A stretch of DNA of 64,000 nucleotides from NCBI RefSeq assembly GCF_022836875.1, contig NZ_CP090376.1:2790001-2854000 (forward strand). The letters are read 5' to 3'. Positions 1-64,000 of this stretch are shown here, one piece after another (position 1 is the stretch's first letter; each line of letters starts with the position of its first letter). This DNA is from Flavobacterium enshiense (GTDB lineage Bacteria > Bacteroidota > Bacteroidia > Flavobacteriales > Flavobacteriaceae). The translations under genes and the position numbers were made by a program. Below the pieces are notes generated by a model. That model ran no database searches. It was not told the origin of the DNA and saw nothing but the letters and a program-made list of their open reading frames with translations.

Positions 1-1
1 A

Positions 2-388
2 AAGGAACTAAACAGTTTTAACCTCGAAAATATTTCTGAACTAAATTCAATAGCGCAAAAAATCGATTATTATCCAAATAGCAAACGATTTGCTGTAATT
101 CAAAACGGATTTCAAAGCTTGTTAATTCACAACTTTCAACAGAAAATAACAATGGATAAAACATGGGAATATCTATTTCCGCTTATAAAGAAATCATATT
201 TAAAATTTGATCTTGATAACACCATTTTTCAGAATTACGATTTTTACAGTTATTTAAATAATGGCTATCAAGAATTTAACTCTTATACCATTAAAGATAT
301 TCCCATACAACTTCGAAAAAATGAAAATGAAATTCCATTAAAAAGCATCGAAACTTTCAACAAAATAAAAAAAGAATTCAACTGGTAA
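2..388 (+). CDS. Hypothetical protein, 5' truncated by window edge
   Basis: The frame is open from base 2 to the stop at 386-388, about 128 codons, so the start lies outside the window. The protein is hydrophilic with several aromatic residues and ends KKEFNW. No signal peptide or known domain can be seen in the part available. It is the gene of the first, partial cassette; its 3' end CAGCAGGTAAC should be mirrored by a cassette start GTTACCTGCTG just left of the window. Confidence 0.6.
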   Translation, partial: KELNSFNLENISELNSIAQKIDYYPNSKRFAVIQNGFQSLLIHNFQQKITMDKTWEYLFPLIKKSYLKFDLDNTIFQNYDFYSYLNNGYQEFNSYTIKDIPIQLRKNENEIPLKSIETFNKIKKEFNW

Positions 389-402
389 TAAACACAGCAG
401 GT

Positions 403-528
403 AACAGCGGTTTTAAGAAATTAGGGTTTGGGTGTATAATGGAACGGTCTTTTTGTATATTTGGCTTTAGTCCTAATGGAATGGTTTGGGAACAAAAATC
501 CCCAACTTCTTAAAGCCGGCGGGACGTT
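403..528 (+). repeat. attC-like site 1 (class A)
   Basis: Runs from the AAC of the left box to the GTT of the right box. The left half has AACAGCGG then TTTTAAGAAATTGGGG; the right half has CCCCAACTTCTTAAAG then CCGGCGGGACGTT. The halves pair apart from a few unpaired bases, as in integron attC sites, and by analogy the cut would be between G526 and T527. The loop holds a -7 element TATATTTG at 456-463 facing the next gene. Class A means a short loop with CTTCAGTCC-like sequence after the -7 element. Confidence 0.88.
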
Positions 529-560
529 GTGCGAAAGTTAACAAAACTAACATAAATAAT

Positions 561-1070
561 TTGGATACAAATAAAAACTCCCTACGAGACTATATCAATA
601 GAAATGTAAACATTCTTACTACAATAGGCATATTTAATGCACTAGCTATATATTCCTCATCGTTACCTATAAAAAATGAATTACCAAATATTTTGAGTCT
701 ATTTTTTTTGCTATTATCATTTATAAGCTCTTTACCTACTTTATATGAAAAAAAACACAGACATACATTGATTACACACGCTTTTAGTATCATAATTCTT
801 TCCTGTCAGTGTTTAATTATGATAATTGTTTCTGAAACATATTCTTGGGCGATGAAGAATATTATTACTCCTACTCTACTTTTATTATTTATGTCAATCT
901 TAGGCACATATTCCTTTACTAGAATTTTAATTCATAAAGAATGGTTCAAAAACATGAATAATAACCATAAAATTTTATTTTCATTTTTTTATATTACATT
1001 AATGCTAATAGCCATTCTTTTCACTTTAAGCTTTGTTCTAAACCGACTTGGATGGGGGTTTAATAAATGA
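561..1070 (+). CDS. Multi-pass membrane protein, unknown function
   Basis: About 169 aa from a TTG start at 561; the frame is open further upstream into the attC site, but that part only translates the repeat and has no ATG. About five hydrophobic segments follow (for example residues near LSLFFLLLSF, LIMIIVS, LLLLFMSIL and FSFFYITLMLIAI in order), so an inner-membrane location is likely. I do not recognise a family. The start codon is the weak point; no ATG occurs before the first membrane segment. Confidence 0.55.
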   Translation: MDTNKNSLRDYINRNVNILTTIGIFNALAIYSSSLPIKNELPNILSLFFLLLSFISSLPTLYEKKHRHTLITHAFSIIILSCQCLIMIIVSETYSWAMKNIITPTLLLLFMSILGTYSFTRILIHKEWFKNMNNNHKILFSFFYITLMLIAILFTLSFVLNRLGWGFNK

Positions 1071-1085
1071 TTAAAACCTTCGCAC

Positions 1086-1208
1086 AACAGCGGTTTGCAG
1101 CAAGTGGGGTTTTAGGGAAAAACCAAACATCTTTTGTATATTTGGCTTTAGTAATAAACAAACTAAAGGCACAAAAAATCCCCACCTGCAGCAAGCCGGC
1201 GGGACGTT
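1086..1208 (+). repeat. attC-like site 2
   Basis: 123 bp. Arms GTTTGCAGCAAGTGGGG / CCCCACCTGCAGCAAGC with a class A-like loop (AAACAAACTAAAGGC variant). -7 element TATATTTG at 1137-1144. The next cassette begins TTACCAGCC and is interrupted by the IS after 18 nt. Confidence 0.87.
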
Positions 1209-1276
1209 ACCAGCCATTTTAAAAAGTGCGTCGTCCTAAAATAGGTTGACTAAAAATTAAACACTTTTAGTATCCT

Positions 1277-1660
1277 ATGGAAACAACAAGAAAACAACCC
1301 TGCCGAAAAAATGAGTATCAGAAAATCAGTTTTGATCTCAAACTTTCCATCATTGACGAAATTAATAATGGACAAATCTCTGTAAACTATGCTGCCAAAA
1401 AGTATGGCATTTCTCGAAGTTCCATTGACTATTGGAGAAAGAAATTATCTAACTTTACATCCAAATCCAAAGCAATGAGCAAGAACGACGAGATTAAAAA
1501 ACTAAGAGAACGTATAGAAGAACTGGAATTTATTAAAGACTTCCAACAAGACATCATTGCTGATTTTGAAGTAACCACAGGACTGGATATCGCAAAAAAG
1601 TCGTTGCCCGAAACATTAGTAAAAGAGATAGAGAAAAAGAAAAGAAACCTTTTAAAGTAA
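1277..1660 (+). CDS. IS3-family transposase OrfA
   Basis: 127 aa. An N-terminal helix-turn-helix of the HTH_Tnp_1 kind (AAKKYGISRSSIDYWRKKL, about residues 39-57) would bind the terminal repeats, and a following coiled coil with leucine spacing (KKLRERIEELEF) would dimerise. Two candidate slippery sites lie in frame for a -1 shift into OrfB: AAAAAAG at 1594-1600 and GAAAAAG at 1633-1639. The second keeps the conserved OrfA tail and seems more likely. The OrfAB fusion would be the active transposase. Confidence 0.9.
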   Translation: METTRKQPCRKNEYQKISFDLKLSIIDEINNGQISVNYAAKKYGISRSSIDYWRKKLSNFTSKSKAMSKNDEIKKLRERIEELEFIKDFQQDIIADFEVTTGLDIAKKSLPETLVKEIEKKKRNLLK

Positions 1661-2502
1661 AATGGCTTTATCAATGTTTCGGAATATCCAAACAAGCTTA
1701 TTATAAACGAATCAAAGCTGATAAACAGCGAGAAGAACAAGTTATTGTAATTAAAGAACTCATTGCGCCTATCAGGAAAAAACAAACCCGGTACGGTGGA
1801 AGAAAACTGTACCTGGACATTAAAGATGATTTGGAAAAGAGGGATATAAAAATGGGAAGAGATAACTTTTTTAGGTTCTTGAAAACACATCAGTTATTGG
1901 TTAAGAAAACTAAGCAATTCCATATCACAACCGATTCCAAACATTTTTTCTATAAATCGCCAAACCGAATTAAGAACATCACTCCTACTCACGCGGAACA
2001 GATCTGGGTCAGCGATATAACCTACCTTAAAACACAAGAAAAACACGCTTATTTGGCTTTGGTAACAGACATCTATTCCAAGAAAATAATGGGGTTCAAA
2101 CTCGATACGAATATGAAAGCTACATTAGTGAAAGATGCTCTTCAAATGGCTTTAAAAAACAGAATGCATAAACATCAAAACATCATTCATCACAGCGACA
2201 GGGGAATACAGTATTGCTGTCCCGAGTTCTCCGAATTCGCGCAAAACAACGGCATGTTACTCAGTACAACCCAGCAATACGACCCTTATGAAAACGCAGT
2301 AGCGGAGAGGATTAACGGAATTTTGAAATATGAGTTTGGTTTATTAAAAACATTACCTAATTTAGTCTTGGCTCAGAAAATGATTAAACAGGCGGTAAAC
2401 ACATACAATAATGAAAGAAGGCACTACAGCTTAGATATGAAAACACCTGAGTTTGCACACAAAAATCAAATGCATAAATACAAATTTTACAACCTGAATT
2501 AA
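1633..2502 (+). CDS. IS3-family transposase OrfB (DDE integrase domain)
   Basis: This frame lies -1 to orfA and has no good start codon of its own upstream, so it is probably made as an OrfAB fusion by frameshifting; coordinates start at the likely slip site. After a helical region (CFGISKQAYYKR) comes the rve domain with all three acidic positions visible: the Asp in WVSDITYLK, the Asp in HHSDRGIQY and the Glu in NAVAERINGILKYE. The C terminus has the usual YNNERRHYSLDMKTPEF motif. It appears intact. Confidence 0.9.
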   Translation, partial: EKEKKPFKVKWLYQCFGISKQAYYKRIKADKQREEQVIVIKELIAPIRKKQTRYGGRKLYLDIKDDLEKRDIKMGRDNFFRFLKTHQLLVKKTKQFHITTDSKHFFYKSPNRIKNITPTHAEQIWVSDITYLKTQEKHAYLALVTDIYSKKIMGFKLDTNMKATLVKDALQMALKNRMHKHQNIIHHSDRGIQYCCPEFSEFAQNNGMLLSTTQQYDPYENAVAERINGILKYEFGLLKTLPNLVLAQKMIKQAVNTYNNERRHYSLDMKTPEFAHKNQMHKYKFYNLN

Positions 2503-2544
2503 TAACCAAAATGGTCAACCTATTTCAGGACAAGACAAAGACAA

Positions 2545-3051
2545 ATGACACTACAAAAATATATGGACAGCTTACCCAAAGATGGACAATTTAAAATTGC
2601 TATTCGACTGACAAAATTGGCTCTTCCAATTTGGGAAAATTATGCAGACAAAAATTCACTCACATATCGTGACACTGTGATTGGTTTGACACATACTGTG
2701 GAGAAGAAAATATTGAAAGACACTATTGATGCAGTTGAAAAATATCTCAACTCAAATAAGATTGAAAAATTCATTGGTGTGAAAAGCGAACTCACAGAAA
2801 TACGCAGACAATTTGATGACCCGATTGTTGCACTTCAAGACACCGATTGGGAATTACCAAACGAAGTTCAAAAAACATTTTATGCAGTTTATAATCTAAT
2901 AGACTATTTATTAGGTAAAGAGAAGACTGTTTTTGACGAATCGACAATTTATGTTTCAATTAATCAAGCGGTAGACGCACTAGAAACATCCAAAACCTTG
3001 ACCTTTGACGAAATAAGTAAAATACTTGATGAAATAAAAAACGGCAGGTAA
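2545..3051 (+). CDS. Hypothetical protein, soluble helical
   Basis: 168 aa, mostly amphipathic helix, with no signal peptide or membrane segment, so cytoplasmic. No family recognised. It is the cargo gene of the cassette broken by the IS, with its ATG only 7 bp after the IS end, so its original promoter in attC site 2 is now 1.3 kb away and any transcription would come from the IS or through it. The TAA stop (3049-3051) is contributed by the left box of attC site 3 (GGTAAC). Confidence 0.7.
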   Translation: MTLQKYMDSLPKDGQFKIAIRLTKLALPIWENYADKNSLTYRDTVIGLTHTVEKKILKDTIDAVEKYLNSNKIEKFIGVKSELTEIRRQFDDPIVALQDTDWELPNEVQKTFYAVYNLIDYLLGKEKTVFDESTIYVSINQAVDALETSKTLTFDEISKILDEIKNGR

Positions 3052-3204
3052 CAGCGGTTTTATGCTATGGCAGGGCTTGGGATTTTTTGGATTGGTCAGT
3101 ACTTGCATTTCTTCTTAAAAAGAAGTTTTTTCTTTCCACTTTTCGGTATATTTGTAAACATTAGTAATAAAAAATCTGCCACAGCATAAAGCCGGCGGGA
3201 CGTT
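3050..3204 (+). repeat. attC-like site 3 (class B with hairpin)
   Basis: 155 bp. Arms TTTTATGCTATGGCAGGG / CCGCCACAGCATAAAG; the A in GGCAGG is an uncompensated change against CCGCC. -7 TATATTTG at 3147-3154. The loop contains a hairpin plus T-tract. Confidence 0.86.
3111..3131 (+). terminator. Possible intrinsic terminator inside attC site 3
   Basis: CTTCTT/AAGAAG stem with an A-rich loop, followed by TTTTTT. It lies after the preceding gene and upstream of the -7 element of the same site. The stem has few G:C pairs, so strength is uncertain. Confidence 0.4.
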
Positions 3205-3328
3205 GGCGGTAATTTTACAGAACCGACCGCAAACAAGCCGACATCAAAATCTGAGAATAAAAAAAGTGGACAGTTAAGAACTTCCGCTTTTGGACATTTA
3301 TATAATTATCGTTTATAATCAAAAATCA

Positions 3329-4066
3329 TTAAATCGACTTCGGATTTTTAGCAAATAAATTACGATTGAACGCTACAACTTCCTCGTGTGTCGGTTGCGT
3401 GGTAAATTTCATTAAATCTAAAATTGCCAAATCACGAATTTGTGGAGCAGTTTTTTTGTCAGCATTTTCGAGTGCCTCTTTTAGGTCAGACGAATTTAAT
3501 TCTGTACAATAAGCAGGTGTTCCAGGTTGGTGTTTCCAAGATTGCGACAAAAGCCCTGCATCGACAAAATCAAAACCTGCATCCTTGACCAAGCCAGATA
3601 CTATTTTTTTTGCGTTTTCATCATTTCCTGAAATAGCCATAGCAATATTTTCATTTCCGCTAACAAGACTTTGAGCTAAAAGATTATTAAATGCTTTTAT
3701 AACAGGACGACCAATTTGCTCGGAAACCCATTCACTTTCAACTTTACCAGCTTTTAGTTCTTCAATTTCGCCATCTCGAAAAGGGTAATAATTTGCGGTA
3801 TCGACTATAATTAAATTTTGTGGGCTTTCTTCAAACAAATTTTTTGGCAAATCAGGAATTGCAATAGTTGGAACAGATAATATAACAACATCTACATTTT
3901 TTACAACATCCATTAACGAAGCGGGCAAAGCACCGATTTCGTTTGCTTTTTTCTCTAATTCTTCAAATACATCTCTATTTGAAACTTTAACTTGATGACC
4001 TGCCGCAATCATTTTTTTTGCAATTGTGCCACCAATAGCACCAGTGCCAATTATTCCTATTTTCAT
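3329..4066 (-). CDS. NADPH-dependent F420 reductase-like oxidoreductase
   Basis: 245 aa. The N terminus has a Rossmann dinucleotide motif GIIGTGAIGGTIAKKM (about residues 4-19), then SNRD at the end of beta-2, typical of the NADP oxidoreductase, coenzyme F420-dependent family (F420_oxidored). Residues VILSVPTIAIPDLP and IIVDTANYYPFRDGE fit the family's core, and the later KAFNN segment corresponds to the substrate side. The electron partner is unknown; many bacterial members do not use F420. It is the only reverse-strand gene accepted in the window, divergent from the HxlR regulator at 4161 with a 94-bp intergenic region. It probably responds to that regulator. Confidence 0.85.
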   Translation of the reverse strand: MKIGIIGTGAIGGTIAKKMIAAGHQVKVSNRDVFEELEKKANEIGALPASLMDVVKNVDVVILSVPTIAIPDLPKNLFEESPQNLIIVDTANYYPFRDGEIEELKAGKVESEWVSEQIGRPVIKAFNNLLAQSLVSGNENIAMAISGNDENAKKIVSGLVKDAGFDFVDAGLLSQSWKHQPGTPAYCTELNSSDLKEALENADKKTAPQIRDLAILDLMKFTTQPTHEEVVAFNRNLFAKNPKSI

Positions 4067-4093
4067 TTTGATTATTTTTTACTAATTATAGTG

Positions 4094-4145
4094 CAAATTT
4101 ATTCAAAATTACTTTCCTTTGTATAGTGCTTTCCCAAAAGAAAGT
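4094..4145. promoter_or_regulatory. Divergent control region between oxidoreductase and HxlR gene
   Basis: On the minus strand 4101-4094 reads TAAATTTG, a match to the Flavobacteriia -7 element for the oxidoreductase gene. ACTTTC at 4111-4116 and GAAAGT at 4140-4145 form inverted arms, and CTTTCC occurs twice (4112 and 4129). This is a candidate HxlR operator, inferred from position and symmetry only. Confidence 0.4.
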
Positions 4146-4160
4146 GAAATTTAATTTAGT

Positions 4161-4511
4161 ATGGCAAAGAAAAAAGCTTATTGTGATTGTTTAGACACGG
4201 TAAAACCTGTTAGAGACACACTTGACGTAATTAATGGAAAATGGAAATTACCAATCATTATTTCTGTTGGAGTTGGCAACGAAAGATTTACAGATATTCA
4301 AGAAAGCATTGCTGGCTTAACACCAAAAGTATTGGCTAAAGAACTTAAAGATTTGGAACAACACCAACTTATCAAGAGAATAATCATTGACGATTATCCC
4401 ATAAAAATATCTTACAAATTAGAAACTTATGCCGACACATTAACGCCAATTATTTATGCATTAAAAGATTGGGGTTTAAATCACAAGAAAAAGATTTTTA
4501 CAAAAGAGTAA
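4161..4511 (+). CDS. HxlR-family transcriptional regulator
   Basis: 116 aa winged helix-turn-helix protein. It has the family hallmarks: an N-terminal cysteine region (YCDCL), PVRDTLDVINGKWKLPII, then RFTDIQESIAGLTPKVLAKELKDLE for the recognition helix and LIKRIIIDDYPIKISYKLE for the wing. HxlR proteins sense electrophiles, oxidants or aldehydes and often control an adjacent divergent oxidoreductase, which fits the gene at 3329-4066. This regulator-plus-target pair is carried as one cassette. Confidence 0.9.
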   Translation: MAKKKAYCDCLDTVKPVRDTLDVINGKWKLPIIISVGVGNERFTDIQESIAGLTPKVLAKELKDLEQHQLIKRIIIDDYPIKISYKLETYADTLTPIIYALKDWGLNHKKKIFTKE

Positions 4512-4546
4512 AATTCTTAGGGTTAAACCGAAAAAAAACTACCGCC

Positions 4547-4671
4547 AACAAGGGTTTTATGCAAGTGGGGTTTTAAGGCAAAACTGAAACATCTTTTTGT
4601 ATATTTGGCTTCAGTCTTAATGGAATGGTTCGGGAGCAAAAGTCCCCACCTGCATAAAGCCCCGGGACGTT
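4547..4671 (+). repeat. attC-like site 4 (AAGGG core variant)
   Basis: 125 bp. Left core AACAAGGGTTTT pairs with AAAGCCCCGGGACGTT, replacing the usual GCGG/CCGGC on both sides. Inner arms ATGCAAGTGGGG / CCCCACCTGCAT. -7 TATATTTG at 4600-4607. Confidence 0.87.
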
Positions 4672-4708
4672 ATGAGTAATGCGCCCAAACGCGGCGAAAA
4701 AAGAGTGA

Positions 4709-5185
4709 ATGAAAAACATTGATTTAAAATTAGCACTGATTCAATCACTAGGGATTATCTTTCTTATTGAAGGGATTGAAAGACTTTATATGTTTTCACA
4801 ATCTGAAAAATATGAATGTGTTTTAGCATATCTTAAAGATCAAAATTCTGATTGTTGGAAAAAATTTGAATCTCCTTATGAAACAATGGGAGATTTTATG
4901 GTTAGTGGATTCGTTTTCGGATTTTATGGATTGATTATCGGAATCATCTTAATCGCTCTAATAAATTGGAGAAATAAGACTTCTATTTATAATTCACTTT
5001 TAACTTTTATTCTAATAATGATACCTTTTGCATGTGGAGTTTTTAGAAAAGGTTTCATAAATGATTTGTTCAATTCATTTGGCGGTCTTTTTTCAAGAGA
5101 TTTTACCGTTGAAAATTTTATTGGCGGTTCCACTTTTACTATAATAGCAATAATAATTTTATGGAAAAGTCGGAAAAATTCATAA
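4709..5185 (+). CDS. Membrane protein, unknown function
   Basis: 158 aa. An N-terminal hydrophobic segment (LALIQSLGIIFLIEGIE), a Cys-containing extracytoplasmic or loop stretch (residues about 38-55), then three more membrane segments (VFGFYGLIIGIILIAL, LLTFILIMIPFACGVF and FTIIAIIILW). Short basic C terminus KSRKNS. Family not recognised. It is the sole gene of its cassette. Confidence 0.65.
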   Translation: MKNIDLKLALIQSLGIIFLIEGIERLYMFSQSEKYECVLAYLKDQNSDCWKKFESPYETMGDFMVSGFVFGFYGLIIGIILIALINWRNKTSIYNSLLTFILIMIPFACGVFRKGFINDLFNSFGGLFSRDFTVENFIGGSTFTIIAIIILWKSRKNS

Positions 5186-5197
5186 AGCACTACTCAT

Positions 5198-5321
5198 AAC
5201 AGCGGTTTTAAGAAATTGGGGCTATAGGCAAAATTTAAAGGTAATTTCATATATTTGGCTACAGTTCTAATGGAATGGTTTGAGAACAAAATCCCCAACT
5301 TCTTAAAGCCGGCGGGACGTT
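5198..5321 (+). repeat. attC-like site 5 (class A)
   Basis: 124 bp. Arms TTTTAAGAAATTGGGG / CCCCAACTTCTTAAAG. -7 TATATTTG at 5250-5257. Confidence 0.87.
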
Positions 5322-5530
5322 AACTGTAATGCGAAAAAACTGAATCTATAACCATGAATATTTTCATTTTTTCAATCAAATTAATACACATTTCTTAATT
5401 GTGTTTTTCCCACGAAAAAATTCTTAATGAAAGGATATATAGTGCAATTTGCAATAATAAACATGAAGATATTTAATCCTTAACTAGCTATCTTTGGCCC
5501 ATAAAGATTAATAACAACGAAGAAGTATTT

Positions 5531-5905
5531 ATGAAAACTTTTTTTGAATATTTTTACTATAAATTTGCTAAACTAGATAATTTAAATCATCAATATGCAA
5601 TACATGTTCTAACAACGACTCAATTTACTCTTTTCCTAAACATGATTTTCTTGTTTATAGCAGGACCATTAGAATTAAGAGGTAAACCAAGTAATCCTGT
5701 AGTCATAACTTTTGTATTGCTTTTTTTTGCTTTAGATTATTATAATAGTAAGCTTTACAAGGGAAGGTTTGAAGAGTTTGCTGAAAAATGGTGTATTGAA
5801 GATAAAAAAGATAGAAAAGTTGGAAATCGTAAAATTATACTTTTTATAATTTTTTCATGGGGCTTTATTTTTATCAATGGTTGGATTTATAATAGATACC
5901 AATAA
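5531..5905 (+). CDS. Small membrane protein, unknown function
   Basis: 124 aa with three predicted membrane segments (FTLFLNMIFLFIAG, VVITFVLLFFALDYY and IILFIIFSWGFIFING) separated by a basic cytoplasmic loop (KLYKGRFEEF...KDRKVGNRK). Start at ATG 5531, 210 bp into the cassette; the leader before it has no other start in frame and no other gene. Resembles several other small 3-4 TM cassette proteins in this array only in general layout. Confidence 0.65.
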   Translation: MKTFFEYFYYKFAKLDNLNHQYAIHVLTTTQFTLFLNMIFLFIAGPLELRGKPSNPVVITFVLLFFALDYYNSKLYKGRFEEFAEKWCIEDKKDRKVGNRKIILFIIFSWGFIFINGWIYNRYQ

Positions 5906-5971
5906 TCTTCTAGGATAGTGAATAATTTCACATTACTTGCTATCTACTAATTCCAAATCAGCACTACAGTT

Positions 5972-6129
5972 AACAGCGGTTTTATGAAATGGCGGGTTTA
6001 GGGATTTATCGGTAATGGTCAGTGTTTGTTTTTCTTTCTCCGAAAGAGGTTTTTTCATTCAGTCTTTTCGGTATATTTGTAAACATCAGTAATAAAAATT
6101 CCGCCACTTCATAAAGCCGGCGGGACGTT
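5972..6129 (+). repeat. attC-like site 6 (class B)
   Basis: 158 bp. Arms TTTTATGAAATGGCGG / CCGCCACTTCATAAAG. -7 TATATTTG at 6072-6079. Class B loops are longer and carry CGGTATATTTGTAAAC. Confidence 0.87.
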
Positions 6130-6207
6130 GTACACAATTTTGCAAAAAAATGACGAAACAAATCAATAACATCATTTTTCATATCATGAAGAAATTTATT
6201 TAATACC

Positions 6208-6777
6208 ATGAATTCCAATTATTTTTTAAAACAAAACGCAAAAAAAGTTATCTTTTTGATATTGATAATTCCAATAATAATTCAATTATTTTTAATAAAC
6301 ATAATTCAAGTAATTCACAACGGCAGTGAAATAATTTACTATTTGTCATTTTTGCTTTTTGGATTGTTGTACTTGCCTTATCTTTATTGGCTATACAGTA
6401 TTGTAAACTTTTTCTTTACGAATTCAAATAAGTTTGTTGAATTAAAATTAAATAATTTCAAAATATGTTTAGCAATAAACGTTCTTGTGGTTTTTAATTT
6501 TGTTTTGTTTGTTGCATATATATTCAGTTTTGTTTTTTTAAAAAGTGGATTACCTAATACTGATATAATTTTATGCTTTGGTTTTATGCAGTTTGTAGGT
6601 GTTGTATCTTTTGTATATACTGGTTATTTTGTTAGTAAGCTAATCACCACTATTGAATTAAACCGTAAAATATATTTTAGCGATATTGTAGGTAATTTTA
6701 TTATTTTATCAATTCCTCCATTAGCAATATGGATTATACATAATAAAGCTAAAAAGCTTGCGGAAAGAAAAAATTAA
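6208..6777 (+). CDS. Multi-pass membrane protein, unknown function
   Basis: 189 aa. Hydrophobic segments near residues 12-32, 42-65, 90-115, 122-147 and 158-178 suggest five membrane passes, with a basic C terminus (NKAKKLAERKN). No family recognised. The cassette-end rule is satisfied: TTGTACACAATTTT at the start matches AAACTGTGTACAA at the end. Confidence 0.65.
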   Translation: MNSNYFLKQNAKKVIFLILIIPIIIQLFLINIIQVIHNGSEIIYYLSFLLFGLLYLPYLYWLYSIVNFFFTNSNKFVELKLNNFKICLAINVLVVFNFVLFVAYIFSFVFLKSGLPNTDIILCFGFMQFVGVVSFVYTGYFVSKLITTIELNRKIYFSDIVGNFIILSIPPLAIWIIHNKAKKLAERKN

Positions 6778-6807
6778 AATTGCAAATTCCAAATAAAAAC
6801 TGTGTAC

Positions 6808-6932
6808 AACAGCGGTTTTGTGAAAGTGGGGTTTGTGGCAAAATTTAAAGACAATTTTATATATTTGACTTCAGTCCTAATGGAATGGTTTAGGAACAAA
6901 AATCCCCACCTCCACAAAGCCGGCGGGACGTT
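6808..6932 (+). repeat. attC-like site 7
   Basis: 125 bp. Arms TTTTGTGAAAGTGGGG / CCCCACCTCCACAAAG, class A-like loop with AAATTTAAAG. -7 TATATTTG at 6861-6868. Confidence 0.87.
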
Positions 6933-6964
6933 ATTCGAAATTTTGGGTAAACGAAATCTAAAAA

Positions 6965-7336
6965 ATGAATCCTATAATTAAGAATTTATTTGCTTATCTC
7001 ATATTTAGTTTCATAACTGCCGTAATATTCGCCATTATCTTAAAAATTAAAGTAGGTGGTGGTCAAATGGTGGTTATGGCTCCTCTTTATTTACTAATAA
7101 ATTCAGCAATAGCGATTATAATATCATTAGTACTTATATCTGTTATAAGAAATCTTATTACAATAACTTTATCGTTAAGTCTATGGCTATTTATGATAGT
7201 ATTTGTTTTAACAATGTTTGTGAACAATGATTTTAATCTATTCAAAAATGATATAGATGTATTGTCATTTTCGAGTGTATTTATATCTTTCGTAATATTT
7301 CAATTAACATTAATGATTAAAAAAAACTTCGCATAA
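6965..7336 (+). CDS. Small membrane protein, duplicated cassette copy 1
   Basis: 123 aa with four membrane segments (LFAYLIFSFITAVIFAIIL, MAPLYLLINSAIAIIISLVL, TLSLSLWLFMIVFVLTMFV and SVFISFVIFQLTLMI). The protein is identical to that at 34485-34856, and the following attC sites (8 and 43) are also nearly identical, so whole cassettes were copied. One base in the cassette start here (GTTATTCGAA instead of GTTATGCGAA) spoils the match to its own end. Stop TAA is formed by the attC box. Confidence 0.72.
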   Translation: MNPIIKNLFAYLIFSFITAVIFAIILKIKVGGGQMVVMAPLYLLINSAIAIIISLVLISVIRNLITITLSLSLWLFMIVFVLTMFVNNDFNLFKNDIDVLSFSSVFISFVIFQLTLMIKKNFA

Positions 7337-7492
7337 CAGCGGTTTTCTGCAATGGCGGGTTTAGGGATTTTTTGGGATGGTTAGTGTTTGCATTGCTTCT
7401 TTAAAAAGAAGTCTTTTCCTAACTACTTTTCGGTATATTTGTAAACGTCAGTAATAAAAAAACCGCCGCTGACAGAAAGCCGGCGGGACGTT
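7335..7492 (+). repeat. attC-like site 8 (class B with hairpin)
   Basis: 158 bp. Arms TTTTCTGCAATGGCGG / CCGCCGCTGACAGAAAG. -7 TATATTTG at 7434-7441. Hairpin CTTCTTTAAAAAGAAG in the loop but the T-tract is interrupted (TCTTTT). Confidence 0.87.
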
Positions 7493-7514
7493 AGCAGCAA
7501 GTCAAAACCAAACT

Positions 7515-7952
7515 ATGACAAAACAATATTATAAAAATCTATCGCTTACATTTCTAATTATAATCGTTTGGTGTGTTTATGTATTCTTTGACTACTTTAC
7601 AGAAACTGACGGATTTATTAAGCTAGCATTGTTTTTTGATTATTTTAATGCAGTCGCATTTGCTAGTGGATTGGCAATGCTAAATATTCTTCTGAGATTT
7701 ACGACATTTAGAAATCAAACTGAAAGGTTTAAAGACAATTTTTTCTATATTTTTTCTGCAATAGCAAATTTGTTTCTACCAATTGTTTATTTAATTTATT
7801 TAGTAATTAGAAAGCGGTCAATTATTGAATTTATAACAACTCTAGAACTAGGTAACATACTTATAATGTTGAATGTCATATTTGGATGTTTTATCATGAC
7901 TGATATATATTACAATAGAAAAACATCGACAGAAAACATGACCAGCTGCTAA
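7515..7952 (+). CDS. Membrane protein, unknown function
   Basis: 145 aa, four predicted membrane segments: LTFLIIIVWCVYVFFDYF, an Ala/Gly-rich AVAFASGLAMLNILL, FYIFSAIANLFLPIVYLIYLVI and ILIMLNVIFGCFIM. Acidic loop after segment 1 (TETDG) and a basic loop RKRS. Family not recognised. The stop TAA at 7950-7952 comes from the attC box, so the last codons (ENMTSC) read through the cassette's terminal inverted repeat. Confidence 0.65.
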   Translation: MTKQYYKNLSLTFLIIIVWCVYVFFDYFTETDGFIKLALFFDYFNAVAFASGLAMLNILLRFTTFRNQTERFKDNFFYIFSAIANLFLPIVYLIYLVIRKRSIIEFITTLELGNILIMLNVIFGCFIMTDIYYNRKTSTENMTSC

Positions 7953-8076
7953 CAGCGGTTTTAAGAAATTGGGGCTTTAGTGTTTAATGGAACGATCTTT
8001 TTGTACATTTGACTTCAGTCCTAATGGAATGGTTTGGGAACAAAAATCCCCAACTTCTCAAAGCCGGCGGGACGTT
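7951..8076 (+). repeat. attC-like site 9 (class A)
   Basis: 126 bp. Left arm TTTTAAGAAATTGGGG, right arm CCCCAACTTCTCAAAG (one uncompensated C). -7 element TACATTTG at 8004-8011, differing from the common form only at an n position of TAnnTTTG. Confidence 0.86.
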
Positions 8077-8099
8077 AACGGCAAGCTGAAAAAAACGAT

Positions 8100-8606
8100 A
8101 TGGAAAGAAACGCAATCATTTTGATAATCCTTTTTTTTACGAAAATAAGTTTTGCACAAAATTTGGATTTTGATGAAATAAAATTCAAAGGTTTGAGTTT
8201 ATATTCTTCAAAAAATCAAATAATCGAACAGCTTGGAAACCCCAAAAAGGAATACATTTCTAATTATGAATGCGGTGATTTTTCTAGTGAAGAACAAGGT
8301 GCAACATATTATAGTTTAGATTACGGAAGTGTAAAATTTACTGGAAATCAAAATGAAAAGTATGTTATAGATAAAGTTGATTTTGAAAATGACAAATCTT
8401 TAATTCTACATTACCAAAAACACAAATTAACTTGTGAAACAACATTGAATGAATTAGTAGAAATATTTGGTAAACAAATTATTGAACTTATAGGAAGCGA
8501 ATCAAACGGTGCGTTTATTATTCAACATTCTGAATATGATAATGGAATAAGATTTGAAATAAAAAATGGAAAACTAATAACATTTGAATATTGGTCACCT
8601 TGCTAA
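8100..8606 (+). CDS. Secreted protein, homologue of 62569-63075
   Basis: 168 aa with an N-terminal signal peptide (IILIILFFTKISFAQ, cleavage after residue 19 or so), so exported to the periplasm. The mature part has short beta-prone segments, two Cys (NYECGDF and the terminal WSPC) and a motif LGNPKKEY seen in small BamE-like folds, though I would not assign it. The paralogue at 62569 is clearly related (same length, many substitutions), showing old cassette duplication. Confidence 0.72.
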   Translation: MERNAIILIILFFTKISFAQNLDFDEIKFKGLSLYSSKNQIIEQLGNPKKEYISNYECGDFSSEEQGATYYSLDYGSVKFTGNQNEKYVIDKVDFENDKSLILHYQKHKLTCETTLNELVEIFGKQIIELIGSESNGAFIIQHSEYDNGIRFEIKNGKLITFEYWSPC

Positions 8607-8619
8607 ACAGCCAGCCGTT

Positions 8620-8740
8620 AACAGCGGTTTTAAGCAATGGCGGGGCTTGGGATTTTTTGGAATGTTTTGTGAAATTTTTCGGTATATTTGTGAAGTTCCG
8701 TGAGTGGAAAACCGCCACTGCATAAAGCCGGCGGGACGTT
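8620..8740 (+). repeat. attC-like site 10 (shortened class B)
   Basis: 121 bp, the shortest complete site. Arms TTTTAAGCAATGGCGG / CCGCCACTGCATAAAG. The loop lacks the TTTGCACTTC block of class B yet keeps -7 TATATTTG at 8683-8690. Confidence 0.86.
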
Positions 8741-8768
8741 ATGCGACATCGCAAAAAACTAAACCTTC

Positions 8769-9221
8769 ATGATGAATAAATTTACTTTATCTTATATCCT
8801 TTTGGTAAATGCGGCCATAATTGCTCTTGCAATTGCAGATATGATTTCGGGAAATATTTTTCTTAAATATATTTTTTTTATTATTAATTCTATTGTTTCA
8901 ATTTATTGTGTTTTTCACATTACCAAAAAATATGCATACCATTATTTGTGCGCTACAAATCTCATTCAAGCTTTCTCATTAATGCTATTTGGTTTTAGCT
9001 TCAAATTTCTATTAGGCCCTGATTTATCATTTTTTCTATACAGTGAAGGAGATTTAAAATCTACGCTGAGTTTCAAAATTTTCAATGTTTTTTTAATCTG
9101 TTCAAAAGGTTCTGAGATTAATGATTGGGTAATTGGGATTAATTTTATCCATCTTTTTGTTTTTTTCCATCTATTTTCCCTAATTTCTAAATCTAAAACG
9201 AAAATAAGCAACGTCGCATAA
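8769..9221 (+). CDS. Membrane protein, unknown function
   Basis: 150 aa. Four hydrophobic segments: LSYILLVNAAIIALAIADM, YIFFIINSIVSIYCVF, ATNLIQAFSLMLFGFSF and WVIGINFIHLFVFFHLFSLI. A loop with acidic residues (SEGDLK) precedes the last segment. Two adjacent ATG codons occur at 8769 and 8772. Stop TAA is supplied by attC site 11 (CGCATAAC). Family not recognised. Confidence 0.65.
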   Translation: MMNKFTLSYILLVNAAIIALAIADMISGNIFLKYIFFIINSIVSIYCVFHITKKYAYHYLCATNLIQAFSLMLFGFSFKFLLGPDLSFFLYSEGDLKSTLSFKIFNVFLICSKGSEINDWVIGINFIHLFVFFHLFSLISKSKTKISNVA

Positions 9222-9346
9222 CAGCAGTTTGCAGCAAGTGGGGCTTTAGGGCTAAATTTATTGTTGGTTTTGTGTTTGTAAACTTAATCTTAAATTGATA
9301 CTTTTGGGAAAACAATCCCCCACCTGCAGCAAGCTGGCGGGACGTT
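9220..9346 (+). repeat. attC-like site 11 (class C)
   Basis: 127 bp. Core AACAGCAG with arms GTTTGCAGCAAGTGGGG / CCCCCACCTGCAGCAAG and GCTGGCGGGACGTT. Class C loop with a complete promoter: TTTG at 9275-9278 and TACTTTTG at 9299-9306. Confidence 0.88.
9275..9306 (+). promoter_or_regulatory. Promoter in class C attC loop
   Basis: TTTG, 20 bp spacer, then TACTTTTG, matching the Bacteroidota -33/-7 consensus TTTG-N19-20-TAnnTTTG. It faces the gene at 9391; the start of transcription would fall inside the right half of attC site 11. Confidence 0.7.
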
Positions 9347-9390
9347 AGCAGATAGTTTGACAGAACGAACCGAAAAATAAAATATCTTAA

Positions 9391-10707
9391 ATGAAATTCT
9401 ACGTAAAATATCTTTTTTGTTTGCTTAGTTTTTTGGGAACGGCACAAAACAAACTTTCAGAAGATAATCCTCTTTCAATTCAAATAAATTTAGCAAGTAA
9501 TGACTATAAAGATTTTGTATCAGTCAAAAACACAATTTATGCCATAACCAATACTAATGATTTTGTCAAAATTGATTTTAAAAATGATAATTTCAAAATC
9601 ATAAAAAGTAATATAACGACAATTGCAAAAAAATCTAACGACGAATTAATTTTAGGAAGTAAAGAAGGTAAAATATTTATTTACAAAAAAAATGGCACGA
9701 TCAATCAAATTGATAAAGTAGACGCAGAAATTTTTTCAATATTAATAGATTCAAAGAATGAATATGTAGTTTACTGCAGCAAATCTATTTACTACAATAA
9801 AAAGAATTATATACCTAAAAAGGAAACTAACTTTTATGGAAAGGTTAGAGCAAAATACACAGGAACCCAATTAATAGAACCTGATTACATTTATTTAGAC
9901 AAAAAAGATTTTCTATGGTTTGCTTTTGACGAAGGCGAATTTGGAGGAAATGTCTGCTTTTTTGATTTGAATAAAAAAGAGTTTATTTACGAACATTGGT
10001 TAATGATTGATAATGGCGGATTTGGTGAAGAAGTAAAATATAAGGACGAAAATGAATATTTTACAAAATTAAAAGAAACCTATCCTGATAAAATTAAAAT
10101 TACAGAAACCGATACTATTTACAAATATCCATACAATTTAAGTATTTCAAGTGTAACTAAAGGTGTTGCATATAATAATGATAATGATTTATTCATAACT
10201 TCAAGTGGTGGTGGACATACCATGCTATATGCTACAGAAAAGGGCTTTTATTATTATATTGACGGAACAATTGTAAAAATTTCAAAAAAAGAGACTGATT
10301 ATTATAAATCTTGCTTTGACCAAGACATCCTTGAAGATGAAAAATATAAGTATGCTTTTGCGCAAAATTTTATGGGCTTTAAAAACAAAGATAGAGCATC
10401 GAGAGAAAACATTTTGACAGAAAATGAAATCAATCAATTGGGCCCAATTACATATAATAAATATGATAATAAACTATACTTCTTTAGTTCAAAAGGTTTT
10501 TACGTTTTAAATAATTCGGACTGCACATTTTCAAAAAAATTATTTTTTAGACCAAAATTAAGTTGTAAACATCAATATGAAAGCAATTATTGTATTCATT
10601 TGAACGTAACTAAATTTGAATTTATCAGCGAAAAAGAAATTCTTTTTTTAACAAGAAATAATGGAATTGGATATTATAACGGAGAAAGTGTTAAATATCT
10701 TAGATAA
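9391..10707 (+). CDS. Secreted beta-propeller-like protein
   Basis: 438 aa, the longest cargo protein. A signal peptide (VKYLFCLLSFLGTAQ) is followed by repeated short beta-strand units with aromatic and Gly turns, such as NTIYAITNTNDFVKI, KEGKIFIYKKNG, DFLWFAFDEGEFGG and NDLFITSSGGGHTMLY. This layout suggests a periplasmic or outer-surface propeller of the two-component-sensor or streptogramin-lyase kind, but no catalytic motif is visible. Six Cys in the last quarter may form disulfides. Function unknown. Confidence 0.68.
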   Translation: MKFYVKYLFCLLSFLGTAQNKLSEDNPLSIQINLASNDYKDFVSVKNTIYAITNTNDFVKIDFKNDNFKIIKSNITTIAKKSNDELILGSKEGKIFIYKKNGTINQIDKVDAEIFSILIDSKNEYVVYCSKSIYYNKKNYIPKKETNFYGKVRAKYTGTQLIEPDYIYLDKKDFLWFAFDEGEFGGNVCFFDLNKKEFIYEHWLMIDNGGFGEEVKYKDENEYFTKLKETYPDKIKITETDTIYKYPYNLSISSVTKGVAYNNDNDLFITSSGGGHTMLYATEKGFYYYIDGTIVKISKKETDYYKSCFDQDILEDEKYKYAFAQNFMGFKNKDRASRENILTENEINQLGPITYNKYDNKLYFFSSKGFYVLNNSDCTFSKKLFFRPKLSCKHQYESNYCIHLNVTKFEFISEKEILFLTRNNGIGYYNGESVKYLR

Positions 10708-10730
10708 GCGAAATAATAAAACCATCTGCT

Positions 10731-10889
10731 AACAGCGGTTTTGTGCAAGTGGGGTTTTGGGTGTTTATCGGTAATGGTCAGTGTTTGCACTTCTCTCCTA
10801 TTTTTCAACTTTTTTCTTTCAGACTTTTCGGTATATTTGTAAACATCAGTAATGAAAATCCCCACCTGCCACAAAGCCGGCGGGACGTT
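10731..10889 (+). repeat. attC-like site 12 (class B)
   Basis: 159 bp. Arms TTTTGTGCAAGTGGGG / CCCCACCTGCCACAAAG. -7 TATATTTG at 10832-10839. Confidence 0.87.
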
Positions 10890-10910
10890 AGCGAAAACCT
10901 TTGAAAAACG

Positions 10911-11525
10911 ATGCGAAAACATAGCAGAAAAATTTTTTATTCGCCTGGATTGATTAGCATAATTTTACTGCCAATTATGTGTATCCTTTTTTTAAAAAGT
11001 AGAGACGCATTTACCCAATATGGTTCAATAACTTTAGCTACTTGGGATGGCAAAATTTTCTATAATGAAATAACTACTTTCTTAAATTCTAAAAAATTTA
11101 CAAAAGTCACTTTAACGGGAGATTATGATTCTGACAAGATAAAACTAATTAATTCTAAAAAAGAAATACAAAGATTAATAAGTACTAAAGATTCAATAAA
11201 TGGAATACAATTTCATTTTGACGAAAAATCAAAATATTGGTCATATGTAAAAGTTGTAGAAATTCTACAAGACGAGAACGCACAGTTTTATGTCCCATAT
11301 AAAAATGATATTTGGTTTACCAATCCAAAACTTCCAAAAAAAGAAACAAAAACTTTCGTGTGTGGAAATACTGTAAATATGATTTGCGTAAGTGAAAAAC
11401 CAAATTTTAATTTAGATATAATCCAAAATATTGTAAAAAAATATTATCTGATAATTATTATATATTTACTGATGGTTTATTTCACAATTAGAAAAATTTA
11501 CAGCTTGAATAAAGGCATCCGCTAA
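10911..11525 (+). CDS. Two-TM periplasmic-domain protein, duplicated copy 1
   Basis: 204 aa: one membrane segment (LISIILLPIMCILFL, residues 14-28), a periplasmic domain of about 140 residues, and a second segment (YYLIIIIYLLMVYF, near 180-193). The central domain (VTLTGDYDSDKIKL and FDEKSKYWSYVKVVEIL) recalls ExbD-like folds, but this is a weak impression. It is nearly identical to 60273-60887; the visible protein change is ICV versus AYV. Stop TAA is in the attC box. Confidence 0.7.
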   Translation: MRKHSRKIFYSPGLISIILLPIMCILFLKSRDAFTQYGSITLATWDGKIFYNEITTFLNSKKFTKVTLTGDYDSDKIKLINSKKEIQRLISTKDSINGIQFHFDEKSKYWSYVKVVEILQDENAQFYVPYKNDIWFTNPKLPKKETKTFVCGNTVNMICVSEKPNFNLDIIQNIVKKYYLIIIIYLLMVYFTIRKIYSLNKGIR

Positions 11526-11649
11526 CAGCAGTTTGCAGCAAGTGGGGCTTTAAGGCAAAATTTATTGTTGGTTTTGTGTTTGTAAACTTAATCTTAAATT
11601 GATACTTTTGGGATAACAATCCCCACCTGCAGCAAGCTGGCGGGACGTT
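11524..11649 (+). repeat. attC-like site 13 (class C)
   Basis: 126 bp. Same arms as site 11. -33 TTTG at 11579-11582 and -7 TACTTTTG at 11603-11610. Confidence 0.87.
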
Positions 11650-11679
11650 GTGCAACATTTTGAACAAACAAGACGTTTA

Positions 11680-12024
11680 ATGAGAAAAATTGTAAATCTA
11701 GCTAAGCCAAAAAATGGAATCGTAAGACTTATGATATACAATAACGAAAACGAAACATATCTTTTTGGATATAAAAAATTAGAGGATTGTAGTTCAGAAT
11801 TTGACGAATGGTTTGAATCAGAAAACGATGCTCTAGAATCATGCAAAACTGAATACGGAATTAATATAACTGACTGGAAAGAAATAGCAAACCCTGAATT
11901 AAATTGCCAACATGATTGGATTAATCCAGTTCGAGTAAAAGGACGCGAAAACGGAAATCCCGAATTTGGAAAATTCGAAAAATTGGTAAACGGAAAATGG
12001 ATTGAATTTAATCTAACTGAATAA
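11680..12024 (+). CDS. Hypothetical soluble protein
   Basis: 114 aa from ATG 11680 (an upstream GTG at 11650 is just the cassette's terminal repeat). Acidic alpha/beta protein without signal peptide: MIYNNENETYLFGY strands, then an acidic helix FDEWFESENDALESC, and a C-terminal region QHDWINPVRVKG. The spacing of residues is reminiscent of small polymorphic-toxin immunity proteins, which I cannot confirm. Confidence 0.62.
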   Translation: MRKIVNLAKPKNGIVRLMIYNNENETYLFGYKKLEDCSSEFDEWFESENDALESCKTEYGINITDWKEIANPELNCQHDWINPVRVKGRENGNPEFGKFEKLVNGKWIEFNLTE

Positions 12025-12038
12025 GAAAAACGTCGCAC

Positions 12039-12195
12039 AACAGCGGTTTTGTGCTAGTGGGGTTTTAGGATTTATCGGTAAAGGTCGGTGTTAGCACTTC
12101 TCTCCTATTTTTTCAACTTTTTCTTTCAATCTTTTCGGTATATTTGTAAACATCAGTAACAAAAATCCCCACCAGCACAAAGCCGGCGGGACGTT
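12039..12195 (+). repeat. attC-like site 14 (class B)
   Basis: 157 bp. Arms TTTTGTGCTAGTGGGG / CCCCACCAGCACAAAG; the CTAG/CCAG change is compensated across the stem. -7 TATATTTG at 12139-12146. Confidence 0.87.
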
Positions 12196-12251
12196 AGCTG
12201 TAATTAGCTAAACGAAATCTAGAATACAACAAACTAAAGCAAAAATTAGTA

Positions 12252-12764
12252 ATGACCACAACTCAAAAGATCTCAAGGTTATTTGTACTTTCCTTGTTTC
12301 CCCTTGTCGGAATATTTTTTTTATATCATCAATATGAAAGACCTAATATAAAAAGCATTGATGATATAACATTTATTGAAGGACGCATTAAAGATTATTC
12401 ATTTAAATATAAAGGCGGCGGAAGAGCTATTTCAAGACAATTTTACATCTGGGTACAAGGATATGATTGTAAGTTCCAAATTGCTGCTGATTATTTACCC
12501 TATTTTCAAAAAACCAGATTTGAGCAAAATTTAGTAATTGGAGATTCAATCAAAATAGGAATCCCAAACAATGAAAAAGAAAAACTTTATGAAGACGAAA
12601 CTATATTAAGTATGTCAATTGATAGTAAATATGGAAATTACTTGTCTTCCTCAGATATAATTAAAGAAGAAAACAAATACTTTGACATTTATGCTGGATT
12701 AATCTTTTTGGGATTAGGTTACGGTCTTTATTTACTTCAGAAAAAATGGCCTTTTTTTATTTGA
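12252..12764 (+). CDS. Membrane-anchored protein, unknown function
   Basis: 170 aa. An N-terminal membrane segment (LFVLSLFPLVGIFFLYH), a soluble domain of about 110 residues rich in beta strands (ITFIEGRIKDYSFKYKGGG, FYIWVQGYDCKFQI), and a C-terminal segment (IYAGLIFLGLGYGLYLL). The domain between would be extracytoplasmic and begins like an OB or DUF3592-type fold, which is a guess from spacing. Single gene of its cassette. Confidence 0.65.
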   Translation: MTTTQKISRLFVLSLFPLVGIFFLYHQYERPNIKSIDDITFIEGRIKDYSFKYKGGGRAISRQFYIWVQGYDCKFQIAADYLPYFQKTRFEQNLVIGDSIKIGIPNNEKEKLYEDETILSMSIDSKYGNYLSSSDIIKEENKYFDIYAGLIFLGLGYGLYLLQKKWPFFI

Positions 12765-12800
12765 TAAAAAGGAATAATTAAAACCAAAATAACTACAGCT

Positions 12801-12926
12801 AACAGCGGTTTTAAGAAATTGGGGTTTCGGTGTTTAACGGAACGAGCTTTTTGTATATTTGACTTCAGTCCTAATGGAAAGGTTTGGGAACAAAAATCCC
12901 CAACTTCTTAAAGCCGGCGGGACGTT
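12801..12926 (+). repeat. attC-like site 15 (class A)
   Basis: 126 bp. Arms TTTTAAGAAATTGGGG / CCCCAACTTCTTAAAG. -7 TATATTTG at 12854-12861. Confidence 0.88.
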
Positions 12927-12997
12927 AGCTGTAATGCGGCAAAACTGATCGAATAAGAACGTAAAAAACATACTATTTGCTATATCTAGATGAAATA

Positions 12998-13378
12998 ATG
13001 ATTAACAGTTTTGCTCAAGAAAGAATTAGTCTTGAACAGATTTTAGTTTGGTTTGACAATCTAAATCTAAAAAAACAAAGCGAAGCTATTTCTAGAGCAA
13101 GATTGTGTTTAGAACAATCTCATCCAAATACAGAAACTATTGAAAAAGCAGTTGAATTGATTCCTTTAAAACCAACTGTAACTCCAATCATATTATTAAA
13201 AACTAAAGTATTTAAAGAAGCTTTACAAAAAATTATTTTACTTCCCGAAAATGAATATAGAAAAGCATTTATTACTTTAATTTCTGTTTTCAAAGTTGCA
13301 GATACATTCCGAAGAAATACTTGGTGTAAAGAAGGCTGTAACCACGAATGGCACAATTTAGATGAAATATTAAATTAA
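12998..13378 (+). CDS. DUF5958 family protein
   Basis: 126 aa from ATG 12998; an in-frame TTG at 12977 is less likely. The protein starts INSFAQERISLEQILVWF, has KPTVTPIILLKT in the middle and ends with a Cys-His cluster (CKEGCNHEWHNLDEIL) after RKAFITLISVFKVADTFRR. These features match my recollection of DUF5958, a family of small soluble proteins with unknown role, often in accessory regions. The C-terminal Cys/His residues could bind a metal. Confidence 0.65.
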   Translation: MINSFAQERISLEQILVWFDNLNLKKQSEAISRARLCLEQSHPNTETIEKAVELIPLKPTVTPIILLKTKVFKEALQKIILLPENEYRKAFITLISVFKVADTFRRNTWCKEGCNHEWHNLDEILN

Positions 13379-13390
13379 AGCACTACAGCT

Positions 13391-13547
13391 AACAGCGGTT
13401 TTAAGAAATGGCGGCTTTAGGGATTTATCGGTAATGGTCAGTGAATATTTTTCTTCTCCGAAGTGAGGCTTTTTCTTTCAAACTTTTCGGTATATTTGTA
13501 AACATCAGTAACAAAAATCCGCCACTTCTTAAAGCCGGCGGGACGTT
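13391..13547 (+). repeat. attC-like site 16 (class B)
   Basis: 157 bp. Arms TTTTAAGAAATGGCGG / CCGCCACTTCTTAAAG. -7 TATATTTG at 13491-13498. Loop has a small CTTC/GAAG hairpin before CTTTTTC. Confidence 0.88.
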
Positions 13548-13571
13548 AGCAGTAATATTACGAAAAACGAA

Positions 13572-14165
13572 ATGGAAACAACAATTTTCAAAAGTAAAGT
13601 GAGTTTCTTAACGATAGGGTTTGGTCTTATTGGTGCGGTTTTTATGATTGCATTATCATTACCTCTATTACTATCAAAATGGTCAAAATCTTCGGATAAT
13701 GTAAACTTAATTATATGTTGGATCATTATTGGTTGTTTTTGGCTAGTTTCTTTATTGTGTTTATATATTCTTTTCAACGTTAAGACTTTTACTTTAACAA
13801 ACAAAAATCTAATAATTAACAGACCTCTATTATTTTTAAATTTAAAAATCCCATTAGAGAATATTAAAAGCATTAACGAAGAAGATTATGAAATAAATTC
13901 TGCTGCTAATAGCCGGAAAATTAATGTATATAATGGCGAAAAAATGACATTAGAACTTCAAAACGGTAAAAAAGTAATATTTACATCATTTGAAATTTCA
14001 GAGTATGATGATTTGGTTCAAAATTTAAAAAATATAAAATTGAATGTTAATCATAATGGAATTATAAAAAATGACCATTCAAACAAATTTCAAGTTTATC
14101 CTTTGCTTTTATTTTTGATTATTTTGACTATGATAATTATTTTCTCATTAATAAAAGAGAAGTAA
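13572..14165 (+). CDS. Membrane protein with PH-like domain
   Basis: 197 aa. Two N-terminal membrane segments (IGFGLIGAVFMIALSLPLLL and LIICWIIIGCFWLVSLLCLYIL), then a domain of strands (FTLTNKNLIINRPLLFLNLKI, PLENIKSINEED, KMTLELQNGKKVIFTSFE) that resembles bacterial PH domains (bPH_2), and a C-terminal membrane segment. The layout is shared with 38412-38906 and 24218-24829, which may be distant relatives. Role unknown. Confidence 0.65.
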   Translation: METTIFKSKVSFLTIGFGLIGAVFMIALSLPLLLSKWSKSSDNVNLIICWIIIGCFWLVSLLCLYILFNVKTFTLTNKNLIINRPLLFLNLKIPLENIKSINEEDYEINSAANSRKINVYNGEKMTLELQNGKKVIFTSFEISEYDDLVQNLKNIKLNVNHNGIIKNDHSNKFQVYPLLLFLIILTMIIIFSLIKEK

Positions 14166-14178
14166 AAATACTACTGCT

Positions 14179-14334
14179 AACAGCGGTTTTAAGAAATGGC
14201 GGAGCCGGTGTATAATTGGAGGAGCCAGTGCTTGCATTTCTTCTTCATTATGAAGTTTCTGCTTTCAAACTTTTCGGTATATTTGTAAACATCAGTAACA
14301 AAAATCCGCCACTTCTTAAAGCCGGCGGGACGTT
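14179..14334 (+). repeat. attC-like site 17 (class B)
   Basis: 156 bp. Arms TTTTAAGAAATGGCGG / CCGCCACTTCTTAAAG. -7 TATATTTG at 14278-14285. Loop hairpin is CTTCTTCATTATGAAG. Confidence 0.87.
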
Positions 14335-14369
14335 AACGGCAAGATTAAAAAAACAATTAAGTATAATAA

Positions 14370-15038
14370 ATGAAATTATTTATCATTCTGGTTTTCATTT
14401 TAATTATAATATTAGGTTTTATTAAAATCCTTTTGCGATTAAATGATTATAAACAAAAGCACCATTTTACGGAAACATATCGAGACCAATTTATTGAATT
14501 TTCAAATTTGTTTTTTTCAACCTTCCAAAAAAGATGGGCTGAAGGAACTTTTGATAGCGAAAAGTATATTTGGTTAACAAAAAATGTGGGGAAAATTCAA
14601 ACTAACCTTGGCTATTTTGGGCGAATCGAATATATAGGGCCTTTCCAAAGAATCCATATTAAAAATTACGAAATTGTTGTAAATACTTTACCAAAATTTA
14701 GAGATGGAACTATTGATGCAATGGATGTAAATTCAACTGATGATTGTCTCATTAGATATATTGGTGTTATAGAAAACCAAATATTGGAAGTCAAAAAAAA
14801 ACTTAAAAATCCTATTATTTGGTTCAGAGAAGGTTTTGAAGAAGTTGCTAGTTTACCTGTTTATATTTTGAGTTGGTTTGGCTTACTTACTGATAAAACA
14901 GTATCAAAAGTAACAACAAATATAGTTTATAAAATAATTGTTGGTGTTGGTGGACTAATAGCACTTTTAAGTGGATTGGTTACAATAATTCAAGGAAAAG
15001 AAGAAACTATAAGTTTTCTAAAAAAACTACTTCACTGA
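14370..15038 (+). CDS. Membrane-anchored protein, unknown function
   Basis: 222 aa. An N-terminal membrane anchor (IILVFILIIILGFIKILL) precedes a cytoplasmic or periplasmic helical domain of about 150 residues with conserved-looking aromatic stretches (WLTKNVGKIQTNLGYFG, IIWFREGFEEVASLPVYIL). A Gly-rich segment near the C terminus (IIVGVGGLIALLSGLVTII) is a second membrane pass. No family recognised. Confidence 0.62.
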   Translation: MKLFIILVFILIIILGFIKILLRLNDYKQKHHFTETYRDQFIEFSNLFFSTFQKRWAEGTFDSEKYIWLTKNVGKIQTNLGYFGRIEYIGPFQRIHIKNYEIVVNTLPKFRDGTIDAMDVNSTDDCLIRYIGVIENQILEVKKKLKNPIIWFREGFEEVASLPVYILSWFGLLTDKTVSKVTTNIVYKIIVGVGGLIALLSGLVTIIQGKEETISFLKKLLH

Positions 15039-15054
15039 TAAAAATCCTGCCGTT

Positions 15055-15178
15055 AACAGCGGTTTTGTGAAAGTGGGGTTTGGTGTATAATGGGACGATC
15101 TTTTTGTATATTTGACTTTGTGATAAAAACAAACTAAAGGAACAAAAATCCCCACCTCCACAAAGCCGGCGGGACGTT
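15055..15178 (+). repeat. attC-like site 18
   Basis: 124 bp. Arms TTTTGTGAAAGTGGGG / CCCCACCTCCACAAAG; loop of the AAACAAACTAAAGG kind. -7 TATATTTG at 15107-15114. Confidence 0.87.
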
Positions 15179-15203
15179 AGCTGAAATTATAGAAAAACGA
15201 GAC

Positions 15204-15728
15204 ATGAAGAATCTTGTAAAAAATTCACTTATCGGAATATTTATTATTTCTTGCTTTTTTTCTTGTTCAATTCATCAAAAAAAAAGCTACGCAAATTCAT
15301 GCATAATTGATTTTGCTCATGACGAATTTATTTTAACAAAACAAGATTCTGTTGAACTTAATAAAATATATGCCCAATCTAAAAAATTTGCAGATAGCTG
15401 CGAAAAATATAATTTAAATTGCCTTATTCACGCAGGCGAAACTCAGGCTAATTTTATAGGAGGATATCAAAAATTCTACAAAACATTCAATGATAATTTC
15501 AAGTTACCAAAAAATTCTTCTAAAAGTACAAGCAAATTATTTTTAACTATTGGAAAAAATGACAATATCAAGTCTTATAAAATGCAAAATATTAAAGACA
15601 AACGCATTAAGAAAGAGATTAAAAGGGTATTAAATTTAAAAGAGATGAACAAGTGGAGATCCGCCAATATTGCCGGTATTAAATGTGATTTTATTATTGA
15701 GTTTAATATATGCATTGTTGGAAAATAA
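15204..15728 (+). CDS. Lipoprotein, unknown function
   Basis: 174 aa. A basic N terminus and hydrophobic stretch lead to a lipobox FFSC (Cys near residue 21), so lipid anchoring at the inner or outer membrane is expected. The mature part is hydrophilic with four Cys (DSCEKYNLNCLIH, IKCDFIIEFNICI) and a basic central region. Family not recognised. Confidence 0.68.
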   Translation: MKNLVKNSLIGIFIISCFFSCSIHQKKSYANSCIIDFAHDEFILTKQDSVELNKIYAQSKKFADSCEKYNLNCLIHAGETQANFIGGYQKFYKTFNDNFKLPKNSSKSTSKLFLTIGKNDNIKSYKMQNIKDKRIKKEIKRVLNLKEMNKWRSANIAGIKCDFIIEFNICIVGK

Positions 15729-15736
15729 CTTCAGCT

Positions 15737-15893
15737 AACAGCGGTTTTATGCTATGGCGGGGCTTGGGATTTTTTTGGATTGGTCAGTGCTTGCATTTCT
15801 TCTTTAAAAAGAAGTTTTTTCTTTCCACTTTTCGATATATTTGTAAACGTCAGTAATAAAAAATCCGCCACAGCATAAAGCCGGCGGGACGTT
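15737..15893 (+). repeat. attC-like site 19 (class B with hairpin)
   Basis: 157 bp. Arms TTTTATGCTATGGCGG / CCGCCACAGCATAAAG. -7 TATATTTG at 15836-15843. Confidence 0.88.
15799..15820 (+). terminator. Possible intrinsic terminator inside attC site 19
   Basis: CTTCTTT/AAAGAAG stem with a tiny A loop, then TTTTTT, ending 15 bp before the -7 element of the same site. Confidence 0.42.
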
Positions 15894-15908
15894 ATGCCTA
15901 ATTTTAAA

Positions 15909-16643
15909 ATGACGAAACGAATCTTAACGATAATATTTCTTCTGACTATTGGACTGAACTCATTCGGACAGAAGATCAGTATAGATACATTATTCCTTCC
16001 TAAAGGAGAAAAATTCACTCAACTTCAAAATGATAAATTAAAATTTCCTTTAGTTAAAACAGGTAATTTGAAAATTGACAGATTGATAAATAAAGACTTG
16101 AAAAATAGATTTACAAATAATGAGTTTCCTAACTCACCAACTGACTCGACATTAATCAAATGGGCTGACGACCAAATAATCTATCTTGACTTTGAAGTAA
16201 CCTACTTAAAGAATGGACTTATTTCACTAAATGTTAGTGCTGAAGGTTGCGGAGCATATTGCACAAGTTGGACAGACTATTTTACATATTCTGTGACAAC
16301 AGGTAAATATGTAACAATTAACGAAATTATCGATACAACGGGGAAATTCAAAAATCTTGTTATTTCAGACAAAGACAAAAAATATGACGAACAGAGAATA
16401 GAATTGAAAAAAATGCTACTTGACAAAGAATCAGGACTTGATGATGACAGCTATGAATGGGCATTAGAGCATTACGGTAATTGTGACAATTCATTTGAGT
16501 TAAATTCATTTGCTTTGTTCTCAGATCATCTAGAAATAATTGAAAAATGTTATCTCCCAAACGCAATAAAGAATCTAACACCAATAATAGAATTAAAATA
16601 CAATTACGTTGACATTAGCGAATACCTAAAAATAAAAAACTAG
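15909..16643 (+). CDS. Secreted protein, DUF3298-like
   Basis: 244 aa from ATG 15909; the earlier ATG at 15894 is created by the attC box (GTTATGCC) and would put extra residues before the signal peptide (RILTIIFLLTIGLNSFGQ). The mature protein has YLDFEVTYLKNGLISLNV, a Cys pair in EGCGAYCTSW, and KYVTINEIIDTTGKF. The order of these parts resembles periplasmic DUF4163/DUF3298 proteins (RsiV-like), a moderate-to-low confidence match. Confidence 0.65.
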   Translation: MTKRILTIIFLLTIGLNSFGQKISIDTLFLPKGEKFTQLQNDKLKFPLVKTGNLKIDRLINKDLKNRFTNNEFPNSPTDSTLIKWADDQIIYLDFEVTYLKNGLISLNVSAEGCGAYCTSWTDYFTYSVTTGKYVTINEIIDTTGKFKNLVISDKDKKYDEQRIELKKMLLDKESGLDDDSYEWALEHYGNCDNSFELNSFALFSDHLEIIEKCYLPNAIKNLTPIIELKYNYVDISEYLKIKN

Positions 16644-16647
16644 GCAT

Positions 16648-16773
16648 AACAGCGGTTTTAAGAAATTGGGGTTTCGGTGTTTAATGGAACGAGCTTTTTG
16701 TATATTTGGCTTTAGTCCTAATGGAATGGTCTGGGAACAAAAATCCCCAACTTCTTAAAGCCGGCGGGACGTT
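16648..16773 (+). repeat. attC-like site 20 (class A)
   Basis: 126 bp. Arms TTTTAAGAAATTGGGG / CCCCAACTTCTTAAAG. -7 TATATTTG at 16701-16708. Confidence 0.88.
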
Positions 16774-16804
16774 AGCTAACAGTCGCATAACAAGACGCAA
16801 AAAA

Positions 16805-17182
16805 ATGAGTATGAAAAGAATATACTATTATTTACTACTTATAATTATATACATAGCAATTCCAGTTTTTATAAAATTTGCTTATCCTTCATTTAACCCA
16901 AAAAATGGATATAATACTTTGCTAATCTGCTATTTTATTTTAAATTTTATTTTAGTTCTTTCAATATTAAAAACTAAGTTATGGCTGAAAATAATTTTAG
17001 GACTTATCATTTTGCCCATTTCTGCTTTGCTTACATTTATGTGTAGAAAAATTGATTGGCAAAATCTAGGTATCAATGTCAATAAATCACTAATTATTTT
17101 CTTTCTAATTGGCGTCTTTTCCGCGTTAACCTGTGAATTTTTTTATCAAATAAGCAAAAGAGAAACAAAGACCGTCAGCTAA
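16805..17182 (+). CDS. Small membrane protein, unknown function
   Basis: 125 aa from ATG 16805 (MSMKRIYYY); longer readings run back into attC. Four membrane segments: YYLLLIIIYIAIPVFI, TLLICYFILNFILVLSIL, IILGLIILPISALLTF and IIFFLIGVFSALTCEFF. Basic C terminus (SKRETKT). The stop TAA is made by the attC box at 17180-17182. Family not recognised. Confidence 0.66.
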   Translation: MSMKRIYYYLLLIIIYIAIPVFIKFAYPSFNPKNGYNTLLICYFILNFILVLSILKTKLWLKIILGLIILPISALLTFMCRKIDWQNLGINVNKSLIIFFLIGVFSALTCEFFYQISKRETKTVS

Positions 17183-17306
17183 CAGCGGTTTTAAGAAATT
17201 GGGGTTTGGGTGTATAATGGGACGGTCTTTTTGTATATTTGGCTTCAGTCCTTATGGAATGGTTCGGGAACAAAAATCCCCAACTTCTTAAAGCCGGCGG
17301 GACGTT
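17181..17306 (+). repeat. attC-like site 21 (class A)
   Basis: 126 bp. Arms TTTTAAGAAATTGGGG / CCCCAACTTCTTAAAG. -7 TATATTTG at 17234-17241. Confidence 0.88.
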
Positions 17307-17348
17307 GTGCGTTATTTTGGCCGAACGAAACGAAGAAACAAAGAGAGT

Positions 17349-17918
17349 ATGATAACTAGATTTTTAATTTTGCTTTTACTGATTTTTGGTTGCGAATCTA
17401 AAAACAAAAAAAGCATTCCTAAAAAAGCAAAAACTCAAAATTCAGTCGAGAGAAAAATTGAAATTGAGAGCAAAAAATTCTTTGTCGGTGATATTGATAA
17501 TGACAAAATAAACGATACAGCTTTTATAAGTTTAAAACGGAATATTGAAACTAACGAAATTGAATGCGGTGAAAAAAACTGCTATATAAATATCAAATTT
17601 TCTAAAAATATTCCTGAAATAAGTTTTGACCAAAGTTTGGGTGTTTTTATTTCGAAAACAGAAGATTTGAATAATGACAATGCTAATGAAATAATCATTT
17701 TCTCGCAATCATATGAAGGTTGGTGGAATTATATTTCTGTTTTTTCATTTAAAAACGGAACTTGGAATGAAATCGCAAAAACTAAAGCATTTGTTTTTGA
17801 GAATCAAGATTTTGAAAATAGAATAATAAAAGAAAACGGCAATTATTATTTAATTGGAGAAGATCAGTGGAACGAAGACAAAAATGGGGAATTTTTAAAA
17901 ACTAAACTAAAAATATAA
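17349..17918 (+). CDS. Lipoprotein with calcium-loop motifs, homologue of 56510-57079
   Basis: 189 aa from ATG 17349; an upstream GTG at 17307 is the cassette terminus. Lipobox IFGC (Cys about residue 15). The mature part has two Asp-rich loops like those of FG-GAP/VCBS repeats (GDIDNDKINDTAF and EDLNNDNANEIII), then EGWWNYISVFSF. Such proteins usually sit at the cell surface; ligand unknown. The paralogue at 56510 has the same length but many substitutions. Confidence 0.72.
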   Translation: MITRFLILLLLIFGCESKNKKSIPKKAKTQNSVERKIEIESKKFFVGDIDNDKINDTAFISLKRNIETNEIECGEKNCYINIKFSKNIPEISFDQSLGVFISKTEDLNNDNANEIIIFSQSYEGWWNYISVFSFKNGTWNEIAKTKAFVFENQDFENRIIKENGNYYLIGEDQWNEDKNGEFLKTKLKI

Positions 17919-17929
17919 AAACAACGCAC

Positions 17930-18056
17930 AACAGCAGTTTGCGGCAAGTGGGGCTTTAGGGCAAAATATAATGTTGGTTTTGTATTTGTAAACTTAATCT
18001 TAAATTGATACTTTTGGGAAAACAATCCCCCACCTGCAGCAAGCTGGCGGGACGTT
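17930..18056 (+). repeat. attC-like site 22 (class C)
   Basis: 127 bp. Left arm GTTTGCGGCAAGTGGGG against CCACCTGCAGCAAG (one unmatched base). -33 TTTG 17985-17988, -7 TACTTTTG 18009-18016. Confidence 0.87.
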
Positions 18057-18118
18057 AGCGGCCATTTATCAAAAATTAGAACCTAGAATTAATGGGTCTA
18101 TAATATTACTTAAAGATA

Positions 18119-18490
18119 ATGATCAGAAATAAAATATCTAAAATTATACTATTAGTACTTTTTGCAGGAACAATTTTTTTTATCATCAAAGGTTATATGA
18201 TGAAATACGATACTGAAAATCTTGGTAAAATGACTATCGGCAAATATGTTTCTCATGATGGTTGGGGAAAAGGTGATCTTAATTATTTCGTTTATTATGT
18301 TAAAGGCAAAAAAATTAGAGCAAATGGTGGTCGTGCCCCGCAAGGGTTTTCAAATAATATTGGAAAATTTTACAGAATACAATATTCTCAAAAATACATT
18401 TCTATAAATGCCTTTTTCGATCAGGAAGTTACAGATAGCATAGAGATTTTAAAAGCAGGTTTTAGTGAAGAGGATATTAAATTAAAATAA
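18119..18490 (+). CDS. Membrane-anchored small protein, unknown function
   Basis: 123 aa. N-terminal membrane segment (IILLVLFAGTIFFIIKGY), then a small extracytoplasmic beta domain (TIGKYVSHDGWGKGDLNYFVYYV, RIQYSQKYISINAF) with a Gly-rich loop (NGGRAPQGFS). The strand pattern is like that of DUF3592-type domains, without firm support. Start ATG 18119, 62 bp after the GTT of site 22. Confidence 0.64.
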   Translation: MIRNKISKIILLVLFAGTIFFIIKGYMMKYDTENLGKMTIGKYVSHDGWGKGDLNYFVYYVKGKKIRANGGRAPQGFSNNIGKFYRIQYSQKYISINAFFDQEVTDSIEILKAGFSEEDIKLK

Positions 18491-18508
18491 TTAGTTTAAA
18501 CGGCAGCT

Positions 18509-18666
18509 AACAGCGGTTTTGTGCAAGTGGGGTTTTAGGATATATCAGTAAAGGTCAGTGTTTGCACTTCTCTCCTATTTTTCAACTTTTTTCTTTCAGA
18601 CTTTTCGGTATATTTGTAAACATCAGTAACAAAAATCCCCACCTGACACAAAGCCGGCGGGACGTT
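18509..18666 (+). repeat. attC-like site 23 (class B)
   Basis: 158 bp. Arms TTTTGTGCAAGTGGGG / CCCCACCTGACACAAAG. -7 TATATTTG at 18609-18616. Confidence 0.87.
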
Positions 18667-18704
18667 GTGTGCAATTTAACAGAACTATATCTTAAAAATA
18701 GAGC

Positions 18705-18974
18705 GTGATTGAATTAGAAAAATATTATTCCGAAGAAAATTGGAAACATTTTTCAGAAACTTTTCAAGGTCTCAACGTGCCAAATAATTTGATAATGTCA
18801 CTAAATGATAATGAAGAATTAGCGAAAGTTATTTTTGGACTACTTGAAAAAGATAGCAATGATTGGATTAATAAAAGTGTTCCAGCATTAGATTATTTAA
18901 AACCGCTCGACTGTCTAGAAAAAGAAAATCTTCTGAAACGATTAAAAGTTTGCTTAACAAGAATGCCAATATAA
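18705..18974 (+). CDS. Hypothetical protein, possible MbcA/ParS-type antitoxin fragment
   Basis: 89 aa from a GTG start. The C-terminal half (DWINKSVPALDYLKPLDC, then KRLKVCLTRMP) recalls the MbcA/ParS/Xre antitoxin C-terminal domain, where a Trp, PAL and PL motif precede a helix; this is a tentative reading. The next gene in the same cassette begins 8 bp after the stop. If the resemblance holds, this would be half of a toxin-antitoxin pair, but the partner is not toxin-like. Confidence 0.5.
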   Translation: MIELEKYYSEENWKHFSETFQGLNVPNNLIMSLNDNEELAKVIFGLLEKDSNDWINKSVPALDYLKPLDCLEKENLLKRLKVCLTRMPI

Positions 18975-18982
18975 AACAATGG

Positions 18983-19174
18983 ATGAAGTCACAATTAATA
19001 TCCAGAAAAGAATTGTTGAAATATCGCAAGAAAGACTTGAGTAAAAATTATCTCCACACATTATTGAAAAAAAATAAAACAAAATATCTTAGCTATATTG
19101 GACTTGAAATGATAATTGATAGAGTTGAGTCTATCGAAATTGAAAACTTAGAAAAATATCTTGATGATTTATAA
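18983..19174 (+). CDS. Short basic hypothetical protein
   Basis: 63 aa from ATG 18983, basic N-terminal half (KKDLSKNYLHTLLKKNKTK) and acidic C terminus (ENLEKYLDDL). A second ATG at 18979 in another frame gives MDEVTINIQKRIVEIS... for 21 codons, which looks equally gene-like, so a frameshift within this gene is possible. Second gene of its cassette. Confidence 0.42.
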   Translation: MKSQLISRKELLKYRKKDLSKNYLHTLLKKNKTKYLSYIGLEMIIDRVESIEIENLEKYLDDL

Positions 19175-19187
19175 ATAAACTGCACAC

Positions 19188-19314
19188 AACAGCAGTTTGC
19201 AGCAAGTGGGGCTATAGGGCAAAATTTAATGTTGGCTTTGTGTTTGTAAACTTAATCTTAAATTGATACTTTTGGGAAAACAATCCCCCACCTGCAGCAA
19301 GCTGGCGGGACGTT
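19188..19314 (+). repeat. attC-like site 24 (class C)
   Basis: 127 bp. Arms as site 11. -33 TTTG at 19243-19246, -7 TACTTTTG at 19267-19274. Confidence 0.87.
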
Positions 19315-19324
19315 GTAGCCAATT

Positions 19325-20170
19325 ATGCCAAACAGGATCCTTAAAATAATTAAGAACATAATTTTTACTTTTATATTTATTCTTTTTGGATGTAAAACAA
19401 CAAAACTTCCAAATAAGAAATATTATCAATATGAATATGAAAAATCTTATTCATATAAAAACGATTCGTTAAAAATTGAAATAAAAAATCCTCTATATAG
19501 CCCTTTAAGAATATGGTTCATAAATTCCGATTCTGAAATACAAAATAAATTGAATCAAATAAATCCAATCGTGTTGGAAAGTAAAACTGATACTATAATA
19601 ACATTGACAAACATACTTAAATTTAATAACCAACTAAGTTTTCGTTCTCGTTTAGGAAGCCTTTCAAAAAAAATAACCGAAATTCAACTTGATTTTCCTT
19701 TTAAGGACAACAAGGAATATGTTGTACTTCAAGGCAATAATACAAATTTTACACATAACACAAATTGGTCTAAATATGCTATTGACTTCAATTTAAAAAC
19801 GAACGACACAATTTGTTCTGCAACAAATGGTTATGTTGTCGGAGTTGTGAATGATTACAAATATTCTGGAAAAGGGCAAGAATGGAAATCTTTTTCAAAT
19901 TTCATCACTATTTATGAACCAAATTCTGGAATCTTTTGCCAATATGCTCATTTAGTAAAAAATGGAAGTTTAGTTAAAGTTGGAGACAAAATTGAACGTG
20001 GACAAAAAATTGGGCTTTCTGGAAATACTGGACAAAGCACAAGAGAGCATTTACATTTTAGCTGTTTAATACCTGTAAATACTGAAGATGGACTAAAATC
20101 TATTCCTATTACTTTTGTTAACGGACAAAAAGGAATAGAATTAAAAAATGGAGACAAAGTAAAAAAATAA
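19325..20170 (+). CDS. M23 family metallopeptidase lipoprotein, copy 1
   Basis: 281 aa. Signal peptide with lipobox FGC (Cys23). Residues 140-250 form a LytM/M23 domain: H144 before YAIDF (D154), YAHL with H209, and EHLHF with H242/H244, the usual zinc and catalytic positions, plus the GNTGQST turn. M23 enzymes cut peptidoglycan cross-bridges; the lipid anchor places this one in the envelope. The N-terminal 130 residues look like an immunoglobulin-like strand domain. A near-identical copy is at 49818-50663, with the same class of attC site following. Confidence 0.88.
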   Translation: MPNRILKIIKNIIFTFIFILFGCKTTKLPNKKYYQYEYEKSYSYKNDSLKIEIKNPLYSPLRIWFINSDSEIQNKLNQINPIVLESKTDTIITLTNILKFNNQLSFRSRLGSLSKKITEIQLDFPFKDNKEYVVLQGNNTNFTHNTNWSKYAIDFNLKTNDTICSATNGYVVGVVNDYKYSGKGQEWKSFSNFITIYEPNSGIFCQYAHLVKNGSLVKVGDKIERGQKIGLSGNTGQSTREHLHFSCLIPVNTEDGLKSIPITFVNGQKGIELKNGDKVKK

Positions 20171-20178
20171 CTGGCTAC

Positions 20179-20304
20179 AACAGCGGTTTTAAGAAATTGG
20201 GGCTTTAGTGTTTAATAGGACGGTCTTTTCGTATATTTGGCTTCAGTCCTAATGGAATGGTTTGGGAACAAATATCCCCAACTTCTTAAAGCCGGCGGGA
20301 CGTT
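20179..20304 (+). repeat. attC-like site 25 (class A)
   Basis: 126 bp. Arms TTTTAAGAAATTGGGG / CCCCAACTTCTTAAAG; spacer details (TTTCGTATATTTGG, AACAAATATCC) are shared with site 62 after the second M23 gene. -7 TATATTTG at 20232-20239. Confidence 0.88.
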
Positions 20305-20316
20305 AGCGGTAATAAT

Positions 20317-20859
20317 ATGAAAACAGAACCGAAACATAACATTACAACAGAAAGGGCAACTGACTTACTGAAGGACGGAGAACCGATTATTGACTTTTAT
20401 ATTGAGGGAGAAGTTGTAATTGAGGGACTTGATAATTGGGAAAAAGAAGTTGTTTTTGAAAACTGCATTATAAAACATTTTTCAGGAAACATTCAATTTG
20501 AGAAACCAGTAAAACTAATCAATTGTCATTTCCAAAAATGCGAGTTTTTCGGCGCATATTTTTTTGGAGGATTAACAATAGACAATTGCACATTTGATGA
20601 CTATTTAGATTTTTGTGCAGGCGGACATAACAAGACAGGAAATCCTGTAATTATTACCAACAGCAACTTCAAAGGATTTGTAAACTTCTTTGATTGTTGG
20701 TATGAGAATGAAGTTATAATTAGCAACAATAAATTTCATAAAGGAACAAACTTGCTGGGCAAAGTTCACAACATTCCTGTGACATTTGAGATTGAACCAA
20801 CTATCAAAGAAAATATTGGAGCTCTTGACATAGACAACGAAGGGCGAGAAAGTGAATAA
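20317..20859 (+). CDS. Beta-helix or pentapeptide-like hypothetical protein
   Basis: 180 aa, no signal peptide. The middle consists of repeated short strands ending in N-C or N-x-x-F steps (FENCIIKHF, LINCHFQKCEFF, IDNCTFDDYLDF, ITNSNFKGFVNF, ISNNKFHKG), the pattern of a right-handed beta-helix or pentapeptide-like solenoid. C-terminal 35 residues are acidic. Possible role in protein or DNA mimicry, as some pentapeptide proteins have, is inference only. Confidence 0.6.
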   Translation: MKTEPKHNITTERATDLLKDGEPIIDFYIEGEVVIEGLDNWEKEVVFENCIIKHFSGNIQFEKPVKLINCHFQKCEFFGAYFFGGLTIDNCTFDDYLDFCAGGHNKTGNPVIITNSNFKGFVNFFDCWYENEVIISNNKFHKGTNLLGKVHNIPVTFEIEPTIKENIGALDIDNEGRESE

Positions 20860-20905
20860 CAAAACTATAAAAATATTATTTATAAAGTCAAGAATTACTA
20901 CCGCT

Positions 20906-21062
20906 AACAAGGGTTTTATGCAAGTGGGGTTTTAGGGATTTATCGGTGATGGTCAGTGTTTGCACTTCTCTCCTATTTTTCAAATTTTTTCTTTCAATCT
21001 TTTGGGTATATTTGTAAGCATCAGTAATAAAAGTCCCCACCTGCATAAAGCCCCGGGACGTT
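20906..21062 (+). repeat. attC-like site 26 (AAGGG core variant, class B loop)
   Basis: 157 bp. AACAAGGGTTTT pairs with AAAGCCCCGGGACGTT; inner arms ATGCAAGTGGGG / CCCCACCTGCAT. -7 TATATTTG at 21007-21014. Confidence 0.87.
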
Positions 21063-21081
21063 AGCTGTAACTTTACCAAAA

Positions 21082-21723
21082 ATGAACGTAAAAACATCAA
21101 TATCAGCAATTTTACTAATCTTATTTGTTTCTTGTAATGAGAAAGCAAATGAAGACTTGTCGATAGAGAAAAGTGAAAAGCCAATCGTTTCAAAACTTGA
21201 TAAGAGATATTCTATTGTTGGAGATTTTAACGGTGACAAAATTGACGATACAATTTTTGAATCATATCAAAATAGCACAACAAAAAAAGAGATTAACAAA
21301 ATACATGACAGTTTAGATTGGGATAACGATTTAGAATTAACGGTAAAAAACAAACCAATTTCAATATTATATTCAAGTGATAAATCAATTGATAAGTTAA
21401 CAGCGTCAAAACATTACCAACAGAAAGGAGTTTACTTATTTTCAAATTTAGGAGACATAAATGAAGACGGAAAAGATGAATTTGGTTACGCCATAGATTG
21501 GGCAGATTTTTCAAGTTCAAATACTTATCGCATAATGACAATGGATAAAAATAAGTTCGTTGAAATTTTCAATTTTCCTATACATGAAACCATGAGTATC
21601 ATACCTGAAAATCAATTCGATTCTAAAAAATTAGTTTTAAAAGTTTCTAAAAAAACAATTAAATATAAATATGCTGACATGGAAGATGGGGATATAAAAG
21701 AAGCAGAACATATATTTAAATAA
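21082..21723 (+). CDS. Lipoprotein with DxNxD loops, duplicated family copy 1
   Basis: 213 aa. Lipobox FVSC near residue 18. Two calcium-loop-like motifs, GDFNGDKIDDTI and GDINEDGKDEFGY, of the FG-GAP/EF-loop kind, are separated by a region with DSLDWDNDLELTV. Surface or outer-membrane location likely. The copy at 39977-40618 has the same length with scattered substitutions; both are followed by class C sites, though of different arm sequence. Confidence 0.72.
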   Translation: MNVKTSISAILLILFVSCNEKANEDLSIEKSEKPIVSKLDKRYSIVGDFNGDKIDDTIFESYQNSTTKKEINKIHDSLDWDNDLELTVKNKPISILYSSDKSIDKLTASKHYQQKGVYLFSNLGDINEDGKDEFGYAIDWADFSSSNTYRIMTMDKNKFVEIFNFPIHETMSIIPENQFDSKKLVLKVSKKTIKYKYADMEDGDIKEAEHIFK

Positions 21724-21737
21724 CAAAAGCTACAGCT

Positions 21738-21864
21738 AACAGCGGTTTCGAGCAAGTGGGGCTTTAAGGCTAAAAATAATGTTGGTTTTGTGTTTGTAAA
21801 CTTAATCTTAAATAGTTAGTTTTGGGAAAACAATCCCCCACCTGCGCGAAGCCGGCGGGACGTT
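21738..21864 (+). repeat. attC-like site 27 (class C, divergent arms)
   Basis: 127 bp. Arms GGTTTCGAGCAAGTGGGG / CCCCCACCTGCGCGAAGCC. The arms differ on both sides from other class C sites. -7 TAGTTTTG at 21817-21824. Confidence 0.87.
21793..21824 (+). promoter_or_regulatory. Promoter in attC site 27
   Basis: TTTG, 20 bp, TAGTTTTG. The bases around the -7 element differ from other class C sites (ATAGT for ATTGA), yet the TAnnTTTG pattern is kept. Confidence 0.68.
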
Positions 21865-21923
21865 AGCAGTCATGTCTCGAGACGCGACGGATAATTCACT
21901 AACTTAATACAACAAAATATTAA

Positions 21924-22181
21924 ATGGATATTTTTGAGATAATATTTGGAAGAGGATTACTAGAGGTAACGGGCGGATTAATCCGTTTTGCTATTGATCA
22001 TTTTTGCGCACGATTCACTAGAAAGAATGTTAAGCCATTATCATCCTATTTTAAAGAAGGAAAAGACGAAGTCTTCACAAATAGTGCTGGAAATCACGTA
22101 GTTGGTGTTATTTTTTTCGGAATAGTAATCTTAGCGTTAATCATAGCAATGTCTCCTGCTGGAAGAACCTTTTTTAACTAA
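21924..22181 (+). CDS. Small membrane-anchored protein
   Basis: 85 aa with a C-terminal membrane segment (VVGVIFFGIVILALIIAM) and an N-terminal amphipathic region (IIFGRGLLEVTGGLIRF) that could be membrane associated. Basic middle (ARFTRKNVKPLSSYFKEGK). Family not recognised. The 87 bp between the stop and attC site 28 contain no other reading frame. Confidence 0.6.
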   Translation: MDIFEIIFGRGLLEVTGGLIRFAIDHFCARFTRKNVKPLSSYFKEGKDEVFTNSAGNHVVGVIFFGIVILALIIAMSPAGRTFFN

Positions 22182-22267
22182 TATCCATCTTGTATTAAAT
22201 CCTTATTATAAACAAATTGAATATTTGCTTTAACCAAACAATAACTTAAATAAATGACACGACTGCT

Positions 22268-22423
22268 AACAGCGGTTTTATGCTATGGCGGGGCTTGGGA
22301 TTTTTTGGATTGGTCAGTACTTGCATTTCTTCTTTAAAAAGAAGTTTTTTCTTTCCACTTTTCGGTATATTTGTAAACATCAGCAATAAAAAATTCGCCA
22401 CAGCATAAAGCCGGCGGGACGTT
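22268..22423 (+). repeat. attC-like site 28 (class B with hairpin)
   Basis: 156 bp. Arms TTTTATGCTATGGCGG / CGCCACAGCATAAAG. -7 TATATTTG at 22366-22373. Confidence 0.88.
22329..22350 (+). terminator. Possible intrinsic terminator inside attC site 28
   Basis: CTTCTTT/AAAGAAG stem followed by TTTTTT, 15 bp upstream of the -7 element. Confidence 0.42.
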
Positions 22424-22446
22424 GGCAGCAATTAAAAAAAAACTAT

Positions 22447-23352
22447 ATGAAAGAAGTATTTACTTTTTTATTATTAGGAATTAGCTTTATATGCAATTCT
22501 CAAAACTTATCATTAGACGAATTGGTTAGTCTTAGAAAAAAAAGTTTAGTAACTGTGGAAGAAACCTTAACTCAAAAAGGTTGGAATTATATAAAAGGAA
22601 ATAGTCCTGACTTTGGTAAATTAGGTTCTGCAACTTTTGCATATAAAAAATCAACTTACGATGATAAAGCACAATCTTTCATCACTTATTTTTATTCAGA
22701 TAATAGCTCTGAAAAAAAAATGAGTGTACAAGTTAATAGTAAAGAAAAATACACATCCTATCTAGCCAGAATTAAAGCATTGGGTTGCAAATTAATTGAC
22801 AGTGAAATGTCGGAAGGATCACTAATCAAAACATATCAGGGTTTAACAACAACTTTTAAAATTGAAATAACAACTACTGTTGATGATTTTAGTTCATCAA
22901 CAAAAACAGTTTATTTTTTTATTTTAATTGACAATGAATACTATAACAACAAACCATCTCTATTTGATGATCTTGTAGCAGTTGAAGCAACTGAAGCAGT
23001 TGATACAGTAGCAGCAGCAACGTCGGAAGAAACCATTTATGGAGGCGCTGAAACAGACAATACTGATAATCGATCTTTAGAAGAAATAGCAGATAGCTAT
23101 AAAATTGAAAAAACGTTTTTTATTGGATATTGGAGTTGTAGCAATTTTTCTATACGTTTTTATGAGAACGGAACTTGCATGACAACTGATTCTAATAAAA
23201 ATGATTCTTGGCAAGAGTGGTTTCTGAGAGGTAATCAACTTATTCTTAATAACAATAAAATTTTTTATATAAAGCGTCGGAGCTCAAATTCATTTGAATA
23301 TTCATTATCCAAATTTGGCGAAACAGAATCAGCATATCGAATTGGAAATTAA
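22447..23352 (+). CDS. Secreted protein, unknown function
   Basis: 301 aa. Signal peptide (VFTFLLLGISFICNSQ). Residues 25-170 form an alpha/beta domain (LVSLRKKSLVTVEETLTQKG, KKSTYDDKAQSFITYFY), an Ala/Thr/Glu-rich low-complexity linker follows (VEATEAVDTVAAATSEE, about 180-200), and the C-terminal 80 residues (FFIGYWSCSNFSIRFYENG, WFLRGNQLILNN) resemble a lipocalin-like domain. Periplasmic or surface protein; role unknown. Confidence 0.68.
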   Translation: MKEVFTFLLLGISFICNSQNLSLDELVSLRKKSLVTVEETLTQKGWNYIKGNSPDFGKLGSATFAYKKSTYDDKAQSFITYFYSDNSSEKKMSVQVNSKEKYTSYLARIKALGCKLIDSEMSEGSLIKTYQGLTTTFKIEITTTVDDFSSSTKTVYFFILIDNEYYNNKPSLFDDLVAVEATEAVDTVAAATSEETIYGGAETDNTDNRSLEEIADSYKIEKTFFIGYWSCSNFSIRFYENGTCMTTDSNKNDSWQEWFLRGNQLILNNNKIFYIKRRSSNSFEYSLSKFGETESAYRIGN

Positions 23353-23364
23353 TTAACTGCTGCC

Positions 23365-23521
23365 AACAGTGGTTTTGCGAAATTTGGGCTTGAGTGTGTG
23401 TTTGGAAAAGTTTGTGCTTGCACTTCTTGCATAAAAATTCACGTTTTTCTTTCACTCTTTTCGGTATATTTGTAATCAACAGTAACAAAAATCCCCAAAC
23501 TTCGCAAAGCCACGGGACGTT
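23365..23521 (+). repeat. attC-like site 29 (AGTGG core variant)
   Basis: 157 bp. Core AACAGTGGTTTT pairs with AAAGCCACGGGACGTT, so GTGG/CCAC replaces GCGG/CCGGC on both strands. Inner arms GCGAAATTTGGG / CCCCAAACTTCGC. -7 TATATTTG at 23465-23472. Confidence 0.87.
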
Positions 23522-23556
23522 AGCAGCCATTCTGACCAAACGAAAACATCACCTAA

Positions 23557-24066
23557 ATGAAACAGAAAACTGTCGAATTGAAAAACACAAAGGAAACACT
23601 AATTATCAATATTCCTTTTTTTGTGGGTCTAGTCTTAAATGTTCTTGTAGTTCTGATGTTTTCCAAAACTGTAATTAGGTTACAGGATATTTTTGTATTG
23701 TACATAACTACTGGAATAGTTTTGTATTTCATTTTTGACAAATTCGTCAAAATAAAACTAAGCAAATTTCTCAGATTAGTATATACCACAGTTTCTTTTG
23801 GAAGTTTATTGACATGTATGTTATTGACCATCAACTTATATATTTACCCTACAAAGGATTTTGAAATACTAAAAACTCCAATTTTAAAAAAAGGCTTAAC
23901 AACTAAAGGAAATAATCCAAAAGCAGATATTGAAGTGGATGGCATTATAAAAGGTGTTATATTTCAAAATATTGATAATATTAATGACTATTCAGCTATT
24001 GAATTAAAAGTTCGTAAAGGAAGATTGGGCTGGAAAATCATCGAAAAAACTACACTAATCAAGTAA
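23557..24066 (+). CDS. Membrane protein, duplicated cassette copy 1
   Basis: 169 aa. Three membrane segments (FFVGLVLNVLVVLMF, IFVLYITTGIVLYFIF and FGSLLTCMLLTINLYIY) and a C-terminal soluble domain of 65 residues with DIEVDGIIKGVIFQNIDN. Nearly identical to 42982-43491 in sequence and terminal repeats, yet the attC spacers that follow (sites 30 and 53) are of different classes. Family not recognised. Confidence 0.68.
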   Translation: MKQKTVELKNTKETLIINIPFFVGLVLNVLVVLMFSKTVIRLQDIFVLYITTGIVLYFIFDKFVKIKLSKFLRLVYTTVSFGSLLTCMLLTINLYIYPTKDFEILKTPILKKGLTTKGNNPKADIEVDGIIKGVIFQNIDNINDYSAIELKVRKGRLGWKIIEKTTLIK

Positions 24067-24077
24067 GAACGGCTGCT

Positions 24078-24203
24078 AACAGCGGTTTTGTGAAAGTGGG
24101 GTTTTAAGGCAAAATTTAAAGGTAATTTTATATATTTGACTTCAGTCCTAATGGAAAGGTATGGGAACAAAAATCCCCACCTCCACAAAGCCGGCGGGAC
24201 GTT
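24078..24203 (+). repeat. attC-like site 30
   Basis: 126 bp. Arms TTTTGTGAAAGTGGGG / CCCCACCTCCACAAAG. -7 TATATTTG at 24131-24138. Contrast with site 53 after the duplicate gene. Confidence 0.87.
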
Positions 24204-24217
24204 AGCAACAAGCAGAC

Positions 24218-24829
24218 ATGACTTACTCAAGAGATAATCTAAAAAACAAAAAAGTATATTACTTAAGTATAATTTTAGTTGAATTTGTTATTTACTTTTC
24301 ACTTTTCTTCTTCAATGTACATTGGCTCATACTTACATTAATTTTTCCATTCTTAATTATCGAATTAATCTCTAATAAAAGATGCTTAAATCGACAAAAA
24401 AACTTCATTAAAAGTATTGAATTTACAGACAATCAAATTATTTGTACACATTTAAAAAATAACAAAACTGAAATACCTCATGAAAAACTAATTTTTTCAT
24501 TCCGAGAAATTAAATTTGAAAAAGATAGATCTGAAATTGAAATTAAACTTAAAGGCAACTATAGGAATAAACTAATTGGTAGAATTCATATTAAGAACTG
24601 GAAAAACATATTTGAGATTAAGGACGAGTTAATTAAACGAAAGGTAACTAGAGTTAAATTTAAACCTGAAGGGTTTTGGTCAAAATATGGAGGTTTAACT
24701 GCCGATGTTGTAATATTGACAAGTACATTGACTTTTAGCGAAGTAGCTGAAGCAACTGGCGATTTTCAAGATGCCACGGATTTGAAACAAATTGCATTTA
24801 GTACTGATTTACACAAAAAAAAACAATGA
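24218..24829 (+). CDS. Membrane protein with PH-like domain
   Basis: 203 aa. Two membrane segments (YLSIILVEFVIYFSLFFF and LILTLIFPFLIIELI), then a strand-rich domain (IEFTDNQIICTHLKNNKTEI, KDRSEIEIKLKGNYRN) like a bacterial PH-type fold and a C-terminal acidic tail. Possibly distantly related to 13572-14165. Its start lies 13 bp after the GTT of site 30, one of the shortest leaders in the array. Confidence 0.6.
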   Translation: MTYSRDNLKNKKVYYLSIILVEFVIYFSLFFFNVHWLILTLIFPFLIIELISNKRCLNRQKNFIKSIEFTDNQIICTHLKNNKTEIPHEKLIFSFREIKFEKDRSEIEIKLKGNYRNKLIGRIHIKNWKNIFEIKDELIKRKVTRVKFKPEGFWSKYGGLTADVVILTSTLTFSEVAEATGDFQDATDLKQIAFSTDLHKKKQ

Positions 24830-24843
24830 CAATGCCTGTTGCT

Positions 24844-24969
24844 AACAGCGGTTTTAAGAAATTGGGGTTTGAGTGATTAATCGGACGGTCTTTTTGTATA
24901 TTTGGCTTCAGTCCTAATGAAAAGGTTCGGGAGTAAAAATCCCCAACTTCTTAAAGCCGGCGGGACGTT
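24844..24969 (+). repeat. attC-like site 31 (class A)
   Basis: 126 bp. Arms TTTTAAGAAATTGGGG / CCCCAACTTCTTAAAG. -7 TATATTTG at 24897-24904. Confidence 0.88.
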
Positions 24970-25064
24970 GTGCGACACTTTGTGTAACAGGACGCAACTG
25001 AAAAACTTAGAAACAATTCCGAAATCTGTAAAAATACTGGAGATAAATTTTGAAGCACATCTAA

Positions 25065-25244
25065 ATGAAAATACTATTTAAATCAATATTAATTTTAGCA
25101 ATACTAATAGTTGCTTTTTTTTGGATGTGTGTTATGGCTTCAAATCATAACGTAAAAACTGAAATGAAACTTACTCCATTAATAATAATCTTATTTTTAT
25201 TAGTTATACTATTTTACGATAGAATATTTAAAAATAAACTATGA
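25065..25244 (+). CDS. Small two-TM membrane protein (59 aa)
   Basis: 59 aa: MKILFKSILILAILIVAF begins the first membrane segment, a short extracytoplasmic loop (SNHNVKTEMKL) follows, then LIIILFLLVILFY and a basic tail. Its TGA overlaps the ATG of the next gene (ATGA at 25241-25244), so the two are probably translationally coupled. Two-gene cassette. Confidence 0.6.
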   Translation: MKILFKSILILAILIVAFFWMCVMASNHNVKTEMKLTPLIIILFLLVILFYDRIFKNKL

Positions 25245-25462
25245 GTTCAGAAATACATGAAATAAAAATTTGTGACGAATGTAGAAGTGAATTCTATAAA
25301 GATTCATCATCGATGGAAAATCTTTGTCCAGAATGTTCAAACATTTTATATGGTTATGAAAATTGTGAACATGAATTCGTGAATAATCGATGTATTAAAT
25401 GTTATTGGAATGAAAATTCAAGTGATTATTTAGATAAACTTAAAGAGGAAAAGAAAATATAA
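25241..25462 (+). CDS. Zinc-ribbon-like small protein
   Basis: 73 aa. Four Cys in two CxxC knuckles near the N terminus (ICDEC at 12-15 and LCPEC at 30-33), and a second cluster CEHEF...CIKC, so at least one zinc site is likely. Acidic and soluble. Coupled to the upstream 59-aa membrane protein by an ATGA overlap. No family assigned. Confidence 0.62.
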   Translation: MSSEIHEIKICDECRSEFYKDSSSMENLCPECSNILYGYENCEHEFVNNRCIKCYWNENSSDYLDKLKEEKKI

Positions 25463-25474
25463 AAGCGATCGCAC

Positions 25475-25633
25475 AACAGCGGTTTTGTGCAAGCGGGGTT
25501 TTGGGTGTTTATCGGTAATGGTCAGTGTTTGCACTTCTCTCCTATTTTTCAACTATTTTCTTTCAGACTTTTCGGTATATTTGTAAACATCAGTAACAAA
25601 AATCCCCGCCTGACACAAAGCCGGCGGGACGTT
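25475..25633 (+). repeat. attC-like site 32 (class B)
   Basis: 159 bp. Arms TTTTGTGCAAGCGGGG / CCCCGCCTGACACAAAG; the GCGGGG/CCCCGC change is on both sides. -7 TATATTTG at 25576-25583. Confidence 0.87.
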
Positions 25634-25672
25634 GTGCGACATTTTAGAAAACTGCACGTATAAAACAATAAA

Positions 25673-26524
25673 ATGAAAAGAACATTATTTATTTTAATTT
25701 ATTTAATATTTCATAATATTGGACATTCCCAATTAACCATCGACAGAATTTGGGCTCTCAACACAAATAAATCAATAACAATAAATGCTTTTGTTGACAC
25801 TTTAGAAATCAACAATACAAATACGATTGAAATTCTTAGTGCAACAGCAAAAATTAATAAAGAACAAATAATAAACAGTTCGGAAGCTTATCCTGACATG
25901 TACTACCATAATTTTGACAATTGGATACAAATTATTTTTGAATCTCAATCCAAACCAATCTATAGATTAGATTCCCTAAAAGTTAAAGTAAAGTACTTTA
26001 CGCCGACTGAAGAAAACAAGTCTTTATTAACAATTAACAATCCTCTGCAAAAAATTGGTATGAATTTAATTGAAAATGAGTATCCGAAAATGAAATTCAT
26101 TATACTTGACTTCTTCACATTAAAAAAGCTAAAAAGAAAAAACAAAAAGGGATATAAAACTTTGATTGAAAAAATTGAAGAGAAAAATAAAGTTGCAAAA
26201 GATTCAATAGCATCATTTATGAATAAAGCATTTCAAGAGTGTAAAAAATTTTCTAATTCCGAATTAAAGAAAAGTCTACTGATTTACATAGAAGATGAAG
26301 AAAGGCAAATACAAAAAATCTCAACATATGATAAAAATGGAATGAATATGAAGTCCTGGGGACCTTATATTTGGTCAAAATCATTTACTTCTATGATTCA
26401 AATACACTTGTATGAGACGATTCCAGAAAATAATTGGATGATAAAACTATATATTGAAAACGAAAAATCAACAAAAGAAATCGAATTAAAAATGGAAAAT
26501 TTAGTAATTCCACGTGACAAATAA
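25673..26524 (+). CDS. Secreted protein, unknown function
   Basis: 283 aa. Signal peptide (LFILIYLIFHNIGHSQ). Strand-rich N-terminal half (ITINAFVDTLEINNTNTIEIL) and a central very basic helix (FTLKKLKRKNKKGYKTL) with a helical C-terminal half. Two Trp-rich patches (YIWSKSF and NNWMIKLYIE). Periplasmic; no family recognised. Confidence 0.66.
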   Translation: MKRTLFILIYLIFHNIGHSQLTIDRIWALNTNKSITINAFVDTLEINNTNTIEILSATAKINKEQIINSSEAYPDMYYHNFDNWIQIIFESQSKPIYRLDSLKVKVKYFTPTEENKSLLTINNPLQKIGMNLIENEYPKMKFIILDFFTLKKLKRKNKKGYKTLIEKIEEKNKVAKDSIASFMNKAFQECKKFSNSELKKSLLIYIEDEERQIQKISTYDKNGMNMKSWGPYIWSKSFTSMIQIHLYETIPENNWMIKLYIENEKSTKEIELKMENLVIPRDK

Positions 26525-26558
26525 TTACTAATTACTAACAAAAGAAAAACGATCGCAC

Positions 26559-26685
26559 AACAGCAGTTTGCTGCAAGTGGGGCTTTAAGGCTAAATTTAA
26601 TGTTGGTTTTGTGTTTGTAAACTTAATCTTAAATTGATACTTTTGGAAAAACAATTCCCCACCTGCAGCAAGCTGGCGGGACGTT
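26559..26685 (+). repeat. attC-like site 33 (class C)
   Basis: 127 bp. Arms GTTTGCTGCAAGTGGGG / CCCCACCTGCAGCAAG. -33 TTTG 26614-26617, -7 TACTTTTG 26638-26645. Confidence 0.87.
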
Positions 26686-26720
26686 AGCTGCTATATCGCC
26701 AAAACAGGAAGTATAAAACA

Positions 26721-27563
26721 ATGATACAAGATAAAATAACTCAATATTGGGTAAAAGCATCAGGAAAAAGAATCAATCCAGAAACGGAAAAATGGTTAAT
26801 TGGTCCAATTGGAGATGAAGATATTATAGGTAATAAATTTATTCAAAATCTTGTAGAACATGAAAATCTAAAGTATAGTTCAAATATTGCCAATGCTGGA
26901 TTACTAGAAAATATTTCAGATTTAGATTTTAGCCAAGATGAATTGGATTTATTAAACATACAAGTCATAGATTTTTATGAAAATACTTCCAACTATGATT
27001 TTGAAATTTGGAGTGAGTGGAAAAGCTTTTTTAAGCCATTTGGGAAAGCATTATCAATAATTTTCAGCAAAAGACTTCAACAATTAAATTTACCTTTGAA
27101 TTCGCTCGACTCTTCTAAGGGAATAAAAAGCGAGATAATTAAACTATCAAACGAAGACAAAACTAAATGGACTATTTGGTATAGAAAACTTAAAAGTTCT
27201 GATGATGTTATTTATGCGGGAATTTATACAACTGCCTTTGTTCCAAAGTACAATAAATCATTACTCAAAGTCATCTTTCCACTTCCAAATGGAAACGCTT
27301 CAGTAGTAATGACAAAAAAAGTTCTATCTGATGGTTCATTGCTGTTAAGTTCGGATGGTAAAAATTTTGGAGATAATGGCTTCTATTTTACACTGACTGA
27401 TCACAAGGGCAAACATTGGGCTAAGTTTGTGAAGTCAATGCATGAGTGGATTAAGGTTTATGTTGACGATGAAAATATTTTACGAGCTGATCACAATCTA
27501 AAGTTTTATGGCATTCAGTTTTTAAAATTACATTACAAGATGACAAAAAGATACAGCAGCTAA
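26721..27563 (+). CDS. Hypothetical soluble protein
   Basis: 280 aa, no signal peptide or membrane segment, likely cytoplasmic. The first 130 residues are helical (QDKITQYWVKASGKRI, FKPFGKALSIIFSKRL), the second half is strand-rich (WTIWYRKLKSSDDVIYAGIYTT, KVIFPLPNGNASVVMT, GFYFTLTDHKGKHWAKFV). One of the few large soluble cassette proteins. I do not recognise the family. Stop TAA is in the attC box. Confidence 0.66.
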   Translation: MIQDKITQYWVKASGKRINPETEKWLIGPIGDEDIIGNKFIQNLVEHENLKYSSNIANAGLLENISDLDFSQDELDLLNIQVIDFYENTSNYDFEIWSEWKSFFKPFGKALSIIFSKRLQQLNLPLNSLDSSKGIKSEIIKLSNEDKTKWTIWYRKLKSSDDVIYAGIYTTAFVPKYNKSLLKVIFPLPNGNASVVMTKKVLSDGSLLLSSDGKNFGDNGFYFTLTDHKGKHWAKFVKSMHEWIKVYVDDENILRADHNLKFYGIQFLKLHYKMTKRYSS

Positions 27564-27683
27564 CAGCGGTTTGCAGCAAGTGGGGGTTTAGGGAAAACTC
27601 CAACTTCTTTTTGTATATTTGGCTTTAGGAATAAACAAACTAAAGGAACAAAATCCCCACCTGCAGCAAGCCGGCGGGACGTT
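27562..27683 (+). repeat. attC-like site 34
   Basis: 122 bp. Arms GTTTGCAGCAAGTGGGG / CCCCACCTGCAGCAAGC with CCGGC core, like site 2. -7 TATATTTG at 27614-27621. Confidence 0.87.
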
Positions 27684-27731
27684 GGCAGCAAGCCGTAAGC
27701 AACTAAACGTCAAAATCTAAACGTCACAAAT

Positions 27732-28151
27732 ATGAAACTGAAAGTTTTATTTATTTTGTTCTTCATTTCGTCTCTTTCCTATTCTCAAAATCCTGAAATC
27801 TATTTGGAATTGACTGATCAGATTTTGGTTAGTAACAAAAATGCAGAGATGGGTGTTTTTGAATTAAGTTTAAGAATAAAAAATTCAAAAAACGGAGATG
27901 AAGACAATTATACATTTATTGCTAATCTTGATGGAAATAAGTCATTTGAAGATAACGGAGTAGAAATTCCAACAATAAAATATACTACTGTTGAAGATTT
28001 AAAAAGCAAAACTCCTTGTGAACTGCACGATTACTTAAGCAAACAAAGGATATGCTTTGTGAAAATCATAAATGGTAAGTATAAAAGATGGTTTGCAATG
28101 TATACTGGAACTTATAGAAATTTAGTAATCAGTAAACCCGGAAAATTATAA
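27732..28151 (+). CDS. Secreted protein, unknown function
   Basis: 139 aa. Signal peptide (VLFILFFISSLSYSQ, cleavage after SQ). Mature part is a small beta protein (IYLELTDQILVSNKNA, FELSLRIKNSKNGDE, YTFIANLDGN) with a Cys pair (PCELHD...RICFVKI). The cassette's own ends match except one base (GTTGGC versus GTTGGA). Confidence 0.66.
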   Translation: MKLKVLFILFFISSLSYSQNPEIYLELTDQILVSNKNAEMGVFELSLRIKNSKNGDEDNYTFIANLDGNKSFEDNGVEIPTIKYTTVEDLKSKTPCELHDYLSKQRICFVKIINGKYKRWFAMYTGTYRNLVISKPGKL

Positions 28152-28172
28152 ATTAATATTCGGCCTGCTTCC

Positions 28173-28297
28173 AACAGCGGCTTTAAGAAATTGGGGTTTT
28201 AGGCAAAATTTAAAAGCAATTTTATATATTTGGCTTTAGTCCTGATGGAATGGTTTGGGAACAAAAATCCCCAACTTCATAAAGCCGGCGGGACGTT
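28173..28297 (+). repeat. attC-like site 35 (class A-like)
   Basis: 125 bp. AACAGCGGCTTTAAGAAATTGGGG has GGCTTT for GGTTTT, which improves pairing with AAAGCC. Right arm CCCCAACTTCATAAAG. -7 TATATTTG at 28225-28232. Confidence 0.86.
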
Positions 28298-28326
28298 GTG
28301 CAACATTTGAAAAACTAACATCATAA

Positions 28327-29232
28327 ATGAATATGACTAAATTATTTACTTCTTTGTTATTTATTATTTATCCAATATTCATATTTGGACAACAGTTAAG
28401 TGTTAACGAAACTCTCGATTATATTGGAAAAACACATACTGAATATAACAAATATAGAATACATAAAGATGGCTTGATGGAAGTCAAATATGATATTGAT
28501 GATAAAGGGAACTTAAGCATTAATTTCTACCTTAATAAAAGAAATACTGTAACCTACACAGTACACGTTGATGATTTAAAGAAAAATATTGGATTTAGAA
28601 ATGTAAGTTCTAATACGGAAATTACTTTTGAATGTGCATTACAAAATTGCATTTTATACAAAGGTTCTACCGAATATTTTCAAAATGAATACAATATCTA
28701 TATCACGCAGGAATATCAAGCTCGTAAGATTTTAACCGCTTTTAAATATCTATTTTCATTACTGGATAACATCAATTTCAAAAGAGATGAAAATGACCCA
28801 TTTGCTTCTAACAACAATTCTATAACTATATCGGATAATAATAATAAATCAAAAAAAATCAAATTATCAGAACAAAATGGAACATATGGAATATTGGTTG
28901 ATTTTGATAACATTAGGAAATCATTTATTTTAGATACTGGTGCATCAGAGACAACTATTTCCAGTACCCTCGAAGAACAACTAATTTCAAATGGTTTAAT
29001 TACTAAAAATGATTATTTACCGGATGGATTATATAAAATCGCTGATGGTAGTATAATTTCTCAAAGAAGGATTCTTATCAAGCAATTATCTATTAATCAA
29101 TATTCAGTTAAGAATATAGTCGTTTCAGTTGGAAATATGAATAGTCCACTTTTATTAGGTAAGAATTTTTTAGATAAGTTCAAAAGCTGGTCAATTAATA
29201 ATGAGGCTAAAATATTGGAACTTTCAATATAG
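28327..29232 (+). CDS. Retropepsin-like aspartic protease, secreted
   Basis: 301 aa. Signal peptide (FTSLLFIIYPIFIFGQ). The last third is a retropepsin-like domain: FILDTGASETTIS with catalytic D203-T-G-A, and the flap and hydrophobic GKNFLDKF at the end (LLLGKNFLDKF, typical hydrophobic-Gly motif). Only one DTG is present, so it would act as a dimer. The N-terminal 150 residues are an unassigned strand-rich domain. The same cassette also holds a decayed membrane-protein gene downstream. Confidence 0.82.
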   Translation: MNMTKLFTSLLFIIYPIFIFGQQLSVNETLDYIGKTHTEYNKYRIHKDGLMEVKYDIDDKGNLSINFYLNKRNTVTYTVHVDDLKKNIGFRNVSSNTEITFECALQNCILYKGSTEYFQNEYNIYITQEYQARKILTAFKYLFSLLDNINFKRDENDPFASNNNSITISDNNNKSKKIKLSEQNGTYGILVDFDNIRKSFILDTGASETTISSTLEEQLISNGLITKNDYLPDGLYKIADGSIISQRRILIKQLSINQYSVKNIVVSVGNMNSPLLLGKNFLDKFKSWSINNEAKILELSI

Positions 29233-29276
29233 TTTTAAGCATCTGATTTGAATATACAGAAATAATTATTTACTAC

Positions 29277-29696
29277 ATGGGTAAAAGAAAAGCAAAAAGA
29301 CTTCGTGAAAAAGGCGTAGAATTAAAAAATAATGCAACAACTGTATTACTTCCAAGTGTAATAAACAATACTATACTTATAGAATCATAATTGGCTGTTC
29401 TACTTGCGACTTTAGCCGAACCAACCGTTGACACTATTTCTCTTTATCGTTCTTTACTTTGTACTCTCCTATCATCTATTGTTTTCGGAGTGTTTTGTAC
29501 TTCCGCAATAACAATTGATTTTTACAATCTTGGCAACAAGGTTTAGGATAGAGCAAAAAAATCTGGTAAAGAAGATAAAAAAGAAACCTTCATAAGGACT
29601 GGAAACGCTCCTCGGAATTTAATAATTGGAAGTTTTATATTATGTTTATTACTTTGTATAATTTCTGCTGCCCAACTTGTATTTTATGCTTGGTAA
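29277..29696 (+). pseudogene. Decayed membrane-protein gene with two in-frame stops
   Basis: From ATG 29277 one frame stays protein-like for 139 codons to TAA 29694, but it is interrupted by TAA at 29388-29390 and TAG at 29544-29546. The reading has a basic N terminus (GKRKAKRLREKG), a segment LLSSIVFGVFCTSAITI and a final membrane segment LIIGSFILCLLLCIISA. It looks like a two-TM protein killed by two nonsense changes. Second gene of the retropepsin cassette. Confidence 0.7.
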
Positions 29697-29729
29697 AACT
29701 TGTTTAACATAATTAAAAAAACGTCGCAC

Positions 29730-29853
29730 AACAGCGGTTTTGAGCAAGTGGGGTTTTGGTGTTTAATGGGACGATCTTTTTGTATATTTGGCTTAGTGAT
29801 AAAACAAACTAAAGGAACAAAAGTCCCCACCTTCTCAAAGCCGGCAGGACGTT
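29730..29853 (+). repeat. attC-like site 36
   Basis: 124 bp. Arms TTTTGAGCAAGTGGGG / CCCCACCTTCTCAAAG. The 3' core reads CCGGCAGGACGTT (A for G). -7 TATATTTG at 29783-29790. Confidence 0.86.
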
Positions 29854-29918
29854 AGCCGTCAGTTTGGCCAAACGAAATGAACACTAACCTCTTAAGTATT
29901 TTACTTTAGTAAAACTAT

Positions 29919-30194
29919 ATGAAAAACAACTTATTCAAAAAAATATACTTGCTAGCATTCTTCGCTATTATTATTGGAACAATGATGAAAATTAGCAATA
30001 TAAATGGTTCTCAAATTTTATTCATTATTGGCATCCTTTCCACTTTGGGTTATATAATAATTGGAATATACGAAGTCAATGTATCGAAAAAGATAAATCA
30101 ATCTGAAAAAATCATGTGGACAATTGGTTTTATAGTCATCCACTATCTTGCTGGATTATTATATCTACTAGGTGGTAGAAAAAGAATCGCTTAA
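29919..30194 (+). CDS. Small membrane protein, three TM segments
   Basis: 91 aa. Segments IYLLAFFAIIIGTMM, ILFIIGILSTLGYIIIGIY and IMWTIGFIVIHYLAGLLYLL, with a positively charged loop between 2 and 3 and a basic tail (GGRKRIA). Resembles small phospholipase_D-nuclease_N-like or PLDc_N membrane proteins in the last segment (W-T-I-x(8)-H/P-x-x-G-L-x-Y-L), a loose impression. Confidence 0.62.
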   Translation: MKNNLFKKIYLLAFFAIIIGTMMKISNINGSQILFIIGILSTLGYIIIGIYEVNVSKKINQSEKIMWTIGFIVIHYLAGLLYLLGGRKRIA

Positions 30195-30271
30195 ATTCGT
30201 TTAAAATGTTAATAAAAACTTATTCCAATAGTTTTTAAGAATTATTGAGAAATAGAAAAAACCGAACGGCT

Positions 30272-30396
30272 AACAGCGGTTTTGTGAAATTGGGGTTTTA
30301 GGCAAAATTTAAAGGCAATTTTATATATTTGACTTCAATTCTAATGGAATGGTTTGGGAACAAAAATCCCCAACTCCACAAAGCCGGCGGGACGTT
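30272..30396 (+). repeat. attC-like site 37
   Basis: 125 bp. Arms TTTTGTGAAATTGGGG / CCCCAACTCCACAAAG; GTGAA/CTCCAC and TTGGGG/CCCCAA are both compensated relative to site 1. -7 TATATTTG at 30324-30331. Confidence 0.87.
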
Positions 30397-30459
30397 AGCA
30401 GTAATTTTAAAAAACAAAAGAGAAAAAATTTTAAAGCTAAAGCCCTTAAATTTCCAAAA

Positions 30460-30945
30460 ATGAAGAAAACAATATTTATACTTTTTTTTCTAAGTAATGT
30501 TATATATAGTCAAAACAAACAATGTTTTATTACCTATAAAACTGTAGAAAAAATATTCAAGCTAAATTCACTCGAAGAAAAAGATGACGAACTAATCAAG
30601 CTTAACTTTAAACACAATTCTTCATTAAATTATTTTAATGAAAAAGCTAAAAGTAATATTACTATTTTAACTAATAAAACCAACAAACCAAGTGGGCTAA
30701 GAATGGATTTTAGTGAAATATGTTACAATAGTTTTAAAAAAGATATTATAGCATTAGGCTTTATTAAAATCAATGAATCATTTAGCGATTCCAGAATTGA
30801 CTTTCACTACAAAAAAGGAAATATTTATATAATATTTGGTAAAATGAAGGATGTTTATGCTATTTCAACAGGCAAAAGTTCTAAAACATTTTATGGCTTT
30901 GATATACTAACCGAAGATCTTTATTTAGAATTCACTAAGTATTAA
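30460..30945 (+). CDS. Secreted protein, unknown function
   Basis: 161 aa from ATG 30460; the open frame extends back through attC but the signal peptide (IFILFFLSNVIYSQ) sets the start. Mature protein is basic with two Cys and strands near GFIKINESFSDSRIDFHY and NIYIIFGKMKDVYAI. Periplasmic. Family not recognised. Confidence 0.66.
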   Translation: MKKTIFILFFLSNVIYSQNKQCFITYKTVEKIFKLNSLEEKDDELIKLNFKHNSSLNYFNEKAKSNITILTNKTNKPSGLRMDFSEICYNSFKKDIIALGFIKINESFSDSRIDFHYKKGNIYIIFGKMKDVYAISTGKSSKTFYGFDILTEDLYLEFTKY

Positions 30946-30964
30946 ATAACAAAAAACTACTGCT

Positions 30965-31088
30965 AACAGCGGTTTTGAGCAAGTGGGGTTTTACGGCAAA
31001 ACTGAAACTCTTTTTTGTATATTTGGCTTAGTGATAAAACAAACTAAAGGAACAAAAGTCCCCACCTTCTCAAAGCCGGCGGGACGTT
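30965..31088 (+). repeat. attC-like site 38
   Basis: 124 bp. Arms TTTTGAGCAAGTGGGG / CCCCACCTTCTCAAAG. -7 TATATTTG at 31018-31025. Confidence 0.87.
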
Positions 31089-31128
31089 AGTGGCAAGCTG
31101 TGAGAAACGGAACGTAAAACAAATCTAT

Positions 31129-31557
31129 ATGTCAATTTCAAAGTTTACAATCATATTTTTACTCATCTTGTTATTTGGTTGTAAAACCCAAAATCAAGAC
31201 CGTTATCATAATGAAGATGATCAATATAAAGAAATATATCTTGACCAATTTAAGTTGGTTTATGTGAAATCCCTAATTAGAAAATGTTATAACAATTCAC
31301 CTTCTATAGAACGAATATTAGATGAAGATAAAAGTGGATTCACTGAACCTTTATTAACTACCGATGATTATGAACTAATAGATAGCTTAACTACAATTGA
31401 CAAAAATAAAATACAAAAAGATTCAATCCTCAGTATTGGAAGAGTTGCTGAAGGCGCAGAAGGAAAACATATATTTACACTTTTAATAACTAAAATTGAA
31501 AGTTCTGATTTGAAAAAATTAGCCAAAACTCGATATAAATTGCAAAAATCTAGATAA
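31129..31557 (+). CDS. Lipoprotein, unknown function
   Basis: 142 aa from ATG 31129; a GTG at 31090 is the cassette terminus. Signal segment IIFLLILLFGC gives lipobox LFGC. The mature part is acidic at the N terminus (HNEDDQYKEIYLD), with a Cys in IRKCYNNSPSIERIL and a Gly/Ala stretch GRVAEGAEGKHIFT. Family not recognised. Confidence 0.67.
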   Translation: MSISKFTIIFLLILLFGCKTQNQDRYHNEDDQYKEIYLDQFKLVYVKSLIRKCYNNSPSIERILDEDKSGFTEPLLTTDDYELIDSLTTIDKNKIQKDSILSIGRVAEGAEGKHIFTLLITKIESSDLKKLAKTRYKLQKSR

Positions 31558-31571
31558 TTCAGCCAGCCACT

Positions 31572-31727
31572 AACAGCGGTTTTAAGAAATGGCGGGTTTA
31601 GTGTTTGATGGGAGGAACTGGAATCAAAAGTCTTTGCTCCCTTTCAAATTTTTTCTTTCTAACTTTTCGGTATATTTGTAATCGTCAGTAACAAAATTCC
31701 GCCACTTCTTAAAGCCGGCGGGACGTT
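31572..31727 (+). repeat. attC-like site 39 (class B)
   Basis: 156 bp. Arms TTTTAAGAAATGGCGG / CCGCCACTTCTTAAAG. -7 TATATTTG at 31671-31678. Confidence 0.87.
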
Positions 31728-31751
31728 ACCAGCAATTATAAATCAACGAAA

Positions 31752-32330
31752 GTGCAAGAAAACTTATTAAACAGAATTCAAAATTGGTATCAAATCAATT
31801 GTAATGATGATTGGGAACATAGTTATGGTTTTTCAATTGAAACAATAGATAATCCTGGTTGGACTGTTAGTATTGATTTATCAGAAACTCCACTTGAAAA
31901 TTTAAACTTTGAGAGAAATGTCGATAATGGAAGGTTTGACTGGTATTTTATTAAAACTGCAGATAAAGTGTTTGAAGCGCATGGTGACCCATCAAAATTA
32001 TCTGAAATATTAAAAATATTCCTTGACGAAATTATTCCAAACTATGCTGATAAAAATTTCACATATGAAGTCTATATCCCATTAATAGGAGGACCAACAA
32101 AAATTTGGCGTCCAGTAAATGCAAGAATGATAACAGAAGATACTTTAGAAATAATAAATATTCCTGAATTAAAATACCAAGACATAAAAACTATAACTCT
32201 TGAGGATATAACATTTAATGAAAAGGATATTTTTGACTATAAAATAAATATCTCCCTTGGTGATAATATAAAAACCGAATTAATTGAAATGTTTGACGGA
32301 GTAAAACTAATTGTAAAAGAAAATAAATAA
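31752..32330 (+). CDS. Immunity protein 53 (Imm53) with C-terminal extension
   Basis: 192 aa, GTG start. Residues 5-95 carry the Imm53 signature: IQNWYQINCNDDWEHSYGF, then TIDNPGWTVSIDLSETPL. Imm53 proteins neutralise toxins delivered by polymorphic toxin systems and act in the cytoplasm. The C-terminal half (KIWRPVNARMITEDT) is like a second domain often joined to immunity proteins. No toxin gene is near, so it could protect against toxins from other strains, which is inference. Confidence 0.78.
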   Translation: MQENLLNRIQNWYQINCNDDWEHSYGFSIETIDNPGWTVSIDLSETPLENLNFERNVDNGRFDWYFIKTADKVFEAHGDPSKLSEILKIFLDEIIPNYADKNFTYEVYIPLIGGPTKIWRPVNARMITEDTLEIINIPELKYQDIKTITLEDITFNEKDIFDYKINISLGDNIKTELIEMFDGVKLIVKENK

Positions 32331-32338
32331 CTGCTGGT

Positions 32339-32494
32339 AACAGCGGTTTTGTGAAAGCGGGGTTTAGGTGTATATCGGTAAGAGCTGGTGTTTGCACTTC
32401 TCTACTTTTTTTCAACTTTTTCTTTCAAACTTTTCGGTATATTTGTAAACATCGGTAACAAAAATCCCCGCCTTCACAAAGCCGGCGGGACGTT
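32339..32494 (+). repeat. attC-like site 40 (class B)
   Basis: 156 bp. Arms TTTTGTGAAAGCGGGG / CCCCGCCTTCACAAAG. -7 TATATTTG at 32438-32445. Confidence 0.87.
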
Positions 32495-32515
32495 GTGTGT
32501 AATATTAAATAAACT

Positions 32516-33397
32516 ATGGGAATAGAAATACCAAAATATAACGAAACTTTTAATCCTATTTTGGATATTTTAAAGAATGAAGAAATACTTCATAGAAGAG
32601 AACTAATAAAAAAAGTAATTGATAAATATTATTCACACCTTCCAAAGGAATTACTTGAAGAGAAAATAAAATCTGGCGATATACTAATTGAAAATAGAAT
32701 TGCCTGGGGAATATCATACTTAAAACAATCTGATTTTGTTAACTATCCAAAAAGAGGATTTGTTCAAATAACTCCAAAAGGATTAAAACAAAACGATTTA
32801 CTTACATTAAAAAATGTTCAATATGAAATAAGTAAATCTCATGTCTATAAAGACAACAAAAGCTATATTGAAGACAAAATAGAAATTCAAAATTCTTCAC
32901 CTGAAGATTTAATAGATGAAGGTTTTAATCAAATTGAAAAAGAGGTCAAAAACGACCTTTTAGAAAAATTAAAAACAATGGATCCCTATTATTTTGAAAA
33001 AGTAATATTAATACTTCTTAAAAAAATGGGATACGGTGATTTCATAGAAACAACAAAGTCTGCAGATGGTGGAATTGATGGTATAATAAATGAAGATAAA
33101 CTTGGCTTAGACAAAATTTATATACAAGCTAAACGATTTACAGAAAACAAAGTACGGGAAAAGGACATCAGAAACTTTATTGGAGCAATGAGTGGAGATA
33201 CAAATAAAGGAGTATTTGTAACTACTTCACTGTTTGACAAAGGAGCTGAAGAAAAGGCTAAAAATGCTCATCATAAGATTATTTTATTAGATGGGAATAA
33301 ATTAGTTGATTTAATGCATGAATTTAATGTAGGGGTTCAAATCAAAGCTACATATGAAGTTAAACAACTTGACGAGGATTTCTTTGTTGAGCAATAA
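32516..33397 (+). CDS. mrr: Mrr-type restriction endonuclease
   Basis: 293 aa. N-terminal winged-helix Mrr_N domain (residues 5-95, ending RGFVQITPKGL), then an Mrr catalytic domain from about 155: E161 in YYFEKVILILLKKMGYG, D188 in ADGGIDGII and QAK at 204-206 form the PD-(D/E)XK nuclease core. Mrr enzymes cut methylated foreign DNA. Length and motifs are those of a complete, active-looking enzyme. It is a single-gene cassette with its own attC promoter, that is, a mobile defence gene. Confidence 0.9.
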   Translation: MGIEIPKYNETFNPILDILKNEEILHRRELIKKVIDKYYSHLPKELLEEKIKSGDILIENRIAWGISYLKQSDFVNYPKRGFVQITPKGLKQNDLLTLKNVQYEISKSHVYKDNKSYIEDKIEIQNSSPEDLIDEGFNQIEKEVKNDLLEKLKTMDPYYFEKVILILLKKMGYGDFIETTKSADGGIDGIINEDKLGLDKIYIQAKRFTENKVREKDIRNFIGAMSGDTNKGVFVTTSLFDKGAEEKAKNAHHKIILLDGNKLVDLMHEFNVGVQIKATYEVKQLDEDFFVEQ

Positions 33398-33410
33398 AAA
33401 TACTACACAC

Positions 33411-33566
33411 AACAGCGGTTTTATGCTATGGCGGGGCTTGGGATTTTTTGGATTGGTCAGTGCTTGCATTTCTCCTTTAAAAAGAAGTTTTTTCTTTCCA
33501 CTTTTCGGTATATTTGTCAACATCAGTAATAAAAAATCCGCCACAGCATAAAGCCGGCGGGACGTT
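33411..33566 (+). repeat. attC-like site 41 (class B with hairpin)
   Basis: 156 bp. Arms TTTTATGCTATGGCGG / CCGCCACAGCATAAAG. -7 TATATTTG at 33509-33516. Hairpin here has one mismatch (CTCCTTT/AAAGAAG). Confidence 0.88.
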
Positions 33567-33619
33567 AGCCGTAATTTTTGAAAAACTGCGAAAACAATCA
33601 ACGTTCAAGCATAATTTAA

Positions 33620-34285
33620 ATGGAAAAATCTATATTTCAAAAGCATCCGTCAAAGTTATTAAATGAACTTTACTCAAAAAAAAATTATCAAGGAGCAAAT
33701 CCTTTTGATGCAAAAATTCTATTTGTTGGTAGAGATCCAAATTGGGCGGCTGATGTAGATAGCAATGATATGTTCAATTTTTTTTCTGAATACCTAAATG
33801 ACGGCATTAGCTTTTGGAAAAAGCATAATATTCATCATCCTTTTTTGTTACCAAACTACAAAGGTGATGGAAAAAGATATCATATAATTTTTTCAAAACT
33901 TAAAGTAGAAAGCAATTTCTCGGATAAGATTTCTTTTATTGAACTGATTGGATTTCCAACTACAGGAATGGCAAAAACAAATAATAAAATTTTCTTGGAA
34001 TATCTAATTTCCGAATCGAATAAAAATCATTTGTCTGAATTGAATAATCTTATAAATGACCAAAGCAAAATAATATTCATTGCTTGGGGTTTAATAGATG
34101 ATTTTAAATTCCTCAATAATAAAACCGGTATGTTTCAAAAATTTGCCAATCTTGATAAAAGTCAAATGAATATAAGTGATCTAAATCAATTTGAGAACAT
34201 ATTCATCCACAGACATTTTTCAGATGCAATTAGTAATGCTACTTTGGACAAAATGGCCGAAAAACTGAAAGAAAATTTAAAATAA
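33620..34285 (+). CDS. Uracil-DNA glycosylase-like superfamily protein
   Basis: 221 aa, soluble. AKILFVGRDPNWAAD (about residues 29-43) aligns with motif A of UDG-fold enzymes (VGxDP), IIFIAWGLID fits the central strand, and IFIHRHFSDAISN near the end sits where the motif-B His is found. The spacing suits the superfamily, but the catalytic residues of family 1 UDG are not all visible, so it may act on a different substrate. It follows the Mrr cassette; the adjacency may be chance. Confidence 0.6.
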   Translation: MEKSIFQKHPSKLLNELYSKKNYQGANPFDAKILFVGRDPNWAADVDSNDMFNFFSEYLNDGISFWKKHNIHHPFLLPNYKGDGKRYHIIFSKLKVESNFSDKISFIELIGFPTTGMAKTNNKIFLEYLISESNKNHLSELNNLINDQSKIIFIAWGLIDDFKFLNNKTGMFQKFANLDKSQMNISDLNQFENIFIHRHFSDAISNATLDKMAEKLKENLK

Positions 34286-34295
34286 AACTACGGCT

Positions 34296-34452
34296 AACAG
34301 CGGTTTTAAGAAATGGCGGGTTTAGGGATTTATTGGTAATGGTCAATGAATATTTTTCTTCTCCGAAGTGAGGCTTTTTCTTTCAAACTTTTCGGTATAT
34401 TTGTAAACAACAGTAATAAAAATCCGCCACTTCATAAAGCCGGCGGGACGTT
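34296..34452 (+). repeat. attC-like site 42 (class B)
   Basis: 157 bp. Arms TTTTAAGAAATGGCGG / CCGCCACTTCATAAAG. -7 TATATTTG at 34396-34403. Confidence 0.87.
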
Positions 34453-34484
34453 ATGCGAAATTTTGGGTAAACGAAATCTAAAAA

Positions 34485-34856
34485 ATGAATCCTATAATTA
34501 AGAATTTATTTGCTTATCTCATATTTAGTTTCATAACTGCCGTAATATTCGCCATTATCTTAAAAATTAAAGTAGGTGGTGGTCAAATGGTGGTTATGGC
34601 TCCTCTTTATTTACTAATAAATTCAGCAATAGCGATTATAATATCATTAGTACTTATATCTGTTATAAGAAATCTTATTACAATAACTTTATCGTTAAGT
34701 CTATGGCTATTTATGATAGTATTTGTTTTAACAATGTTTGTGAACAATGATTTTAATCTATTCAAAAATGATATAGATGTATTGTCATTTTCGAGTGTAT
34801 TTATATCTTTCGTAATATTTCAATTAACATTAATGATTAAAAAAAACTTCGCATAA
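34485..34856 (+). CDS. Small membrane protein, duplicated cassette copy 2
   Basis: 123 aa, identical in protein sequence to 6965-7336. Here the cassette start (GTTATGCGAA) and end (TTCGCATAAC) are perfectly complementary, so this copy probably keeps the original boundary. Stop TAA in the attC box. Confidence 0.72.
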   Translation: MNPIIKNLFAYLIFSFITAVIFAIILKIKVGGGQMVVMAPLYLLINSAIAIIISLVLISVIRNLITITLSLSLWLFMIVFVLTMFVNNDFNLFKNDIDVLSFSSVFISFVIFQLTLMIKKNFA

Positions 34857-35012
34857 CAGCGGTTTTCTGCAATGGCGGTTTAGGGATTTATTTGGGATGG
34901 CAAGTGTTTGCATTGCTTCTTTAAAAAGAAGTTTTTTCCTAACTACTTTTCGGTATATTTGTAAACGTCAGTAATAAAAAAACCGCCACTGACAGAAAGC
35001 CGGCGGGACGTT
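34855..35012 (+). repeat. attC-like site 43 (class B with hairpin)
   Basis: 158 bp. Arms TTTTCTGCAATGGCGG / CCGCCACTGACAGAAAG. -7 TATATTTG at 34954-34961. Near-identical to site 8, which follows the duplicate gene. Confidence 0.88.
34916..34937 (+). terminator. Possible intrinsic terminator inside attC site 43
   Basis: CTTCTTT/AAAGAAG stem followed by TTTTTT, upstream of the -7 element. Confidence 0.4.
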
Positions 35013-35058
35013 AGCAGTAATGCTCCGACACGTAGAAAATAACAACACAACATCAACA

Positions 35059-35367
35059 ATGAAAAAAATAAATTCTTTTATTACATTATTAATATTCACG
35101 ATAATATTAAACTTTGCTTTTATAAATACAAAATCATATTATTTTGTAGATAAAGCAAATAAAGTAGGTTCTACTTTTACAGAGGAACAATATAAATCAT
35201 TATTGAATTCAGCCGATAGTCGGAATATTGTTTATATAAGTGGAGGAATGAAAATAGAATATCTATATTTTCTACCAGAAAAATCAATTTTATTCCTTTA
35301 CCTACTATATTTTGTAAGCATAACAGGTGTGATTCTAAATTATATTAAAACTAAAAAAAATGAATAA
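35059..35367 (+). CDS. Small membrane protein, two TM segments
   Basis: 102 aa from ATG 35059. Segments FITLLIFTIILNFAFI (residues 6-21) and ILFLYLLYFVSITGVIL (near 78-94) flank a loop of about 50 residues with KVGSTFTEEQYKSLLN. Family not recognised. A further short reading frame without ATG follows in the same cassette. Confidence 0.6.
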   Translation: MKKINSFITLLIFTIILNFAFINTKSYYFVDKANKVGSTFTEEQYKSLLNSADSRNIVYISGGMKIEYLYFLPEKSILFLYLLYFVSITGVILNYIKTKKNE

Positions 35368-35382
35368 TTTTAATAAGAAGGA

Positions 35383-35547
35383 GTTACCGTTAATACAAAT
35401 TATCTTCTAATTATAATTGTTTCTATTTACTGTCATAAATTTTCGAAAAGGAGTGAAATACTAAAATTAAAAGTTGTAATTCAGAATGCAAAAATTAAGC
35501 TCTTAGAAAAGAAAGTGGAAAGAATAGAAAATGATATAGGTGACTAA
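35383..35547 (+). other. Protein-like reading frame without ATG
   Basis: A frame of 54 codons reads as one membrane segment (YLLIIIVSIYC) followed by a coiled-coil-like helix (VVIQNAKIKLLEKKVERI) and ends GD then TAA. It has no ATG, GTG or TTG ahead of the membrane segment; AAGGAG lies just before it. It may be a small TM-coiled-coil gene that lost its start. Confidence 0.3.
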
Positions 35548-35565
35548 GAATAAAGCACTACTGCT

Positions 35566-35725
35566 AACAGCGGTTTTGTGCAAGTGGGGTTTTTGGGATT
35601 TATCGGTAATGGTCAGTGTTTGCACTTCTCTCCTATTTTTTCAACTTTTTTCTTTCAAACTTTTCGGTACATTTGTAATCAACAGTAATAAAAATCCCCA
35701 CCTGCCACAAAGCCGGCGGGACGTT
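35566..35725 (+). repeat. attC-like site 44 (class B)
   Basis: 160 bp. Arms TTTTGTGCAAGTGGGG / CCCCACCTGCCACAAAG. -7 TACATTTG at 35668-35675. Confidence 0.87.
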
Positions 35726-35752
35726 ACCTGCAAGCAATTCTAAAACAAAATA

Positions 35753-36310
35753 ATGATGAAAAACACACCAACTCTATTAATTCTATTATTATGTCTTATA
35801 AATAATTTTATTTATTGTCAGGAAGACATCGAAAAAGCAACGTTTGATACACAAAAAAGAGAAATTCTCGAGAACGATTGGTTTTCTCCATTAATTACTG
35901 AAAAAAAAAATGTACTACTTGTAAAATATCTTGAAGGATTCGTTGAAGGTTATAAAACGGAACAAAAAGGGAATTTTTATTATCATGAATTTGTTACCTA
36001 TTGGCGTGACAATAAAACTGTACATTTCACATTCAAATTTGACGCTAATAGAAAGATATTATTTATAGAAATATTGTATCCAAGAGAGGGACATCTTACT
36101 ATAATTGATTATTTTAGAGCTAGCGAAAAATTGAAAAATGAAAACAATTTAAACTTCATGCTAACAAGAAATGATGTCGATTTTGGCTGGTACAATATGA
36201 ATAATGGATTGTTTTACAAACTTCAAGAAGTTAATGATTCTTTCGGTTCTATTCAGATTACGTGTTCAGATTATTACGGCAAAGGCTTCAGTTTTGAAAA
36301 TGGTAAATAA
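35753..36310 (+). CDS. Secreted protein, unknown function
   Basis: 185 aa. Signal peptide (LLILLLCLINNFIYCQ). Mature protein alternates strands (EFVTYWRDNKTVHFTFKF, RKILFIEILYP) with a helix ASEKLKNENNLNFML and ends SYYGKGF-like. Periplasmic. Two ATG codons in tandem at the start (35753 and 35756). Confidence 0.66.
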   Translation: MMKNTPTLLILLLCLINNFIYCQEDIEKATFDTQKREILENDWFSPLITEKKNVLLVKYLEGFVEGYKTEQKGNFYYHEFVTYWRDNKTVHFTFKFDANRKILFIEILYPREGHLTIIDYFRASEKLKNENNLNFMLTRNDVDFGWYNMNNGLFYKLQEVNDSFGSIQITCSDYYGKGFSFENGK

Positions 36311-36334
36311 TGAAGTTTAGTTTTGCCTGCAGGT

Positions 36335-36491
36335 AACAGCGGTTTTGTAAAAGCGGGGTTTTAGTGTTTATCGGTAATGGTAAGTGTTTGCACTTCTCTC
36401 CTATTTTTCAACTTTTTTCTTTCAAACTTTTCGGTATATTTGTAAAAATCAGTAATAAAAATCCCCGCCTTCACAAAGCCGGCGGGACGTT
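36335..36491 (+). repeat. attC-like site 45 (class B)
   Basis: 157 bp. Arms TTTTGTAAAAGCGGGG / CCCCGCCTTCACAAAG (one unmatched base). -7 TATATTTG at 36435-36442. Confidence 0.86.
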
Positions 36492-36524
36492 AGCGGTAAG
36501 TTAAAACAACATCTCGTTAAAATA

Positions 36525-36980
36525 ATGAATATATATATTGCACTATTTACTTCTTTAATTTCGTTGAATATTTCAGCGCAATCACCTACAAAAAAACAAG
36601 TATTTGAAGCATTTAAGAGTTGGAAATACTATAATTCGAGACAATGGACAACTTGTAATGAAAATGAAAAATTTTTTAAATCTGACACACTATATTTTTT
36701 TGACATTGGCGATGAAAAATGTAATGAGTTCGTAACTTGGATATTTAAAAATAAAAAAAGTTTTTCCGAAATTCGTGGTAAAACTACTAATGGAATTTCA
36801 TCTATTAAAGCAACCACAACACAAGATATTTATAAAATAAAAGTTATTGAAAAAGATGGAAAAACCATTTTACAATTGTACAATCAAAATAAGTTTGTAA
36901 ATGCTTTTATTGTTGAACAATTAATAAATCGATTTGAAGGCGGTCCTGGAAATATGATAAAGCTGATTAAAGTAAAATAA
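36525..36980 (+). CDS. Secreted protein, unknown function
   Basis: 151 aa. Signal peptide (YIALFTSLISLNISAQ). Two Cys (WTTCNENEKFF and DEKCNEFVTW) probably pair in the periplasm. The C-terminal half is strand-rich (DIYKIKVIEKDGKTILQLYN). Family not recognised. Confidence 0.66.
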   Translation: MNIYIALFTSLISLNISAQSPTKKQVFEAFKSWKYYNSRQWTTCNENEKFFKSDTLYFFDIGDEKCNEFVTWIFKNKKSFSEIRGKTTNGISSIKATTTQDIYKIKVIEKDGKTILQLYNQNKFVNAFIVEQLINRFEGGPGNMIKLIKVK

Positions 36981-36989
36981 CCTACCGCT

Positions 36990-37113
36990 AACAAGGGTTT
37001 TATGAAATTGGGGTTTTAGGCAAAATTTAAAGGTAATTTTATATATTTGACTTCAGTCCTAATGGAATGGTTTGGGAATAAAAATCCCCAACTTCATAAA
37101 GCCCCGGGACGTT
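36990..37113 (+). repeat. attC-like site 46 (AAGGG core variant)
   Basis: 124 bp. AACAAGGGTTTT / AAAGCCCCGGGACGTT; inner arms ATGAAATTGGGG / CCCCAACTTCAT. -7 TATATTTG at 37042-37049. Confidence 0.87.
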
Positions 37114-37144
37114 AGCTGCAACTTAAAAAAAACGTACAGAATTA

Positions 37145-37534
37145 ATGCGATTAAATATCCAAAATATAACCAAACTAGAGGAATTAGGTATAATTGTCTG
37201 GGAAAGTGAAAAACGGTGTATGTTATTAAAGAAAACTGGTATTGGTGGAAACAATCTTCCAAACTATAAATCAATTCCGACAGTCTCTTTAAACGAAAAG
37301 GGAGAAACAATAGAAGAATTGACTTCAGATTGTCCAGTTATGAATCTTTGGTATAACGAAGATCGTTTTTTGTTAAGTTGCTGGAGTTGGGTTCCAGGCC
37401 CTGGCCCTGGCGACTTTGAAAAAGAGTTTACAAGCCAAGATGAATTGGTGGAATTTATTATTTCATATTATTTTGGCAACAATGAATACTTTGATGCGAG
37501 AAAAAAATACGAAGAGGAAAAACAAAAAAAATAA
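37145..37534 (+). CDS. Hypothetical soluble protein
   Basis: 129 aa, no signal peptide. N-terminal LEELGIIVWESEKRCMLLKK, then strands to MNLWYNEDRFLLSCWSWVPGPGPGDF and a C-terminal helix with acidic and basic patches. The size, Trp content and composition are those of small immunity-like proteins, but no named family fits. Confidence 0.6.
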   Translation: MRLNIQNITKLEELGIIVWESEKRCMLLKKTGIGGNNLPNYKSIPTVSLNEKGETIEELTSDCPVMNLWYNEDRFLLSCWSWVPGPGPGDFEKEFTSQDELVEFIISYYFGNNEYFDARKKYEEEKQKK

Positions 37535-37546
37535 TAAGCTGCAGCT

Positions 37547-37671
37547 AACAGCGGTTTTGTGAAATTGGGGTTTTAGTCAAAATTTAAAGGTAATTTTATA
37601 TATTTGACTTCAGTCCTAATGGAATGGTTTGGGAGCAAAAATCCCCAACTCCACAAAGCCGGCGGGACGTT
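37547..37671 (+). repeat. attC-like site 47
   Basis: 125 bp. Arms TTTTGTGAAATTGGGG / CCCCAACTCCACAAAG. -7 TATATTTG at 37599-37606. Confidence 0.87.
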
Positions 37672-37687
37672 AACTGCAACCAATTCC

Positions 37688-38227
37688 ATGAGAAACCTAA
37701 AAAAATTAGATGTAGAAAAAAGCATAGAACTAAAGAAATTAGTTTATGTTGAAAATTGGTTTGATAAATTAGACCGATTTGTAATCTATATTTTTTTTAG
37801 TTGGGGTTTTGTTTTACCATTTCTAATATATTTCGATCCTCATAGAGATTATTCTAAAACTGGATTTGAATATTATTTAATCTTCATTCTTAGTTTATTT
37901 TGCGCTTATGTTGTTTACAGAAAAGCAACCGAAAAAAAATTATGCGAAATCATTAGTAAATATGACGCGGAAGAAAACAGAAAACTGATAAATGAATACT
38001 GTGAGAAAATGGGTTATGAGAAATACAGAAACTCAAAAAATATAATAATATACAACACAGAAAGCTCTTTCAATATTAATCCAGAATATAAAATAAGTCG
38101 AATTTTCTTGCTTGATAATAAAAGCGTGTATCTTACGATGATAAAAGAAAATTATAAGTTGAATATTCCTGTATTATTTTCTCAACTTATTTTGAAAAAA
38201 GATATTAAAAAAATAACCAAAAAATAA
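37688..38227 (+). CDS. Membrane protein, unknown function
   Basis: 179 aa from ATG 37688. Two membrane segments (FVIYIFFSWGFVLPFLIYF and YLIFILSLFCAYVVY) are followed by a C-terminal cytoplasmic domain of about 100 residues, basic, with YDAEENRKLINEYCEKMGY and ISRIFLLDNKSVYLTM. No family recognised. Confidence 0.64.
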   Translation: MRNLKKLDVEKSIELKKLVYVENWFDKLDRFVIYIFFSWGFVLPFLIYFDPHRDYSKTGFEYYLIFILSLFCAYVVYRKATEKKLCEIISKYDAEENRKLINEYCEKMGYEKYRNSKNIIIYNTESSFNINPEYKISRIFLLDNKSVYLTMIKENYKLNIPVLFSQLILKKDIKKITKK

Positions 38228-38242
38228 ATTTTGGCAGCAGTT

Positions 38243-38400
38243 AACAGCGGTTTTCTGCAATGGCGGGTTTAGGGATTTATTTGGGTTGGTTAGTGTTTGC
38301 ATTTCTTCTTTAAATAGAAGTTTTTTCTTTACTACTTTTCGGTATATTTGTAAACGTCAGTAATAAAAAACCGCCACTGACAGAAAGCCGGCGGGACGTT
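38243..38400 (+). repeat. attC-like site 48 (class B with hairpin)
   Basis: 158 bp. Arms TTTTCTGCAATGGCGG / CCGCCACTGACAGAAAG. -7 TATATTTG at 38343-38350. Loop hairpin CTTCTTTAAATAGAAG (one mismatch) precedes TTTTTT. Confidence 0.87.
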
Positions 38401-38411
38401 AGCCGTCATGC

Positions 38412-38906
38412 ATGAAAAACTTGAAGATGAAAGAGTTGGATATAATATTTATTACTCAAACTGACAAGCGTTCAGTTTTTATTTGCATTCTGGCAATTTT
38501 CTTATTTTCTGCATTAATCACTTTAATGACAATTCAAACTACTGCGCATAATTATAATTCGACATATTTTTTTATGGCGGGATTTTTTTTACTTTTCATC
38601 ATCGGGGGCTTTATTGGACTTTTTAAATTCAAGCAAATTGTTTTGACAAAAAATGAAATAAAAATCATTTACCCATTCTTATTCAAAACAAAATACTACA
38701 ACCTTCAAGATATCAAAACATTCAAAGAAAAGAATTATAAAATTGAACCATTAATTCAAGAAAGTAGAATGACAATTCATCAAGGAAAAGAGACAACAAT
38801 AGAATTTAAGACTTCTTCAAACATTTTGACTTTTAATACTCTTGAAACAAATAATTATTTTGAATTTATTAAAGCACTTAGACAAACCCTAAACAAAAAA
38901 GAATAA
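38412..38906 (+). CDS. Membrane protein with PH-like domain
   Basis: 164 aa (an alternative start at 38427 removes five residues). Two membrane segments (SVFICILAIFLFSALITLM and YFFMAGFFLLFIIGGFIGLF) then a strand domain (IVLTKNEIKIIYPFLFKTKY, YNLQDIKTFKEKNYKIEP) with the layout of bacterial PH-type domains. Compare 13572-14165, which shares the order of parts. About 110 bp after the stop contain no gene. Confidence 0.62.
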   Translation: MKNLKMKELDIIFITQTDKRSVFICILAIFLFSALITLMTIQTTAHNYNSTYFFMAGFFLLFIIGGFIGLFKFKQIVLTKNEIKIIYPFLFKTKYYNLQDIKTFKEKNYKIEPLIQESRMTIHQGKETTIEFKTSSNILTFNTLETNNYFEFIKALRQTLNKKE

Positions 38907-39019
38907 AATTTATTAAACTTTATCCCATATACCAGCATATTGAATACAATTGCTTTGGGCTTTGGGCATCTTTATTATTATTGTATTGACTATTGGAGCA
39001 TTAAAAATGTACGACGGCT

Positions 39020-39143
39020 AACAGCGGTTTTGAGCAAGTGGGGTTTTAGTGTTTAATGGGACGATCTTTTTGTATATTTGGCTTAGTGATAAAACAAACT
39101 AAAGAAACAAAAGTCCCCACCTTCTCAAAGCCGGCGGGACGTT
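39020..39143 (+). repeat. attC-like site 49
   Basis: 124 bp. Arms TTTTGAGCAAGTGGGG / CCCCACCTTCTCAAAG. -7 TATATTTG at 39073-39080. Confidence 0.87.
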
Positions 39144-39172
39144 AGCGGCTATACTAAAAAAAAAAGAGATAA

Positions 39173-39811
39173 ATGGAATTAAAAACAAAGAAAATAATTG
39201 CTCGTGAATTTTTACTCTTACTGATTTGTTTAGGTGTATTTATAATTACATTCATTTCATTTTTTACTTACAATTCAATTAAAGAAAGTAAGTTCAATAA
39301 ATTACAAAATGAAATTAATTTAAACGAAACATCTAATAACAACCTTAATCATTCCTATGATAAAAAATATCAAAAACACGCATGGTTATATAATAAAATA
39401 AATGCGGAATTCGATTTAGAAAATTCAAAATATAACGACCCGGAAAAACTATGGAAAAGATTAAATGATTTAATCCAAAAAGATAGTTTGCGATATAAAT
39501 ACGAACATTACCCTGACATCAAAAAAAGTTTTAAACTTGCAGGTCTAACAAATGTAGAAAGTGTAGAGATATTTATCAAAACAAATAATCTAAATAAAGC
39601 TGAAATTTCTGATATTGAAAAAATTGTAAAAAAAAATAAATTTGATAATCTACTTAAATCAAAAGCTGCAGAAATTAAAAATAGTATTTTATCACCCTAT
39701 GAAAAAACTAAACTTAGTCTATGGGCAACTTTAACTGTTTTCCTTTTAATTTTTCCTTTTCGCTACTTATATTATTCAGTTCGTTGGTGTTTAACAATTT
39801 TGAAACAATAA
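39173..39811 (+). CDS. Membrane protein with extracytoplasmic helical domain
   Basis: 212 aa. One membrane segment near the N terminus (FLLLLICLGVFIITFISFF) and one near the C terminus (LWATLTVFLLIFPFRYLYY), enclosing about 145 residues of charged helix (KLQNEINLNETSNNNLN, LWKRLNDLIQKDSLRYKYE). Family not recognised. Confidence 0.63.
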   Translation: MELKTKKIIAREFLLLLICLGVFIITFISFFTYNSIKESKFNKLQNEINLNETSNNNLNHSYDKKYQKHAWLYNKINAEFDLENSKYNDPEKLWKRLNDLIQKDSLRYKYEHYPDIKKSFKLAGLTNVESVEIFIKTNNLNKAEISDIEKIVKKNKFDNLLKSKAAEIKNSILSPYEKTKLSLWATLTVFLLIFPFRYLYYSVRWCLTILKQ

Positions 39812-39831
39812 TTTATACAAGTACAGCCGCT

Positions 39832-39957
39832 AACAGCGGTTTTGTGAAAGTGGGGTTTTAAGGCAAAATTTAAAGGTAATTTTATATATTTGACTTCAGT
39901 CCTAATGGAATGGTTTGGGAACAAAAATCCCCACCTCCACAAAGCCGGCGGGACGTT
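39832..39957 (+). repeat. attC-like site 50
   Basis: 126 bp. Arms TTTTGTGAAAGTGGGG / CCCCACCTCCACAAAG. -7 TATATTTG at 39885-39892. Confidence 0.87.
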
Positions 39958-39976
39958 AGCTGTAACTTTACCAAAA

Positions 39977-40618
39977 ATGACCGTAAAAACATCAATATCC
40001 ACAATTTTATTAATCTTATTTGCTTCCTGCAATGAGAAAGCAAATGAAAACTTGTTGATAGAGAAAAATGAAAATCCAATTATTTCAAAACTGGATAAAC
40101 GGTATTCTATTGTCGGAGATTTTAATGGTGATAAAATTGAAGATACAATTTTTGAATCATATCAAAATAGCGAAACAAAAAAGGAGATTAATAAAATACA
40201 TGACAGTTTAGATTGGGATAAAGATTTAGAATTAACAGTAAAAAACAAACCAATTTCAATTTTATATTCAAGTGATAAGTTAATTGATACGTTAATTGCT
40301 TCACAACATTACCAACAGAAAGGAGTTTATCTGTTTTCAAATTTAGGAGACATAAATGAAGATGGAAAAGATGAATTTGGTTACGCCATCGATTGGGCAG
40401 ATTTTTCAAGTCTAAATACTTATCGTATAATGACATTGGATAAAAATAAGTTCGTTCAAATTTTCAATTTCCCTATACATGAAACCATGAGTATAATACC
40501 TGAAAATCAATTCGATTCTAAAAATTTAATTTTAAAAGTCTCTAAAAAAACAATCAAATATAAGTATGCTGATATGGAAGATGGGGATATAAAAGAAGCG
40601 GAACATACATTTAAATAA
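39977..40618 (+). CDS. Lipoprotein with DxNxD loops, duplicated family copy 2
   Basis: 213 aa from ATG 39977. Lipobox FASC near residue 18. Same GDFNGDKIEDTI and GDINEDGKDEFGY loops as 21082-21723, with scattered conservative changes (for example DNDLELT versus DKDLELT). The cassette termini are the same pair GTTAGCTGTAAC / CTACAGCTAAC in both copies, so they come from one ancestral cassette. Confidence 0.74.
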   Translation: MTVKTSISTILLILFASCNEKANENLLIEKNENPIISKLDKRYSIVGDFNGDKIEDTIFESYQNSETKKEINKIHDSLDWDKDLELTVKNKPISILYSSDKLIDTLIASQHYQQKGVYLFSNLGDINEDGKDEFGYAIDWADFSSLNTYRIMTLDKNKFVQIFNFPIHETMSIIPENQFDSKNLILKVSKKTIKYKYADMEDGDIKEAEHTFK

Positions 40619-40632
40619 CAAAAGCTACAGCT

Positions 40633-40759
40633 AACAGCAGTTTGCAGCAAGTGGGGCTTTAGGGCTAAATTTAATGTTGGCTTTGTGTTTGTAAACTTAA
40701 TCTTAAATTGATACTTTTGGGAAAACAATCCCCCACCTGCAGCAAGCTGGCGGGACGTT
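40633..40759 (+). repeat. attC-like site 51 (class C)
   Basis: 127 bp. Arms GTTTGCAGCAAGTGGGG / CCCCCACCTGCAGCAAG. -33 TTTG 40688-40691, -7 TACTTTTG 40712-40719. The next cassette is interrupted by the second IS after 18 nt. Confidence 0.87.
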
Positions 40760-40827
40760 AACGGCAACTTTGAAAAATGCGTCGTCCTAAAATAGGTTGA
40801 CTAAAAATTAAACACTTTTAGTATCCT

Positions 40828-41211
40828 ATGGAAACAACAAGAAAACAACCCTGCCGAAAAAATGAGTATCAGAAAATCAGTTTTGATCTCAAACTTTCCA
40901 TCATTGACGAAATTAATAATGGACAAATCTCTGTAAACTATGCTGCCAAAAAGTATGGCATTTCTCGAAGTTCCATTGACTATTGGAGAAAGAAATTATC
41001 TAACTTTACATCCAAATCCAAAGCAATGAGCAAGAACGACGAGATTAAAAAACTAAGAGAACGTATAGAAGAACTGGAATTTATTAAAGACTTCCAACAA
41101 GACATCATTGCTGATTTTGAAGTAACCACAGGACTGGATATCGCAAAAAAGTCGTTGCCCGAAACATTAGTAAAAGAGATAGAGAAAAAGAAAAGAAACC
41201 TTTTAAAGTAA
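40828..41211 (+). CDS. IS3-family transposase OrfA
   Basis: Identical 127-aa protein to that at 1277-1660, with the helix-turn-helix and coiled coil; slippery sites for the -1 shift lie at 41145-41151 (AAAAAAG) and 41184-41190 (GAAAAAG). Confidence 0.9.
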   Translation: METTRKQPCRKNEYQKISFDLKLSIIDEINNGQISVNYAAKKYGISRSSIDYWRKKLSNFTSKSKAMSKNDEIKKLRERIEELEFIKDFQQDIIADFEVTTGLDIAKKSLPETLVKEIEKKKRNLLK

Positions 41212-42053
41212 AATGGCTTTATCAATGTTTCGGAATATCCAAACAAGCTTATTATAAACGAATCAAAGCTGATAAACAGCGAGAAGAACAAGTTATTGTA
41301 ATTAAAGAACTCATTGCGCCTATCAGGAAAAAACAAACCCGGTACGGTGGAAGAAAACTGTACCTGGACATTAAAGATGATTTGGAAAAGAGGGATATAA
41401 AAATGGGAAGAGATAACTTTTTTAGGTTCTTGAAAACACATCAGTTATTGGTTAAGAAAACTAAGCAATTCCATATCACAACCGATTCCAAACATTTTTT
41501 CTATAAATCGCCAAACCGAATTAAGAACATCACTCCTACTCACGCGGAACAGATCTGGGTCAGCGATATAACCTACCTTAAAACACAAGAAAAACACGCT
41601 TATTTGGCTTTGGTAACAGACATCTATTCCAAGAAAATAATGGGGTTCAAACTCGATACGAATATGAAAGCTACATTAGTGAAAGATGCTCTTCAAATGG
41701 CTTTAAAAAACAGAATGCATAAACATCAAAACATCATTCATCACAGCGACAGGGGAATACAGTATTGCTGTCCCGAGTTCTCCGAATTCGCGCAAAACAA
41801 CGGCATGTTACTCAGTACAACCCAGCAATACGACCCTTATGAAAACGCAGTAGCGGAGAGGATTAACGGAATTTTGAAATATGAGTTTGGTTTATTAAAA
41901 ACATTACCTAATTTAGTCTTGGCTCAGAAAATGATTAAACAGGCGGTAAACACATACAATAATGAAAGAAGGCACTACAGCTTAGATATGAAAACACCTG
42001 AGTTTGCACACAAAAATCAAATGCATAAATACAAATTTTACAACCTGAATTAA
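41184..42053 (+). CDS. IS3-family transposase OrfB (DDE integrase domain)
   Basis: Identical to the OrfB of copy 1, with the DDE acidic residues in WVSDITYLK, HHSDRGIQY and NAVAERINGILKYE. Expected as an OrfAB frameshift product. Both copies look intact, so transposition within this genome is probably recent. Confidence 0.9.
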   Translation, partial: EKEKKPFKVKWLYQCFGISKQAYYKRIKADKQREEQVIVIKELIAPIRKKQTRYGGRKLYLDIKDDLEKRDIKMGRDNFFRFLKTHQLLVKKTKQFHITTDSKHFFYKSPNRIKNITPTHAEQIWVSDITYLKTQEKHAYLALVTDIYSKKIMGFKLDTNMKATLVKDALQMALKNRMHKHQNIIHHSDRGIQYCCPEFSEFAQNNGMLLSTTQQYDPYENAVAERINGILKYEFGLLKTLPNLVLAQKMIKQAVNTYNNERRHYSLDMKTPEFAHKNQMHKYKFYNLN

Positions 42054-42099
42054 TAACCAAAATGGTCAACCTATTTCAGGACAAGACAAAAACAGAACG

Positions 42100-42774
42100 A
42101 TGAAAACACTAATTATTTTTTTGACAGTTTTAGTCTCTTTATATGGTTTCAAAAGCTATAGATTTTTAAAAAACAATGTCAAAAAAGTTCAAAAAGTTAC
42201 TTTTGAGCAACAACTTACAACTTTTGAAACTCTCGGTTTCAAACTAAATAAAGGAATAGCTAAAGAAAACCTTATATCATTCTATGGGAATAAATCCGAG
42301 TTTGAAAAAGATCCTTGGGTTTTAATGTATACAACTCTTGGGATGGAAATCGAGAAAGAACCTTGGACACCAATAACCGACAGATGCTGGCATTTTGACT
42401 TAGAGGCAATTGAAGACAATGGAGCTTATGTTGATATAATGAAAAATATTAGTCGAATAACTAATGGTGAATTGAAATTTGAAAATATCAAAGATTACGT
42501 TGATATTGATAATGAAAAAGCTTGGGTTTCATTTGAAATTAATGGAGATAAATACAAATGGGATTTAAAGGTTGATAATGATTGGGCTGATGGAGCATTA
42601 TTTGATAAAGTCCAAGACTTAACTGCTAAATATAAAACTTCTGGGAAATTTACATTTTATGGATTGGGGCAGGATTTTATTTTAGGCTACGAGACAGAAG
42701 CCAATCTTAAAAAAATAAAAGAACAAACAGGATTGAAAATTGAATGGCTAAAAGCAAAAGGTCATATTTACTAA
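42100..42774 (+). CDS. Membrane-anchored hypothetical protein
   Basis: 224 aa. N-terminal anchor (LIIFLTVLVSLYGFKSY), then a soluble domain of about 200 residues with acidic surface, Trp-rich strands (DRCWHFDLEAIEDNG, DKYKWDLKVDNDWADG) and a C-terminal GQDFILGYETEANLKKIKEQTGL. Family not recognised. Its ATG is 12 bp after the IS end, so the original attC promoter is now separated from it by 1.3 kb. Confidence 0.66.
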   Translation: MKTLIIFLTVLVSLYGFKSYRFLKNNVKKVQKVTFEQQLTTFETLGFKLNKGIAKENLISFYGNKSEFEKDPWVLMYTTLGMEIEKEPWTPITDRCWHFDLEAIEDNGAYVDIMKNISRITNGELKFENIKDYVDIDNEKAWVSFEINGDKYKWDLKVDNDWADGALFDKVQDLTAKYKTSGKFTFYGLGQDFILGYETEANLKKIKEQTGLKIEWLKAKGHIY

Positions 42775-42787
42775 AAAAGCAGCCGTT

Positions 42788-42946
42788 AACAGCGGTTTTG
42801 TGCAAGCGGGGTTTTAGGGATTTATCGGTAATGGTCAGTGTTTGCACTTCTCTCCTCTTTTTCAACTTTTTTCTTTCAGTCTTTTCGGTATATTTGTAAA
42901 CAACAGTAATAAAAATCCCCACCTGACACAAAGCCGGCGGGACGTT
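42788..42946 (+). repeat. attC-like site 52 (class B)
   Basis: 159 bp. Left arm TTTTGTGCAAGCGGGG against CCCCACCTGACACAAAG: the C/A pair is uncompensated, unlike sites 32 and 77. -7 TATATTTG at 42899-42906. Confidence 0.86.
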
Positions 42947-42981
42947 AGCAGCCATTCTGACCGAACGAAAACATCACCTAA

Positions 42982-43491
42982 ATGAAACAGAAAACTGTCG
43001 AATTAAAAAAAACAAAGGAAATACTAATTTTCAATATTCCTTTTTTTGTGGGTCTAGTCTTAAATGTTCTTGTAGTTCTGATGTTTTCCAAAACTGTAAT
43101 TAGGTTACAGGATATTTTTTTATTATACATAACTACTGGAATAGTTTTGTATTTCATTTTTGACAAATTTGTCAAAATAAAACTAAGCAAATTTCTTAGA
43201 CTAGCATATACAACAGTTTCTTTTGGAAGTTTATTGACATGTATATTATTGACCATCAACTTATATATTTATCCTACAAAGGATTTTGAAATTCTAAAAA
43301 CTCCAATTTTAAAAAAAGGCTTTACAACTAAAGGAAATAATCCAAAAGCAGATATTGAAGTGGATGGCATTATAAAAGGTGTTATATTTCAAAATATTGA
43401 TAATATTAATGACTATTCAGCTATTGAGTTAAAAGTTCGTAAAGGAAGATTGGGCTGGAAAATCATTGAAAAAACTACACTAATCAAGTAA
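42982..43491 (+). CDS. Membrane protein, duplicated cassette copy 2
   Basis: 169 aa, near-identical to 23557-24066 (for example KKTKEILIFN for KNTKETLIIN at the N terminus). Three membrane segments and a C-terminal soluble domain. The leader and terminal repeats (GTTAGCAGCCATTCTG and GGCTGCTAAC) are shared, but the attC spacer after it belongs to another class. Confidence 0.68.
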   Translation: MKQKTVELKKTKEILIFNIPFFVGLVLNVLVVLMFSKTVIRLQDIFLLYITTGIVLYFIFDKFVKIKLSKFLRLAYTTVSFGSLLTCILLTINLYIYPTKDFEILKTPILKKGFTTKGNNPKADIEVDGIIKGVIFQNIDNINDYSAIELKVRKGRLGWKIIEKTTLIK

Positions 43492-43502
43492 GAACGGCTG
43501 CT

Positions 43503-43660
43503 AACAGCGGTTTTAAGAAATGGCGGGTTTGGGGATTTATCGGTAATGGCCAGTGTTTGCACTTCTCTCCTATTTTTCAGCTTTTTTCTTTCAAACTTTT
43601 AGGTATATTTGTAAACATCAGTAACAAAAATCCGCCACTTCTTAAAGCCGGCGGGACGTT
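43503..43660 (+). repeat. attC-like site 53 (class B)
   Basis: 158 bp. Arms TTTTAAGAAATGGCGG / CCGCCACTTCTTAAAG. -7 TATATTTG at 43604-43611, where AGG replaces CGG just before it. Confidence 0.87.
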
Positions 43661-43688
43661 AGCCGTAATTTTACAAAACAATTTCAAA

Positions 43689-44162
43689 ATGAAGTATTTA
43701 ATCATTATACTAACATTGATTTCTTTAATGAGTTGTCAAACAAAAGTGCCGAAAGATTTTGCAATAACGGTTGATTTTGATGGTGAAATTTACAACTCAG
43801 AAACTGAAACTTTAGTTAGGTCTAATTATATGAAAAAAGATTATCATGTAAAAATCAAGCTAACAGAACAACAAAAACTAGAATTATATAAATTTTACAA
43901 TAAAATTAATTTTTTAAGCTTTCCATCAGAATTTCAATGTGATACACTAAAATCAGAACGAACAATTCCAAGTTCATCACTTGAAATAAAAATAAAAGCT
44001 AATGGAATAATCAAAGGTTCAAGAACGAATAGTCATTGTACTGAGAAAATCGAAGTGAAAAAAGAAAAAGAACTTTACGAATTTTCAGATAAACTACAAA
44101 AAATGTTAGATGAAAACCCCGTTTATAGAAATATTCCAAGTTCAGATATTATAAAACTTTAA
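43689..44162 (+). CDS. Lipoprotein, first of tandem paralogues
   Basis: 157 aa from ATG 43689. Lipobox LMSC (Cys about residue 16). Mature part starts KVPKDFAITVDFDGEIYNSE, has KINFLSFPSEFQCDTL and ends NPVYRNIPSSD. The next gene, 13 bp downstream, has the same order of motifs, so this cassette holds an internal tandem duplication with no attC between the copies. Confidence 0.72.
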   Translation: MKYLIIILTLISLMSCQTKVPKDFAITVDFDGEIYNSETETLVRSNYMKKDYHVKIKLTEQQKLELYKFYNKINFLSFPSEFQCDTLKSERTIPSSSLEIKIKANGIIKGSRTNSHCTEKIEVKKEKELYEFSDKLQKMLDENPVYRNIPSSDIIKL

Positions 44163-44175
44163 ACATTAATTAAAA

Positions 44176-44649
44176 ATGAAAATCATATTTTGTTTATTTA
44201 CTATTTGTCTTCTCGGCTGTAATACCAAAAATGAATTACCTGATGACTTCGCTTTTAGAATAGAATTTGGCAAGCAAACATATGATTCAAAATCAGAAAT
44301 ATTAACTCGAAAATTTATAAAATCAAAAGATAAAAGCGTTAAGATTGAATTCACAAACAATCAAAAAAAAGCAATTTATGAGTATTATAAAAAAATTGAA
44401 TTTTTAAAATTCCCAATTGAATTTGAATGCGATACTCTAAAAAAAGGATTCAATAATAACTTCACAAATATTGAAATCGAAATAACTGCAAATAATATAA
44501 CTAAAGCTTCTAGAACATTTACTGATTGCATATACAAAATTGAAAATTCGAAAGAAAAACAACTAATTCTTTTATCTGAATTTATTACAAAAATTATCAA
44601 GGAGAACAATGAATACAAAAAGTTACCTCCTACCGATTATCTGAGGTAA
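44176..44649 (+). CDS. Lipoprotein, second of tandem paralogues
   Basis: 157 aa. Lipobox LLGC. Motifs aligned with the gene upstream: LPDDFAFRIEFGKQTYDSK, KIEFLKFPIEFECDTL and NEYKKLPPTDY. The two mature proteins share roughly half their residues by eye, so duplication is old. Family not recognised; envelope location expected. Confidence 0.72.
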   Translation: MKIIFCLFTICLLGCNTKNELPDDFAFRIEFGKQTYDSKSEILTRKFIKSKDKSVKIEFTNNQKKAIYEYYKKIEFLKFPIEFECDTLKKGFNNNFTNIEIEITANNITKASRTFTDCIYKIENSKEKQLILLSEFITKIIKENNEYKKLPPTDYLR

Positions 44650-44664
44650 TAAAAAACTACGGCT

Positions 44665-44822
44665 AACAGCGGTTTTCTGCAATGGCGGGTTTAGGGAATT
44701 ATTTGGGATGGCTAGTGTTTGCATTTCTTCTTTAAAAAGAAGATTTTTCTTTACTACTTTTCGGTATATTTGTAAACGTCAGTAATAAAAAACCGCCACT
44801 GACAGAAAGCCGGCGGGACGTT
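44665..44822 (+). repeat. attC-like site 54 (class B with hairpin)
   Basis: 158 bp. Arms TTTTCTGCAATGGCGG / CCGCCACTGACAGAAAG. -7 TATATTTG at 44765-44772. Confidence 0.88.
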
Positions 44823-44846
44823 GTGTGTAATTGTAAAACAAACTAA

Positions 44847-45416
44847 ATGTTTAAATCCACGAGGACAAATTTAACAGCACTATTGACACTTATTTTACTA
44901 ATTGTAGTACTACGAATCTGTGATTATATGTTCCCCTGGACTGGACTTGCAGCAATAATATTTGTTCCTGTAATTTACATAATTGGAATTCTAATTATAC
45001 TTCAAGGAATGAGAATTTCAGAAAATAAGAAATTTGCTTATTTTTTCTTTATTTGGATAACTATAATAGCTCTCAATACACTCCTTGCGATCAATATGTA
45101 TCCACAAGAATTTAGACCAAGTGTGACTAATCAAATAAAATTCACCTTTCAAGTCGTGACAAACTTTGACAGCATAACTGAAGACGACCTAAAACTGTGT
45201 ATGCTTGACGATTTTAATAGAAATGATTGCCAGATAAAAAATTCTAGGGAAAGATATATTGCTGCCTTATACAAATATCAATTAAACATACCTAGAGATG
45301 GAAACAACTTCCTTTATGGCCGAACAGATAATCCCATTTTGGAAATGACTGATATAAAATCAAATTTAGCAACTGGTCAAGACAAATTAATTTGGTGGTT
45401 ACTTGAAAAAAGATAA
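44847..45416 (+). CDS. Membrane protein, duplicated cassette copy 1
   Basis: 189 aa. Three membrane segments (ALLTLILLIVVLRICDYMF, IIFVPVIYIIGILIIL and FAYFFFIWITIIALNTLLA) then a soluble domain with two Cys (LKLCMLDDF and DCQIKNSRE). Near-identical to 58954-59523. The cassette termini GTTGTGTGTAATTG / CTACACACAAC are shared, but the attC spacers after the two copies differ. Confidence 0.7.
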   Translation: MFKSTRTNLTALLTLILLIVVLRICDYMFPWTGLAAIIFVPVIYIIGILIILQGMRISENKKFAYFFFIWITIIALNTLLAINMYPQEFRPSVTNQIKFTFQVVTNFDSITEDDLKLCMLDDFNRNDCQIKNSRERYIAALYKYQLNIPRDGNNFLYGRTDNPILEMTDIKSNLATGQDKLIWWLLEKR

Positions 45417-45428
45417 ACAACTACACAC

Positions 45429-45584
45429 AACAGCGGTTTTATGCTATGGCGGGGCTTGGGATTTTTTGGATTGGTCGGTGTTTGCATTTCTTCTTTAAAA
45501 AGAAGTTTTTTCTTTCCACTTTTCGGTATATTTGTAAACATCAGTAATAAAAAATCCGCCACAGCATAAAGCCGGCGGGACGTT
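45429..45584 (+). repeat. attC-like site 55 (class B with hairpin)
   Basis: 156 bp. Arms TTTTATGCTATGGCGG / CCGCCACAGCATAAAG. -7 TATATTTG at 45527-45534. Confidence 0.88.
45490..45511 (+). terminator. Possible intrinsic terminator inside attC site 55
   Basis: CTTCTTT/AAAGAAG stem followed by TTTTTT, 15 bp upstream of the -7 element. Confidence 0.42.
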
Positions 45585-45663
45585 AGCGGCAATGCTTTGA
45601 CGACAGTGCTAACTTGAAAACTGGCTGCATAAAACGAACTTTGACATATAATCAAATCAAGAC

Positions 45664-46218
45664 ATGAGAAAATTAAAACTACAGATGAATATGACCATTG
45701 ACGGTTTTGTCGGTGGTGTAAATGGTGAGCAGGACTGGCTTGAACGAAATCAGGACAGTGAGTTTATAAAGTTGTATCAGAAAGACATAGTTGACTCGGC
45801 TGACACACTTCTATTGGGCAGAAAAATGACAGACGTATTTATCAGTCATTGGGAAAGTCAATATGATAATCCTAATGCGGTGTTCGCTCGTAAACTGGTT
45901 GACATCTCTAAAATTGTTTTTAGCAAAACCATTACAACCATACCAGGGAAAAACGTAAGAGTTGAAAATGGCGACCTGGTTACTATTGTAAACCAACTGA
46001 AAAGAGAAAAAGGCAAAGACATTCTTGTATATGGTGGAGCAAGTTTTGTTTCATCACTTGTCAAACACAATTTAATTGACGAGTATAATTTTTTCATTCA
46101 CCGGACAGCAATTGGAAATGGACTAAAAATTTTTACGGACACAACAAAACTAAAACTCATAAACAGCAAGTCGTTTGAATGTGGTGTAGTTGCTAATCAA
46201 TATAAACCTGAACTATGA
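45664..46218 (+). CDS. Dihydrofolate reductase family protein (RibD C-terminal domain)
   Basis: 184 aa. Begins KLKLQMNMTIDGFVGG, the usual first strand and loop of RibD_C/DHFR-fold reductases, with DTLLLGRKMTDVF for the NADPH-binding helix and DILVYGGASFVSSLVKHNLIDE for the Gly-rich second cofactor motif. Such proteins reduce pterin-like or other small substrates with NADPH; the substrate here is unknown. Complete length. About 60 bp of non-coding sequence follow before the attC site. Confidence 0.88.
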   Translation: MRKLKLQMNMTIDGFVGGVNGEQDWLERNQDSEFIKLYQKDIVDSADTLLLGRKMTDVFISHWESQYDNPNAVFARKLVDISKIVFSKTITTIPGKNVRVENGDLVTIVNQLKREKGKDILVYGGASFVSSLVKHNLIDEYNFFIHRTAIGNGLKIFTDTTKLKLINSKSFECGVVANQYKPEL

Positions 46219-46277
46219 CCGAGGACTCGTTAAGCTTTGAGCTGACGAACTCCGAAAGAAGAATAGCACATGCCGCT

Positions 46278-46434
46278 AACAAGGGTTTTATGCAAGTGGG
46301 GTTTTAGGGATTTATCGGGAAAGGTCAGTGTTTGCACTTTCTTCTCCGAAGTGAGATTTTATCTTTCAATCTTTTCGGTATATTTGTAAACATCAGTAAT
46401 AAAAGTCCCCACCTGCATAAAGCCCCGGGACGTT
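46278..46434 (+). repeat. attC-like site 56 (AAGGG core variant, class B loop)
   Basis: 157 bp. AACAAGGGTTTT / AAAGCCCCGGGACGTT; inner arms ATGCAAGTGGGG / CCCCACCTGCAT. -7 TATATTTG at 46379-46386. Confidence 0.87.
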
Positions 46435-46547
46435 AGTAGCCATTTTGAGAAAACGAAACTTGTATGTTAGTTTGGAAAAATAATTTTAGAAATTCGATAA
46501 ATATTAAAAAATTTAAAATTTAACCCTTAATAATTATATAATCTTTT

Positions 46548-46934
46548 ATGCACATTTGCCTTGTACCATTAATTTTAGCCTTAAATTATTCCATTTTTTT
46601 TGTTTTAAAAACCCAAAATGAAGTAAAAAAAATGCTTCTATTTGTAATAGCATTTTTCATTCTTGTTATAATGCTTACCAAATCATACAATTATTTAAAT
46701 ATAGATGGCCTGCCAAATGGCTTTGGTTTTTTTATTCTATTAAATTTTAGCTGGACGATATTAATATTGTACACTATAAAAAAAATCATCAATAAAAAAG
46801 TTGATGTTGCGAAAAGTTTAAAGGCTGATAGTTTTTTTCCAGCTTTTACATATCTTAAAGTCTTAACATTAATAATAACAGGTTTTCAGTTGTTTTTAAT
46901 CATATCTAAAACAATTTATATTTTTAAAGATTAA
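46548..46934 (+). CDS. Small membrane protein, four TM segments
   Basis: 128 aa. Segments CLVPLILALNYSIFFVL, MLLFVIAFFILVIMLT, GFGFFILLNFSWTILILYTI and VLTLIITGFQLFLIISKTIYIF. Family not recognised. The 113-bp leader between the GTT of site 56 and ATG 46548 is longer than usual and has no other start. Confidence 0.63.
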   Translation: MHICLVPLILALNYSIFFVLKTQNEVKKMLLFVIAFFILVIMLTKSYNYLNIDGLPNGFGFFILLNFSWTILILYTIKKIINKKVDVAKSLKADSFFPAFTYLKVLTLIITGFQLFLIISKTIYIFKD

Positions 46935-46964
46935 TCACATTTTAGTCTTAAAAAAACGGCTACT

Positions 46965-47089
46965 AACAGCGGTTTTGTGAAATTGGGGTTTTAGGCAAAA
47001 TTTAAAGGCAATTTTATATATTTGACTTCAGTTCTAATGGAATGGTTTAGGAACAAAAATCCCCAACTCCACAAAGCCGGCGGGACGTT
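46965..47089 (+). repeat. attC-like site 57
   Basis: 125 bp. Arms TTTTGTGAAATTGGGG / CCCCAACTCCACAAAG. -7 TATATTTG at 47017-47024. Confidence 0.87.
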
Positions 47090-47118
47090 AGCAGCAAGCA
47101 TCAAAAAAAATCCGCAAA

Positions 47119-47613
47119 ATGAACGACCATAGAGATTTAATTGAAAATTTATTTGATAAGGATTTTGACTCCAACACTTTTAAAGTTGATAATTTAAAAA
47201 TATATGATAAATACGAAAAAATAGATTTCAAAAAGATTAAAGAAATTTATATTTCGCCGGAAACAGACAGATTGAGTTTAGAAAACAAATTTAATAAACT
47301 TAAAAATGTGGATGGCTTTGTCCATCTTGTTGATGGAATATCTCTTGAAATATCAAACGAAATAATTAAATATTTTAAGTTAAGAGACAAATCCATTGAG
47401 AAAATTACTTCATTAACAAAAGAGGAAGTTGAACATAATTTAGGAAAAGCGGATAAAGAACTAACTGAAGGAATTATGTGGGCTACAGGCTATGTTGTTG
47501 AATCAAGAGTTTTGGTTTATAACAAAGCAAAATTATTTATCCATATAGACAACGAGACAGATAGAATTTGTGAAATTCGCTATGGAGATGTTAACGAGAA
47601 TGTTTACGACTAG
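47119..47613 (+). CDS. Hypothetical soluble protein
   Basis: 164 aa, acidic, cytoplasmic. Strand and helix mix with IKEIYISPETDRLSLE, VDGFVHLVDGISLEISNEI and a C-terminal TGYVVESRVLVYNKAKLFIHIDNETDRICEI. The segment LTKEEVEHNLGKADKEL followed by strands resembles the fold seen in small BamE-like or immunity-type proteins, without a firm match. Confidence 0.62.
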   Translation: MNDHRDLIENLFDKDFDSNTFKVDNLKIYDKYEKIDFKKIKEIYISPETDRLSLENKFNKLKNVDGFVHLVDGISLEISNEIIKYFKLRDKSIEKITSLTKEEVEHNLGKADKELTEGIMWATGYVVESRVLVYNKAKLFIHIDNETDRICEIRYGDVNENVYD

Positions 47614-47631
47614 CGAGAAATGCCAGCTGCT

Positions 47632-47755
47632 AACAGCGGTTTTGAGCAAGTGGGGTTTGGGTGTATAATGGGACGATCTTTTTGTATATTTGACTTAGTG
47701 ATAAAACAAACTAACGAAACAAAAGTCCCCACCTTCTCAAAGCCGGCGGGACGTT
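47632..47755 (+). repeat. attC-like site 58
   Basis: 124 bp. Arms TTTTGAGCAAGTGGGG / CCCCACCTTCTCAAAG. -7 TATATTTG at 47685-47692. Confidence 0.87.
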
Positions 47756-47781
47756 ATGGGCAAGGCAAAAAAACGAAACGG

Positions 47782-48387
47782 ATGAAACTGAAAAATATCT
47801 TTTCTGATAAACAAACAAAAGTATTCATTGTTACTAACCAAGATGATGAAAATGAATTGAATTGGATTATAGAACCAACTGATTTTGAACTTATACCAGA
47901 AGAAGAAAACACATATTTTGTAAAGGCTGTAGAGGTTTCTGAAAAAAATATTACTAATTGCTATCTCGGAATATCTACACCTGAAAGAATTGCAGAAACA
48001 GTAATTAAGAAAAATATAATCGGGCAAACAAAAGCAATAAATATTTATGACCAAGAGAAGACTATAATTCCTTCTATTGCTTCCGAGTGTTTTGGAGATT
48101 ATGAATTATTTTATGCAAAAGAAAATCCACAAATAGGAATCGAAATCTTAAGAAATGGCCTAGATAAAGCAATTAATAAAAATGTTATTGCTGAAGATCT
48201 TGCCTATATTCTACGTGATGAAGGACGAATTGAAGAAGCTATTGAAATATTTAAAAAAAGTGAAGAGTTTGGGCCTTCCTCAGAATATATTTTTTTGGAA
48301 CTTTCAAGACTTTATGAAGAATTGGGACAATCGGATAAGAAAATAGAATACAATCAAAAATTTAAGGATAACGGAGGAATAGAATAA
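47782..48387 (+). CDS. TPR-like repeat protein
   Basis: 201 aa from ATG 47782; the frame extends back through attC without a better start. N-terminal strand-rich domain (KVFIVTNQDDENELNWII), then from about residue 125 helical pairs like TPR units (NPQIGIEILRNGLDKAINK, DEGRIEEAIEIFKKSEEFG, LELSRLYEELGQSDKKIEY). Probably a protein-protein adaptor in the cytoplasm. Confidence 0.68.
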   Translation: MKLKNIFSDKQTKVFIVTNQDDENELNWIIEPTDFELIPEEENTYFVKAVEVSEKNITNCYLGISTPERIAETVIKKNIIGQTKAINIYDQEKTIIPSIASECFGDYELFYAKENPQIGIEILRNGLDKAINKNVIAEDLAYILRDEGRIEEAIEIFKKSEEFGPSSEYIFLELSRLYEELGQSDKKIEYNQKFKDNGGIE

Positions 48388-48407
48388 TGAAATAGAGCCC
48401 AGCCCAT

Positions 48408-48565
48408 AACAGCGGTTTTGTGCAAGCGGGGTTTTGGGTGTTTAATGGGACGATCTGGAACCAAAAGTCTTTGCTTCCTTTCAACTTTTTTCTTTCTAAC
48501 TTTTCGGTATATTTGTAAACGTCAGTAATAAAAATCCCCACCTGCCACAAAGCCGGCGGGACGTT
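48408..48565 (+). repeat. attC-like site 59 (class B)
   Basis: 158 bp. Left arm TTTTGTGCAAGCGGGG against CCCCACCTGCCACAAAG (C/A uncompensated). -7 TATATTTG at 48508-48515. Confidence 0.86.
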
Positions 48566-48604
48566 ATAGGAAAGCTTGGCAAAACTACATCAATATTGAC
48601 AATC

Positions 48605-48985
48605 ATGGTTAAATACATATATATTCTTCTACTTACAACTATCTTTTTTTCTTGTAAAAACGAAAGTGAATTAGAGTATATCCTGTCTGATGATTCTAAA
48701 AAATGGATCCTTGATTTTAATCAGAAAAAAAATGATCCAGAAATGCCGTTACCTCCACCTCCATATAATATTTTTAATAAAAATGGAAATGTCACATTGT
48801 ACTATACATTTGTAGATGGAGAAACACCTATAAGAACTACTAAGTGGAAGTATTCTGAAAAAGATAGTGTTTTAAATATGTTTGAATTAGATTTTAAAGT
48901 TTTGAAATTTCAAGAAGATACTATTTTTTTACAATACAAAAAATATAAACCTTTATTGATAAAATATGTAAACTCGAAAAAGTGA
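48605..48985 (+). CDS. Lipoprotein, unknown function
   Basis: 126 aa from ATG 48605. Lipobox FFSC (Cys about 17). The mature part has a proline cluster (EMPLPPPPYNIF) and strands of a lipocalin-like kind (GNVTLYYTFVDG, TTKWKYSEKDSVLNMFEL). Envelope lipoprotein; role unknown. Confidence 0.68.
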   Translation: MVKYIYILLLTTIFFSCKNESELEYILSDDSKKWILDFNQKKNDPEMPLPPPPYNIFNKNGNVTLYYTFVDGETPIRTTKWKYSEKDSVLNMFELDFKVLKFQEDTIFLQYKKYKPLLIKYVNSKK

Positions 48986-49008
48986 GCGATTAAATAAAGC
49001 CTTCCTAT

Positions 49009-49164
49009 AACAGCGGTTTTATGCTATGGCGGGGTTTGGTTTTTTTTGGATTGGTCAGTGCTTGCATTTCTTCTTTAAAAAGAAGTTTTTTCTTTCCACT
49101 TTTCGGTATATTTGTAAACATCAGTAATAAAAAATCCGCCACAGCATAAAGCCGGCGGGACGTT
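49009..49164 (+). repeat. attC-like site 60 (class B with hairpin)
   Basis: 156 bp. Arms TTTTATGCTATGGCGG / CCGCCACAGCATAAAG. -7 TATATTTG at 49107-49114. Confidence 0.88.
49070..49091 (+). terminator. Possible intrinsic terminator inside attC site 60
   Basis: CTTCTTT/AAAGAAG stem followed by TTTTTT, 15 bp upstream of the -7 element. Confidence 0.42.
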
Positions 49165-49211
49165 GTGTGTAATGCTGGCTCAACGATGTGAAATCGATAC
49201 TTAATTAACAA

Positions 49212-49634
49212 ATGATAAAATCTCAACTTATACTTGATATACTTGATTTAATACTTGACGGGTTAGAAAACGAAAAAAACTTGCATTGTCAAATTCCATT
49301 TCTAAAAGAAGGGAATCAAGAACATACAGGAGTTGGAGTTTTCATCAATTTTGAAGCAGAACCAAATATTACAAATCACAAAATATCAACAGCAAATTGT
49401 TTGACTAAAGATGTTGATGGGAATCCAATTGAAAGGATTGATGGTTTAGAATTAATAAACGAATCGCTAAATATTTTAGCAGATGTTTCTATTCATTTGT
49501 CAAATGGAATTATTGATTGTGTGGAAATTTGGAATAAAAATGGAGAAAACTATCCAAAAGAAGAACCAAAACAATACCAACTAATTCAAAAATGGATTGA
49601 TCTAGAAAAACAAAAAACAATAGTTAGAAATTAA
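49212..49634 (+). CDS. Hypothetical soluble protein
   Basis: 140 aa, acidic, no signal peptide. Helix at the N terminus (LILDILDLILDGLEN), then GVGVFINFEAEPNI, DGLELINESLNILADVSIHLSNGIIDCVEIWN and a charged C-terminal helix. Composition is like that of small immunity-type proteins, but unnamed. Confidence 0.6.
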   Translation: MIKSQLILDILDLILDGLENEKNLHCQIPFLKEGNQEHTGVGVFINFEAEPNITNHKISTANCLTKDVDGNPIERIDGLELINESLNILADVSIHLSNGIIDCVEIWNKNGENYPKEEPKQYQLIQKWIDLEKQKTIVRN

Positions 49635-49648
49635 AAAGCACTACACAC

Positions 49649-49807
49649 AACAGCGGTTTTGTGCAAGTGGGGTTTTAGGGATTTATCGGTAATGGTCAGT
49701 GTTTGCACTTCTCTCCTATTTTTCAACTTTTTTCTTTCAAACTTTTCGGTACATTTGTAATCAACAGTAATAAAAATCCCCACTTGCCACAAAGCCGGCG
49801 GGACGTT
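49649..49807 (+). repeat. attC-like site 61 (class B)
   Basis: 159 bp. Arms TTTTGTGCAAGTGGGG / CCCCACTTGCCACAAAG. -7 TACATTTG at 49750-49757. Confidence 0.87.
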
Positions 49808-49817
49808 GTAGCCAATT

Positions 49818-50663
49818 ATGCCAAACAGAATCCTTAAAATAATTAAGAACATAATTTTTACATTTATATTTATTCTTTTTGGATGTAAAACAACAAAACT
49901 TCCAAATAAGAAATATTATCAATATGAATATGAAAAATCTTATTCATATAAAAACGATTCGTTAAAAATTGAAATAAAAAATCCTCTATATAGCCCTTTA
50001 AGAATATGGTTCATAAATTCCGATTCTGAAATACAAAATAAATTGAATCAAATAAATCCAATCGTGTTGGAAAGTAAAACTGATACTATAATAACATTGA
50101 CAAACATACTTAAATTTAATAACCAACTAAGTTTTAGTTCTCGTTTAGGAAGCCTTTCAAAAAAAATAACCGAAATTGAACTTGATTTTCCTTTTAAGGA
50201 CAACAAAGAATATGTTGTGCTTCAAGGTAATAATACAAATTTTACACATAACACAAATTGGTCTAAATATGCTATTGACTTCAATTTAAAAACGAACGAC
50301 ACAATTTGTTCTGCAACAAATGGTTATGTTGTCGGAGTTGTGAATGATTACAAATATTCTGGAAAAGGGCAAGAATGGAAATCTTTTTCAAATTTCATCA
50401 CTATTTATGAACCAAATTCTGGAATCTTTTGCCAATATGCTCATTTAGTAAAAAATGGAAGTTTAGTTAAAGTTGGAGACAAAATTGAACGTGGACAAAA
50501 AATTGGGCTTTCTGGAAATACTGGACAAAGCACAAGAGAGCATTTACATTTTAGCTGTTTAATACCTGTAAATACTGAAGATGGACTAAAATCTATTCCT
50601 ATTACTTTTGTTAACGGACAAAAAGGAATAGAATTAAAAAATGGAGACAAAGTAAAAAAATAA
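49818..50663 (+). CDS. M23 family metallopeptidase lipoprotein, copy 2
   Basis: 281 aa, near-identical to 19325-20170; visible changes are FSSR for FRSR near residue 106 and IELD for IQLD near 120. All M23 metal and catalytic positions (H144, D154, H209, H242, H244) and the lipobox Cys23 are kept. The upstream neighbour differs, so the cassette was inserted at two places. Confidence 0.88.
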   Translation: MPNRILKIIKNIIFTFIFILFGCKTTKLPNKKYYQYEYEKSYSYKNDSLKIEIKNPLYSPLRIWFINSDSEIQNKLNQINPIVLESKTDTIITLTNILKFNNQLSFSSRLGSLSKKITEIELDFPFKDNKEYVVLQGNNTNFTHNTNWSKYAIDFNLKTNDTICSATNGYVVGVVNDYKYSGKGQEWKSFSNFITIYEPNSGIFCQYAHLVKNGSLVKVGDKIERGQKIGLSGNTGQSTREHLHFSCLIPVNTEDGLKSIPITFVNGQKGIELKNGDKVKK

Positions 50664-50671
50664 CTGGCTAC

Positions 50672-50797
50672 AACAGCGGTTTTAAGAAATTGAGGCTTTA
50701 GTGTTTAATAGGACGGTCTTTTCGTATATTTGGCTTCAGTCCTAATGGAATGGTTTGGGAACAAATATCCCCAACTTCTTAAAGCCGGCGGGACGTT
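50672..50797 (+). repeat. attC-like site 62 (class A)
   Basis: 126 bp. Almost the same as site 25. Left arm TTTTAAGAAATTGAGG carries a G-to-A change not compensated in CCCCAACTTCTTAAAG. -7 TATATTTG at 50725-50732. Confidence 0.86.
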
Positions 50798-50840
50798 AGC
50801 AGCAACCGCCAAACAAAACTTAATTATTATAACTTTTAAA

Positions 50841-51194
50841 ATGGAAAAAACGCAAAAATTAAATACCCTAACTAACAAAAATCTATTTCTTGCTTTCATC
50901 ACCTTACTTGTATTAAATGCAATTTGCGTAATAACTCTTGCAAAAAAAACCGGAGCATACAATCTGGACGGTACATATAGCGAAGCCAATAGTAGCGAAT
51001 TATTAATAACAGCTGTAATAGGTACCACCGTTTCTATACCTTTAGTTTGTGCAATACTATCTTCAATAATTGCTATTTTCATTAACCGAAAACAACCTTA
51101 TGGAAAACGCTTCGTAAAAACATTTTTATTTACCTCGCTAATTGTTTTTTCTTTTTCGCTTATACGTTTTATAATGAACATTTTCTCAATGTAA
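50841..51194 (+). CDS. Small membrane protein, three TM segments
   Basis: 117 aa from ATG 50841. Segments LAFITLLVLNAICVITLA, LITAVIGTTVSIPLVCAILSSIIAIF and FLFTSLIVFSFSLIRFIM; a polar loop between 1 and 2 has YNLDGTYSEANS. Family not recognised. Confidence 0.63.
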   Translation: MEKTQKLNTLTNKNLFLAFITLLVLNAICVITLAKKTGAYNLDGTYSEANSSELLITAVIGTTVSIPLVCAILSSIIAIFINRKQPYGKRFVKTFLFTSLIVFSFSLIRFIMNIFSM

Positions 51195-51210
51195 ATCGTG
51201 GTATGCTGCT

Positions 51211-51370
51211 AACAGCGGTTTTATAAAATGGCGGGGCTTGGTGATTTTTTGTAATGGCTTGGTGCGTGCACTTCTCTCCTATTTCATCGCGATTTTCTTT
51301 AAAACTTTTCGGTATATTTGTAAGCATCAGTAATAAAAAGTCCGCCAATTCATAAAGCCGGCGGGACGTT
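51211..51370 (+). repeat. attC-like site 63 (class B)
   Basis: 160 bp. Arms TTTTATAAAATGGCGG / CCGCCAATTCATAAAG. -7 TATATTTG at 51313-51320. Confidence 0.86.
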
Positions 51371-51744
51371 AGCGGTAATTGTCCCTCTGTTTTCAAAACA
51401 CATTCGTCTTAAAGAGGATAGAATGATTTTTAGGTTTTAAAGATTGCGCAAAACTTTACGTGAAATTTGAAATTTAAATAAACGATACATTCCAAAATAT
51501 AATGCCTTCTCCCCTAACCTTCTTCATAGTTTTCTGAAATTAACTTTGAGGAAATTCTTGTGGAAAAACTTTGAGAAAAACATAAATAAATTAAACAAAC
51601 TGGGATTCAATAAAATGAATAACTAACCGTGTAATTTATTGCCAAACTTTATGGAAAATAAGAATCGAAAAACGTTACGAAACTTAACGTGAAAAGTTTG
51701 TGGTCACAATATGTTATATTCTTTATGCCGGTACAACAACCGCT
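51371..51744 (+). other. Gene-less cassette body
   Basis: The cassette ends match (GTTAGCGGTAATTG / CAACAACCGCTAAC), so it is a bona fide unit of about 370 bp, yet I find no convincing reading frame on either strand. It contains two similar segments, ACTTTACGTGAAATTTG near 51452 and ACTTAACGTGAAAAGTTTG near 51685. It may encode an RNA, carry a regulatory element, or be the remnant of a gene. Confidence 0.55.
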
Positions 51745-51870
51745 AACAAGGGTTTTGTGAAATTGGGGCTTTTAGGCAAAAAATATTGTTGGTTTTGTGT
51801 TTGTAAACATAATCTTAAATTTATATTTTTGGGAGAACTAATCCCCAACTTCACAAAGCCCCGGGACGTT
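51745..51870 (+). repeat. attC-like site 64 (AAGGG core, class C loop)
   Basis: 126 bp. AACAAGGGTTTT / AAAGCCCCGGGACGTT with inner arms GTGAAATTGGGG / CCCCAACTTCAC, but a class C loop. It combines arm and loop types that are otherwise separate. -7 TATTTTTG at 51824-51831. Confidence 0.87.
51800..51831 (+). promoter_or_regulatory. Promoter in attC site 64
   Basis: TTTG, 20 bp, TATTTTTG: the spacer length and the TAnnTTTG pattern match other class C promoters although the flanking bases differ. Confidence 0.66.
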
Positions 51871-51933
51871 AACTGCAAGCATGGCCAAACTTTGCGCTAG
51901 AAATCTGTCGGATAATATTATTTAAAAACTATA

Positions 51934-52326
51934 ATGAATACTAATCATATAGAAACATATTTTGAACTTGAAGATTTAATTGAATCTGATAATTCCAATC
52001 ATAAATTAAAGGATATTGCGGAATTGTTTTTGACTGCAATGAATGATTGGCCAACGTACAACCAAGTGCGCATTGATGAATTTATCAATGAGTTAAAAGA
52101 ACATTTTGGCGAACCTTTGTCGATAGAAAAAATTAAAGCAAAAAAGCTTAAAATGGATACTCAAAATTCCTGGAGACATGAATCAGGAAGTTCGATATGC
52201 GAAATGATTGAACTTTCTAAATTGCATTACGGTGAAATGGATTTTGACAAAATCATAGCAAATATCTTGGACTATTATGGAAGTTTAGAAATTAATAATA
52301 AATCAGACAATAATGCCAGCAGTTAA
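51934..52326 (+). CDS. Hypothetical soluble protein
   Basis: 130 aa, acidic, mostly helical: IETYFELEDLIESDNSNH, LFLTAMNDWPTYNQVRIDEF, then DTQNSWRHESGSSICEMIEL and a C-terminal helix ending in Asn/Ser-rich residues that run through the cassette terminus (NNASS). Stop TAA in the attC box of site 65. Family not recognised. Confidence 0.62.
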   Translation: MNTNHIETYFELEDLIESDNSNHKLKDIAELFLTAMNDWPTYNQVRIDEFINELKEHFGEPLSIEKIKAKKLKMDTQNSWRHESGSSICEMIELSKLHYGEMDFDKIIANILDYYGSLEINNKSDNNASS

Positions 52327-52480
52327 CAGCGGTTTTAAGAAATGGCGGGTTTGGGGATTTATCGGTAATGGTCAGTGAATATTTTCTTCTCCGAAGTGAG
52401 GCTTTTTCTTTCAATCTTTTCGGTATATTTGCAAACATCAGTAATAAAAATCCGCCACTTCTTAAAGCCGGCGGGACGTT
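52325..52480 (+). repeat. attC-like site 65 (class B)
   Basis: 156 bp. Arms TTTTAAGAAATGGCGG / CCGCCACTTCTTAAAG. -7 TATATTTG at 52424-52431. Confidence 0.88.
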
Positions 52481-52510
52481 AGCAGCAATGAGCAAAAACG
52501 AGACGAATCG

Positions 52511-52870
52511 ATGACTTTAATTTTTACAATAATAGCTATAAGTATTCATTTAATATTCCTTTTTAAAAGAGAAATTCTTTTTGAAAAGAAATCATTTATA
52601 TTCCTATTTGTAATAAGTATTTTCATTGGATTGATTTCATTACTTGTAAAAAATGCTGGAGTTCAAATTAGAAATATCGAAATGTTGCAAATTCCATTTT
52701 TAACATTGCTAATCTTCTTCTTTATGAGCAAAATATACGTCGCTTTAAATGGTAAAAATCCTAAAGATTCATTTTGGAGTAATGATATAAAACTAATGAA
52801 AGATGGCATTTTTAATTCCCTATTTTGGGTTTTTGGATTAATAATACCAGTTTTTATAGTATTCAAATAA
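52511..52870 (+). CDS. Small membrane protein, four TM segments
   Basis: 119 aa. Segments LIFTIIAISIHLIFLF, SFIFLFVISIFIGLISLLV, IPFLTLLIFFFMSKIYVAL and SLFWVFGLIIPVFIVF. Short polar loops; a loop with NPKDSFWSND before the last segment. Family not recognised. Confidence 0.63.
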   Translation: MTLIFTIIAISIHLIFLFKREILFEKKSFIFLFVISIFIGLISLLVKNAGVQIRNIEMLQIPFLTLLIFFFMSKIYVALNGKNPKDSFWSNDIKLMKDGIFNSLFWVFGLIIPVFIVFK

Positions 52871-52881
52871 TCACTGCTGCT

Positions 52882-53038
52882 AACAGCGGTTTTAAGAAAT
52901 GGCGGGTTTGGGGATTTATCGGTAAAGGTCAGTGAATATTTTCCTTCTCCGAAGTGGGGCTTTTTCTTTTAAACTTTTCGGTATATTTGTAAACATCAGT
53001 AACAAAATTCCGCCACTTCTTAAAGCCGGCGGGACGTT
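52882..53038 (+). repeat. attC-like site 66 (class B)
   Basis: 157 bp. Arms TTTTAAGAAATGGCGG / CCGCCACTTCTTAAAG. -7 TATATTTG at 52982-52989. Confidence 0.88.
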
Positions 53039-53087
53039 AGCCGTAATATTAGAAAAACTGAACGTAATCAGTAACTTAAAGCAACAA

Positions 53088-53576
53088 ATGAAATTAGGTC
53101 AATTCCATATATTCTTAGTTTTTTCTCTTTTAAGTTTTTGTAATTCATTTTCACAAACCACTCAAAATGGAAAAAGTGCAGATGATTATATTTTGGAATT
53201 AAAAAAAGATTTTTTGAAAAACATTCAAGGAACTTGGATTGTAAAAATTAGGGATACCTTTAAAGAATTACATGAAACTTCTGAATTAAGTCATAATGAA
53301 GTTTTAATTATTTCAGAAAAAGAGCTTCAATTTTACTCTCAAAAGAATGACTCAGAAAAATTGGAATTAATTAAAAAAGAAATAATTACAACTAAAGGTA
53401 ATACTTGGGGAAAAGATTATTTAAATTTAATCTTCGCTGATAACAATATTTGGAAAGTTACTTTAAAATCTAACGATGTTTTACATTTTATAAATACTGG
53501 AGAATTGCTTGAAAATGGGACTGAAAGTATTATAGTTTGTGGTAATCCGGAGAAAACATACCGAAGAATAAAATAA
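53088..53576 (+). CDS. Secreted lipocalin-like protein
   Basis: 162 aa from ATG 53088. Signal peptide (IFLVFSLLSFCNSFSQ). After a short helix the domain begins IQGTWIVKIRDTF, the usual first strand of lipocalin-like domains (GxW), and continues with alternating strands (EVLIISEKELQFYSQ, NIWKVTLKSNDVLHFIN) to KTYRRIK. Likely periplasmic ligand binding; ligand unknown. Confidence 0.68.
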   Translation: MKLGQFHIFLVFSLLSFCNSFSQTTQNGKSADDYILELKKDFLKNIQGTWIVKIRDTFKELHETSELSHNEVLIISEKELQFYSQKNDSEKLELIKKEIITTKGNTWGKDYLNLIFADNNIWKVTLKSNDVLHFINTGELLENGTESIIVCGNPEKTYRRIK

Positions 53577-53598
53577 AATAAAACAAAATACTACGGCT

Positions 53599-53755
53599 AA
53601 CAGCGGTTTTAAGAAATGGCGGCTTTAGGGATTTATCGGTAATGGTCAGTGAATATTTTTCTTCTCCGAAGTGAGGATTTTTCTTTCTAACTTTCGGTAT
53701 ATTTGTAAACATCAGTAATAAAAATTCCGCCACTTCTTAAAGCCGGCGGGACGTT
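53599..53755 (+). repeat. attC-like site 67 (class B)
   Basis: 157 bp. Arms TTTTAAGAAATGGCGG / CCGCCACTTCTTAAAG. -7 TATATTTG at 53698-53705. Confidence 0.88.
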
Positions 53756-53767
53756 AGGTGTAATTTT

Positions 53768-54283
53768 ATGAAAAACGAAGCGTCAGAAAGACTACTCAAA
53801 AATTATTATAATTCCAGAAAAAGTTGGGAAGCTTGGTGCTATCTCAATAATATAGACCTCAAAAATTCAAAGCCAGAAATACGGAAATATGTTGATGAGA
53901 ATGAATTACTATATTATTTAAGATATTTAGCATTGAAAGATGTTCATATTGAACTTTATAAAATATTAAAAAACAGTAAAAATACTGTTGATAATATTTT
54001 TATGCTTCTTAATCAAAATCCACAAACAAAAGCAAAAGAACATTTACTAAAATTAAACGAATTTGAAACGGAAATAAAATCATTAACAAACGCTAGGGAT
54101 AAATTCTATGCTCATTTAGATTCTGATTACAAAGATTTTTTATCAAACTTCGAAATAGAAAGTTATTATACAATTTTTGAACTAATCGAAGAAGCAATTT
54201 TCATTTTAGGAAAAGAAAATGAACTTTTAGAATTATTAAAAGAAATCCCTTCAAGAGATGAATTTTATATAAATAAAAATTAA
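53768..54283 (+). CDS. HEPN/AbiU2-like helical protein
   Basis: 171 aa, entirely helical. NARDKFYAHLD places R110 and H116 as in the HEPN motif (R-x4-6-H), and the pattern R-D-x-F-x-A-H-x-D is like AbiU2-type HEPN proteins. HEPN domains are often RNases in abortive-infection or toxin systems. A membrane protein gene begins 6 bp after the stop in the same cassette, so a two-gene system is possible, as inference. Confidence 0.6.
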   Translation: MKNEASERLLKNYYNSRKSWEAWCYLNNIDLKNSKPEIRKYVDENELLYYLRYLALKDVHIELYKILKNSKNTVDNIFMLLNQNPQTKAKEHLLKLNEFETEIKSLTNARDKFYAHLDSDYKDFLSNFEIESYYTIFELIEEAIFILGKENELLELLKEIPSRDEFYINKN

Positions 54284-54289
54284 AAAATA

Positions 54290-54634
54290 ATGTCTATAAT
54301 CGATGAACCAGCAAGTCCTTTTCTTTTATTCACATACTTCGATTTTCTCCTTGTTTTCATTTTAATACTTGTTAATATATTTTTACACAAAACAAATTTG
54401 ATTACGAAAATTGATTGGAAATTAAAGCTTCTACTATTTATAATTCTTTTTGTAGTTATTCCAATAATTTCAGTGAATAAGGAAGTTTCAAATGCTTATA
54501 AAAAGTTCATCACAGTTGACGATTTTAACCTGATCTATATATTTTTTAAATTTCCAATTTGGTGGTTAATTGGTGTGATTGAAATATTTATAATTAGAAT
54601 CATTGTTGGAATGAAATTAAAAAACTACACCTAA
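54290..54634 (+). CDS. Small membrane protein, partner of HEPN-like gene
   Basis: 114 aa. Membrane segments FLLVFILILVNIFL, LLLFIILFVVIPIISV and FPIWWLIGVIEIFIIRIIV. Starts 6 bp after the stop of the HEPN-like gene, so co-transcription and possible coupling are expected. The last residues (KLKNYT) read into the cassette's terminal repeat and the stop is the TAA of the attC box. Function unknown. Confidence 0.63.
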   Translation: MSIIDEPASPFLLFTYFDFLLVFILILVNIFLHKTNLITKIDWKLKLLLFIILFVVIPIISVNKEVSNAYKKFITVDDFNLIYIFFKFPIWWLIGVIEIFIIRIIVGMKLKNYT

Positions 54635-54758
54635 CAGCGGTTTTAAGAAATTGGGGGTTTAGTGTTTAATGGAACGGTCTTTTTGTATATTTGGCTTCAG
54701 TCCTAATGGAATGGTTTGGGAACAAAAATCCCCAACTTCTTAAAGCCGGCGGGACGTT
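54633..54758 (+). repeat. attC-like site 68 (class A)
   Basis: 126 bp. Arms TTTTAAGAAATTGGGG / CCCCAACTTCTTAAAG. -7 TATATTTG at 54686-54693. Confidence 0.88.
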
Positions 54759-54798
54759 ATGTGAAATAACACCAAAACTATCTTAAATTAAAAACTTA

Positions 54799-55383
54799 AT
54801 GGAATATTTACCAATAATAGCAATCATAATTTCTGTAGTTTCTCCATTTATAAACCTTTGGCTTAACGAAAGGATAAAAGCAAGTGTAAACCATCATTTC
54901 AACAAAGAGATTTCAAAATTTGAAAAGGAAATTGAAGTTTTAAAAAGTAAAGAAACATTTAAGTTTACAAAACTTCATGAAAAAAGATTAGAAGTATTAG
55001 AAAACACTTACAGCTTGGTAAATTCCTATTATACAAGCCTCAATAACTTCCTTCATCCTTTAAAAATTTATAATCCTGAAGAAACATCAGATCCAAATAA
55101 AAGAGATTACGAACAATACGCTGAAGCTTATAAAAATCTCTTTGATTATTTTTCACAAAAAAAGATTTATTATGATGTAGATTTAGAAAAACAAATTGAG
55201 AACTTCATAAAGGATTCTCATGAAGCGACTTTAGGATACACAAAATATATTTTTTATGATAAAATTGAAATGAAGAAAGAAGAAAGAATAAAAGCAATGA
55301 CCAGCTACAAAGAAGTTCCAATTCAAATCCTACCGCTAAAAGAAAAACTTGAGGAAAGATTCAGAGAAGTTTTAGAAAAATAG
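54799..55383 (+). CDS. Membrane-anchored coiled-coil protein
   Basis: 194 aa. One N-terminal membrane segment (LPIIAIIISVVSPFINLWL), then a coiled coil (FNKEISKFEKEIEVLKSKE, about 35-55) and a helical domain (KLHEKRLEVLENTYSLVN, YEQYAEAYKNLFDYF). The form, a short anchor plus long helix, is common in accessory regions, sometimes next to defence genes; no function assigned. Confidence 0.65.
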   Translation: MEYLPIIAIIISVVSPFINLWLNERIKASVNHHFNKEISKFEKEIEVLKSKETFKFTKLHEKRLEVLENTYSLVNSYYTSLNNFLHPLKIYNPEETSDPNKRDYEQYAEAYKNLFDYFSQKKIYYDVDLEKQIENFIKDSHEATLGYTKYIFYDKIEMKKEERIKAMTSYKEVPIQILPLKEKLEERFREVLEK

Positions 55384-55394
55384 TTACTTCACAT

Positions 55395-55551
55395 AACAGC
55401 GGTTTTAAGAAATGGCGGGTTCAGGGATTTATCAGTAGTGGTCAGTGAATATTTTTCTTCTCCGAAGTGAGGCTTTTTCTTTCAAACTTTTCGGTATATT
55501 TGTAAGCAACAGTAATAAAATTCCGCCACTTCTTAAAGCCGGCGGGACGTT
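55395..55551 (+). repeat. attC-like site 69 (class B)
   Basis: 157 bp. Arms TTTTAAGAAATGGCGG / CCGCCACTTCTTAAAG. -7 TATATTTG at 55495-55502. Confidence 0.88.
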
Positions 55552-55579
55552 ATGGGCAATTTTGAGGACGACAATATAA

Positions 55580-56328
55580 ATGACATCAAACTTAAACATA
55601 AAAATTATGGGGACAGAAAATTGGAATTGGTTCGCTCTGAACTTTGAATGGTTTGGATTAGGCATCGGCTTAATCATTTTAATTCTTCTCTTTACAACGA
55701 ATAAACTCCGTAATAATCTAAATATTTCTAGGTGGAAAGACTTTACTTGGCTTTCTTGGTTAGGGATGACCATTTATTTAATGCATAACGTAGAAGAATA
55801 TGCGTAGATTTATTAGGAAATCAAAACTCATTTCCAAACCAAATTTACACCATGCTTGGACAAATAGCCCCTAAAGCATCTGGTCCAGCCAGTAGTTACT
55901 TTTTGGCAGTGAATATTACTGCATTTTGGATTATGTCTCCTACTTGCGCATTACTTAGTAGAAAACATCCATTTACAGGTCTAGCGGTCTACTCTATTAT
56001 TTTAGTTAACACATTTTTCCATTTAATGCCTACACTATCAACCGGTAGTTATAACGCGGGACTTGTAACGACCATTTTACTTTTTATACCAATATTAGCA
56101 TGGCTTTTAAGTAAATGTCTTGGTACTGGTAAACATAAAAGACGAGCCATATTGTATCTCGTTTTAGGCGGACTTATGTATCACATTATTTTGACTGGTC
56201 CAATGTTTCTAGCTTTAAAAATAAATATTGCTGACAGCATTATTGCTCTTTCTCAAATATTGAATGCAGTAATCCTTTTAGCATTTTTTCTTTGGGCAGA
56301 CAAAAAAATTAAGCTACAGAAAGACTAA
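55580..56328 (+). pseudogene. HXXEE-domain membrane protein, frameshifted
   Basis: The N-terminal frame gives a membrane segment and the motif MHNVEEY (H-x-x-E-E) and ends at TAG 55805. A second frame then carries the rest of the family, reading VDLLGNQNSFPNQIY before ATG 55852 and four further membrane segments. One missing base near 55804 (TATGCGTAGAT) would join them as EEYG-VDLLGN. It is therefore a single-base frameshift, real or from sequencing. HXXEE proteins are membrane proteins of unknown activity with conserved His/Glu. Confidence 0.8.
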
Positions 56329-56339
56329 AAACTGCCCAT

Positions 56340-56465
56340 AACAGCGGTTTTAAGAAATTGGGGTTTGAGTGTTTAATGGAACGAGCTTTTTGTATATTTG
56401 ACTTCAGTCCTAATGGAATGGTTCGGGAACAAAAATCCCCAACTTCTTAAAGCCGGCGGGACGTT
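56340..56465 (+). repeat. attC-like site 70 (class A)
   Basis: 126 bp. Arms TTTTAAGAAATTGGGG / CCCCAACTTCTTAAAG. -7 TATATTTG at 56393-56400. Confidence 0.88.
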
Positions 56466-56509
56466 AGCCGTCAGTTTACTCAACAAAACGAAAATCAAAT
56501 ATTCTTGTC

Positions 56510-57079
56510 ATGAAAATTCAATTTTTACTTTCACTTTTAATCTTTTTTGGTTGTGAAACTAAAACTAAAAATAGTGATCCCAAAAAACTAAAAACTGAAA
56601 AAGCATCACAGTTTAAAATTGATTTAGAAAGCAGAAAGTTTTTTATAGGTGATGTGAATAATGACAAAGTAAATGATACTGCTTATGTCAATCTAAAAAG
56701 AAATATAGAAACTGGTGAGATTGAATGTGGTGGCAAAAATTGTTATATAAATATTGAATTCAAAAATAGTATTCCTAAAATAAGTTTTGACCAAAGTCTT
56801 GGTGTTTCTATTTCAAAAACTGAAGACTTAAACAATGACAAAGCAAATGAAATAATCATATTTTCTAGAACTCATGAAGGCTGGTGGAATTATATTTCTG
56901 TCATGTCATTTGATGGTAAAAATTGGAATGAATTAGCAGTTACTAAAGCATTTGTTTCTGATGATGAAGATTTTGAAAACAGGATAATTAAAAAAAATGG
57001 CAAGTATTTTTTAGTCGGCGAAAATCAATGGGAAGAAGATGAAAACGGAGATTTTAAAAAAGTAATTATCAAGATTTAA
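56510..57079 (+). CDS. Lipoprotein with calcium-loop motifs, homologue of 17349-17918
   Basis: 189 aa. Lipobox FFGC (Cys about 15). Loops GDVNNDKVNDTAY and EDLNNDKANEIII align with the paralogue's, as do EGWWNYISVMSF and the last EENGDF-like residues. The pair share the same gene length but have different termini (GTTAGCCGTCAG here, GTTGTGCGTTAT there) and different attC classes, so they diverged as cassettes long ago. Confidence 0.72.
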   Translation: MKIQFLLSLLIFFGCETKTKNSDPKKLKTEKASQFKIDLESRKFFIGDVNNDKVNDTAYVNLKRNIETGEIECGGKNCYINIEFKNSIPKISFDQSLGVSISKTEDLNNDKANEIIIFSRTHEGWWNYISVMSFDGKNWNELAVTKAFVSDDEDFENRIIKKNGKYFLVGENQWEEDENGDFKKVIIKI

Positions 57080-57091
57080 AACCGAACGGCT

Positions 57092-57248
57092 AACAGCGGT
57101 TTTGTGAAAGCGGGGTTTAGGTCTGTATCGGTAAGAGCCAGTGTTTGCACTTCTCTCCTATTTTTCAACTTTTCTCTTTCAAACTTTTCGGTATATTTGT
57201 AAATATCAGTAATAAAAACCCCCGCCTTCACAAAGCCGGCGGGACGTT
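57092..57248 (+). repeat. attC-like site 71 (class B)
   Basis: 157 bp. Arms TTTTGTGAAAGCGGGG / CCCCGCCTTCACAAAG. -7 TATATTTG at 57192-57199. Confidence 0.87.
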
Positions 57249-57300
57249 AGCAGAAAGCTTGGAAAAACTGAACGAAATAAGAAACTAAATACGAAAGATT

Positions 57301-57801
57301 ATGGTTGAAATTATTTGGGGAATATTAAATATTGCAATCTTGATTTATTTTGTAATCGTCTGCTTTAAATCAACAAAAATCATTCGTGAAAAACTTGGAG
57401 TTTTTGCTGCTTTAATTTTTGTTTTTGGTTTGCTATCATTTGTAGCTGTTCCAAAAGATGAAAGTTCTAAAACGAAATCTTTTCATTTTAGCAATAATAA
57501 ATTTCATGGAAATACTTATTTAAAAAGTGTCAAACTTGAAGATAATTTAGCAACTGAAATTGAACTTACCGTAAAGTTCGGTGAAAATGAAAAAGAAAAA
57601 AAAATTCTTTCTGCACATACAAATAGAAATGGATTTGTCAGCGGAACAAATTGGAAAGTGGAAGCAGTTAGCGTTGAAAATTCGAAAAAAGAAAACAAAT
57701 ATTTGTATGAGGTTTCAGGGATTTTAGAATGGAAAATTCTAGGATTAAAAATATATTCTGAATCAAAATATTTTAAAGGAAATATAAAGTTGACAAAATA
57801 A
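57301..57801 (+). CDS. Membrane-anchored protein, unknown function
   Basis: 166 aa. Two membrane segments (IIWGILNIAILIYFVIVCF and LGVFAALIFVFGLLSFVAV) then an extracytoplasmic domain of about 110 residues with strands (NLATEIELTVKFGENEKEKK, LYEVSGILEWKILGLKIY). Family not recognised. Confidence 0.63.
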   Translation: MVEIIWGILNIAILIYFVIVCFKSTKIIREKLGVFAALIFVFGLLSFVAVPKDESSKTKSFHFSNNKFHGNTYLKSVKLEDNLATEIELTVKFGENEKEKKILSAHTNRNGFVSGTNWKVEAVSVENSKKENKYLYEVSGILEWKILGLKIYSESKYFKGNIKLTK

Positions 57802-57812
57802 AGCCTTCTGCT

Positions 57813-57969
57813 AACAGCGGTTTTAAGAAATGGCGGCTTTAGGGATTTATCGGTGATGGTCAGTGAATATTTTTCTTCTCCGAAGTGAGGCTTTTTCTTT
57901 CAAACTTTTCGGTATATTTGTAAACGTCAGTAATAAAAATCCGCCACTTCTTAAAGCCGGCGGGACGTT
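57813..57969 (+). repeat. attC-like site 72 (class B)
   Basis: 157 bp. Arms TTTTAAGAAATGGCGG / CCGCCACTTCTTAAAG. -7 TATATTTG at 57913-57920. Confidence 0.88.
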
Positions 57970-58024
57970 ATGTGCAACCCATAGAAAACTCTAATAATCA
58001 AGAACTTAACCATAAAAAATTTAT

Positions 58025-58786
58025 ATGAAAGTAATGAAGGACAAAGTCGCTCTTGTAACAGGCGCGGCTTCAGGATTAGGATTTGCAACTGCAAAAGCTT
58101 TTGCGGAAGCTGGAGCATCGGTAGTTTTATCCGATTGGGACGAAAATGCTGTGAAAATTGCAGCGCAAAAATTGGAATCCGAAGGACATTCTGTGCTAGC
58201 AATCACTTGTGATGTTTCAGATGATAAACAAGTTGAGGCAATGATTGAAAAAACAATTGCGACATTTGGTCGTTTGGATGCCGCATATAACAATGCTGGA
58301 GTTCAAAACGCGCTTGCGGGCGCGGCCGACCAAACACGAGAAGATTTTGACAGGGTTATGAGTATAAATCTTCGAGGTGTTTGGAGCTGCATGAAATATG
58401 AATTACAACATATGCGAAAACAAGGAAGCGGTGCTATTGTAAATTGTTCTTCCATTGGAGGAATTTTGGGAGGAGCGCAAAGAGGAACTTATCACGCTGC
58501 GAAACATGGCGTAATTGGATTAACAAAAAGTGCGGCAATAGAATATGCACCGCAAAATATTCGAATAAATACAATCTGTCCTGGATTAATTCATACAGCA
58601 ATGGCAGATCAATTGATTGCCGATGGTCAAGGAGAAGCCATAGATGCATTGCTGAAAGAAGTTCCAATTGGTAGATTAGGACGATCCGAAGAAATTGCAA
58701 ATGCCGTTCTGTTTCTTTGTAGCGATGCTGCGAGTTTGATAATTGGACATACCCTAGTTGTTGATGGCGGATTTAGTATTCATTAA
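58025..58786 (+). CDS. Short-chain dehydrogenase/reductase (SDR)
   Basis: 253 aa, full length for a classical SDR. TGAASGLG at residues 12-19 binds the cofactor, CDVSD (62-66) follows, NNAG at 89-92, and the catalytic Ser near 142-143, Y156 and K160 (YHAAK) are present; PGLIHT and VVDGGF close the fold. D37 in SDWDE suggests NAD(H) preference. Substrate unknown. GC content is visibly higher than in neighbouring cassettes (for example GGCGCGGCCG), suggesting more recent arrival from another source. Confidence 0.93.
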   Translation: MKVMKDKVALVTGAASGLGFATAKAFAEAGASVVLSDWDENAVKIAAQKLESEGHSVLAITCDVSDDKQVEAMIEKTIATFGRLDAAYNNAGVQNALAGAADQTREDFDRVMSINLRGVWSCMKYELQHMRKQGSGAIVNCSSIGGILGGAQRGTYHAAKHGVIGLTKSAAIEYAPQNIRINTICPGLIHTAMADQLIADGQGEAIDALLKEVPIGRLGRSEEIANAVLFLCSDAASLIIGHTLVVDGGFSIH

Positions 58787-58803
58787 GACACTGGGCAGCA
58801 CAT

Positions 58804-58929
58804 AACAGCGGTTTTAAGAAATTGGGGTTTGAGTGTTTAATGGAACGGTCTTTTTGTATATTTGGCTTCAGTCTTAATGGAATGGTTTGGGAACAAAAAT
58901 CCCCAACTTCTTAAAGCCGGCGGGACGTT
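58804..58929 (+). repeat. attC-like site 73 (class A)
   Basis: 126 bp. Arms TTTTAAGAAATTGGGG / CCCCAACTTCTTAAAG. -7 TATATTTG at 58857-58864. Confidence 0.88.
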
Positions 58930-58953
58930 GTGTGTAATTGTAAAACAAACTAA

Positions 58954-59523
58954 ATGTTTAAATCCACGAGGACAAATTTAACTGCACTATTGACACTTAT
59001 TTTACTAATTGTAATACTACGAATCTGTAACTATATGTTCCCTTGGACTGGACTTGCAGCAATAATATTTGTTCCTGTAATTTACATAATTGGAATTCTA
59101 ATTATACTTCTAGGAATGAGAATTTCAAAAAATAAGAAATTTGCTTATTTTTTCTTTATTTGGATAACTATAATAGCTCTCAATACACTCCTTGCAATCA
59201 ATATGTATCCACAAGAATTTAGACCAAGTGTGACTAATCAAATAAAATTCACCTTTCAAGTCGTTACAAACTTTGACAGCATAACTGAAGACGACCTAAA
59301 ACTGTGTATGCTTGACGATTTTAATAGATATGATTGCCAGATAAAAAATTCTAGGGAAAGATATGTTGCTGCTTTATACAAATATCAATTAAACATACCT
59401 AGAGATGGAAACAACTTCCTTTATGGCCGAACAGATAATCCAATTATGAAAATGACTGATATAAAATCAAATTTAGCAACTGGTCAAGACAAATTAATTT
59501 GGTGGTTACTTGAAAAAAGATAA
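58954..59523 (+). CDS. Membrane protein, duplicated cassette copy 2
   Basis: 189 aa, near-identical to 44847-45416 (for example RICNYMF for RICDYMF, ILLGMRISKN for ILQGMRISEN). Three membrane segments and a Cys-containing soluble domain. The cassette body is the same from GTTGTGTGTAATTG to CACACAACAGCGGTTTT, where the two copies abruptly change to different attC spacers. Confidence 0.7.
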   Translation: MFKSTRTNLTALLTLILLIVILRICNYMFPWTGLAAIIFVPVIYIIGILIILLGMRISKNKKFAYFFFIWITIIALNTLLAINMYPQEFRPSVTNQIKFTFQVVTNFDSITEDDLKLCMLDDFNRYDCQIKNSRERYVAALYKYQLNIPRDGNNFLYGRTDNPIMKMTDIKSNLATGQDKLIWWLLEKR

Positions 59524-59535
59524 ACAACTACACAC

Positions 59536-59693
59536 AACAGCGGTTTTGTGCAAGCGGGGTTTGGGTGTGTATCGGGAAGAGCCAATGTTTGCACTTTCTT
59601 CTCCGAAGTGAGGTTTTTTCTCTCAAACTTTTCGGTATATTTGTAAACGTCAGTAATAAAAATCCCCGCCTGACACAAAGCCGGCGGGACGTT
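59536..59693 (+). repeat. attC-like site 74 (class B)
   Basis: 158 bp. Arms TTTTGTGCAAGCGGGG / CCCCGCCTGACACAAAG. -7 TATATTTG at 59636-59643. Contrast with site 55 after the duplicate gene. Confidence 0.87.
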
Positions 59694-59763
59694 AGCCGTC
59701 AGTTTGACCAAACGAAACTTAAACATGATGAATAAATTTCATATGTAACTAAAAATCAATTTA

Positions 59764-60102
59764 ATGGTTAAAAATATTTTAGCTTTTTTAGGTGTTTTAC
59801 TTTTAATTTTTGAAGCCTATGGCTATATTCAAAATGAAAGAATAACTGGAAAATATTGGCAAAACATAGAAAAAGTAAAAGTTGGGATGACATTAGAAGA
59901 AGCTAGAAAAATTATTGGCGATTCTCAATATGAATCTTGGACACAGGATAATAAGTCTGGAGAAATAATTATATCAAAAAATACTAACGGAAAAATATCG
60001 TATGCGATTGAATATGATATGGTTTTTGGTGCTTCAGACAACCCGAAAATATATTTTAACCCAAATACACTAATTGTAACAGAAATTTCAAAAGGAGAAT
60101 AA
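59764..60102 (+). CDS. BamE/SmpA-like membrane-anchored protein
   Basis: 112 aa. N-terminal membrane segment (ILAFLGVLLLIFEAYGYI), then WQNIEKVKVGMTLEEARKIIGDSQ, the usual opening of SmpA/OmlA (BamE) domains in which VGMTxxEAxxxLG leads into the first helix, and strands to the end. Likely acts in the envelope, but many such domains are unrelated to the Bam complex. Good family-level match, uncertain role. Confidence 0.7.
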   Translation: MVKNILAFLGVLLLIFEAYGYIQNERITGKYWQNIEKVKVGMTLEEARKIIGDSQYESWTQDNKSGEIIISKNTNGKISYAIEYDMVFGASDNPKIYFNPNTLIVTEISKGE

Positions 60103-60125
60103 AAAGGAAATAAAACCGAACGGCT

Positions 60126-60251
60126 AACAGCGGTTTTAAGAAATTGGGGTTTTAGGGCTTAATGAAACGGTCTTTTTGTATATTTGACTTCACTCCTATC
60201 GGAATGGTTTGGGAACAAAAATCCCCAACTTCTTAAAGCCGGCGGGACGTT
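60126..60251 (+). repeat. attC-like site 75 (class A)
   Basis: 126 bp. Arms TTTTAAGAAATTGGGG / CCCCAACTTCTTAAAG. -7 TATATTTG at 60179-60186. Confidence 0.88.
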
Positions 60252-60272
60252 AGCGGAAACCTTTGAAAAACG

Positions 60273-60887
60273 ATGCGAAAACATAGCAGAAAAATTTTTT
60301 ATTCGCCTGGATTGATTAGCATAATTTTACTGCCAATTATGTGTATTCTTTTTTTAAAAAGTAGAGACGCATTTACCCAATATGGTTCAATAACTTTAGC
60401 TACTTGGGATGGCAAAATTTTCTATAATGAAATAACTACTTTCTTAAATTCTAAAAAATTTACAAAAGTCACTTTAACGGGAGATTATGATTCTGACAAG
60501 ATAAAACTAATTAATTCTAAAAAAGAAATACAAAGATTAATAAGTACTAAAGATTCAATAAATGGAATACAATTTCATTTTGACGAAAAGTCAAAATATT
60601 GGTCATATGTAAAAGTTGTAGAAATTCTACAAGACGAGAACGCACAGTTTTATGTCCCATATAAAAATGATATTTGGTTTACCAATCCAAAACTTCCCAA
60701 AAAAGAAACAAAAACTTTCGTGTGTGGAAATACCGTAAATATGGCTTACGTAAGTGAAAAACCAAATTTTAATTTAGATATAATCCAAAATATTGTAAAA
60801 AAATATTATCTGATAATTATTATATATTTACTGATGGTTTATTTCACAATTAGAAAAATTTACAGCTTGAATAAAGGCATCCGCTAA
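60273..60887 (+). CDS. Two-TM periplasmic-domain protein, duplicated copy 2
   Basis: 204 aa, near-identical to 10911-11525, followed by the same class C attC type. The cassette start is GTTAGCGGAAACC here against GTTAGCGAAAACC in copy 1; only this copy pairs with the end GGCATCCGCTAAC at position 8. Stop TAA in the attC box. Confidence 0.7.
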   Translation: MRKHSRKIFYSPGLISIILLPIMCILFLKSRDAFTQYGSITLATWDGKIFYNEITTFLNSKKFTKVTLTGDYDSDKIKLINSKKEIQRLISTKDSINGIQFHFDEKSKYWSYVKVVEILQDENAQFYVPYKNDIWFTNPKLPKKETKTFVCGNTVNMAYVSEKPNFNLDIIQNIVKKYYLIIIIYLLMVYFTIRKIYSLNKGIR

Positions 60888-61012
60888 CAGCAGTTTGCAG
60901 CAAGTGGGGCTTTAAGGCTTAATTTATTGTTGGTTTTGTGTTTGTAAACTTAATCTTAAATTGATACTTTTGGGAAAATAATTCCCCACCTGCAGCAAGC
61001 TGGCGGGACGTT
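60886..61012 (+). repeat. attC-like site 76 (class C)
   Basis: 127 bp. Arms GTTTGCAGCAAGTGGGG / CCCCACCTGCAGCAAG. -33 TTTG at 60941-60944, -7 TACTTTTG at 60965-60972. Confidence 0.87.
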
Positions 61013-61046
61013 AGGCGTCACTTTGACAAAACGAAATCTAAAAAGT

Positions 61047-61592
61047 ATGATTGATAAAGAAAGACGAAAAAAATTAGCCTATCATCTAAGACATTTATCA
61101 ATAGGATTAATAACTAATGATGAATTTGAAAACTATATATTAGACGATGTAAGCTTTGGCTGGTTGCCGGAACAATATTATAGAGCAAAGGAAGCTAAAC
61201 TTGATGATCCAATAATCCAACCTATGCTTGAATTAAGTTGGTGTTTATATAGTAGCTTAAAAGAATACAAATTAGAAGGTAAAAACAAACTTACTAACGA
61301 ACAATTAAAAGAAATAGCTAAATATATTTTGTTTTTGAATTCTGATAATGAATATGAGTGGCCATATTATGACTTTATAAATCCACAAATTAAATCTTCA
61401 TTTAGGGAAGATATTGCCAACCTTTTATCCTTTGGAAAATATTACAAAAACAAAATGGACGAAAAAGAAAAGGAGTTTGCTGAAATGCAAAAAATGGGAG
61501 ATTATGATTATTGGCCATTCATAAGTAAGGAACAATACGAAGAACAGCTAAAACATCAACCATTCTTGACGGAAAGAAAAGCGAACGCCTAA
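61047..61592 (+). CDS. Hypothetical soluble helical protein
   Basis: 181 aa from ATG 61047. Basic N terminus (DKERRKKLAYHLRHLSIG), acidic helical middle (FENYILDDVSFGWLPEQYYR), and a charged C-terminal helix (KNKMDEKEKEFAEMQKMG). DYDYWPFISKEQYEEQ recalls a segment of small immunity-like proteins. Cytoplasmic. Stop TAA in the attC box. Confidence 0.62.
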   Translation: MIDKERRKKLAYHLRHLSIGLITNDEFENYILDDVSFGWLPEQYYRAKEAKLDDPIIQPMLELSWCLYSSLKEYKLEGKNKLTNEQLKEIAKYILFLNSDNEYEWPYYDFINPQIKSSFREDIANLLSFGKYYKNKMDEKEKEFAEMQKMGDYDYWPFISKEQYEEQLKHQPFLTERKANA

Positions 61593-61749
61593 CAGCGGTT
61601 TTGTGCAAGCGGGGTTTTAGGGATTTATCGGTAATGGTCAGTGTTTGCACTTCTCTCCTATTTTTCAGCTTTTTTCTTTCAGTCTTTTCGGTATATTTGT
61701 AAACATCAGTAATAAAAATCCCCGCCTGACACAAAGCCGGCGGGACGTT
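61591..61749 (+). repeat. attC-like site 77 (class B)
   Basis: 159 bp. Arms TTTTGTGCAAGCGGGG / CCCCGCCTGACACAAAG. -7 TATATTTG at 61692-61699. Confidence 0.87.
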
Positions 61750-61797
61750 ACCAGCAATTTTTTAAAAACACGGAAAAATTCATATGTCGAAAAAAAC

Positions 61798-62409
61798 ATG
61801 AAAAAAGCACTTTACATTCTGTTCGTCTTAATAGTTTCATGTTCAAATTTAAAATCCACACAAACTGGAGATTTACAACTGGAAATTCTTGAATCAGCTG
61901 TGAATGACAATACAAATATTGACGCACAGATTCTAAATAAAACCAAGAAGGATTATTATCTACTTTTAGACACTGCAAGTTTCCATCATAAACTAAATTT
62001 CTATGAGGAAAAATCTCTACTATATTCTATGGGAATTAATATGTATGATGAAAACAATAATTACATTCCTCAAGCATTAAAAGATAATTGCGAAAATGTT
62101 ACCACAAATGAGAAAAAAAAATTTACTACAAGAGATATTTTAAAAATTCGACAGGGCCAAACAATCAAAATAAAAATACCTTTTAAAATAAGGTATATTG
62201 TAAACGAATATTGTCAAATAGGTTATCAAACTGAACTTATGAAAAAAGGAACAAAATATTATTTACAACTTATTTCATATGAGCCAAATGAATACGTAAA
62301 AACATTACTTTCAAACGAAGTTAAAGATTCGTTGAAAAATTTAAACTACGAACTATATGACCGCACAATATTATCAAACAAAGTGCGCTTAAATTTTGAT
62401 ATAAAATAA
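61798..62409 (+). CDS. Lipoprotein, unknown function
   Basis: 203 aa from ATG 61798. Lipobox IVSC (Cys near residue 15). The mature part is strand-rich (DLQLEILESAVNDNTNIDAQI, YLLLDTASFHHKLNF) with an even spacing of strands suggesting an Ig-like fold, and has KIRQGQTIKIKIPFKIRYI, typical of intracellular-proteinase-inhibitor-like or DUF4352-like beta sandwiches. Envelope lipoprotein. Confidence 0.66.
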   Translation: MKKALYILFVLIVSCSNLKSTQTGDLQLEILESAVNDNTNIDAQILNKTKKDYYLLLDTASFHHKLNFYEEKSLLYSMGINMYDENNNYIPQALKDNCENVTTNEKKKFTTRDILKIRQGQTIKIKIPFKIRYIVNEYCQIGYQTELMKKGTKYYLQLISYEPNEYVKTLLSNEVKDSLKNLNYELYDRTILSNKVRLNFDIK

Positions 62410-62419
62410 AACTGCTGGT

Positions 62420-62545
62420 AACAGCGGTTTTAAGAAATTGGGGTTTCGGTATTTAATGGGACGGTCTTTTTGTATATTTGACTTCAGTCCTAATGGAATG
62501 GTTCGGGAACAAAAATCCCCAACTTCTTAAAGCCGGCGGGACGTT
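62420..62545 (+). repeat. attC-like site 78 (class A)
   Basis: 126 bp. Arms TTTTAAGAAATTGGGG / CCCCAACTTCTTAAAG. -7 TATATTTG at 62473-62480. Confidence 0.88.
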
Positions 62546-62568
62546 AACGGCAAGCTGGAAAAAACGAT

Positions 62569-63075
62569 ATGAAAAGAAACCAAATCTTTCTAATATTTCT
62601 CTTTTTGACGGAAATAAGTTTTGCGCAAAAATTAGATTTTGACAAAATAAAATTTAATGATTTGGGGTTCTATTCTTCTAAAAACCAAATAATAGAAAAA
62701 CTTGGAATCCCAAAAAAAGAATACATTGTCAACTATGAATGTGGTGATTTTTCTACTGAAGAACAAGGCGAAATATATTATAGTTTAGATTACGGAAGTA
62801 TAAGGTTTACTGGTAATGAAAATGTAAAATATGTTATTGAAATAATAGATTTTAAAAATGACAAATCTTTAATTCTATATTATCAAAAACACAAACTAAC
62901 TAGTGAAACAACATTAAATGAATTGCTAAACATATTTGGTAAAGAGATTATTCAACAATTAGAAGACAAATCAAATGGTACATTTATTATTCAACATCCT
63001 GAATATGATAATGGGATAAGAATTGAAATAAAAAAAGGAAAGCTAATAAGATTGGAATATTGGTCTCCTTGCTAA
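62569..63075 (+). CDS. Secreted protein, homologue of 8100-8606
   Basis: 168 aa with signal peptide (IFLIFLFLTEISFAQ). Shares LDFDKIKFNDLGFYSSKNQI, YECGDFSTEEQG and the last WSPC with the paralogue at 8100. Both cassettes use the termini GTTAACGGCAAGCTG / CAGCCAGCCGTTAAC, so they stem from one cassette despite clear divergence of the proteins. Confidence 0.72.
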   Translation: MKRNQIFLIFLFLTEISFAQKLDFDKIKFNDLGFYSSKNQIIEKLGIPKKEYIVNYECGDFSTEEQGEIYYSLDYGSIRFTGNENVKYVIEIIDFKNDKSLILYYQKHKLTSETTLNELLNIFGKEIIQQLEDKSNGTFIIQHPEYDNGIRIEIKKGKLIRLEYWSPC

Positions 63076-63088
63076 ACAGCCAGCCGTT

Positions 63089-63245
63089 AACAGCGGTTTT
63101 ATGAAATGGCGGGGTTTGGTGATTTTTTGGAATGGCTTGGTGCTTTTATTTCTTCTTTTCATTCAGCCTTTTTCTTTCTAACTTTCGGTATATTTGTAAA
63201 CATCAGTAATAAAATTCCGCCACTTCATAAAGCCGGCGGGACGTT
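63089..63245 (+). repeat. attC-like site 79 (class B)
   Basis: 157 bp. Arms TTTTATGAAATGGCGG / CCGCCACTTCATAAAG. -7 TATATTTG at 63189-63196. Confidence 0.87.
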
Positions 63246-63267
63246 AGTGGCAAGCTTAAAAAACGAG

Positions 63268-63924
63268 ATGAAAAACCTACTATATTTAATAACCATACTT
63301 ACTCTTTTTAGCTGTAATGAAAAGTCAAAATCTTTAGCTAAACAAAAAGTAGAAATCAAAAAAGAAAGTAAATATTCAGGATTACTCAAAAAGTTTGAGA
63401 ATATTTCTTTTGATACTTTAAAAATATTCTCTGAAGAGAATTTCAAAAAATTTAAAGGCCAAGAACTTGATAGTTTAGATGTTATTTTGTTTCCAAAAGA
63501 AATAGCCGAACATCATTTCATAGATCCTCCAGGTATATTTGCTTGCTATAAATTTTCAATTGATTCTTCTAGAATTGGATTAATCGCAAGAACTCCTTCT
63601 GAATATTTACCTTCTTCAATTAAATTGTTTGTCTATAACAAAGAAAAAGATAAGATAACTCAATATATAGAATTAAGTGAAAGCATTGGAGATGCAGGAG
63701 ATGTTTTAGAAAAAACTGCGTGGTTATTCAAAACTCAGAAGAAAGATTTTCAATCTTTAGTTTGGGTTCGTGAAAGTCATTACAATAGTGTTGAAGATGA
63801 AAATGATACAACAATTGTACGTTGGGACTCTCATTATCTAATTGATTTATCAAAACCAAAATTTGATACTATTAATAAAATTTCAAAGTTTCTTTCCCAA
63901 GAATTTAAAAACTTATTGAAATAA
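63268..63924 (+). CDS. Lipoprotein, unknown function
   Basis: 218 aa from ATG 63268; longer readings run back into attC. Lipobox LFSC (Cys near residue 15), then a Lys-rich linker and a domain with FPKEIAEHHFIDPPGIFACYKF, FVYNKEKDKITQYIEL and SLVWVRESHYNSVEDENDTTI. Envelope lipoprotein; family not recognised. Last gene of the window. Confidence 0.67.
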   Translation: MKNLLYLITILTLFSCNEKSKSLAKQKVEIKKESKYSGLLKKFENISFDTLKIFSEENFKKFKGQELDSLDVILFPKEIAEHHFIDPPGIFACYKFSIDSSRIGLIARTPSEYLPSSIKLFVYNKEKDKITQYIELSESIGDAGDVLEKTAWLFKTQKKDFQSLVWVRESHYNSVEDENDTTIVRWDSHYLIDLSKPKFDTINKISKFLSQEFKNLLK

Positions 63925-63936
63925 AAGCCTGCCACT

Positions 63937-64000
63937 AACAGCGGTTTTCTGCAATGGCGGGTTTAGGGATTTATTTGGGATGGCTAGTGTTTGTATTTCT
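63937..64000 (+). repeat. attC-like site 80, cut by window end
   Basis: Left half only: AACAGCGGTTTTCTGCAATGGCGG, same arm class as sites 8, 43, 48 and 54. The array therefore continues to the right. Confidence 0.85.

What the first reader, a model, noticed from the sequence alone, without database searches (positions are those of the whole stretch)
403..64000. A 64-kb integron-like cassette array with 80 attC-like sites in a Bacteroidota genome
Seen: 79 complete and one partial palindromic sites of 121-160 bp, spaced mostly 400-1400 bp apart, with one gene (sometimes two) between them, nearly all on one strand and pointing to the site at their 3' end. Known: this is the layout of integron gene cassettes, with YAAC/GTTR boxes and cleavage at G|TT. 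Such long arrays are best known from Vibrio and other Proteobacteria; I do not know of a described Flavobacteriia equivalent, and I cannot check the literature. No integrase is present here; cassette orientation predicts the integrase and attI to the left of position 1.
Basis: partly seen in the sequence, partly recalled or inferred. Interest (0 to 1): 0.95.

Follow-up and report, generated by a model that had tools for sequence, protein, structure and literature searches.

The report
Integron-like cassette arrays without classical integrase
This Flavobacterium-type chromosome holds two large stores with some 160 short gene units, each ending in a palindromic DNA site, that are likely captured and shuffled by a recombinase lacking a domain that every integron integrase compared here has; if so, it would be an overlooked second kind of integron, the device best known for collecting antibiotic-resistance genes.

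Summary
In detail: 79 complete sites plus one partial lie in the window, all on one strand. The window is the middle of a ~130-kb array; a second array lies elsewhere. The two ends of each cassette are complementary to each other (0.919 identity against 0.483 shuffled). The arms covary. Near-identical cassettes carry their own downstream site, not the upstream one (24 pairs against 0 of 44). Its best solved relative is Vibrio IntI, but the ~37-residue IntI insert is missing in all 40 family members aligned and present in all 25 IntIs aligned. IntI forms a separate clade. Sites and recombinase co-occur in other Flavobacterium and Bacteroidia genomes. It works like an integron but fails the IntI membership test: a new variant. 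Recombination itself was not shown. It may explain the unexplained homology-free capture of a resistance gene with a 140-bp hairpin tail in Riemerella (PMC13148043), and bears on how attC could have been used before the extra domain existed (PMC4792948).

The parts
403..64000 (+). window part of the cassette array: 79 complete attC-like sites, one partial, a cassette between neighbours. The head of the array lies left of the window: tyrosine recombinase, 356 aa, at genome 2744762-2745832 + (L001:14762-15832) and attI-like GCGTATATACATGA|GTTAGGCGC at genome 2745977-2745999 (L001:15977-15999)
   Evidence: Sites (AAC start to GTT end): 403-528 1086-1208 3050-3204 4547-4671 5198-5321 5972-6129 6808-6932 7335-7492 7951-8076 8620-8740 9220-9346 10731-10889 11524-11649 12039-12195 12801-12926 13391-13547 14179-14334 15055-15178 15737-15893 16648-16773 17181-17306 17930-18056 18509-18666 19188-19314 20179-20304 20906-21062 21738-21864 22268-22423 23365-23521 24078-24203 24844-24969 25475-25633 26559-26685 27562-27683 28173-28297 29730-29853 30272-30396 30965-31088 31572-31727 32339-32494 33411-33566 34296-34452 34855-35012 35566-35725 36335-36491 36990-37113 37547-37671 38243-38400 39020-39143 39832-39957 40633-40759 42788-42946 (start) 43503-43660 44665-44822 45429-45584 46278-46434 46965-47089 47632-47755 48408-48565 49009-49164 49649-49807 50672-50797 51211-51370 51745-51870 52325-52480 52882-53038 53599-53755 54633-54758 55395-55551 56340-56465 57092-57248 57813-57969 58804-58929 59536-59693 60126-60251 60886-61012 61591-61749 62420-62545 63089-63245
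63937..64000 (+). 80th site, cut by the window edge (ends at 64095)
8077..9346 (+). two neighbouring cassettes that also occur as a two-cassette block at genome 2747892-2749161 with different outer neighbours
   Evidence: both genes and both own sites 100% identical
11650..12024 (+). example of a cassette gene; the longest ORFs of 78 window cassettes are listed with coordinates

Best explanation
The window is the middle of a ~130-kb chromosomal gene-cassette array of the integron type, whose cassettes are likely inserted and cut out at a G|TT position of palindromic attC-like sites by the tyrosine recombinase encoded at the array's left end, an enzyme that lacks the extra domain present in every IntI integrase compared here. 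Shown by sequence: the array, the pairing of the two ends of each cassette, the covarying arms, the recombinase and attI-like site at the head, near-identical copies made of gene plus downstream site, and the same parts in other Bacteroidia. Inferred: that this recombinase is the one that acts, that a cassette leaves as a circle whose rejoined ends complete a ~15-nt R arm, that a folded single strand is the substrate, and that new cassettes enter at attI. Without the IntI extra domain, strand choice would have to rest on the long imperfect hairpin itself (a one-sided 4-5-nt bulge, one extra base in the L arm, a near-constant mismatch at the 11th position of the R arm), perhaps helped by the enzyme's own N-terminal domain.
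For: End pairing: 7 nt after GTT against the reverse complement of 7 nt before the next AAC: 0.919 for 115 cassettes, 75 perfect; shuffled 0.483 (maximum 0.535 of 2000); the two ends of one site as it lies in the array 0.477; array 2: 0.909 for 44, shuffled 0.488. Six other Flavobacterium genomes 0.939-0.970, shuffled 0.478-0.547. In 12 further loci, nine of them outside Flavobacterium or not placed in it by their titles, 26 of 29 cassettes match at 6 of 7 or better (one of 30 dropped because its AAC or GTT was not found). Covariation: 10 of 23 pairs change on both sides, score 0.238 against 0.071 shuffled and at most 0.057 slid. Rejoined ends fold better than array ends in 154 of 156. Copied units: 44 near-identical gene pairs in 31 families; own downstream site at least 95% identical in 26, upstream site in 1; own-only 24, upstream-only 0. 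Head: 11 of 12 loci have a GTT that matches the first cassette's end at 9-10 of 10, 95-204 bp behind the recombinase stop where measured. Array 2 starts with a remnant of the recombinase and the same attI core. Co-occurrence: sites in 62 of 79 Flavobacterium genomes with the recombinase and 23 of 71 without; 60 of 121 and 24 of 174 in Bacteroidia.
Against: No recombination was observed. 18 of 44 near-identical gene pairs have own sites under 95% identical, and three looked at break off inside the site, which simple G|TT exchange does not explain. F. cauense and F. saliperosum have the recombinase without a site right behind it while arrays lie elsewhere in those genomes. In L101 no attI was found near the recombinase. 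Sites also occur without the recombinase (23 of 71; 24 of 174), and 17 of 79 and 61 of 121 genomes have the recombinase without a site found. The bottom strand is not clearly the better folder: 90 of 156 rejoined, 46 of 156 as they lie. The IntI extra domain is called necessary for integron recombination (PMC9668308, passage; Messier and Roy 2001, seen only as a reference).
Confidence: 0.85

Rival explanations
1. A classical integron: an IntI elsewhere in the genome, or now lost, built the array, and the recombinase at its head is a bystander.
For: The layout is that of integrons; in some relatives arrays lie away from the recombinase; 105 of 395 Bacteroidota genomes do carry an IntI above the curated cut-off.
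Against: No protein of this one-contig genome reaches the IntI cut-off (best stretches 111 and 103 bits, cut-off 265). In one search the matches over the cut-off are marked same phylum except one genome marked same class (G394); none is marked same family or genus. The non-IntI enzyme heads an array with a matching attI in ten Flavobacterium loci (L007 has only a remnant, L101 fails).
Confidence: 0.05
2. The sites are recombined by the host's own Xer recombinases, and the head recombinase plays no part.
For: Xer-like proteins are encoded in the genome; Xer is used by other integrating elements (PMC4792948 passage, PMC7790495 section 21).
Against: The array head, attI and co-occurrence with the non-IntI recombinase; a remnant of the same enzyme heads array 2.
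Confidence: 0.05
3. A dead, static repeat array: once mobile cassettes, now copied only by homologous recombination between repeats.
For: An IS-like insertion and a 23-kb element have entered the array; array 2 has only a remnant recombinase; some exchanges run into the site.
Against: Fifteen gene pairs are 100% identical at separate places. Exchange between repeats should carry the upstream site about as often as the downstream one (inference), but the counts are 0 against 24. The recombinase is an open frame with conserved catalytic residues (their roles recalled).
Confidence: 0.05

Closest known systems
Chromosomal integrons with IntI (Vibrio type; in the Bacteroidetes/Chlorobi group those of Chlorobi, Ignavibacteriae and Salinibacter ruber, PMC9024848 passages)
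   Same: Long one-strand array of mostly one-gene cassettes, each with a palindromic site; GTT ends; cassette ends complementary to each other; attI next to the recombinase; the enzyme's best solved relative is Vibrio IntI 2a3v.
   Different: The enzyme lacks the IntI insert and falls outside the IntI clade; R arm about 15 nt with a near-constant mismatch at the 11th position instead of the 7-nt GTTRRRY (recalled); recombinase on the same strand as the cassettes in the loci, but opposite in L041, L044, L045, L059, L025 and L027.
XerA, XerC, XerD and XerH recombinases
   Same: Same fold; two Xer-like proteins of this genome lack the insert too.
   Different: The family is patchy (79 of 150 same-genus and 121 of 295 same-class genomes at E 1e-60), the long forms have an N-terminal domain of about 75 residues, and it sits at cassette arrays.
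Homology-free integration of aph(3')-IVb with 27 bp before and 140 bp behind it in Riemerella anatipestifer (PMC13148043, section 11 read, passages of the rest)
   Same: Bacteroidota; one gene plus a hairpin of about 140 bp moves as a unit without flanking homology; the authors liken the hairpin to attC and suggest site-specific recombination by a mechanism not yet elucidated, and name lnu(H) and blaRATA as parallels.
   Different: That site was not compared here, and the word integrase does not occur in the main text; the link to this recombinase family is inference.

Membership tests
Integron (IntI type) | Integrase of the IntI family with its additional domain | tested here: not met
   Split match 3-176 and 240-315 of TIGR02249, below cut-off; insert absent in 40 of 40 family members, present in 25 of 25 IntIs (20 of those IntIs had been picked by their TIGR02249 score); IntI clade 100/100 without this enzyme
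Integron (IntI type) | attI insertion point beside the integrase gene | tested here: met
   11 of 12 loci by match to the first cassette's end; sequence only
Integron (IntI type) | Array of cassettes in one orientation, each with attC behind the gene | tested here: met
   113 of 115
Integron (IntI type) | attC architecture: R and L arms, GTT end, imperfect pairing | tested here: met
Integron (IntI type) | Extrahelical bases that favour the bottom strand | tested here: inconclusive
   One extra base in the L arm and a one-sided bulge; bottom strand the better folder in 90 of 156 only
Integron (IntI type) | Cassette (gene plus own attC) moves as a unit | tested here: met
   24 pairs against 0, 18 of 44 not explained; by comparison, not by assay
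Integron (IntI type) | Recombination activity of the integrase on attI and attC | not testable with these tools
   needs an assay
Integron (IntI type) | Cassette promoter Pc at the platform | not tested
   -
Xer chromosome-dimer resolvase | Housekeeping gene present in nearly all members of its group (definition recalled) | tested here: not met
   79 of 150 and 121 of 295 genomes at E 1e-60; the genome's two Xer-like proteins branch apart

The most novel reading that the evidence does not exclude
Bacteroidia run a second, independent or pre-IntI lineage of integrons: recombinases that never had the I2 helix already work on attC-like hairpins, so attC-type cassettes did not have to wait for I2. 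The same machinery is what lets Riemerella and its relatives capture resistance genes without homology.
Probability: 0.4. Interest if true: 0.96.

Novelty: new variant of a known kind. Interest (0 to 1): 0.93.

Why it matters
If true, searches that ask for the IntI domain do not name these recombinases, and a large cassette pool in Bacteroidia has gone unread: at least 163 sites by motif in this one genome, which from recall is near the size of the largest Vibrio arrays. It gives a natural test case for a stated paradox, how attC sites could be selected before the I2 domain existed and the reverse (PMC4792948, passage), and offers a mechanism for homology-free capture of a resistance gene in an animal pathogen, whose mechanism is reported as not elucidated (PMC13148043). 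Few cassette proteins have a name: 30 Pfam families in all over 74 proteins, the 25 shown each in one protein.
Full report
WHAT IS THERE. The window is G000:C1:2790001-2854000 of a one-contig genome of 3,251,289 bp. Array 1 holds 118 sites by motif to 2,872.6 kb and three more to 2,876.7 kb in L082. Array 2 holds 45 on the minus strand, about 2,195.6-2,230.8 kb. Single sites lie at about 1,002, 2,304 and 2,310 kb. The window sites come in two length classes, 40 short and 39 long. 159 cassettes under 3 kb were cut out of the two arrays, 115 and 44.

THE UNIT. If a cassette is inserted at G|TT, its first and last bases come from one circle and should pair with each other rather than with the neighbour across the site. 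They do. Seven bases behind GTT match the reverse complement of the seven bases before the next AAC at 0.919 over 115 cassettes (75 perfect); shuffled pairs give 0.483 and the two halves of one site as it lies 0.477. Array 2 gives 0.909 over 44. Beyond these seven, the next base almost never matches (0.02 and 0.0), and the four bases after it match again at 0.83-0.93. So the R arm is about 15 nt, longer than the 7 nt of the textbook integron box (recalled). Seven of 115 and 5 of 44 cassettes score under 6 of 7; for at least some of these the scan had misplaced the start of the site.

FOLD. On 53 sites the 23 named pairs form standard pairs in 90.1% of cells, 10 of them with changes on both sides; the covariation score is 0.238, shuffled 0.071, slid at most 0.057. 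One named pair never forms, and one position in the L arm forms a pair in 34 of 53 only. The L arm pairs GCGG with CCGGC, leaving one base unpaired; in six of 53 the C-G pair is exchanged for another pair, and the pair outside it is lost in six. As DNA, sites with their own rejoined ends fold better than as they lie in 154 of 156, on either strand; the bottom strand is the better folder in 90 of 156, so strand choice is open.

COPIED CASSETTES. Among 507 cassettes from 12 genomes, 44 pairs in 31 families share a near-identical gene (at least 94%, coverage at least 98%); the pairs are not all independent. Their own downstream site is at least 95% identical in 26, the upstream site in 1 (the second member of a copied two-cassette block); own-only 24, upstream-only 0; random site pairs reach 95% in 3 of 200. 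The unit that was copied is therefore gene plus downstream site. The other 18 pairs do not follow this: the three looked at are identical through the R arm and the first bases of the site and then run into a different site body. I have no explanation; recombination inside the site is possible. In this genome 16 such pairs involve 29 of 159 cassettes, 3 of them between the two arrays. Only 6 of 159 cassettes have a counterpart (E 1e-20, 70% coverage) among 77 recovered from F. enshiense, although recombinase and neighbouring genes align at 88-92%; the F. enshiense array is only partly recovered.

THE HEAD. Array 1 starts behind a 356-aa tyrosine recombinase on the same strand (genome 2744762-2745832). 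At 158 bp behind its stop lies GCGTATATACATGA|GTTAGGCGC, whose end pairs with the first cassette's own 3' end at 9 of 10, next best GTT 5. Alignment with F. enshiense and F. limnosediminis stops at L001:15995, within five bases of this GTT; with SM15 it stops at 16001. Array 2 starts with the last part of a recombinase and the same attI core, 10 of 10. Of 12 loci tested, 11 have such a GTT at 9-10 of 10, the next best being 5-7; L101 does not.

HOW FAR IT GOES. In 150 same-genus genomes, 85 have sites at E 1e-10 and 79 have the recombinase at E 1e-60; both in 62, Fisher p 1e-8. In 295 same-class genomes the numbers are 84, 121 and 60, p 2e-11. These p-values ignore relatedness. Six more Flavobacterium genomes show end pairing at 0.939-0.970. 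In twelve further loci, including Planobacterium, Myroides and Chryseobacterium, 26 of 29 cassettes match at 6 of 7 or better. In L041, L044, L045, L059, L025 and L027 the sites lie on the other strand, running away from the recombinase (genes read in L044 only), the classical layout. IntI above cut-off was found in 105 of 395 Bacteroidota genomes, one of them marked same class (G394), none same family or genus.

CARGO. Of 115 cassettes in array 1, 113 have the longest ORF on the site strand, one on the other, one has none of 50 aa. Of the 78 window ORFs, 74 were scanned (four repeats of others left out): 30 Pfam families, of which the 25 shown match one protein each (short-chain dehydrogenase, RibD C-terminal, Mrr-type restriction enzyme, immunity protein 53, an integrase core of the inserted IS, and others), and 8 PADLOC families, the best a type IV restriction enzyme.

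LITERATURE. PMC9024848 (passages): an earlier census found only In0 in Bacteroidetes; the later one names complete integrons in Chlorobi, Ignavibacteriae and Salinibacter ruber. PMC8618304 and PMC9668308 (passages) list Bacteroidota among phyla with integrons. PMC4792948 (passages) calls the origin of I2 and attC a chicken-and-egg paradox that intermediate forms would solve. [quoted passage not shown] PMC13148043 (passages, section 11) reports homology-free integration of a gene with 27 bp before and 140 bp behind it, the latter folding like attC, and suggests site-specific recombination by a mechanism not yet elucidated. None of what I saw describes the present system; subscription journals and preprints were not covered.

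JUDGEMENT. It works like an integron by the sequence tests made, with the exceptions told above, and is not an IntI integron because the defining enzyme feature was tested and not met. Whether the recombinase acts, and on which strand, is untested.

Noticed in passing
window 1225-2536: An IS-like insertion (IS3-type by its look, recalled) lies inside the cassette between the sites ending 1208 and 3204; a copy with the same ORFs lies in L004 at about 12762-13987.
   Followed up: partly
L002:2169 to L003:5548 (genome 2752.2-2775.5 kb): 23-kb gap in the array, filled by an apparent inserted element with a tyrosine recombinase, what reads like a type III restriction-modification pair, and large NTPases.
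   Followed up: partly
window 3329-4066 (-): The only array-1 cassette whose longest ORF is on the opposite strand; its start reads like an NAD(P)-binding oxidoreductase.
   Followed up: no
genome 2746591-2747074 vs 2839165-2839648; 2834823 vs 2848930; 2777465 vs 2813522: Near-identical genes whose identity runs through the R arm and the start of the site and then stops, with a different site body behind: unexplained site swaps.
   Followed up: partly
L073 (F. cauense) and L079 (Flavobacterium sp. SM15): One cassette gene is 99.7% identical between two species whose recombinases are 78% and 74% identical to the query, but with sites only 76% alike: looks like recent transfer of one gene.
   Followed up: partly
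L041, L044, L045: 279-aa recombinases almost identical in Flavobacterium, Planobacterium and Myroides, heading arrays on the other strand: looks recently transferred between genera.
   Followed up: partly
L057:11050-14850: Behind a related recombinase in a Flavobacteriales MAG, genes sharing one N-terminus are followed by short hairpins with CATAAC and GTTATAG ends: a possible short-site version.
   Followed up: no
L019:11092-11154; L020: F. saliperosum and F. cauense keep the recombinase without a site directly behind it; L019 has a 63-bp stretch like a site interior.
   Followed up: partly
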